Origin: a virus
Reading direction: 5' to 3' (one strand)
DNA: 24,551 nt
Virus record (IMG/VR): IMGVR_UViG_3300020177_000062
Coordinates: 1-24,551 of that record
Below are positions 1 to 24,551 of this stretch, piece by piece (positions within the stretch are counted from its first letter, which is position 1; each line of letters begins with the position of its first letter). The notes under the pieces were generated by a model. It saw only the letters and a list, made by a program, of their open reading frames with translations. It was not told where the DNA came from and ran no database searches. Position numbers and translations under genes: made by a program.

Positions 1-201
1 CCCTTTATCCTGATACAATCCGTATTCCTCCATCTCAAACTCCAAGAGGATAGAATTAGGCATCTCCTTTACCTTACCCTTTAAACTATTATAAAGTTCC
101 TTAGAAACGTTCTTACGACTTTTTGTAAGCCTTGTGCGTGCCTGTTGTATAACAAAGTTCTTAAAGGATTCTAAAGCCTCCTGTGTTTTGGTTAGTCGCA
201 T
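1..201 (-). CDS. Tail completion protein, HK97 gp10-like (partial)
   Basis: The ATG at 201-199 opens a frame that runs off the left edge of the window, giving 67 codons. The visible part begins MRLTKTQEALESF, is basic and helical, and ends in a stretch rich in Phe, Glu and Gly followed by QDKG. This resembles the N-terminal half of HK97 gp10-like head-tail joining or tail completion proteins, which in Bacteroidetes phages commonly carry an 'EYGxYQDKG' segment; this is a judgement from memory of the family. The start overlaps the stop of the upstream tail gene by 10 nt, so the two are probably translationally coupled. The C-terminus is missing, so the family call cannot be confirmed from the window alone. 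A tape-measure gene would be expected next to the left. Confidence 0.6.
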   Translation of the reverse strand, partial: MRLTKTQEALESFKNFVIQQARTRLTKSRKNVSKELYNSLKGKVKEMPNSILLEFEMEEYGLYQDKG

Positions 202-650
202 ATTGTCATATCGTTTTGTACTACTACATCAAATGTAGCTGCCCATCCTGCTAACTTGTTTTCAAATCTATCTACAAATGGCTCACAAGTAACATCTCCC
301 TGTACTTGATAAAGGTCTGTATATAAATCCCCTCTTTGTAGGATGTTTATTACTCTTGTCTGTAAAGCTAATTGAGTGTTTAACACATCCTGCTCGTTGT
401 CGTTTCCTACGAATATATCAGTAACCTCATCTTTGCTTATGTCTACAATGTCCATAGAAAGAATACTAATATTAAACGTTAGCGTTTTAGTTCCTACAGT
501 AGTGTTGTTTACTGTGATATGAGACAAAGGAAAGATTGTTTGTTTGTTGAGGTCTACATCATCAATAGAACCAAATGTAACCGTATTTACAAATGGCTCT
601 GCTAATAGCGTGTCTTTTAGTTTGTCTGTTACGTTGTAAAACCCTTTCAT
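192..650 (-). CDS. Tail terminator / tail completion-like protein
   Basis: A 152-residue protein beginning MKGFYNVTDKLK, with a mixed alpha/beta composition and no membrane segment. The stretch around residues 68-92 (DIVDISKDE, GNDNEQDVLN) and the region near residue 130 (ERF/DRFEN, GWAATFDV) match my memory of a conserved tail protein of Bacteroidetes siphophages lying between the tail assembly chaperone and the tape-measure gene. The position supports a tail terminator or tail completion role: the start ATG (650-648) overlaps the stop of the -1-frame chaperone extension as ATGA, and the end overlaps the gp10-like gene. The precise biochemical role is inference. The protein is full length. 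Confidence 0.6.
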   Translation of the reverse strand: MKGFYNVTDKLKDTLLAEPFVNTVTFGSIDDVDLNKQTIFPLSHITVNNTTVGTKTLTFNISILSMDIVDISKDEVTDIFVGNDNEQDVLNTQLALQTRVINILQRGDLYTDLYQVQGDVTCEPFVDRFENKLAGWAATFDVVVQNDMTICD

Positions 651-898
651 CGTTTCTTAATCAGTTTCTTTTCTAATTCTATTTTATCTTTTTCAAAAGC
701 CAAGTACATTAAGCACTCGTGTACATTGAGTTTGGTAACCTCATCAAACTTGGTAACATCTCCTTTAGCAATTCCATAGACCGATTGATACCAACCCCAC
801 TTGCTTCCAAACGTTCCCTCTGTTGAGTAGTTAGCTTCTGTGTTTCCTTCTGTAAATAGTTCAGGATAGTTTGTATTAACTCGTTGTTTAAATTCCAA
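647..898 (-). CDS. Tail assembly chaperone, -1 frame extension (gpT-like)
   Basis: This open frame has no ATG; its first codon is TTG at 898-896, exactly where ribosomes would land after a -1 slip on the T9 run of the overlapping chaperone gene. It encodes 83 residues with a compact conserved-looking core (GSKWGWYQSVYGIAKGD, then NVHECLMYLAFEKDK) and a charged helical tail. That core matches my recollection of C-terminal domains of Bacteroidetes phage tail chaperones. Its TGA overlaps the ATG of the next tail gene as ATGA, as expected of a real gene. The predicted fusion is 161 residues from the upstream frame plus these 83, about 244 residues, analogous to lambda gpGT. Independent initiation at TTG is possible but less likely. 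Confidence 0.72.
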   Translation of the reverse strand: MEFKQRVNTNYPELFTEGNTEANYSTEGTFGSKWGWYQSVYGIAKGDVTKFDEVTKLNVHECLMYLAFEKDKIELEKKLIKKR

Positions 899-1380
899 AA
901 AAAAACCATAGCAGCAAACACTACATCTAAAGGCATATACTTTAGTCTGTCATTCATTCCACTATATGGTTCTATATTGTACTTATGTCCTTTCTTATAG
1001 TTGATTGGTCTGTATAGTACACTCATTGCTTTGTGCATTGTCTGCCAATCTCCCAAGTTCTCATCAAGGTCTATATACTCCCCTAATGTCATATCGTCTA
1101 ATACAGGTATAAAACCGTATTCTACACCTCCTAATTCAAAGGTAGGAATCAATGTATGTTTAGTGTCGAATATCTTATTTAAGTGTACTGCTATCTCCTG
1201 TACAGATTTGTATTTAATCTCTGCTACATCTTTCAAGTCAAGATTACAAAATATCTCTACCATTTTTTGAAGCAGGAATGTAGAACCTTGATTGTCCTTT
1301 GTGTTCAGCTTCTCAAATCTTTGATACTGTCCTAAAGTAATCTCGTTAAGTGAATCAGGTACGTTTATTTCAACTTTCAT
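709..1380 (-). CDS. Tail assembly chaperone (gpG-like)
   Basis: A 223-residue protein beginning MKVEINVPDSLNEITLGQYQRF. Proteins with this N-terminus and with a 'DDMTLGEYIDLD' segment occur upstream of tape-measure genes in Bacteroidetes phages and are thought to act as tail assembly chaperones that bind the tape-measure protein. Codons 159-162 are GTT TTT TTT TGG, a run of nine T residues. Downstream of it both this frame (to 709) and the -1 frame (to 647) stay open, the hallmark of the gpG/gpGT recoding system. The gene is preceded by a terminator (1413-1441) and a candidate late promoter (1386-1411) only 5 nt before the ATG, so it probably heads a tail transcription unit. The function rests on position and recoding architecture. 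Confidence 0.72.
   Translation of the reverse strand: MKVEINVPDSLNEITLGQYQRFEKLNTKDNQGSTFLLQKMVEIFCNLDLKDVAEIKYKSVQEIAVHLNKIFDTKHTLIPTFELGGVEYGFIPVLDDMTLGEYIDLDENLGDWQTMHKAMSVLYRPINYKKGHKYNIEPYSGMNDRLKYMPLDVVFAAMVFFWNLNNELIQTILNYLQKETQKLTTQQRERLEASGVGINRSMELLKEMLPSLMRLPNSMYTSA
895..906 (-). other. -1 ribosomal frameshift slippery site (T9 run)
   Basis: On the minus strand the sequence reads G-TTTTTTTTT-GG. In the chaperone frame this is GTT TTT TTT TGG, which contains a perfect X XXY YYZ heptamer (T TTT TTT, 904-898). A -1 slip joins Phe161 to the frame starting TTG GAA TTT AAA. Transcriptional slippage on the homopolymer would have the same outcome. A homopolymer sequencing error is a weaker explanation, because both frames remain open for about 190 nt and both end in sensible places. 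Confidence 0.7.
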
Positions 1381-1385
1381 ATAAT

Positions 1386-1411
1386 TACAATAAATAAGTC
1401 ATTAATATGTA
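1386..1411 (-). promoter_or_regulatory. Candidate phage late promoter P7 (tail genes)
   Basis: The minus strand reads TACATA-N14-ATTGTA, ending 5 nt before the chaperone ATG. The ATTGTA box and the 14-nt spacing match the other candidate late promoters exactly; the upstream box matches AACAAA at four of six positions, so this is the weakest member of the set. It lies just downstream of a terminator hairpin. Confidence 0.5.
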
Positions 1412-1412
1412 T

Positions 1413-1441
1413 AAAAAGGAAAAGGTAGCACAAAGCCACCT
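1413..1441 (-). terminator. Intrinsic terminator
   Basis: On the minus strand, AGGTGGC and GCTACCT form a 7-bp stem (one G-U pair) around a 5-nt loop, followed by TTTTCCTTTTT. It ends the terminase-side unit, 30 nt after the stop of the 72-aa gene, and precedes the candidate tail promoter. The stem-loop is closely similar to the hairpin at 19571-19597. Confidence 0.65.
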
Positions 1442-1470
1442 AATCCCCAATTTAACCAAATGAAAAAATA

Positions 1471-1689
1471 TTAACTATTTAATATGAATCTTTTATATGC
1501 GTATTCGTAAGCAGTCTCTATTGCATCTACTAACTCTTTACTGTTCTGTGCATAGGTTATCTTTTGACTTCCTATATTTCTTTGACCTTTGTAGTCAATG
1601 TAAAGTGTTACATCAGAACCTTTATAACCACCTCGCTTTGTAGGTTTCTGTACAACGTAAATATCCTCGTACCAACACGCTTGTTTCAT
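1471..1689 (-). CDS. Hypothetical protein
   Basis: A 72-residue protein starting MKQACWYEDIYVVQKP if the ATG at 1689 is used, 1 nt after the stop of the upstream membrane-protein gene. An in-frame ATG at 1704 would add five residues (MEYHK) and overlap that gene; I prefer the shorter form for its spacing. The protein is rich in Tyr and Lys, with a 'TLYIDYKGQRNIGSQKITYAQNSKEL' type beta-rich centre and a helical C-terminus. I recognise no family. It is the last gene of the terminase unit before the terminator at 1413-1441. Confidence 0.6.
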   Translation of the reverse strand: MKQACWYEDIYVVQKPTKRGGYKGSDVTLYIDYKGQRNIGSQKITYAQNSKELVDAIETAYEYAYKRFILNS

Positions 1690-1690
1690 C

Positions 1691-1873
1691 TTATGATATT
1701 CCAAGAATCTTATCTGTTATTTCGTTTGCCCATAGCATAAAGTATAAAAATCCATACATTGATGCTAATCCAAATAATCCAAAGAGTAAAGAGTAGCCTA
1801 TGAACTTAATTGTGTTCTTGCGGTTCTCTTTCTTTGTTAAATTACTAATTAATACTTCTGTAAAATCTTCCAT
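1691..1873 (-). CDS. Small single-span membrane protein
   Basis: A 60-residue protein with a basic N-terminal third (residues 1-22, KKENRKN) followed by a long hydrophobic segment at about residues 24-48 (FIGYSLLFGLFGLASMYGFL), which should span the inner membrane. No conserved motif is recognised. It is downstream of the large terminase, followed at 1 nt by the next small gene, with 62 nt of very AT-rich sequence between it and the terminase stop. A role in membrane physiology or superinfection immunity is possible but unsupported. Confidence 0.6.
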   Translation of the reverse strand: MEDFTEVLISNLTKKENRKNTIKFIGYSLLFGLFGLASMYGFLYFMLWANEITDKILGIS

Positions 1874-1935
1874 AATTATTGATTTAATTAAACTTTGTTT
1901 ATACGAATATATAAACTTTTTTTAAACAATCCTAA

Positions 1936-3105
1936 TTAATAGATAAAATATTCTCCTTTATTAGGATTCTCTAATTGGTCAGTAAGAACATATCGTGCTG
2001 CATCTATACAGTCAGGATGTTCTCCTGTAGGTTTTTGTAGTGTGTTACCTTCTTTATCTTTTGCCCATACATATCCTTGTAGTTCTCTTTTTAAGTTCTT
2101 GCTTCTTGCAGTAACGTATATCTCGTTTTGATTGATGAGGTTAATACCATACACTATACTATCTCTGCCTTTGCTTACTCCATATACAGAGTGTCCATAT
2201 CCTTGTAACTCCGCTATAGATTTCGGTTCTGCTGAATCAGCAACAATGTTTTCTTTTATGTCCTGTTGTTGTAGGAAGCGACTTATATCTCTATTTAACA
2301 TTCCTTTCTTATAAAGAACCTCATCAAAGATATAAGCATCATTCCATTTATATAATGCAATCAAGGTAGTAGGGTCTACTGAATAACCAAAGTCCATACC
2401 ATAAGCCATTAGCCTTGCATCTTCAGGAAGTCTATCTATTTCTTTCCAATCAGGAATACATACACCTTCTAAACTACCTGTTTCTCCTAATCCATATACT
2501 TTCCACCAATTTGCCCAATACGTAGAAGTCTTTGCTTTCTCTTTAGCTTTCTCTATTTCTTTTACTATAGATTCAGGTAGTGCATTATTATCTTTGTAAG
2601 TAAGTGTGATGTAATCGGTGTCCTGCTTTCCTACCAATTCTTTGTCTACCCAAAACAAATTAGATGGATTGTAGTCTAACCATATAGTTCCGCTTGTTCT
2701 TACTGCTAATTGTGTATAAGCATCAAAAGGAACGTTGTTACACTCGTTAATGTATAAGTCTGTTCGTCTTGCACCTCTTAACTTATCAGGTTGGTCTGTA
2801 GAAAAGAACTCTATATAGCTACCATTTGAAAAGGTGTATTTTAAGGTACTTTTATTGAACTGACTATCACTATACCTATTGAGACCTTTTAGAATCGATA
2901 AGAAGTCCTTAATACAGCCCCTACGTAAGTGTGGAATGGATTCAGATACTACGCTTATTTCTTTTCCTTTGTTTCTTATAGCATAGTTAATCAATAAAGC
3001 AAGAATCGATATAGTCTTGGATGCTGATGTTCCACCTTTAACTATTCGTATCCTGCTTTTAAGTTTTTGTAGCTTTTTAAGTGCTATTGTTTTCTTAACC
3101 TGCAT
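1936..3105 (-). CDS. Terminase large subunit
   Basis: A 389-residue two-domain DNA packaging motor. The ATPase part has a Walker-A-like loop GGTSASKT (residues 24-31), with Ser/Ala in place of the usual Gly, as is common in PBSX/Terminase_3-type subunits, and a Walker B DLYINE (116-121) whose Glu is the likely catalytic base. The RNase H-like nuclease part shows acidic residues in MDFGYSVDPT (Asp238), VADSAEP (Asp290) and HPDCIDAARY (Asp365/Asp368). It would translocate DNA into proheads through the portal and cut the concatemer. It is short for the family but both domains look complete. The start overlaps the stop of the small subunit as TAATG, indicating coupled translation. Confidence 0.93.
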   Translation of the reverse strand: MQVKKTIALKKLQKLKSRIRIVKGGTSASKTISILALLINYAIRNKGKEISVVSESIPHLRRGCIKDFLSILKGLNRYSDSQFNKSTLKYTFSNGSYIEFFSTDQPDKLRGARRTDLYINECNNVPFDAYTQLAVRTSGTIWLDYNPSNLFWVDKELVGKQDTDYITLTYKDNNALPESIVKEIEKAKEKAKTSTYWANWWKVYGLGETGSLEGVCIPDWKEIDRLPEDARLMAYGMDFGYSVDPTTLIALYKWNDAYIFDEVLYKKGMLNRDISRFLQQQDIKENIVADSAEPKSIAELQGYGHSVYGVSKGRDSIVYGINLINQNEIYVTARSKNLKRELQGYVWAKDKEGNTLQKPTGEHPDCIDAARYVLTDQLENPNKGEYFIY

Positions 3106-3362
3106 TAATCAATATCCTCAATGAAAAGCGGTAAATCTTCATTGATTGTAATATCTTTTGTTTCTCTTGGTTTACCAAGATAGTAGTTTAAGTACAATTG
3201 AATCCACTTTAGTTCTCCTGATTCAACACCTTTCTTTAAGGCATCAAGTGCAGCATCTTCTAAAGGAGATAATCTTTCTACAAGTTTTATTTCTTCGCTT
3301 TTAGGTTTTCTTCCTGCGAACCCTTTTGTAGAATGACCACCATTATTTTTTCTACCATCCAT
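3105..3362 (-). CDS. Terminase small subunit-like protein
   Basis: An 85-residue protein directly before the large terminase, sharing a 1-nt TAATG overlap. The N-terminus is glycine- and lysine-rich and probably disordered (MDGRKNNGGHSTKGFAGRKP), followed by a helical core (PLEDAALDALKKGVESGEL, WIQLYLNYYLGKP) of the type seen in small DNA-packaging proteins of Bacteroidetes phages. The GRK(P) start followed by a YYLGKP(R/K) segment is recurrent in such proteins. The expected role is recognition of the packaging site and recruitment of the large subunit. It is short and lacks an obvious N-terminal helix-turn-helix, so the assignment rests on position and general resemblance. A candidate late promoter lies upstream at 3390-3415. 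Confidence 0.68.
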   Translation of the reverse strand: MDGRKNNGGHSTKGFAGRKPKSEEIKLVERLSPLEDAALDALKKGVESGELKWIQLYLNYYLGKPRETKDITINEDLPLFIEDID

Positions 3363-3389
3363 AATTAAAATAGATTAATTAATTAATTA

Positions 3390-3415
3390 TACAATAACTT
3401 TATTTACAAAGTGTT
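3390..3415 (-). promoter_or_regulatory. Candidate phage late promoter P6 (terminase genes)
   Basis: The minus strand reads AACACT-N14-ATTGTA, keeping the AAC core and exact spacing of the candidate late promoters. It begins at the end of the DnaA-like gene and lies 27 nt before the small terminase ATG, so this unit would have a real leader. The leader contains a short run of ATTA repeats (about 3374-3389). Confidence 0.6.
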
Positions 3416-3869
3416 AATTAATAAACCCATACTTCTGATAGAACTTCTCTCTACGAGTGTGCTTCTCTGTTATATCTTTTAGTGCATTACGTAGGTCGTT
3501 TATTATCTCTTCCTGCTCTTTTACCTGTTCTTTAAGCTGAACGTATTTAAGCACTATAGATTCATCTAATTCTATTACGTTATCTTTTTCATCTTCAAAG
3601 TTTCTTACTTTGTTTCGTAGGATTCGTAGATTGTTTTTTATCCTGTTGTCGTATTCTATCCAATTATTCAAAGACCTTATACCGTGCAATACAGAAGCGT
3701 GGTCTCTGTTTACCTGTTCGCCTATTTCTTCAAGGCTTAACTTTGTAAACTCTCTGCATAGCTTATAAAAGATTGCTCTTGCTTCTACATATTGTCTCTT
3801 ACGAGTATTTCTTTTAAGGTTTAATTCAAAGTAGTTATCTACTATTTCTTTAATCATCTGTTTGTTCAT
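3414..3869 (-). CDS. DnaA domain IV-like DNA-binding protein
   Basis: A 151-residue protein. Residues about 22-75 resemble the C-terminal DNA-binding domain of DnaA: a basic helix, then LCREFTKLSLEEIGEQ and the signature-like RDHASVLHGIRSL, corresponding to the DnaA box-binding 'GRDHTTVLHA' segment. The AAA+ domain of DnaA is absent. The C-terminal half is highly charged with a predicted coiled coil (LKYVQLKEQVKEQEEIINDL, roughly 103-135), which may mediate dimerisation. Stand-alone DnaA-IV-like proteins occur in phages and could act as an origin-binding factor or repressor. The start overlaps the upstream gene by 20 nt; an ATG four codons in is an alternative. It is the last gene of the replication block. 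Confidence 0.75.
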   Translation of the reverse strand: MNKQMIKEIVDNYFELNLKRNTRKRQYVEARAIFYKLCREFTKLSLEEIGEQVNRDHASVLHGIRSLNNWIEYDNRIKNNLRILRNKVRNFEDEKDNVIELDESIVLKYVQLKEQVKEQEEIINDLRNALKDITEKHTRREKFYQKYGFIN

Positions 3870-4065
3870 CTTGTATCTTATTTAGTAATTCGTTTAATGT
3901 CATATATCCTGATTCGTGTATTGCTTTTAATATTCCTGCACACGCTTCATATTCTTCTGCTTTTTCGTATAGTTCAATAGCTTCTTCAAGTTCTTGCAAA
4001 CCTCTGCCATTTGCTATATCTACTAAAGCAAGTAGATAAAATTCTTCTATTATATCTTTATTCAT
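3850..4065 (-). CDS. Hypothetical acidic helical protein
   Basis: A 71-residue acidic, almost fully helical protein with Glu/Ala/Leu-rich stretches (LQELEEAIELYEKAEEYEACAGIL) reminiscent of a single TPR-like helical hairpin. No catalytic motif is visible and no family is recognised. It overlaps the MazG-fusion gene by 8 nt at its start and the DnaA-like gene by 20 nt at its end, so it belongs to the same transcript. Base composition is closer to the surrounding phage genes than to the very AT-rich islet just upstream. Confidence 0.55.
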   Translation of the reverse strand: MNKDIIEEFYLLALVDIANGRGLQELEEAIELYEKAEEYEACAGILKAIHESGYMTLNELLNKIQDEQTDD

Positions 4066-4807
4066 TTTTTACAAAAGTGCCATTAACCATCTTACCTGTT
4101 CTATTTATAATAACATCATAAGCACTTTTAATACAATCTTCTATTTTTAAATTTTCAAGTTCCGCTAAATTAGTTAATACAACAACACAATCACCTATAG
4201 CATCAATTATTTCTTCTTTATCTTTTTTTAATAAAGCTTTAGCCAATTCCCCCGCTTCTTCTTGTAATTTTATATATTGTGTTTTACTATCACCTTTATC
4301 TAATATACCTTTTTCTTTAGCCCATTTTCGTATTAATTCAAAATTTGTATATTCTTTTTTTGACTCTACGTAATTGTATAAACTTTGATTATATATATAC
4401 ATACCAAAATTAGGATATTGACTTTTTGTTAATTTGCTTTTAATAAATTCTAATATGTCTTTGTTAATTTCAATTTCACCAAAATCAGGCAAATTAAGCA
4501 TTTTTAATTTTGAGTGATATTTATCAAAATCTTCTTTATTAAAAACTTTTGCAAAAGTTGTTGTTTCATTGGTTATATGTATTTTTTCCATTGTATTAAA
4601 ATTTAATTGATTATATGGAACTCTATCCCGTTTATACCCGTATTTATCTTGTAATTCAATTTCTTTATTTGAAGCATCATTAATATCTGTAGTTTTATAT
4701 AATATTTCATATTCACTTACTCCTTGTTCTTGAAGCCTTTCTTTTATTCTATGTGTACACCCAATTTTATTTGTTCTTGGTATTCTGTATACATAATAAG
4801 TTGTCAT
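4058..4807 (-). CDS. GIY-YIG-like domain fused to MazG-like pyrophosphohydrolase
   Basis: A 249-residue two-part protein. Residues 1-65 (YYVYRIPRTNKIGCTHRIKERL, then NKEIELQDKYGY) resemble the small GIY-YIG/T5orf172-type nuclease fold of phages: paired Y-x-Y and KIG strands, a basic helix and a late Glu. Residues 158-249 form a MazG-like all-alpha NTP pyrophosphohydrolase, with EEAGE (183-187) and EIIDAIGD (199-206) providing the Glu/Asp residues that bind Mg2+, and a closing INRTGKMVNGTFVK. MazG-family enzymes hydrolyse NTPs or dNTPs to monophosphates. Next to a ThyA-family enzyme, a dCTP- or dUTP-directed activity supplying dNMP is attractive but unproven. It overlaps the upstream ThyA-like gene by 4 nt and shares its very AT-rich composition. 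Confidence 0.78.
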   Translation of the reverse strand: MTTYYVYRIPRTNKIGCTHRIKERLQEQGVSEYEILYKTTDINDASNKEIELQDKYGYKRDRVPYNQLNFNTMEKIHITNETTTFAKVFNKEDFDKYHSKLKMLNLPDFGEIEINKDILEFIKSKLTKSQYPNFGMYIYNQSLYNYVESKKEYTNFELIRKWAKEKGILDKGDSKTQYIKLQEEAGELAKALLKKDKEEIIDAIGDCVVVLTNLAELENLKIEDCIKSAYDVIINRTGKMVNGTFVKNE

Positions 4808-5559
4808 ATAGCTAAAGGTGCTTTAATTAATTTATTTGATTTATAATTATCTAAATAATAATTATTATAATTTCCTTTTAATTGAGGTAATTCATAAGTA
4901 TTACTTTCTAAATATAAATTAACTTGTTCAATATGATTCATATAAATGTGTGCATCAGCTAAATTTAAACCTAATTCATATGGCATTAAATTGCATTGTT
5001 TAGATATTTCAATTAAAAATAAAGCTCCAAAAATTATATCATAAGGTAAACCTAAAAATAAATCTGAACTTCTAAAGTGCATTACTAAATTTAATTTGTT
5101 ATTACTTCTTACAAAATTAAGTTGAGTATAACAACAAGGTAAAGCTTGCTCTTTTAAATCAGATGGATTCCATAAAGTAATAATAGCTCGCCGCGTGTTG
5201 TTTTTAATTTCATTAATGCAATATTTAATTTGATTTATAGAATTATTATAATTTTTAATTTGATATCCATATACTTTCCCAAGCTGACCATTAATTGCAA
5301 ATTCATTCCACCAATTTATATTATTATCTTGTAAATATTTTAAATCGGTACGACCTTCATATATCCATTTAAACTCTGCTAATGCTTTTTTAAAGTATAT
5401 TTTTTTACCTGTTAATATAGGAAAACCATTATTTAATTTAATATTAATACTTTGATTAAATAATTTTAAAGTATTTATACTTGTGCGGTTTTTATTTTCT
5501 TCTCCATATTGCAAAACACGCAATAACAAATCTTTATATGTTTGTTCAAAATTATTCAT
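4804..5559 (-). CDS. ThyA-family pyrimidine (hydroxy)methylase, possibly dCMP-specific
   Basis: A full-length 251-residue thymidylate synthase-fold enzyme. Compared with E. coli ThyA numbering it keeps Glu58 (Glu62 here), Arg126/127 (Arg123/124), Trp80 (Trp84), the catalytic Cys146 (Cys142 in PCCYTQ), Arg166-x-x-Asp169 (Arg163/Asp166), the dNMP-binding HIY (204-206) and a C-terminal KAPLAI. Two changes matter: Asn177, which selects dUMP, aligns without gaps to Asp174 (FLGLPYDI), and His147 is replaced by Cys143. Asp at the Asn177 position is the hallmark of T4 dCMP hydroxymethylase, and N229D in L. casei ThyA confers dCMP methylation. A dCMP methylase or hydroxymethylase is therefore as likely as a true thymidylate synthase. 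It overlaps both MazG-like neighbours by 4-8 nt. Confidence 0.88.
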   Translation of the reverse strand: MNNFEQTYKDLLLRVLQYGEENKNRTSINTLKLFNQSINIKLNNGFPILTGKKIYFKKALAEFKWIYEGRTDLKYLQDNNINWWNEFAINGQLGKVYGYQIKNYNNSINQIKYCINEIKNNTRRAIITLWNPSDLKEQALPCCYTQLNFVRSNNKLNLVMHFRSSDLFLGLPYDIIFGALFLIEISKQCNLMPYELGLNLADAHIYMNHIEQVNLYLESNTYELPQLKGNYNNYYLDNYKSNKLIKAPLAI

Positions 5560-5815
5560 TATTTTTAAAATTATTTAAAGCGGCTATGTAACCAACCGCA
5601 TCTAATAAAGTATCTTCTTTTAAATTATATGCCATTCTGCTTATTTTTAAAGCAATCATACATTTATAAAAATCTTCTGTTGTAATTTTTTTATTACATA
5701 GTTCAGACGCTACTATTGCCGCTTTCTCCATTGATTCTTTAAATGGACCATATTCTCTTTCTTTTTCTTCAGAACGAAGATTAATTATTTTATTAGCTTC
5801 TTCTAATATATTCAT
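5552..5815 (-). CDS. MazG-like / DUF6378-type all-alpha protein
   Basis: An 87-residue helical protein with EEKEREYGPFKESMEKAA near the start and TTEDFYKCMIALKISRMAYN followed by DTLLDAVGYIAAL near the end. This layout (KDYG...F, then LKxxRxxxN, then D...D.xGY) is that of small phage proteins of the DUF6378 type, thought to share the MazG-like pyrophosphohydrolase fold; I rely on memory of the pattern. It probably contributes to dNTP pool control together with the ThyA-family enzyme that it overlaps by 8 nt. Its ATG overlaps the exonuclease stop by 4 nt. Very AT-rich, like the two downstream genes. Confidence 0.68.
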   Translation of the reverse strand: MNILEEANKIINLRSEEKEREYGPFKESMEKAAIVASELCNKKITTEDFYKCMIALKISRMAYNLKEDTLLDAVGYIAALNNFKNNE

Positions 5816-6579
5816 AATATTCCTCTCATTACATATTGATCTAAATCGTTTTCTTCTTGAAAAAAGTACTTATAGTTGTCTACTGCTTGTCTGAATTTCT
5901 GTTCGCCTCTTGCTAAAAATTCATCACTCACATCAAAGATTCCTATATCAGTACTTGCTTTGTCAATCACTAAAAAGATAAACTTATTTTTCTTAAACAA
6001 TTTAAGATACAACCACGCTTGAAGGTCGTAAGAATATTTATCGCAAGAGTAACGAAATGAATTTAGGTCTTGACTTGTTTTCAGGTCAATGATTGTGTCT
6101 CCTTGAATTATATCTGCTTTACCTCTAAATGGTAAGTCCTCTATCATTTCTACTGCAGGGACTTCAAACTCTGATTTGTTTAATAGTTTGAGTGCTGCTT
6201 CATTTCTTAATACTGCATCTGCTAATCTTTCTGCTGCGCTTCTTTCTTTAGTCAAAAACACTTCTCCATACTTTGCTTTAGCATCTTTGTATAGGTTAGT
6301 GTTCTTTGTGGAAGCATCTACAAAATGTAACTTATCTACTTTATGAGGTTCAAGTATCATCCAATGTACTAATTTACCTGCCGCTAATGCAGGACTATCT
6401 CCGTTAGGGTCTCCGTACTTTAGAATGTTTCTATAAGTCTTTGGACTTTTAAGTAGTGTTTTAAGAGATGAACTACTTAAAGCATACTGTCCAAGATGTT
6501 TGTAGTAGAATGAATCATCATAAGCCATTCCTACTATTTCTTCTTTGAGAAATGTTTCTCCGTTTAATAGTGTTATCAT
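5812..6579 (-). CDS. PD-(D/E)XK exonuclease, RecE/exonuclease VIII-like
   Basis: A 255-residue protein if started at the ATG at 6579, whose ATGA overlaps the stop of the upstream 50-aa gene; the longer open frame to 6633 only reads through that gene in another phase. The middle contains LAAGKLVHWMILEP, then FRGKADII and TIIDLKTSQD (Asp and D-x-K of the nuclease core) and YDLQAWLYLKL, the QxxxY helix of RecB/exonuclease VIII-like nucleases. It probably resects double-stranded ends to produce ssDNA for the ERF annealing protein encoded at 10285-10794, forming a two-component recombination system. The only GATC that I could find in the window is near its 3' end (5838-5841). Confidence 0.85.
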   Translation of the reverse strand: MITLLNGETFLKEEIVGMAYDDSFYYKHLGQYALSSSSLKTLLKSPKTYRNILKYGDPNGDSPALAAGKLVHWMILEPHKVDKLHFVDASTKNTNLYKDAKAKYGEVFLTKERSAAERLADAVLRNEAALKLLNKSEFEVPAVEMIEDLPFRGKADIIQGDTIIDLKTSQDLNSFRYSCDKYSYDLQAWLYLKLFKKNKFIFLVIDKASTDIGIFDVSDEFLARGEQKFRQAVDNYKYFFQEENDLDQYVMRGIL

Positions 6580-6728
6580 AACCTTGTAATTTCGTTTTGT
6601 TCTTCTTTTCTCCTGTTCAGTTCCTGCTGACATCTGTGAGCGTAACCATCCAAGAATTGATGTGTGTTAATTACTCTCTGTAATTCGTGGTCTGTCATTG
6701 ACCTGTAGTAAAGTTCTTCGTATGTCAT
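6576..6728 (-). CDS. Small hypothetical protein
   Basis: A 50-residue protein starting MTYEELYYRSMTDHELQRV and ending NRRKEEQNEITRL. It is charged and helical, with no membrane segment and no recognised family. Its TGA overlaps the exonuclease start as ATGA, and this overlap is what sets the exonuclease start. A host-like TATATTTG box lies 17 nt upstream. Confidence 0.6.
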   Translation of the reverse strand: MTYEELYYRSMTDHELQRVINTHQFLDGYAHRCQQELNRRKEEQNEITRL

Positions 6729-6744
6729 AATTAATATATTTATT

Positions 6745-6752
6745 CAAATATA
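6745..6752 (-). promoter_or_regulatory. Possible Bacteroidetes-type -7 box
   Basis: The minus strand reads TATATTTG, which fits the Bacteroidetes primary-sigma -7 consensus TAnnTTTG, 17 nt before the ATG of the 50-aa gene. I do not see a convincing -33 TTTG at the usual distance, so this is tentative. Confidence 0.25.
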
Positions 6753-6757
6753 AACAA

Positions 6758-6886
6758 TTATTTAACATCTTCATCTTTTGGGAAAACTTTTTTTTCTAAT
6801 TTTTCTATTTTATTTAAGGCAACTACTAACGCTTGTTGAGTTAACTTTATATCGTGTTGCATCTTAATTAATTTAGCTTCTTTCAT
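6758..6886 (-). CDS. Small coiled-coil protein
   Basis: A 42-residue protein starting MKEAKLIKMQHDIKLTQQAL, almost entirely helical with heptad-like spacing through residues 5-35 (LNKIEKLEKKVF) and an acidic C-terminus. It overlaps the end of the upstream 48-aa gene by 14 nt. No function can be assigned. Confidence 0.5.
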   Translation of the reverse strand: MKEAKLIKMQHDIKLTQQALVVALNKIEKLEKKVFPKDEDVK

Positions 6887-7019
6887 CCCTATAGATTTGT
6901 GAGCACACTGCAAAGCGTTGTTCTTTGTCTTTAAACTCTGTTACCATATTGGAATCAATCATACATCTTTGTATGAACTCCTTTTGTGTTTCTGTTGCTT
7001 TTGGTTTAGGTAGTGGCAT
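6873..7019 (-). CDS. Small conserved phage protein, 'FIQRCM' type
   Basis: A 48-residue protein starting MPLPKPKATETQKEFIQRCM and ending EQRFAVCSQIYRDERS. The pattern PKPxxxExxxxFIxRCM...(E/D)xxQRxAVC is one I have seen repeatedly in short phage proteins and at the ends of phage head proteins, with two conserved Cys residues (Cys19 and Cys40 here); no function is known to me. The ATG overlaps the stop of the upstream MazG-like gene as TAATG. Confidence 0.6.
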   Translation of the reverse strand: MPLPKPKATETQKEFIQRCMIDSNMVTEFKDKEQRFAVCSQIYRDERS

Positions 7020-7279
7020 TACTTCTGTTGTTTTAGTTTCTCTATATATAATGTTGCATCCATAAGTTCCTCTTGTAAATGATTTAAGAACTGATAGAAT
7101 CCATCAGGAGAATCGTGCAATGTAGTACCGTATTTTAATATGCCGTCTCTACTTCTTGCTCTCATCCTGTTTATTACCTTTTCCACTATAGGGTCTTTAG
7201 GTAAATAATTATAGGTTGAATCTGTGGTATAGCCTCCTGCTTCCATCATTTCCTCCCACTTTTTTATACTATCACTCAT
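7019..7279 (-). CDS. MazG-like nucleotide pyrophosphohydrolase-related protein
   Basis: An 86-residue protein whose second half follows a MazG-like pattern: VINRMRARSRDGILKYGTTL, then FLNHLQEELMDATLYIEKL, corresponding to the EExxD metal-binding helix and the following helix. Small phage proteins with 'KYGTTL...HxxEELxDAxLYxEKL' are often assigned to a MazG-like superfamily. It would be the third protein of this general type in the window, after those at 4058-4807 and 5552-5815, suggesting heavy investment in controlling dNTP pools. Start and stop both overlap neighbouring small genes. Confidence 0.6.
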   Translation of the reverse strand: MSDSIKKWEEMMEAGGYTTDSTYNYLPKDPIVEKVINRMRARSRDGILKYGTTLHDSPDGFYQFLNHLQEELMDATLYIEKLKQQK

Positions 7280-7350
7280 TTTTTAAATATTTGATATACT
7301 AACCACTCTATAATCCTAAACATAACATATCCTACAAATAAATCATCCAT
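7276..7350 (-). CDS. Possible 24-aa hydrophobic microprotein
   Basis: A tiny frame of 24 residues (MDDLFVGYVMFRIIEWLVYQ, then IFKK) that precisely bridges two genes: its ATG overlaps the upstream stop, and its TGA overlaps the next ATG as ATGA. It is hydrophobic or amphipathic and could insert in or lie on the membrane. The tight overlaps at both ends favour a real gene, but the length makes this uncertain. Confidence 0.4.
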   Translation of the reverse strand: MDDLFVGYVMFRIIEWLVYQIFKK

Positions 7351-7645
7351 AGAGTGCTTTGTATTTGGTTATCTCCTTTTCAAGTTCTTTTATTTTTTGT
7401 TCGGCTTTTCTTGCTCTCATAACTGCTCTATCCTTGTCTGCTCTATATTCTCTTATGGATTGATTATAAAGCCTTTCGTTTGTTATAAGATTGTGTACAT
7501 AAAAGCCTACTTCCTGCCAACAAAAATAGAACTCATTAAGGTCTTTGTTTTCAGGTTTTGCTTTTCTCCACTTGATTATTTTCTCTCCTACTAAATTAAA
7601 ATTTGTGTAGTACTCTGCTTCTCGTAAATTGTTTAATTTCTTCAT
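7343..7645 (-). CDS. Hypothetical protein with C-terminal coiled coil
   Basis: A 100-residue protein. The first 55 residues contain an aromatic-rich segment (YYTNF, NEFYFCWQEVGFYV), and residues 60-98 form a charged, probably coiled-coil helix (YRADKDRAVMRARKAEQKIKEL). No family is recognised. It follows the 135-aa gene after 15 nt and overlaps the following microprotein by 8 nt, so it is part of the early/replication operon. Confidence 0.6.
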   Translation of the reverse strand: MKKLNNLREAEYYTNFNLVGEKIIKWRKAKPENKDLNEFYFCWQEVGFYVHNLITNERLYNQSIREYRADKDRAVMRARKAEQKIKELEKEITKYKALYG

Positions 7646-7660
7646 TTATTTTATACTTTA

Positions 7661-8068
7661 TTATAAATATTGATTGTAAACTGCTACCAAATCCTTATAC
7701 ACTACTTTAGCAAAACTACAAGGTGTACATTCTACTTTGGTTTTAAATATTCTTTCGTATATAATCTTGTACGTCTCTTGCTCATCAGGAGTAAACTTAT
7801 TCTTTTTAGTGTCTACTGCCATTTTAATTAAATCAAACTCTTCTTCTGTCAAGCATTCAGGTTTCTTATATCTGAACACTTGGTTTAGTTTCTCTTTTCT
7901 TTCATCACATCCACAATCTTCCCCTGCTAAAAACTTAACCGCTTTCTTTATTCCTGTAGCTTTTGTAATCTTTTCTACTGTGTCTCCAAGTCCTTCACTT
8001 GCTTCAGCGTGTTTTTTTTTCCACTCTTTGTATTCTTTTGAGAGTTTGTCTCCTTTGAAATCTTTCAT
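7661..8068 (-). CDS. Cys-containing conserved phage protein of unknown function
   Basis: A 135-residue, Lys-rich soluble protein. A helical N-terminus (KEWKKKHAEASEGLGDTVEKITKATG in part) precedes a short Cys cluster at CGCDERK (about residues 52-58) and a second pair at CTPC (about 114-117), an arrangement suggestive of metal binding. The 'GLGDTVEKITKATGIKKAV' and 'GCDERKEKLN' segments are ones I associate with Bacteroidetes phage replication regions, without known function. Its start overlaps the stop of the sigma-like gene as ATGA, so the two are likely co-translated and perhaps functionally linked. Confidence 0.6.
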   Translation of the reverse strand: MKDFKGDKLSKEYKEWKKKHAEASEGLGDTVEKITKATGIKKAVKFLAGEDCGCDERKEKLNQVFRYKKPECLTEEEFDLIKMAVDTKKNKFTPDEQETYKIIYERIFKTKVECTPCSFAKVVYKDLVAVYNQYL

Positions 8069-8613
8069 AACTTATCGTAATCTTTATTTATATAATCTTC
8101 CCAATCTTCTTTAAACTTTTCGTTTAGTTCATTTTTAGCGTGTTTAAGCGTATTAAATATACTTACCCAACTTATATTAGTCTCTTTAGCTATTCCCCTT
8201 ATAGAGAGTTCTGTATCCCTGTACAAAGTAAATAACTTTTTTTCATACCATCTCCAACTATCTATGTGGTTATCTATCATAGTACATATCTTATTGAAGG
8301 CTATTTGTTCATCCATTTGCGAATCGTTTGGAATTTGGATGGTAATTTGGTCATCATCAAGAGAAACTTTATCAATCTTTCTTTTACTATTATAATATTG
8401 GTAATACAAAGAACGCAAAGTAAAAAACAAATACCCGCGACTAACAACACCATTTCTAATAACCTTGCTTTCATCTGCATATTTATGTAGTGTCAAATAA
8501 CACTCTTGTACTATATCTTCAGCGTAGTCATACTCGCCAAAACTTTTTACTATATTGACCCATTCCTTATGCCTTTCAGCAACTATAGTGAGCCATTGTG
8601 TGGGTTTATCCAT
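8065..8613 (-). CDS. Phage-encoded sigma-70/ECF-like sigma factor
   Basis: A 182-residue protein with the layout of a compact two-domain sigma factor. Region-2-like helices sit at about residues 25-75 (DYAEDIVQECYLTLHKY, then GYLFFTLRSLYYQYYN), and a region-4-like helix-turn-helix sits near the C-terminus (ELSIRGIAKETNISWVSIFNTLKHAKNEL, about 130-165). Between them is an acidic linker. There is no sigma-1.1 or full region 3, as in ECF or late-gene sigma factors. It would direct host RNA polymerase to phage promoters. Seven copies of an AACAAA-N14-ATTGTA element upstream of virion genes are obvious candidate targets, and the AAC core resembles the -35 elements of ECF promoters. The link is inference. 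It overlaps both neighbours. Confidence 0.72.
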   Translation of the reverse strand: MDKPTQWLTIVAERHKEWVNIVKSFGEYDYAEDIVQECYLTLHKYADESKVIRNGVVSRGYLFFTLRSLYYQYYNSKRKIDKVSLDDDQITIQIPNDSQMDEQIAFNKICTMIDNHIDSWRWYEKKLFTLYRDTELSIRGIAKETNISWVSIFNTLKHAKNELNEKFKEDWEDYINKDYDKL

Positions 8614-8804
8614 ATAACAGTTATACTAATTACACCAATAACACATTGTAGTATTATTTCGTCTCCTTCTTCTAACTGTTCTTTGCTATATAAAAAACCA
8701 AACATCATTCCTATTACAGGACTTAAAATGATATCTGCATTTTTGATTTGACCTATAATTAAATAAACCAAAGTGATTACCATTAAAAGTCCAAGTAACA
8801 TCAT
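8583..8804 (-). CDS. Small membrane protein
   Basis: A 73-residue hydrophobic protein with probable membrane segments at residues 2-18 (LLGLLMVITLVYLIIG), 26-41 (ILSPVIGMMFGFLY) and 52-66 (ILQCVIGVISITVIWI), separated by an acidic loop. No family is recognised. It lies between the ATPase gene (ATGA overlap) and the sigma-like gene (31-nt overlap), an unusual place for a membrane protein. A holin-like or replication-anchoring role cannot be judged. Confidence 0.58.
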   Translation of the reverse strand: MMLLGLLMVITLVYLIIGQIKNADIILSPVIGMMFGFLYSKEQLEEGDEIILQCVIGVISITVIWINPHNGSL

Positions 8805-9712
8805 ATTCCTAAAGGTTTTATTTCTTTATTTTCTTGTATTAAATCTTTACCTAAATATTCAAATCCTACGTTATTTATTTTCATTCTTAAACTTATAGGC
8901 TGCTCAAATGTTGTTGGTCTTGCGCCTGTTTCGTTCTCCTTTACTTTTAAAACGTGAATGTGAGAATACATCCAATCGGTAGGATGTTGTACATATCTAT
9001 GAATACACCAAATGTCATCAGCACGAGAACTAATTTTAGAACCACCTTCTGCATCACTCATTGCTAATGGTCTTGTTAATCCTTCATATTCGTGTCCGCT
9101 ATGGTGTACTTGCCGAAGTGCAGAAGTTACACCGTGTGCATTTACACAAACCTGTACGTTATTCTTTTTGCTAAATATTCTTAATTCAGTCAAAACCTGA
9201 TAGTCGTACTCGTGGGCATTTCCTACCATTTTAAGTACTGCTGCATCTTTAGCCAACGAGTTGTAAGGGTCTATTAATAAACCATCGTAATTCCAAGCAT
9301 CTTTTATTTGTTGTGCTTCTTTCAAAAGACTTTTATAAGTGTATAAGTCCTCTACTTCTATTATTTTAAAGTGTTGATTAGACCACTCTACTGCTTTATC
9401 TATTAAGGTGTCTGTAGCTTCTTGAATAGGTTTACCCATTCTAAATTCTATAATTTTTCTTAATATTGATTCAGGACTGTTCTCACTTGACCATATTAAG
9501 AATTTAAGATTGTGTTTCTTTGCCCACAATACATAAAAGTAAATAAGTGTTGTAGTCTTACCTACGTTAGCGTGTCCTATTGCTATTAGTACGTTTTTTT
9601 TGAATCGTATGTGTTCGTCAATTTCAGGAACTCCTATTTTAAGTCCTTCTTTTATTCTGCCATACTTGATATCTAAAATCCTATCTTGTAATTTCTTTGC
9701 TTGTGCTATCAT
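8801..9712 (-). CDS. DnaB/RecA-type replicative helicase-like ATPase
   Basis: A 303-residue RecA-fold ATPase with Walker A GHANVGKTT (46-54), a catalytic Glu region WSSENSPE (about 74-81), Walker B GLLIDP (144-149) and the downstream VNAHG segment resembling DnaB motif H3 (Gln/His sensor). An N-terminal primase-interaction domain is lacking, so the protein corresponds to the C-terminal half of DnaB or to the gp4-type helicase core. It probably acts as the phage replicative helicase, with the SSB-like and ERF proteins encoded just upstream. No primase is visible in the window. The ATG overlaps the stop of the 49-aa gene as ATGA. Confidence 0.8.
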   Translation of the reverse strand: MIAQAKKLQDRILDIKYGRIKEGLKIGVPEIDEHIRFKKNVLIAIGHANVGKTTTLIYFYVLWAKKHNLKFLIWSSENSPESILRKIIEFRMGKPIQEATDTLIDKAVEWSNQHFKIIEVEDLYTYKSLLKEAQQIKDAWNYDGLLIDPYNSLAKDAAVLKMVGNAHEYDYQVLTELRIFSKKNNVQVCVNAHGVTSALRQVHHSGHEYEGLTRPLAMSDAEGGSKISSRADDIWCIHRYVQHPTDWMYSHIHVLKVKENETGARPTTFEQPISLRMKINNVGFEYLGKDLIQENKEIKPLGI

Positions 9713-9858
9713 ATACTTTGCGGAGTTTTCGCATACTTCCTTACGATTTCCTCGTTATATTCGTTTTTGTTTCTATGTTCTATATAATATCCTGTTATTG
9801 GATTTACTAAATAATTCCAAAAGTCATCAGGCATCTCTCCTTCAAATATCTTTTTCAT
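9709..9858 (-). CDS. Small hypothetical protein
   Basis: A 49-residue protein starting MKKIFEGEMPDDFWNYLVNP and ending YAKTPQSI. It is mixed charged with several aromatic residues and no membrane segment; no family is recognised. It is the first gene after the strong terminator at 9867-9891, and its stop overlaps the helicase start as ATGA, so its translation may control that of the helicase. Confidence 0.6.
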   Translation of the reverse strand: MKKIFEGEMPDDFWNYLVNPITGYYIEHRNKNEYNEEIVRKYAKTPQSI

Positions 9859-9866
9859 AAATATAT

Positions 9867-9891
9867 AAAAAAAGGGGGAACTTAATCCCCC
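9867..9891 (-). terminator. Strong intrinsic terminator
   Basis: On the minus strand GGGGG-N8-CCCCC followed by seven T residues, 6 nt after the SSB-like gene stop. It ends or attenuates the recombination/SSB transcript immediately before the 49-aa gene and helicase. No candidate promoter of either type is obvious between it and the next ATG (9858), so helicase expression may depend on read-through. Confidence 0.75.
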
Positions 9892-9897
9892 AATTAT

Positions 9898-10227
9898 TTA
9901 AAATGGTAAGTCTGCAGTTTCTCTTGCAGGGTTCTGCTCTGTGTTGCTAACGTTTCCTATTGTGTGTGCTATCTTCCAACCGTTAATACTTGAATAGTAT
10001 TTACCATTGTATTGACTTCCACGTAAATTAATGCTAACCGTAACAGGGTTTCCTACTTGAAACTTTTGAATGTCCTCCATAGCTTTACCCATAAAGTCAA
10101 TAGGTAAGTCTTGTGGGTAGTCTCCTTCTGTTGTTACAACGATAGTTCTTTTAGACCACTCATTGCCTGATTTAGAAGTTCCTGATTCAATGTCTTGAAT
10201 AACCTTGATGTTTCCTGTAATTTCCAT
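9898..10227 (-). CDS. SSB-like protein, DUF3127 type
   Basis: A 109-residue OB-fold-like protein starting MEITGNIKVIQDIESGTSKSG. The SGTSKSGNEW motif, DYPQDLPIDFMGK and the later VTVSINLRGSQYNGKYY correspond to the DUF3127 pattern, a mainly Bacteroidetes family related to single-strand-binding proteins. The C-terminus ends ETADLPF, like the acidic tip (DDIPF) through which SSBs recruit partners. It would coat ssDNA during replication and assist the ERF annealing protein encoded just upstream. A strong terminator follows directly. Confidence 0.8.
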   Translation of the reverse strand: MEITGNIKVIQDIESGTSKSGNEWSKRTIVVTTEGDYPQDLPIDFMGKAMEDIQKFQVGNPVTVSINLRGSQYNGKYYSSINGWKIAHTIGNVSNTEQNPARETADLPF

Positions 10228-10284
10228 ATTTCTATTTTTATTGATTGATTATTATATTTTGTTGTGTAATATACTTTTTTAATT

Positions 10285-10794
10285 CTACAATTTTGCAAGT
10301 TCATCTTCTACTTTTTTAGATACCTTGTATTTGCTTTTTATAGCTTCTATGCTACCTCCACCTTTTATAAATTCTATTGCTTTACTAAATTCAGGTGTGT
10401 TTTGGTTTAACCATTTCTTTTCTTCGGTTACTCCACTTGCTACATTACCGTCATCGTCTACTGCCTGTAATCCAAGAAGTGAAGCTAAAGTATATCTACG
10501 ATAATAAGTAATTGCTGAACCTAACTTCTGTGGGTCGTTTATTTCAGGTAGCTTTAAACCTGATATAACACCTCCTGTTCCATCAACACAGATAAGTTTA
10601 CTATAAACACTATCTTCCTCTATTGGTTGCAGTAGAAGTAATCTATGCTTCTTTAAGAGAGGGTTAAGCTGATTGATTAAAGAGTTAATATCAAAATACT
10701 TTGACTTATAAAAAGGGTTACTTGCATCCTTGCTAATTGTTCCTATCTCTTGTTGTAGATTGAACAGTTTCTGATTAATGTTTGTTTCTTTCAT
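10285..10794 (-). CDS. ERF-family ssDNA-annealing recombinase
   Basis: A 169-residue protein of the ERF superfamily. The N-terminal pattern NPFYKSKYFDINSLINQLNP matches the 'N.fgkYkYrs..di' start of ERF, and DPQKLGSAITYYRRYTLASLLGL followed by VDDDGN matches the family hallmark SxxxYxRRYxLxxLxGI...DDDGN. It anneals complementary single strands, working with the exonuclease VIII-like nuclease (5812-6579) and the SSB-like protein. The C-terminal 40 residues are helical and probably a small accessory domain. The start overlaps the upstream 36-aa gene by 20 nt. Confidence 0.85.
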   Translation of the reverse strand: MKETNINQKLFNLQQEIGTISKDASNPFYKSKYFDINSLINQLNPLLKKHRLLLLQPIEEDSVYSKLICVDGTGGVISGLKLPEINDPQKLGSAITYYRRYTLASLLGLQAVDDDGNVASGVTEEKKWLNQNTPEFSKAIEFIKGGGSIEAIKSKYKVSKKVEDELAKL

Positions 10795-10885
10795 AACTTA
10801 AAATTAATTGTTCTTTTAGTTTTTCGTTTTCGTGTTGCAGTTCCAAGACCTCGCCATAGAGTTCTGCTTTAGTATAATGTTCCAT
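10775..10885 (-). CDS. Small coiled-coil protein
   Basis: A 36-residue helical protein starting MEHYTKAELYGEVLELQHEN with leucine heptads (ELYGEVLELQHENEKLKEQL). An in-frame ATG further upstream (10963) would run through a terminator hairpin and a T-tract, so the ATG at 10885 is chosen. It opens the ERF/SSB operon and lies right behind a host-like promoter box; a short DNA- or protein-binding zipper is possible but unproven. Confidence 0.5.
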   Translation of the reverse strand: MEHYTKAELYGEVLELQHENEKLKEQLILSYERNKH

Positions 10886-10889
10886 ATCG

Positions 10890-10897
10890 TAAAGATA
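10890..10897 (-). promoter_or_regulatory. Candidate host-type (Bacteroidetes) promoter for recombination genes
   Basis: The minus strand reads TTTTTTTGTATCTTTAC just before the ATG at 10885; TATCTTTA matches TAnnTTTG at all but the last position, and a TTTTG lies about 15-20 nt upstream. Sitting 4 nt from the ATG, it would give an almost leaderless transcript. It follows the terminator at 10914-10942, as expected of a new early unit. Confidence 0.4.
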
Positions 10898-10913
10898 CAA
10901 AAAAATATTTAAC

Positions 10914-10942
10914 AAAAAAAAAGAGGATAAGAAATTAATCCT
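10914..10942 (-). terminator. Probable intrinsic terminator
   Basis: On the minus strand AGGAT-N9-ATCCT is followed by C and nine T residues, 37 nt after the stop of the NinG-like gene. The stem is short (5 bp), but the T-tract is long and a new unit begins downstream. Confidence 0.45.
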
Positions 10943-10978
10943 ACCCTCCATAACAAAGAACAATTATACAAGAATTAA

Positions 10979-11371
10979 TCAAGTAAGTTTTTTCAATCTA
11001 TCACTATAATCAGAAATCATTTCTTCTAACTCGATATTTGTAAATTTACGTAGTTCCCTACTTTCTTCAAGCAGCTTTTGAGATAAGTTATTACCAAGAT
11101 ATAAACTATACTTATATTGTTCTCCTGCTCTATAGACATTACAGGCTACACATTGTGGTTTAACATTTCTTTCATCCCAACGTATAGAGTAGTGCTTTCT
11201 ACTCATAAAGTGTCCTGCTTGTATTTCTTTCCAATGAAAATTTTTACTACAAGTTACACAAGTACAATAGCCATTCTTATCTGCATTAGACAGTCTTATA
11301 TACTGACTAAATACTACATCAAGTTTTTTAACTAATTTACTTCTTGTAGGTTTCTTTGCAGTTCTTGGCAT
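10979..11371 (-). CDS. NinG/Rap-like recombination endonuclease
   Basis: A 130-residue protein with a basic N-terminus (MPRTAKKPTRSKLVKKLD) and a Cys/His zinc-binding, HNH-like core: CTCVTC (Cys36, Cys38, Cys41), QAGHF (His54), then WDERNVKPQCVACNVYRAGE (Cys74, Cys77). The order C-x-C-x2-C ... GHF ... QC-x2-CN is that of lambda NinG (Rap), which acts on Holliday-junction or branched intermediates. It would process recombination intermediates made by the ERF/exonuclease pair. It is shorter than lambda NinG but has the complete core, followed by a charged helical C-terminus. Confidence 0.82.
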   Translation of the reverse strand: MPRTAKKPTRSKLVKKLDVVFSQYIRLSNADKNGYCTCVTCSKNFHWKEIQAGHFMSRKHYSIRWDERNVKPQCVACNVYRAGEQYKYSLYLGNNLSQKLLEESRELRKFTNIELEEMISDYSDRLKKLT

Positions 11372-11391
11372 AGTTTTTTTTTAATCATTGG

Positions 11392-11631
11392 TTAAGCATC
11401 CATATGATTCAACAGTAAGTTACCATCTGATTCATTAAATCCTTTTACGAGCCTATATAAATACTTACTATCTGATTTAACTTTTTTCTTTTCTGTTTTA
11501 GTAGAATCTATACCAAGATTTTGATATTGTATAGCATCTAATTCTAATATGCTATCTGTTCTTTCTTTTACAGATAATTGAAAATCTTTTGCAATTTTTT
11601 CTGCTAATTTTCTAATAGTTAAATCTTCCAT
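11392..11631 (-). CDS. Hypothetical protein
   Basis: A 79-residue charged helical protein (MEDLTIRKLAEKIAKDFQLS, then DAIQYQNLGIDSTKTEKKK). No family is recognised. It appears to be the first gene of the replication/recombination block, separated from the membrane/lysis block by about 128 nt that include a host-like promoter box at 11703-11710. Confidence 0.55.
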   Translation of the reverse strand: MEDLTIRKLAEKIAKDFQLSVKERTDSILELDAIQYQNLGIDSTKTEKKKVKSDSKYLYRLVKGFNESDGNLLLNHMDA

Positions 11632-11702
11632 TTATTTATATATGTATTAAAGTTAGTATTTAAGTTGTATTAAAAATAATAATTACATTCCCACTAACCC
11701 AC

Positions 11703-11710
11703 CAAAGTTA
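11703..11710 (-). promoter_or_regulatory. Candidate host-type early promoter (TAnnTTTG)
   Basis: The minus strand reads TAACTTTG, a perfect TAnnTTTG -7 box, in the longest gene-free interval of this half of the window (11632-11759), 71 nt before the ATG of the first gene of the replication block. The -33 region is AT-rich (TTTACATCTTTC) without a clear TTTG. It is a plausible early promoter. Confidence 0.42.
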
Positions 11711-11759
11711 CACGCTTTTTTTGAAAGATGTAAACTTTTTAAACGGTAAGTTATAAACA

Positions 11760-11891
11760 TTATCTTCCTTGACCACGATATTTCTTAACGTAGTTTTTAG
11801 ATGATTTTACACTTGATTGTTTTGATTTACTATGTATTCCCTTACGTCTTACTTTGACCTTTTCGTAGTTGATAACTTTTTGTTTAGCCAT
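11760..11891 (-). CDS. Small highly basic conserved phage protein
   Basis: A 43-residue protein with about 17 Lys/Arg residues, starting MAKQKVINYEKVKVRRKGIH and ending SKNYVKKYRGQGR. The VRRKG(I/V)H.K.K.S..K.SKNY.K.YRGQG(R) pattern is widespread in Bacteroidetes phages, in my recollection, without known function. The strong positive charge suggests binding to nucleic acid or to acidic virion proteins. It overlaps the holin gene stop by 8 nt. It is too short to appear in most ORF scans. Confidence 0.7.
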   Translation of the reverse strand: MAKQKVINYEKVKVRRKGIHSKSKQSSVKSSKNYVKKYRGQGR

Positions 11892-12306
11892 TCTTGTGCA
11901 TTTTATTTCCAAATACCTTCTCTACCCCTCTTGAACCGAAATAACCACCTATAACGATACTTAAAAGACCTGTAATAGAATCTAATGGGTATCCTAAATA
12001 CCAACCTACTACGTAACTAATTGTAAGGAATACTAAAGTCAATGGTCTAACGTTATTTGCTAACCAAGACTTACTGTGAGCATCTGCAACCCATCTACGG
12101 GTTACTCCATCTATCTCTGCTCTCTCTAATTCAAGTTTTTTTAATGCTATGGACTTATCCTCTTCGGACATATCAGAACCGCCTATAATGGCTTGTATTA
12201 CGTTTCCTGCTAACGTATCTCCTGCTACTGCTCCTACTATATTAGGAATCTTCTCTAACAAGAACTGTCCTACTTGTGTCTCTTTAAATTTCTTTTTGTC
12301 AGACAT
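11884..12306 (-). CDS. Holin, GTA/3TM-type
   Basis: A 140-residue protein. After a hydrophobic, probably amphipathic N-terminus (residues 15-42), an acidic region leads to TRRWVADAHSKSWLANNVRPLTL (about 69-91), the signature of the GTA_holin_3TM family, then membrane segments at about 88-105 (LTLVFLTISYVVGWYLG) and 112-127 (TGLLSIVIGGYFGSRG). It would form lesions in the inner membrane so that the M15 peptidase, encoded 18 nt upstream, can reach the cell wall. The order endolysin-holin within a dense membrane-protein cluster supports this. Confidence 0.8.
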   Translation of the reverse strand: MSDKKKFKETQVGQFLLEKIPNIVGAVAGDTLAGNVIQAIIGGSDMSEEDKSIALKKLELERAEIDGVTRRWVADAHSKSWLANNVRPLTLVFLTISYVVGWYLGYPLDSITGLLSIVIGGYFGSRGVEKVFGNKMHKNG

Positions 12307-12324
12307 ATCGTATTACCTACAGTA

Positions 12325-12696
12325 TTAGTAAGTCCATACGGAGTTAGGTTTAGAATCGTCTGTGTCGCAATGTATGAATGTTTTAGCAACTCCGATTCTT
12401 TTAAATCCTGCTCTAATAAGAGCGTTAAGGATAACGTATCTGTCGTGTCCTGAATTGACTGCAATGTCGGCTGCAACTCCAATAAGGTGTGATGAGTTAG
12501 GAGATGCTTTATATCCCTTGTCTCGCAATGATTGATTATATTCTTTTGTTCTATATCCTGATGTAATTCTAAAGGGTATTCCTGCAATGGCTCTTGCTTC
12601 TTCAAGTTTGGTAAGAAAGCCTGAATCCATATTAAGCCCTGAATTAGGTAAATCCGGAGAAGAAAATTCCGAGAGAGTAAAGTAATTAAGGTTCAT
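12325..12696 (-). CDS. Endolysin, peptidase M15 family
   Basis: A 123-residue zinc peptidase with TSGYRT (45-50), SSHLIGVAADI (His70 and Asp77) and FIHCDTD (His109), the zinc ligands and catalytic region of M15_3 (D-Ala-D-Ala carboxypeptidase/endolysin type) enzymes. It cleaves peptide crosslinks of peptidoglycan. It has no signal peptide or cell-wall-binding domain, so release depends on the holin. The ATG overlaps the stop of the upstream 52-aa membrane protein by 4 nt (ATGA). Confidence 0.88.
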   Translation of the reverse strand: MNLNYFTLSEFSSPDLPNSGLNMDSGFLTKLEEARAIAGIPFRITSGYRTKEYNQSLRDKGYKASPNSSHLIGVAADIAVNSGHDRYVILNALIRAGFKRIGVAKTFIHCDTDDSKPNSVWTY

Positions 12697-12851
12697 ACGA
12701 ATATATCGTAGATTATTTTAATAAGTACAAAGAAAGCGATAACACCAACAAAGATAACTTTACCTTTGTCAAATAATAAATCACTTTTCCAATTATCCAC
12801 CACCCAATCTTTAGCAGCTTTTTTAACTATACTCCAATATTTTTTTATCAT
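12693..12851 (-). CDS. Small membrane protein in lysis cassette
   Basis: A 52-residue protein: an amphipathic basic N-terminus (MIKKYWSIVKKAAKDW), then one membrane span at about residues 31-47 (KVIFVGVIAFFVLIKII). Both ends overlap neighbours by 4 nt as ATGA, strongly supporting translation. It may be an accessory holin, antiholin or spanin component; the sequence does not discriminate. Confidence 0.65.
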   Translation of the reverse strand: MIKKYWSIVKKAAKDWVVDNWKSDLLFDKGKVIFVGVIAFFVLIKIIYDIFV

Positions 12852-13129
12852 TTTCTTTTATCTACTTTTAAATATTCTAAATCTTTCATAAAGTCCCTCA
12901 TCTCTAAAGTAATCTCTCTTACTTCCGCTTCGAGTTGTCTTTGTGCTTTCCAAGTGTATTCTTTCTCGTTGTATTTAAGTTTAGTAACCTCCGCAGCATT
13001 AGCATCTATCTTGGCACTCAAAGTATAGTAAGAACCAATAATAGAAGCAAACATAGCAGCTATCGTAATTATTTGGGTAATACTGATTGAAACATCAGCT
13101 TTCTTATCTCCGTTTAAATCTATATTCAT
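12848..13129 (-). CDS. Membrane-anchored coiled-coil protein (spanin-like?)
   Basis: A 93-residue protein starting MNIDLNGDKKADVSISITQI, with one membrane segment at about residues 15-34 (ISITQIITIAAMFASIIGSYYTL) followed by a charged, mostly helical domain (IDANAAEVTKLKYNEKEYTWKA; LEAEVREITLEMRDFMKDLEYLK). Type II topology with a periplasmic coiled coil resembles inner-membrane spanins or holin partners and fits its place beside the endolysin and holin. No family signature is recognised. Confidence 0.6.
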   Translation of the reverse strand: MNIDLNGDKKADVSISITQIITIAAMFASIIGSYYTLSAKIDANAAEVTKLKYNEKEYTWKAQRQLEAEVREITLEMRDFMKDLEYLKVDKRK

Positions 13130-13266
13130 TTTAGTTTCTTGCTTATTGAAATTACTGTATATCCTATTGCCAAGATTAAGGAAATCGTTTGAAGATAGGG
13201 ATTAATCTCCGTTATTGATATTGCTAATGCTATTGCGTTTAATAGATATATCTTCAACTGTTCCAT
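13126..13266 (-). CDS. Small hydrophobic membrane protein
   Basis: A 46-residue protein starting MEQLKIYLLNAIALAISITE, with hydrophobic stretches at residues 5-19 and 24-40 (LQTISLILAIGYTVIS) that could form a helical hairpin in the membrane, ending SKKLK. It starts 3 nt after the stop of the LamG gene and its stop overlaps the next gene as ATGA. It is a candidate small holin or antiholin, given the location. Confidence 0.6.
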   Translation of the reverse strand: MEQLKIYLLNAIALAISITEINPYLQTISLILAIGYTVISISKKLK

Positions 13267-13269
13267 TGT

Positions 13270-15681
13270 TTATGCTATTGCTAAATACATCATAGTATCA
13301 CTATAACCTGGTCTACCATTTATTCTACCATCACTTGAGGTTGAACTTATTGTAATACCGGTAGAACTTGTTGTTAGTGTTCCAATATTTGATTCACCAT
13401 TATCTACATCTGCTCTTAATCTTTTTGCAAAATTATCTCTTATAGAATCCATAATAAACCAACCTGTTGTCGTATCGGAATTCTTTATCATTATCCATTT
13501 TGGTTCAAAACCTAAATTTAAAACTGTATCTGTACTACCATCTCCAACAAAACTCCCTATCGAACTATATCCGCTTACTGAATGGAAGCAGTACATTATT
13601 AATTTGTCATTATTTGCATTAACATTTGCAGAAGTGCCAATATTAACTACAGTACTTGTTGTGGTATTTATTCTTGCGGTAGAAGTTGCATTTGCGTTTG
13701 TTATATTTAACGACATATAAGCACCTGCCCCTAAAGAAGAAAAATGAGTAATCCAATTTCTTGTAGATTGGTCTCTTGATTTGATAATTACAAGTTCGGG
13801 TGCTTCATTAAGTCCGTGTCCAATACTACTATTACTTCCGTTTCCTGTATATTTTACAATACTAAACCCTGCATCCCTATTTGCAGATACACCCCATCCA
13901 TTCGTATTAGAACCTGCGGTTATTCCAACATTACTTGCAGTTGAACCTGTATCGGTTACACCTCCTTCAAGAACATTAAATGTATTTGAATATCCTGCTG
14001 CACGCCAACACCAAGCAACGTAATCTTCATTTGTAGCATTATAAGCACCACCCGATGAAGTTGTAAAACCATTTGAATCAAAAGATTGTGGACCGCCACT
14101 ACTTATTGTGAGTTCAGCAGCAGTATTGACTGATGAAAGATATGTGCCGATACCCCTTATTGAATCGTGTAATCTATGAGTGTCTGTTAGGTCTCTATTC
14201 TTAAACCAAATTAAATCGGGTTTGAATGCCATACCTAAAAAGTTTACGTTGGCAGGTGTTCCTCCATATACTCCTGTTGAATAGGTTATACTTGTTTCTG
14301 TTCCATCATAGTTTCCTGTTTCATCTGTTGCATTGCCATCTAATTTATAGTGGGCAACAAGGTTAGCAGTCGGTACACTTGATTCGTTGTATAAGTTAGT
14401 AACATCTCCACTACTTAATGCTGATGAGTAGATTCTTACTTGGTCTATTTCGCCATCTATTCCTGTACTTGCATTTCCGATTGCACCTATAATAGTATCG
14501 AATGTTCCTGTAGTATTTATAGTGCCACTTGTATAAGTAGCGCCATTTGTTACTGTTGTTGATACTTCAGAACCATTTACATAAAGTTTTGCAGTTATGC
14601 CGCTTGTTAATGTAAAGCTAAAATGATTCCAATTTGTTAGTCCTGTTAAAGCAGAGTTTGATACATATTGTTTATAATCAGTAGAATCATTACTTGCATA
14701 TACAATTAATTCTAATTTATTAGCACTTGTAATTGTAAATTGAAATGAAGTTTCTCTTGTGCCACTTGAGTTCCAATTACTAATAAGATTTTCATTAGCA
14801 CCTGTTGCATTTAATCTACCCCATAAAGAAATAGACATTTCATCAGCTACAAATGCTTTATTATCGTTTGTATTTATTCTACTATCACTCCCATTAAATA
14901 CAGCAGCTTGTTCAAAGTTACTGCTATTAGCATCCTCATCTAACTCATATAAAGCAATAGCAGAACCATTTCCGAAGTAATCCGTAGTTGATTTTTTAGG
15001 GTCTGTGTAATCTTCTGCTGCTAACTGCCCTACTTGCGTTGAGTTTAATGCGGTATTAAAGATTCTTACTTGGTCTATTTTGCCTGCACTATAAACAGGA
15101 GATTGTACTCTTGATATACCGATTGAAGCAACAACAGAACTATCGTAAGTAGGATAATCAATCCAACTTGAACTTGAAGCAGAGCCACTTATATTATCAT
15201 TGACTGTTTGTTGAACACCATTTAACCATACTTCTACTGTTGAACCATTTAATTGAGCAACAATATGATTCCAATTTGTATTTGGTGTTATATTTACGTA
15301 TCTATTATTTTGGTTTGATGAACTGCCATCTCTTACGGCAACATATATTCTGTTTAAATCAGCCAAATAGCCTACATAAAAATAATCATTTGTGTTTGTT
15401 AAAGATGAATGACTATAAAGAACAACTCTACTTGAGGTTGTATCTGCCTTTATCCATCCGCTTATAGATTTTATTGTATTAGAATCGTCAAATGGAGAGC
15501 CTGATGGCAATGTTATTTTACTACTACTCCCATTAAAAGCAGCACCCTTTCTTATATACCCTGTTACCTTTAGTGTACCACCATTCCCTGTGTAGGTTAC
15601 AGTTTCAAAGTTTTGTAGTGGGTCAAATGCTGCGGGTGCAGCCTCTACACCTGTATTTATAAGTCTTTTATTAATGCTCAT
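13270..15681 (-). CDS. Large LamG-domain tail appendage / receptor-binding adhesin
   Basis: An 803-residue, Asn/Ser/Thr-rich beta protein. Residues about 20-225 and 250-435 are two concanavalin A-like (LamG) jelly rolls: each has the run 'FNGSSSKI...SISGW', 'NWNHI', 'VEVWLNG' or 'KLYVNG', and 'GKIDQVRIFNTALNS' or 'GEIDQVRIYSSALSS'. The C-terminal part repeats a second motif three times (PDLIWFKNRD, PELVIIKSRD, PKWIMIKNSD), a pattern common in marine phage appendage proteins. The role is probably binding host surface polysaccharide as a tail fibre or capsid decoration. It is the largest gene here, between the assembly-protein-like gene (1-nt TAATG overlap) and the lysis cluster. No signal peptide or catalytic residues are seen. 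Confidence 0.82.
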   Translation of the reverse strand: MSINKRLINTGVEAAPAAFDPLQNFETVTYTGNGGTLKVTGYIRKGAAFNGSSSKITLPSGSPFDDSNTIKSISGWIKADTTSSRVVLYSHSSLTNTNDYFYVGYLADLNRIYVAVRDGSSSNQNNRYVNITPNTNWNHIVAQLNGSTVEVWLNGVQQTVNDNISGSASSSSWIDYPTYDSSVVASIGISRVQSPVYSAGKIDQVRIFNTALNSTQVGQLAAEDYTDPKKSTTDYFGNGSAIALYELDEDANSSNFEQAAVFNGSDSRINTNDNKAFVADEMSISLWGRLNATGANENLISNWNSSGTRETSFQFTITSANKLELIVYASNDSTDYKQYVSNSALTGLTNWNHFSFTLTSGITAKLYVNGSEVSTTVTNGATYTSGTINTTGTFDTIIGAIGNASTGIDGEIDQVRIYSSALSSGDVTNLYNESSVPTANLVAHYKLDGNATDETGNYDGTETSITYSTGVYGGTPANVNFLGMAFKPDLIWFKNRDLTDTHRLHDSIRGIGTYLSSVNTAAELTISSGGPQSFDSNGFTTSSGGAYNATNEDYVAWCWRAAGYSNTFNVLEGGVTDTGSTASNVGITAGSNTNGWGVSANRDAGFSIVKYTGNGSNSSIGHGLNEAPELVIIKSRDQSTRNWITHFSSLGAGAYMSLNITNANATSTARINTTTSTVVNIGTSANVNANNDKLIMYCFHSVSGYSSIGSFVGDGSTDTVLNLGFEPKWIMIKNSDTTTGWFIMDSIRDNFAKRLRADVDNGESNIGTLTTSSTGITISSTSSDGRINGRPGYSDTMMYLAIA

Positions 15682-16142
15682 TAGTCAAGGTTTGGTAAAG
15701 AATAAGAAACTACCGCTTTCTTTGTAGTAAGTGCGCTAATCTCCGCTTCTTTAGTTGCACAATCAGTTCTCAATGCCGCTCTTGCATCCAACACATCTTG
15801 AGGTGCTGAAGTACCCTCTTGGCTTCTGATAATGTACCAATCTGTCTCTGCTAATTTTCTATTGTATAAACTCTTTAAATTTGATATCTTACTTTCCTTT
15901 AACTCGGCTACTGTTTGAGACCAAGTTTTATCAATCACAGGGTAAGTAAATACGCTATTATCTCCATCCCATTCAAGGTCTCCCAAGTATTGAGTAGCTG
16001 AATCGTAAGAAGGTGTTACGATAGGATAAAAGCCAAACGCTTGTCCATCTGTGATGTTTAGGTGTACTCCGTTTTCGTCTTTCCAAACTTTAGGTAAGGA
16101 AGTATATTTCTTTATTGCTCCTTCGTGTTGTATTGCTATCAT
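15681..16142 (-). CDS. Tail fibre assembly / phage tail chaperone-like protein
   Basis: A 153-residue protein starting MIAIQHEGAIKKYTSLPKVW. The ATG at 16142 lies 2 nt after the stop of the upstream gene and is preferred over a longer in-frame start at 16172 inside it. The C-terminal half (LKSLYNRKLAETDWYIIRSQ, then DVLDARAALR) matches the 'RN.LLAeTDW..iR..E....P..v...R..lR' pattern of phage tail fibre assembly/DUF4376-type proteins. It would aid folding or attachment of the large LamG appendage encoded directly downstream, with which it overlaps by 1 nt. Confidence 0.65.
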   Translation of the reverse strand: MIAIQHEGAIKKYTSLPKVWKDENGVHLNITDGQAFGFYPIVTPSYDSATQYLGDLEWDGDNSVFTYPVIDKTWSQTVAELKESKISNLKSLYNRKLAETDWYIIRSQEGTSAPQDVLDARAALRTDCATKEAEISALTTKKAVVSYSLPNLD

Positions 16143-16144
16143 AA

Positions 16145-16651
16145 CTATGCTTCTTGAGAAATTGTAGCCCATTGTTCTGTTGAGCCATTGGTTGATACTA
16201 TTTGAATTAGGTTACTTACTGTACCATCATACGTTCCTGTGATTGTCTTAACTGAAGCAGGAAGTGTTAGAGTAAAGTTTCCTGTGATTACTAAATCCTT
16301 TACCATTCCTGTAGATACATTTGAAAAGGTTAAAGTAGTATTAGCTGATAATGTTTTAGTGAATACCGCAGCAGATGAAAAGTCTACATCACTTGCAGAG
16401 ATAACCGCAGCAGTTGTAAACTCTGTACCCATTTTAGCATAAGAAACTCCATCATCTGCTAAACTTACTGTTACATCTCCTGTAGCTTGGTCTACCGCTA
16501 CTCCTGTACCTGCAATTATTGAACCTACATCTCCTGAATCATCGTTGTATAACTCTGTGAAGTTATCGTTTACTTTGTCAAAGGCGGTTCTTAATGGGTC
16601 TCCTGTACCATCATTTGCACTTGTGCCTATATTAATTACTTGTTTTGCCAT
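16145..16651 (-). CDS. Tail appendage structural protein
   Basis: A 168-residue protein starting MAKQVINIGTSANDGTGDPL, continuing RTAFDKVNDNFTELYND. This INIGTxANDGTGDPLRxAFxKxNxNFxELY start is very common at the N-terminus of marine phage appendage and fibre proteins and probably attaches them to the virion. The remainder is a Thr/Ser/Val-rich beta structure (TLSANTTLTFSNVS, FTLTLPASVKTITGTY) resembling a beta-helix or sandwich. It is followed at 2 nt by the assembly-protein-like gene. Confidence 0.68.
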   Translation of the reverse strand: MAKQVINIGTSANDGTGDPLRTAFDKVNDNFTELYNDDSGDVGSIIAGTGVAVDQATGDVTVSLADDGVSYAKMGTEFTTAAVISASDVDFSSAAVFTKTLSANTTLTFSNVSTGMVKDLVITGNFTLTLPASVKTITGTYDGTVSNLIQIVSTNGSTEQWATISQEA

Positions 16652-16657
16652 ATCTTT

Positions 16658-16861
16658 TTAAAATTGTGTTGCATCTGCTTTTATACTTGTATTGTCTGCG
16701 GTTACTAAAGTTGTATCAGCGAATAATAAACTACCCTCAAAATTAAATGGGTATATAATCCCCCAACTGTTAGCTTCGTTTACGTTTCCTGCCCATACAT
16801 CATCGTAAACTTCTCCCCAAGAGATATTATTTCTACCGTACCAATCTTCAATGTTTGCCAT
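16658..16861 (-). CDS. Small conserved phage structural-region protein
   Basis: A 67-residue protein starting MANIEDWYGRNNISWGEVYD and containing ANSWGIIYPFNFEGS, with a Thr/Asp-rich beta-like C-terminus. Short proteins beginning 'MA.IE.WYGRN' next to appendage genes are familiar from Bacteroidetes phages but have no known role. A candidate late promoter sits 6 nt upstream of its ATG, so it probably heads the appendage/lysis transcript. Confidence 0.6.
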   Translation of the reverse strand: MANIEDWYGRNNISWGEVYDDVWAGNVNEANSWGIIYPFNFEGSLLFADTTLVTADNTSIKADATQF

Positions 16862-16961
16862 ATATAGTACAATTACTTTTTTTCGTTTTTGTTATATAAG
16901 CCAAATACTGTTTTAGCTTATTTATATTTTCCTGTTTTGGTTTGTATTTATTTACTCCCAT
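16848..16961 (-). CDS. Possible small basic protein
   Basis: A 37-residue Lys-rich frame (MGVNKYKPKQENINKLKQYL, ending CTIYGKH). Its ATG overlaps the stop of the connector gene as TAATG and its end overlaps the next gene by 14 nt. It has 11 Lys in 37 residues. The candidate promoter at 16868-16893 lies inside it, so part of this frame may be regulatory sequence rather than gene. Confidence 0.4.
   Translation of the reverse strand: MGVNKYKPKQENINKLKQYLAYITKTKKSNCTIYGKH
16868..16893 (-). promoter_or_regulatory. Candidate phage late promoter P5 (appendage/lysis genes)
   Basis: The minus strand reads AACAAA-N14-ATTGTA exactly, ending 6 nt before the ATG of the 67-aa gene. A TATA precedes the first box, as in several other copies. 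Confidence 0.7.
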
Positions 16962-17464
16962 TATAGCACCCATCCTTCAAAACTTGCATCCTTATCAGGA
17001 TATACGTCATCATTACTATTAGTGTAGTATTCAGGGAATTTAGAACTCGCCTCAAAACTCATATAATTAATGAATCTATCTGTGTAGTATTGTGCTACGT
17101 TTCTTTCTTTTTCTATTAAGAAATCTATTTCATTCTTTTCTACGTTTGTAGCATTTTCTGAACTATGCTTAAATACTCCCTTATTAGCTATTGTGTAAGC
17201 CGCAAAGGGTAAGTACTCAACTAATGCCCAATGTATCAGCATAGGCTTTATATGGTCGTTTACAAGTGCTAAATAGTCTCCTGCTAAACTACTTCCTTCT
17301 ATATCGGCTTGAATCTTATTATAAAGGTCAGTTCCTAAATAGTTTTGGATATGTATATCCTGTGCTATTTTAATATATTGCAAAAACTTGTCCGTATCTA
17401 CGTTTCCGTTGACAGAACTAAACTTTACTAAATCTTTTCTTGTTATGAATAGTGCGTCTGCCAT
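16961..17464 (-). CDS. Probable head-tail connector / head completion protein
   Basis: A 167-residue mainly helical protein starting MADALFITRKDLVKFSSVNG. FLQYIKIAQDIHIQNYLGTDLYNKI, a central KPMLIHWALVEYLPFAAYTIANKGVFKH region and VAQYYTDRFINYM resemble the 160-170-residue family (DUF6712-like, from memory) found near head genes in Bacteroidetes phages and thought to act in head completion or connection to the tail. Its position 3 nt after the portal gene supports that. No direct motif evidence for mechanism. Confidence 0.6.
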   Translation of the reverse strand: MADALFITRKDLVKFSSVNGNVDTDKFLQYIKIAQDIHIQNYLGTDLYNKIQADIEGSSLAGDYLALVNDHIKPMLIHWALVEYLPFAAYTIANKGVFKHSSENATNVEKNEIDFLIEKERNVAQYYTDRFINYMSFEASSKFPEYYTNSNDDVYPDKDASFEGWVL

Positions 17465-17467
17465 TTC

Positions 17468-19189
17468 TTACTTATTTACAAATCCTTTATTAGGCATATC
17501 CACAGGTCGCTTTGCAACTTTAGGGTCGTTAGTTTCAGGAGTAAATCCCTCTTTCTTTGCCTTGTTTACACTTATCTCTGCATTTGGGTTGGTAGCATCA
17601 GGTTTTACATCTACTGCCATATAGGTCTTTCTCATCCAAAAATGATGACAAGCACCTCCGCCTTTATATAACCATATATCGTAAGTGGCAGCACCGTTTA
17701 ATCCCCAACCTGCATTTACTGCTCTTGTACTCATTTGCTGAATATCTTCTTTGCGGTATATCTTTTTAGCAGATACCATTTTCTTACAGAACTCTCTTGA
17801 ATTAGATTGTGTTTTTAATGGTGCATATTGATAACGCACTTTAAACTTCATATCTTCTACTTCGCCATCTTGTTCACTACTCGCATTAGGTCTTGCACTA
17901 CCTGTAGAAGCTAAACCAATCATTTTGTCCAATGCTTCCTCTTGGTCATAGTCTACTTGTCTTTCGTCTACTAATACCCAATTCTCTAAATCTTCTTCTT
18001 CTCCAAATTCATCAAGCAAGTCAAACATTTTATTATCGTCAAACTCTGCAGACAATTTAACTCCTGTTTCTTCTTCACGTGATTCGTCAGTAATAGCGTT
18101 GTCGGTGTCGATAAAAGCAAGAGGCTGAAGTGTTTTAAAATAAAGTTTAAGAGAAATACCATTAATAGCTAAAATATCGTCCATACAGTCCGTTAATAGG
18201 TCTTGGTATGGTTTTATAGTAATATTGTCAAAAAGTAGCGCAGCAGTCTTTATTTCGTCTGCATTAGAGCCTAAACCGTTGTTTTCTGTACGTATTCCTA
18301 AAAGCAAAGGACTTGTTACCCTATGTGCTACTATAAGTTTAGATGAACATTCATTAGAAAGATACTCGTAGTGTTGAGGTGCATCGTTTAATGGAATGTC
18401 GTCTACTGTAGTTTTAGATTCAGCGTTGTTGTTGAAAGCAATAATTACTTTTTCTCCTCTTGAACCTGTTAGCTTGTGCATTACATCGTTCTTGATTTGC
18501 ATTTGCTTTTCTCTATCAGGTACACCGTTGTTAAAGTTTACTACCTTTGTTCCGCTAAATCCGTTTTGTACATCGTTAATTAAGTAGTCTGCTATTTCGC
18601 TTTCTAACTCTGCGTAAGCCAATCCACCTTGATAATCTACAGGACAATAGTAATCATATCCTGATACATACTTCTTTACGATTTTAATTTCAGGTTCGTT
18701 ACCGTTACCAAAACCAAAAGCAGCTATACGTTGTGGTTTATCACTACGCTTTACTTTAGACCAATCAGGATGGTAGTAGTATGCTTCTATCTCTCCATCT
18801 TCATTGCATTTTTCAGCTCTTAATGTTTGTCTTGGAAAGTGTTCTGCTTTTTTAACTTGTCCTTTTTGATATAAAACTTGAAAAGAACCCTCCCCTAATA
18901 GTTTAAGGTCAAGTACTACTTTACGCAAACAACTATCAGAAAATATAGAACGCATTGCAGCGTACTCATCAGGTTTTGAACTACTATCTAAAGCATCAAG
19001 ACCTTTTCCATAAATCATATTACTAATACCATTTATAATAGAATGGTTAGTAGTTGAATTGGTATAAAGGTCAATTAGATAAGAATAGTAGTCGTTGTCA
19101 TCTCCATACTCTACCCAATCACGATTCTTATCCTCGCTTATTTTAGGTCTATTGTAAGATGCTAAATTAACTATGTGTAAATTATCCAT
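17468..19189 (-). CDS. Portal protein with C-terminal extra domain
   Basis: A 573-residue protein. Residues 1-400 are portal-like: DDNDYYSYLIDLYTNSTTNHSIINGISNMIYGKGL near the start, LLGEGSFQVLY, then a long central helix region and ITSPLLLGIRTENNGLGSNADEIKTA, typical of portal proteins of Bacteroidetes siphophages. It would form the dodecameric DNA gate where the terminase docks. After an acidic linker (DEFGEEEDLENW), residues about 445-573 form a second domain with KVRYQYAPL, NSREFCKKM, YRKEDI and IWLYKGGGACHHFWMRKTY, a Cys/His-rich module that I associate with phage head-gene neighbourhoods. The start overlaps the upstream stop by 1 nt. Confidence 0.8.
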   Translation of the reverse strand: MDNLHIVNLASYNRPKISEDKNRDWVEYGDDNDYYSYLIDLYTNSTTNHSIINGISNMIYGKGLDALDSSSKPDEYAAMRSIFSDSCLRKVVLDLKLLGEGSFQVLYQKGQVKKAEHFPRQTLRAEKCNEDGEIEAYYYHPDWSKVKRSDKPQRIAAFGFGNGNEPEIKIVKKYVSGYDYYCPVDYQGGLAYAELESEIADYLINDVQNGFSGTKVVNFNNGVPDREKQMQIKNDVMHKLTGSRGEKVIIAFNNNAESKTTVDDIPLNDAPQHYEYLSNECSSKLIVAHRVTSPLLLGIRTENNGLGSNADEIKTAALLFDNITIKPYQDLLTDCMDDILAINGISLKLYFKTLQPLAFIDTDNAITDESREEETGVKLSAEFDDNKMFDLLDEFGEEEDLENWVLVDERQVDYDQEEALDKMIGLASTGSARPNASSEQDGEVEDMKFKVRYQYAPLKTQSNSREFCKKMVSAKKIYRKEDIQQMSTRAVNAGWGLNGAATYDIWLYKGGGACHHFWMRKTYMAVDVKPDATNPNAEISVNKAKKEGFTPETNDPKVAKRPVDMPNKGFVNK

Positions 19190-19533
19190 TATAAGGTAAT
19201 AAATTCGTTATCTGTATCATTAAATATATAATCACTATCGTTTATGGTATAAGCCATTAAATCGGTTTGGTTGGTGCAGAACATTTTATCTTTAAATATA
19301 ACTTCTGCTCCATCCTTAATAGTAAGTACGTAACTAATATCCTCTTTTAAGGGAAACACCGCAGTATAAGTATTATGATATAGATGTTCCGCTATTGCAG
19401 TAGTATCTACATTGTACACTTCCTGATTCGTTGTTTCGTTTACTATCGTTACATTATAACTATCTCCACTTGTAAACCTACGTGGTATAATATTGATAGT
19501 TTGCTCACTTGCACTTTCTAATAATACAATCAT
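19189..19533 (-). CDS. Hypothetical head/tail region protein
   Basis: A 114-residue beta-rich protein starting MIVLLESASEQTINIIPRRF. The open frame extends upstream to 19602, but that would put a terminator hairpin and its T-tract inside the gene; the ATG at 19533, preceded at 5 nt by the candidate late promoter, is clearly better. Repeated strand-like segments (YNVTIVNETTNQEVY, YTAVFPLKEDISYVLTIKDG) suggest a small beta sandwich. No family is recognised with confidence; comparable genes sit beside portal genes in Bacteroidetes phages. Its stop overlaps the portal start. Confidence 0.6.
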   Translation of the reverse strand: MIVLLESASEQTINIIPRRFTSGDSYNVTIVNETTNQEVYNVDTTAIAEHLYHNTYTAVFPLKEDISYVLTIKDGAEVIFKDKMFCTNQTDLMAYTINDSDYIFNDTDNEFITL

Positions 19534-19538
19534 ATTTA

Positions 19539-19564
19539 TACAATAAAAAAACTTTAATTTTGTT
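19539..19564 (-). promoter_or_regulatory. Candidate phage late promoter P4 (portal unit)
   Basis: The minus strand reads AACAAA-N14-ATTGTA exactly, 5 nt before the ATG at 19533. The first box is embedded in a perfect 16-bp palindrome, TTTTGTTATAACAAAA (19558-19573), directly after the terminator stem at 19575-19597. Confidence 0.72.
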
Positions 19565-19570
19565 ATAACA

Positions 19571-19597
19571 AAAAAAGGGCAGCATATAGCCACCCTT
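19571..19597 (-). terminator. Intrinsic terminator after tail-tube gene
   Basis: On the minus strand AAGGGTGGC and GCTGCCCTT form a 9-bp stem (two G-U pairs) around TATAT, followed by a run of six T residues beginning within the stem end. It ends the capsid/tail-tube transcript and precedes the candidate portal-unit promoter. Confidence 0.75.
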
Positions 19598-19619
19598 CTC
19601 AAATCAAATGAAACTCGGT

Positions 19620-20168
19620 TTAAGAGTTAGTTCCTTCTGTAACGGTTACAGTAGCTGATGCCATTCCATCAAATGGGTCAGCAGCAGTTGGACTGTCTAC
19701 AAAGTTAGCAGGTTTTAATTCCTGTGCAGAAAGAGTTAAAGTATATCCACTTAAATCTCCCATAGCTGCTCCTGTAGAAATTGTACCTCCTGTTACCTCT
19801 GCTCCGTGTTCTAATCCCATAACGAATACGTTTCCGTTATAATCTTCTACTGCAACGTGAGGTCTACCGTATGCTAATAGCTTTAATTCTTTGTTATCCT
19901 CTTTGCTTAATTTTTTAAGTGTAAGGTTTAGAGTTTGTTCAAAGAAAGTCGTACCGTTTTCTCTTGAAGAAGTAATAGTTTGCTCAAAGCTACTATTTCC
20001 TTTCAATTCATATTTGTAAGCAGTAAAAGTTCCTGTCATATCAGTAATCTCATCGTCTGTTTGCGTTACCGTTCCGTAATCTCCGAAATCAGTAAAGTAA
20101 ATCGCTTTTAGACCACCAACTACGTCTTTACAGGGTTCTTTTCTACCTTTAGTTAAATCACAAGCCAT
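19620..20168 (-). CDS. Major tail (tube) protein
   Basis: A 182-residue protein starting MACDLTKGRKEPCKDVVGGL. The features KGRKEPCKD, GGLKAIYFTDFGDYG, KYELKGNSSFEQTITSSREN, FFEQTLNLTLKKL, LLAYGRPHVAVEDYNGNVFVMG and TGGTISTGAAMGDLSGYTL match my recollection of the abundant tail-tube protein of Bacteroidetes siphophages. It would polymerise around the tape-measure protein to make the tail tube. It lies between two terminator hairpins; no candidate late promoter is visible before its ATG, so expression probably depends on read-through from the capsid unit. Confidence 0.75.
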   Translation of the reverse strand: MACDLTKGRKEPCKDVVGGLKAIYFTDFGDYGTVTQTDDEITDMTGTFTAYKYELKGNSSFEQTITSSRENGTTFFEQTLNLTLKKLSKEDNKELKLLAYGRPHVAVEDYNGNVFVMGLEHGAEVTGGTISTGAAMGDLSGYTLTLSAQELKPANFVDSPTAADPFDGMASATVTVTEGTNS

Positions 20169-20181
20169 ATTTTATTGTATT

Positions 20182-20221
20182 AAAAAAGGGTAGGTAGGCA
20201 CATACTTGGCTTACCCACCCT
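20182..20221 (-). terminator. Terminator/attenuator between capsid and tail-tube genes
   Basis: On the minus strand AGGGTGGGTA pairs with TACCTACCCT (10 bp, one G-U) around a 14-nt loop, followed by six T residues, 29 nt after the end of the capsid extension frame and 14 nt before the tail-tube ATG. It may be a partial terminator setting the capsid-to-tail-protein ratio. Confidence 0.7.
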
Positions 20222-20249
20222 ATTAAGTTAGTTAATTGATTATTGTTTA

Positions 20250-20354
20250 TTATGGGTTATTAGCTGTGTTAGCAATACCATAAGTTACGATATCTTCAAC
20301 AATACCATACTGAACACCTGCGGTAAATCTCATTACCACACGAATGTTGTCAGA
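20250..20354 (-). other. Frame-shifted C-terminal end of the major capsid protein
   Basis: In the +1 frame directly after the capsid stop, 34 codons continue (SDNIRVVMRFTAGVQYGIVE, then DIVTYGI...) to a TAA at 20250. This is clearly the conserved C-terminus of this capsid family ('RFTAGVQYG..EDIVTYG'). Joining Gly282 (GGG, 20358-20356) to TCT (20354-20352) by skipping one base gives ...DMSGSDNIRV..., a continuous 316-residue product. Either programmed +1 frameshifting or a one-base G-run error or mutation explains this; see findings. Confidence 0.8.
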
Positions 20355-21201
20355 ACCCGCTCATATCTAATACTTTAACTTCGTTGTGGTCAGCTAATAA
20401 GCCTGTACCAAAGAAAAGGTTAGATTTTTCTGCTGCAATTGCATCATTGTCAGCAAGACCGTTAGCTACGAATAATTTAACACCATCAAAAGTAAGTGAA
20501 CCGTTATTCCACCATTGAGTACCCATAGCGTTTGTACCATTAGCACCTAATCCTGATGCACCAAATCCACCTAATGCTCTTACATAGGCTCTTGCAATGT
20601 TTTGAGAAACGTAAATGTTTAAGTCCTCGCTTCCATAAAGTGTAGAAGGAATAGCATCTACGATTTTACCTAATTCAGTAATTACGTTAGCAGCAGTTAC
20701 AGTAGTACCTGCAATTTCGTTTGCTACAGGTAAATCAGCATCAGCACCTAATAAAGTAGATAACCCATTAAACTGTCCTGATGTAGCAGTATTTCCTGCC
20801 CAAATTGATTGCTCTGTTCTCTGTGCTACTTTAGCTGCTACGTGAGCAATTAAGAAATCAGAGAATGAAGGAGGTAGGTCGTGATGTGCTGAATAGCCCA
20901 TTTGTACTGCTTCCCAATCAGAGATAAAGTCTTTCTTACAAAGTTGTAAGTTCACTTGCTGAAATTCAGGTTGTAAAACTCTTTCAGTAAGTGTTACTGT
21001 AGAAGTAGCTGTAAAGTCGCAAGATGCATCTTTTACGATATCATCAGTAGATACTTTTTTAATTACTTCTTTAAATTTAACGTTAGGTTTAACTGTAATC
21101 CCTCCGTTTTCAATAGTTGAAGCACTTAATAGAGCAGCAGAGATATACTGTCCTGCAAACTCTCCTGCATAAGTACTTGTAATAGATGTAGTTGTTGCCA
21201 T
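20350..21201 (-). CDS. Major capsid protein (HK97 fold-like)
   Basis: The main frame encodes 283 residues starting MATTTSITSTYAGEFAGQYI. Segments such as VTLTERVLQPEFQQVNLQLCKKDFI, FLIAHVAAKVAQRTEQSIW and LNIYVSQNIARAYVRAL, followed by GLFVANGL-type and NLFFGTGL sequences near the C-terminus, fit major capsid proteins of Bacteroidetes siphophages, which adopt the HK97 fold. It builds the icosahedral shell after cleavage by the XkdF-like protease. It follows the acidic scaffold-like gene by 10 nt. The frame stops at TGA (20352-20350), just short of a well-conserved C-terminal strand that continues in the +1 frame, so the full product is likely 316 residues. Confidence 0.85.
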   Translation of the reverse strand: MATTTSITSTYAGEFAGQYISAALLSASTIENGGITVKPNVKFKEVIKKVSTDDIVKDASCDFTATSTVTLTERVLQPEFQQVNLQLCKKDFISDWEAVQMGYSAHHDLPPSFSDFLIAHVAAKVAQRTEQSIWAGNTATSGQFNGLSTLLGADADLPVANEIAGTTVTAANVITELGKIVDAIPSTLYGSEDLNIYVSQNIARAYVRALGGFGASGLGANGTNAMGTQWWNNGSLTFDGVKLFVANGLADNDAIAAEKSNLFFGTGLLADHNEVKVLDMSGF

Positions 21202-21211
21202 TTTTTATTTG

Positions 21212-21823
21212 TTATTTTTTAATGTTAGCAATTTTAGATAATACTCTATCTGCAGTAGTCATTTCTCTCTTTTGACCATACAGATTAATATTTGTTTTGG
21301 TTTCCTTTTCAGGATTGTGAGTTACTTTAGCTACAGGCTCTTCAATAGAAAGTTCAACTTCTTCTTTCACTTCTTCAGTTACCTCTTCACTTAATTCCTC
21401 TTTGGTTTCTTCAACTTCTTCAGAACTCATCTCTTCTTTAGGTTCAAGCATAGCTTTGATTTCTTCAATCATTTCTTTAACCTCTGCAAGTTCTTCTTTA
21501 GTTGCATATCCCATTTCTTCTTCCTCTGCAGCTTCCACTTCCTCTTCAGGTGCTTTTTCTTCTGCTGCTCCTATAGATGCAATAATACCTTCTTCTTCGA
21601 CTTTGAGTATCTCTCCATCTTCAAGAGTGTATTCGCCTACAGGTAGTGCTACTTTTTCATCTTCTGTTACGATGAACACTTCACTTCCTGCAGCGAAATC
21701 TTCACTTTCAATAACAGTTCCGTTTTCCAAAGTAGCTTGTGCTAATTTTACTTCTTGGGTTTCTTCATTTAGTTCCACTCCAAGAACTTCTTTTACTTTG
21801 TTTAACATATCTGTCGCTTTCAT
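21212..21823 (-). CDS. Acidic scaffold-like head protein
   Basis: A 203-residue protein of very low complexity in its middle: residues about 95-165 are dominated by Glu (EEVEAAEEEEMGYATKEELA, then EEVEETKEELSEEVTEEV), predicted as a highly acidic, partly coiled-coil helix. The N-terminus (MKATDMLNKVKEVLGVELNE) precedes a beta-like region with ENGTVIESEDFAAGSEVFIV and LEDGEIL repeats. The C-terminus turns basic. Such acidic proteins immediately upstream of the capsid gene usually act as scaffolds or capsid assembly cofactors. It has its own candidate late promoter (21830-21855). Confidence 0.65.
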   Translation of the reverse strand: MKATDMLNKVKEVLGVELNEETQEVKLAQATLENGTVIESEDFAAGSEVFIVTEDEKVALPVGEYTLEDGEILKVEEEGIIASIGAAEEKAPEEEVEAAEEEEMGYATKEELAEVKEMIEEIKAMLEPKEEMSSEEVEETKEELSEEVTEEVKEEVELSIEEPVAKVTHNPEKETKTNINLYGQKREMTTADRVLSKIANIKK

Positions 21824-21829
21824 ATTTAT

Positions 21830-21855
21830 TACAATAAATTAGTATTGTGTTTGTT
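21830..21855 (-). promoter_or_regulatory. Candidate phage late promoter P3 (scaffold/capsid unit)
   Basis: The minus strand reads AACAAA-N14-ATTGTA exactly, 6 nt before the scaffold-like ATG, in the short gap after the coiled-coil gene. Confidence 0.72.
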
Positions 21856-21861
21856 GTGTTT

Positions 21862-22209
21862 TTACACCTTCTTTAATTTTCTAATAATTAAATCTAAACC
21901 TGCTGCAGCGGAAACTGCATCCCTATAATTTTTATCTTGACGAAGTGTATTTAATAAATCCCCTCCTAATTCTTTAAATTTTTGAAATGTTTTGGTCTTT
22001 ACAGCAGCGTGTTTATCATATAGATTTTGTGCTTCTTTTTTTATTTGTTCTGCTTTTTTTATTGTGTTTTCATATTCATCAATAAATTTTATAGCTTCTT
22101 TGTAAAGTTTATCGGCTTTATTGTTTTCTTTTATTAGGTCATCCATTAAACCTAACTCAACTTTCTCTTTAGCTAACTTGGCAATTATCTTTTGTACGCT
22201 TGGTTTCAT
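21862..22209 (-). CDS. Coiled-coil head-region protein
   Basis: A 115-residue Lys-rich, almost wholly helical protein (MKPSVQKIIAKLAKEKVELG; then KADKLYKEAIKFIDEYENTIKKAEQIKKEAQNL in heptads, about residues 30-70). No family is recognised. Its position between the protease and scaffold-like genes, with its own candidate late promoter, suggests a head-assembly accessory or second scaffold component. Base composition is more AT-rich than its neighbours. Confidence 0.6.
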   Translation of the reverse strand: MKPSVQKIIAKLAKEKVELGLMDDLIKENNKADKLYKEAIKFIDEYENTIKKAEQIKKEAQNLYDKHAAVKTKTFQKFKELGGDLLNTLRQDKNYRDAVSAAAGLDLIIRKLKKV

Positions 22210-22224
22210 AAAAGTATTTTTTTA

Positions 22225-22250
22225 TACAATTAATTATTTTACAATTTGTT
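22225..22250 (-). promoter_or_regulatory. Candidate phage late promoter P2
   Basis: The minus strand reads AACAAA-N14-ATTGTA exactly, 15 nt before the ATG of the coiled-coil protein. It lies 7 nt after the end of the Cys-rich small gene. A short A/T leader separates it from the start, so this transcript would not be leaderless. Confidence 0.7.
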
Positions 22251-22256
22251 ATATTT

Positions 22257-22403
22257 TTACTCTGTTCCTGTAATATTTCCTATACCCTGTGCTTGAAAAC
22301 TTCCATCACAACACTTACGAGAATAAGTCTTACCATCTTTACACAAACAACCTCTTCTATCGTTTTGTGGACTTGGGTTTCTATCAGTTCTTTCTTTTCT
22401 CAT
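22257..22403 (-). CDS. Small Cys-rich protein
   Basis: A 48-residue protein starting MRKERTDRNPSPQNDRRGCL, then CKDGKTYSRKCCDGSFQAQG. Four Cys residues (CLC and CC) and 'CCDGSxQAQGIG' suggest a tiny metal-binding or disulfide-stabilised fold; I recall similar short proteins between head genes of Bacteroidetes phages, without known function. The ATG overlaps the stop of the upstream gene as TAATG. Confidence 0.65.
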   Translation of the reverse strand: MRKERTDRNPSPQNDRRGCLCKDGKTYSRKCCDGSFQAQGIGNITGTE

Positions 22404-23041
22404 TAGCTAAAGTCTGCGTTTTGTGTTCTTTGAATAAAGTAAATAATATCCCATATTTTAGCAGTACCTCCATTAGAGGTTATTTTCCAATCTGTACCAT
22501 TTGTTACAAAGTCGCTATCGGTATAATATTGGAACATTTGATGGAAGTCGTGTGCTACGTCATTTCCTTTAGGAAAGTTTACATCACTCCTTATTCTATC
22601 GTATGGTGTTCCATTCCCACCTTCAAAGTGTAGACTCAAATAGGTTTGGTTAGCATTAGCTGCTGAACATCTAAACACTACTGTTATTTGATAAACATCA
22701 TTTTCGTTTATAGCTAACACCTTTTGTGTTGAACCATTATAAAAAACTATTGAGGGATGACTCCTGTAAATTGCTCCTGCATTGTTAGGCAGTATAACCT
22801 CAACACCATCCGCTAACGATAACTTATTAGAAGAGGTGTAGGTAGTATCATCATATCTTGCCCAACCATTTACAGTTATAACATTTTGAGGATATACTAC
22901 TACGTTATTATTATTATGACCCATATATAATGCATCCGTAGTATGTAACATTGCACCATCTTCAATATTGACTGCATCAACTTCTGTTTGATTGGTGTGT
23001 TCTACGTGAACTTTGTAAGCAGTATTATATATGTTACTCAT
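22403..23041 (-). CDS. Probable virion surface / decoration protein
   Basis: A 212-residue beta-rich protein starting MSNIYNTAYKVHVEHTNQTE. Asn/Thr-rich segments and alternating strands (NVVVYPQNVITVNGWARYDD, VYQITVVFRCSAANANQTYLSLHFEG, FHQMFQYYTDSDF) look like a jelly-roll or carbohydrate-binding-like sandwich typical of virion decorations or fibres. No catalytic motif is seen. It overlaps the protease gene by 8 nt and lies among head genes, so a head fibre or decoration protein is the most likely reading; this is inference. Confidence 0.5.
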   Translation of the reverse strand: MSNIYNTAYKVHVEHTNQTEVDAVNIEDGAMLHTTDALYMGHNNNNVVVYPQNVITVNGWARYDDTTYTSSNKLSLADGVEVILPNNAGAIYRSHPSIVFYNGSTQKVLAINENDVYQITVVFRCSAANANQTYLSLHFEGGNGTPYDRIRSDVNFPKGNDVAHDFHQMFQYYTDSDFVTNGTDWKITSNGGTAKIWDIIYFIQRTQNADFS

Positions 23042-23978
23042 TCTCTAAACTCTTGATTTTAGATTCCGCCCAAGACTTTGCACTCTTTCCTCCCCACAAA
23101 AGATAAGATATATAACCACAATCAGTAGTTTCCCCCTTCTCGTAATACACTTCCGCTCTTGATAGGTAGCTGAACATTCTTTTGATTGTTTCTACACTTA
23201 CAGGTTTTCCCTGTGCAAGTTGTTGCGCTCTTACTTTTCCTACTTGAGTTGCACATTTATTGTTTACCTTCTCGTTTAGTTCTAATCCTCTTTTTGCATT
23301 GTTCTTTACTGAATCAGGATAATCTGAATAAGATTCCATTTCAGTTCTTTGCCCACTCTTTAGCCTTTTATCTTTTTTGATAATGCCTTTAATTTGACCT
23401 AACAAATATTCTGCTTCCTCTTCCTCTATTTGAGCAAGTTCATCTTTTATGGTTTTGTCTTTAGGTCTTTCAGCTTTATCTGCAAAATATCCTTCTATAG
23501 AGAATCCTTTTACCTTACCTGTTTTAACGTAGTTATTCCAAACGTCATCATTAAGAACTTTCATAGATACCATCCACGTTCCAAGAGGCATATCCATATC
23601 GTACATTTTGGTCTTGTCTTTTTCTTTATCCTCAACAATCCAAGATTCAACAACACTTAAACCTGTAAGAGGCATTTGGTGTTCTAATGTACTTTTGTTT
23701 TGGTTTCCGTTTATAAAGAATAACTCACTTGCTTTTCTTACCGTGTCTCTTGAGAAATAAATGTAATATTCGTTATCTTCATTTCTACGGTAGATAGGTT
23801 TATTAGGTATTAAAGCAGCACCCATTAAGATACGCTTTTCCTTATCTACTTCTGCAAGTTTAAACTCTTGGTTTTTAAGTGCTATAAAATCTTCCTCAAT
23901 AGCAGGAGACTCAACGACTGAAATTGCTTCAATCCCTATAGCATCTTCTTCATCTAAAATAAGTTCTACTATGTTCAT
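23034..23978 (-). CDS. Prohead protease, XkdF-like, with C-terminal domain
   Basis: A 314-residue protein. Residues 1-165 resemble the XkdF/putative serine protease of phage heads: AIGIEAISVVESPAIEEDFI, KRILMGAALIPNKPIYRRNE, TLEHQMPLTGLSVVESWIVE (His and Ser candidates for catalysis) and GTWMVSMKVLNDDVWNNYVK...GFSIEGYF. After a charged linker, residues about 215-312 form a separate helical domain (YPDSVKNNAKRGLELNEKVN, KCATQVGKVRAQQLAQGKPVS, GYISYLLWGGKSAKSWAESK) often found with phage head proteases or as a stand-alone head gene. It would cleave scaffold and capsid N-termini during maturation. It is preceded at 5 nt by a candidate late promoter. Confidence 0.82.
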   Translation of the reverse strand: MNIVELILDEEDAIGIEAISVVESPAIEEDFIALKNQEFKLAEVDKEKRILMGAALIPNKPIYRRNEDNEYYIYFSRDTVRKASELFFINGNQNKSTLEHQMPLTGLSVVESWIVEDKEKDKTKMYDMDMPLGTWMVSMKVLNDDVWNNYVKTGKVKGFSIEGYFADKAERPKDKTIKDELAQIEEEEAEYLLGQIKGIIKKDKRLKSGQRTEMESYSDYPDSVKNNAKRGLELNEKVNNKCATQVGKVRAQQLAQGKPVSVETIKRMFSYLSRAEVYYEKGETTDCGYISYLLWGGKSAKSWAESKIKSLENE

Positions 23979-23983
23979 ATTAA

Positions 23984-24009
23984 TACAATAGTTTTTTATC
24001 TAATTTGTT
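23984..24009 (-). promoter_or_regulatory. Candidate phage late promoter P1 (head genes)
   Basis: The minus strand reads AACAAA-N14-ATTGTA exactly, 5 nt before the protease ATG. Its first box overlaps the TAA stop of the upstream tape-measure-like gene, showing how tightly the element is packed. Confidence 0.72.
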
Positions 24010-24551
24010 ACCCTATTGAAGCACCCTCTGATATTTTTCTATCAAGTGCTTGTTGATTCGTTACATCGTCTCCTACAACGTATGCTTTAACAGGTCTTTC
24101 CTCTCTTTCTCCCAATGTTTGTGCTAATTGGTTTTCAGGTGCTGCTCCTACTACATTAAATGCAGGGGGTTGTGCGCCTCCGCCACCTGATGGTGCAGAT
24201 GGAGTTGTACCTCCACCCATATTAGTAGATTTAATTTTAGCTACATTTACTGCTGCAAATCCTGCTGCTAAACCTGCCTGTACAATAGGATAAGCAGGAA
24301 ACACCGTAGTAATTGGAGATGCTGATGCAGTTTTATATGCTTCTATTGTGGATTGTATTCCTGCTACTGTTGCTTGTGCTATTGCTGCTGCTTTTGCAAC
24401 CTTACTTCCTTTTCCTGCTATTTCTCCAATCAAAGCAAACGCTGCTTGTGCAGTATCAAGTTTAGCGTTCTGTACATCCTCTTCTAATTGCTTTCTTTGT
24501 TCAGCAGCTTCTTTTTCTTTTTCTAAAAGTTCGTCTATTCTTTCAAGTTCA
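24008..24551 (-). CDS. Probable tail tape-measure protein, C-terminal end (partial)
   Basis: An open frame that enters from the right edge, about 180 codons visible. Visible order: a charged coiled coil (ELERIDELLEKEKEAAEQRK...), then an Ala/Ile-rich hydrophobic region (AKAAAIAQATVAGIQSTIEA; YPIVQAGLAAGFAAVNVAKI), then a Gly-rich linker (GGGTTPSAPSGGGGAQPPAF) and a compact C-terminus with YVVGDDVTNQQALDRKI. This arrangement is characteristic of the C-terminal end of Bacteroidetes phage tape-measure proteins. An internal TTG at 24433 could be mistaken for a start, but the upstream sequence is clearly coding. The hydrophobic segments may insert into the host membrane during DNA entry. Confidence 0.7.
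   Translation of the reverse strand, partial: ELERIDELLEKEKEAAEQRKQLEEDVQNAKLDTAQAAFALIGEIAGKGSKVAKAAAIAQATVAGIQSTIEAYKTASASPITTVFPAYPIVQAGLAAGFAAVNVAKIKSTNMGGGTTPSAPSGGGGAQPPAFNVVGAAPENQLAQTLGEREERPVKAYVVGDDVTNQQALDRKISEGASIG

Follow-up and report, generated by a model that had tools for sequence, protein, structure and literature searches.

The virion and packaging genes of this phage are organized in units, seven of which are preceded by a two-part element, AACAAA-N14-ATTGTA or a close variant of it. What does this element do, and which factor reads it? The window, i.e., the whole 24,551-nt stretch of DNA that was analysed, carries all seven sites on the minus strand, with the coordinates and letters listed by the sequence-only reading that had proposed a promoter. 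Five of them are exact. They precede the protease gene (23984..24009), g22209, a gene for a 115-aa coiled-coil protein (22225..22250), a scaffold-like gene (21830..21855), the portal unit, with its ATG at 19533 (19539..19564), and a 67-aa gene followed by the appendage unit (16868..16893). The other two putative late promoters read AACACT..ATTGTA upstream of the terminase small subunit (TerS) unit (3390..3415) and TACATA..ATTGTA upstream of the tail-chaperone unit (1386..1411). In that order, the second box is separated from the ATG by 5, 15, 6, 5, 6, 27, and 5 nt, and the proposed distance of 5 to 6 nt in five cases was thus found.

The exact element occurs five times in the window at spacer 14, always on the minus strand and never on the plus strand. 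Between spacers 0 and 39, the only other exact pairs were one at spacer 8 (plus strand) and one at spacer 28 (minus strand). Markov models of order 1 to 3 predicted 0.025 to 0.05 exact matches per window, with a maximum of one in 400 runs, and the probability of finding five or more, calculated from the counts of both hexamers in the window, is approximately 3e-10. Five copies identical at 12 defined positions are therefore well beyond expectation, and the spacer scan with controls, suggested earlier as a check, confined the enrichment to spacer 14 and to the gene strand. When three mismatches were tolerated, no surplus was detected in the window (104 matches versus 95 ± 11 in shuffles). Only the close matches are thus informative, and loose matching was dropped.

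We surveyed the placement of sites with at most two mismatches in 20 related contigs, which are fragments, and the window. Sites were found upstream of the orthologues of the protease gene in 21 genomes, all at 5 nt from the ATG, of the portal unit (20/20), the scaffold-like gene (19/20), the 67-aa gene g16861 (10/11), g22209 (4/4), TerS (19/21), and the tail chaperone (19/22; 5 nt from the ATG in 18 of the 19); these denominators include Nonlabens phage P12024S, whose second box differs. No such sites were present at the helicase, SSB, NinG, sigma, MCP, portal, or TerL genes of the same set. The exceptions were a two-mismatch form, mostly AACAAT..ATTTTA, near Erf in eight genomes, and single matches at DnaA-C, g4807, and g16651. 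The ATTTTA form has two mismatches and a nonconsensus base, and it was not counted among the promoters; g16651 is itself a late gene. Among the relatives, 217 exact elements are on the gene strand versus 1 on the opposite strand, and their portal loci have 175 elements at spacer 14, with no more than 13 at each of the other spacers between 6 and 24. This placement across genomes indicates that the AACACT and TACATA copies are genuine, as the same genes carry the element in the relatives, and it upholds the claim that the element marks late-gene units and is all but absent upstream of replication genes, barring the matches near Erf, DnaA-C, and g4807. In Flavobacterium phage Fpv5, the terminase of which is related, the element was not found, and a blastn search with the window identified no relative among cultured phages.

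A candidate reader of the element is encoded in the phage genome itself. The 182-codon open reading frame at 8065..8613 on the minus strand codes for a putative ECF-type sigma factor, according to profiles and predicted fold. Like ECF (group 4) sigmas, which have about 160 to 220 residues, the protein comprises regions 2 and 4 only, with no region 1.1 or 3, and its AlphaFold model shows two helical domains (residues 6 to 77 and 97 to 175) joined by a disordered linker, with a moderate inter-domain confidence (pTM 0.42). Its best profile matches in the PDB are ECF sigmas, namely SigR (E 1e-4) and, more weakly, SigH, SigL, and E. coli sigmaE. It also matches the PHROG sigma factor profile (9e-5), and all 13 sigma members scanned matched TIGR02937, sigma70-ECF, the best at 4e-10. 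The top Foldseek matches of the model were all ECF sigmas (best E 1.4e-3); comparison with E. coli sigmaE gave a VIA Z of 10.1 with a high rmsd owing to domain placement, and region 4 alone gave a Z of 8.8 and an rmsd of 2.8 against 2h27. The window sigma falls short of the curated Pfam and NCBIfam cutoffs (15.1/24 and 14.2/25.7 bits), which are database and not biological criteria, and the first family member scanned was also below its curated cutoff (32.7/42.9 bits). Judged by its sequence, the phage sigma is a remote rather than a typical ECF member.

The sigma gene was found in 23 of 24 long relative contigs. In one 28-kb contig, neither sigma nor motif was found, and dyad discovery yielded no convincing motif in two distant sigma carriers. 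A tblastn search with the sigma found no relative in cultured phages; a scan of a genome collection returned weak ECF matches only (22 to 33%), mostly from Sphingomonas and Bacteroidales MAGs, and no prophage or host copy.

A link between the sigma and the element is provided by base 4 of the second box. In the clade of the window, genomes whose sigma has Arg at position 59 use ATTGTA (104 sites with G and 5 with A), whereas those with another residue use ATTATA (56 sites with A, 1 with T, and none with G); counted per genome, the split is 22:0 versus 0:15. First seen in a pair of genomes, the pattern was upheld by 16 of the 17 additional genomes with a readable residue, a set chosen for ATTATA and thus biased in base but not in residue; the exception, G079, has Arg59 and two ATTATA sites. 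As a check on selection bias, loci chosen by sigma alone kept the agreement. Residue 59 is the best of all columns of the sigma alignment (38/39, the next best reaching 34/39). Three to five well-supported pairs represent independent switches, all in the predicted direction, and with so few pairs sign tests are unable to reach p<0.05; Fisher values, which disregard kinship, serve as description. Arg59 aligns with residue 66 of Mycobacterium tuberculosis SigL, within loop L3 (residues 56 to 67), the specificity loop of ECF sigmas, which pockets the -11 base (PMC6372665). SigL and E. coli sigmaE are likewise two-domain sigmas with a T-12 G-11 -10 box read at -11 by L3, and the -11 base of SigL is G, as in the window; however, SigL uses Asp60 for G-11 in place of the covarying Arg at the SigL-66 position, and SigL and sigmaE are bacterial and not phage regulators (PMC6372665). 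The covariation over several switches is a rare natural series for ECF recognition of the -10 box, and a single amino acid and a single base pair suffice to test it.

The cultured Nonlabens phage P12024S (NC_018271) belongs to the same lineage by its portal, which is 37.5% identical to that of the window. It shares the AACAAA-N14 left box, including its distance from the ATG, but its second box is CGTTAA instead of ATTGTA. P12024S and its relatives contain AACAAA-N14-CGTTA 18 times at spacer 14 and once at spacer 13; AACAAA/CGTTA pairs at other spacers or on the opposite strand are absent from them, as is ATTGTA. P12024S carries its own Sigma-70 region 2 gene, gp33, whose product is merely 27% identical over 138 aa to the window sigma. 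Its record has no promoter annotated. The -35 box stays AACAAA in P12024S even though the region-4 helix differs, which counts against reading of the element by the sigma.

These comparisons also bear on the possibility that the element is the operator of a dimeric regulator, with the true promoter elsewhere. The inverted repeat ACAA-N16-TTGT lends itself to such a role, its complementary halves being about two helical turns apart. Yet the symmetry stops short of the flanking conserved bases (T at position 0 and TT at positions 19 and 20), spacers 13 and 14 are found in different lineages, and P12024S and the ATTATA genomes retain the left box while losing the symmetry, for which reason we rejected a dyad operator as very improbable. 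Somewhat less remote, but still unlikely, is that a host sigma, ECF or primary, reads the promoter while the phage sigma does something else. The ECF promoter class SM6 of Flavobacterium psychrophilum, with its CGT -10 box, resembles the CGTT of P12024S (PMC9723704). However, the window element fits neither this class nor the flavobacterial TTTG/TAnnTTTG promoters (PMC6847099, PMC9723704), as its box contains neither CGT nor TAnnTTTG. Moreover, the box varies with both the lineage and a single residue of the phage sigma, and the element is nearly always accompanied by the phage sigma.

Spacer, strand, placement, conservation, and a second box that tracks the sigma thus all support the earlier promoter reading: the element is very probably the late promoter of this lineage, read by the host core RNA polymerase with the phage ECF-type sigma. 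It would consist of a (T)AACAAA -35 box and a TTATTGTA -10 box, the named hexamers being 14 nt apart. Region 4 of the sigma would read AACAAA, and region 2 with its Arg59-containing specificity loop would read the -10 box, numbered A-14 T-13 T-12 G-11 T-10 A-9 by ECF convention, the flipped "master" base being G-11.

The geometry of SigL predicts transcription starts at element positions 31 to 33, and the ATG begins at position 32 or 33. The start site would thus fall on the ATG or beside it, and most late mRNAs should be leaderless. Starts on the A of the start codon, or no more than 1 to 2 nt away, are expected in five of the seven units, for which the earlier proposal of leaderless or nearly leaderless transcripts stands; the TerS (27 nt) and g22209 (15 nt) transcripts would have short leaders. 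In most orthologues, the TerS leader is 24 to 31 nt long. The proximity of the ATG in most units might instead point to an RNA element in the leader of late mRNAs, acting in translation or stability. We consider this highly unlikely, since the ATG may lie anywhere between 5 and 31 nt away, whereas the spacer between the boxes stays at 14, and the box follows the sigma residue. Besides, intrinsic terminators end immediately upstream of the element in two cases, on the minus strand: one of 12 pairs (19572..19600) before the portal-unit promoter and one of 7 pairs (1423..1441) before the tail-chaperone promoter.

To our knowledge, Bacteroidota have no Shine-Dalgarno sites. Leaders exceed 10 nt in 87% of the transcripts predicted for F. 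johnsoniae, and leaderless mRNAs make up 5.5% of those of F. psychrophilum (PMC6847099, PMC9723704). In a phylum in which such messages are rare, the predicted leaderless late mRNAs would thus be a natural test of how its ribosomes start on them.

The replication genes appear to be served differently. A host sigma-A type -7 box, TAACTTTG, followed by GTGG, lies at 11703..11710 on the minus strand and precedes the first replication-module gene (11631). TAHHTTTG occurs upstream of this gene in 13 of 16 orthologues and resembles the flavobacterial TTTG/TAnnTTTG promoters (PMC6847099, PMC9723704), whereas within 130 nt upstream of the late-unit orthologues it is rare (0 to 2 of about 20 genomes each). 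By inspection, all seven late sites of the window lack a TAnnTTTG -7 box, in line with the earlier statement that the element is unlike the host consensus. The sequence-only reading had overlooked the TAACTTTG promoter, the sigma gene at 8613-8065, and the change of the second box with the sigma between lineages. We infer that host RNA polymerase would first transcribe the replication module from the host-type promoter at 11710. As the sigma gene lies inside this module, the sigma would then accumulate and redirect the polymerase to the seven late promoters.

This predicted arrangement, in which a phage ECF-type sigma is paired with a promoter class of its own upstream of the late genes and a host-type promoter stands before the replication module, is of a known kind. 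Salmonella phage 7-11 has an ECF-type sigma, SaPh711_gp47, and bipartite promoters, GTAAtg-(16)-aCTA, before its late genes, with starts 6 to 9 nt from the element and early genes transcribed from host sigma promoters (PMC8948821). Its boxes and spacing, gammaproteobacterial host, and virus lineage differ, and the accessible part of that report mentions neither leaderless late mRNAs nor a natural recognition switch (PMC8948821). In Escherichia phage phiEco32, the ECF-type gp36 turns on late genes with starts 6 to 8 nt 3′ of the element, but the promoter is a single element, tAATGTAtA, without a -35 box, and gp36 has no region 4 homology (PMC4331800, PMC8948821). The window sigma and 7-11 gp47 are 21% identical over 154 aa (E 2e-4, from a single comparison), suggesting distant kinship. 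Thus, the claim that this element had no earlier description holds for the open papers searched, but not for the kind of system, which phiEco32 and 7-11 exemplify (PMC8948821); for Bacteroidota phages, it is apparently the first.

In a group of flavobacterial phages that is abundant but mostly uncultured, both partners of the probable late switch can thereby be named. We give about even odds to the broader proposal of a lineage-wide, ECF-driven, and mostly leaderless late transcriptome in Bacteroidota phages, the recognition of which has switched repeatedly (Arg59/G-11 to non-Arg/A-11, and T-11 in CGTT). Since all late promoters of a genome would change together, related phages would remain separate in regulation despite recombination of their late genes. 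Bacteroidota promoters are unlike those of E. coli, and the sigma/promoter pairs are candidate orthogonal expression parts for this phylum.

The window is a complete virus record of 24,551 bases, and almost every gene in it lies on the minus strand. The seven copies of the bipartite element AACAAA-N14-ATTGTA located by the sequence-only reading, five exact and two imperfect, were all found where it had placed them. Five exact copies compare with an expectation of 0.025 to 0.05 per window, and exact copies occur at spacer 14 only and on the gene strand only. Allowing three mismatches gave a count in the window not above expectation, showing that the signal resides in close matches.

Scans of viral contigs with the putative sigma factor, portal and terminase as queries yielded 238 loci. 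In these, 217 exact elements lie on the gene strand, against a single one on the opposite strand. The portal loci hold 175 exact elements at spacer 14 and at most 13 at each of the other spacers tested from 6 to 24. The consensus of 212 non-redundant sites with at most one mismatch is TAACAAA-N12-TTATTGTA, and the first ATG follows 5 or 6 nt downstream in 102 of them. We scanned the whole collection with this extended pattern and examined 114 loci among the matches listed. Relatives of window proteins are encoded in 80 of these 114, where the gene strand carries 97 of 99 sites and an ATG follows at 5 nt in 68; 34 sites outside the lineage, also among the matches listed, show no comparable strand or ATG-distance preference. 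All the evidence is comparative, and the contigs are fragments from uncultured viruses.

We compared placement across orthologues, one gene at a time, in the window and 20 long contigs. The element stands ahead of the protease, scaffold, portal unit, 67-aa gene, g22209 (coiled-coil protein), TerS and tail chaperone. As the earlier reading had proposed, it is essentially absent before replication genes in this set, and essentially none occurs inside late units. Copies other than that of TerS are mostly 5 to 7 nt from the ATG (14 to 19 nt in some). Intrinsic terminators end immediately ahead of the promoters of the portal unit and the tail chaperone. Eight relatives (e.g., G049 and G039) have a conserved AACAAT-N14-ATTTTA upstream of Erf, 13 nt before an ATG near that gene, possibly a weak or degenerate promoter, which we left out of the promoter count.

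The proposed reader of the element is encoded in the replication module (positions 8613-8065, minus strand). It scored under the Pfam cut-offs but matched a PHROG sigma factor (E 9e-5) and the PDB profiles of SigR, SigH, SigL and SigE, and all 13 sigma members scanned matched TIGR02937. Its predicted structure is helical with two domains, and ECF sigmas rank at the top of the structural matches. By profile and model, this protein is thus a remote ECF sigma. Of 24 long relatives, 23 have the gene; in the remaining one, the 24-kb record G058, the element is present and no sigma gene was found. In contig G017 (27466-27879, minus strand), the sigma match contains an in-frame TAG, which could be due to the reading frame being short, to an error or to stop recoding. 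Comparison among genomes suggests that the sigma factor would bind the element.

In G049 and G051, the second box is ATTATA at every late promoter, and sigma residue 59 is Gln or Lys, versus Arg in ATTGTA genomes. The link predicted from these two was checked on genomes chosen by the ATTATA pattern: residue 59 is Glu, Asn, Gln, Lys or Asp, save in G079 and two mixed genomes, all with Arg. At orthologous late genes, sites of Arg59 genomes have 104 G and 5 A; in the other genomes the tally is 56 A, a single T and no G. Residue 59 is the best separating sigma column (38/39; next best, 34/39). In sigma, portal, terminase and capsid trees, every well-supported independent pair differing at residue 59 follows the prediction; such pairs number three to five, with which kinship-corrected significance was not attained. 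In a set chosen by sigma alone, Arg59 loci have G 80, A 9 and T 14 times, the T cases probably being the ATTTTA sites near Erf, and non-Arg loci have A 8 times and G never. In these sequences, the second box therefore follows residue 59 within the lineage. The lone exception, G079 (locus L685), has the sole Arg59 sigma with both exact sites ATTATA.

Between lineages also, the second box goes with the sigma factor. A Sigma-70 region 2 gene is present in the cultured relative Nonlabens phage P12024S, which uses AACAAA-N14-CGTTAA at the same position before the ATG. Its clade has 18 copies of CGTTA at spacer 14 and one at spacer 13, and ATTGTA is absent. More distant contigs, most of the longest of which encode a sigma relative, carry (A/T)ACAA(A/T)-N13/14 followed by a CGTT or TGTT box. 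When dyads were sought without bias, pairs of this kind ranked first in the window, P12024S, G025 and G033. The relationship to P12024S suggests flavobacterial hosts for the contigs.

In a profile alignment, Arg59 of the window sigma aligns to residue 66 of SigL, whose loop L3 (residues 56-67) forms a pocket that takes up the flipped -11 base (PMC6372665). Should -11 be the covarying base, the box would read A-14 T-13 T-12 G-11 T-10 A-9, and that of P12024S C-14 G-13 T-12 T-11, with the CG preference noted for ECF sigmas (PMC6372665). SigL geometry would place the start site at positions 31-33 of the element, the ATG itself starting at 32 or 33; late starts of phage 7-11 lie 6 to 9 nt from its element (PMC8948821). 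Leaderless or nearly leaderless transcripts, suggested earlier, are thus predicted for five of the seven window units, with starts at or near the ATG, but not for TerS, which keeps a 24- to 31-nt leader in most genomes. This contrasts with Flavobacterium psychrophilum, in which 5.5% of mRNAs are leaderless (PMC9723704), and F. johnsoniae, in which 87% of predicted transcripts have leaders over 10 nt (PMC6847099). In locus L360 of G025 (4011, 5033, 10311, 11097 and 13381, minus strand), most sites have the form AACAAA-like-N13-TGTTTTAAAATAAAA and the ATG lies several nucleotides further off, which predicts short leaders and argues that leaderless starts are not family-wide.

Ahead of the first replication-module gene, a host-type box, TAHHTTTGGTGG, is conserved in 13 of 16 genomes. 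The window has TAACTTTG followed by GTGG (11703-11710, minus strand), which resembles an early promoter of host type that carries a conserved GTGG in addition. Comparison suggests that replication genes would be expressed early and element-driven genes late. Late sigmas of ECF type that have promoters of their own are known in phages phiEco32 and 7-11 (PMC4331800, PMC8948821), and on this precedent we assign the element and sigma to the same kind. The view that the element was undescribed agrees with the open-licence papers searched, in which neither it nor an ECF-type late sigma of Bacteroidota phages appears. What is new, as judged from sequence, is the lineage and its boxes, the predicted leaderless output and the natural recognition switch.

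Other features of the window are as follows. PHROG 24921 matches the protease with its first half and the scaffold-like protein with its second (21212-23978, minus strand); these genes are therefore probably a single fused gene in other phages, and in the window other genes and a promoter lie between them. The protein encoded at 3414-3869 (minus strand), immediately ahead of the terminase promoter, contains a DnaA C-terminal DNA-binding domain (Pfam E 2e-15). A single protein encoded at 4058-4807 (minus strand), adjoining thymidylate synthase (4804-5559), has both a T5orf172 (GIY-YIG-like) region and a MazG domain.
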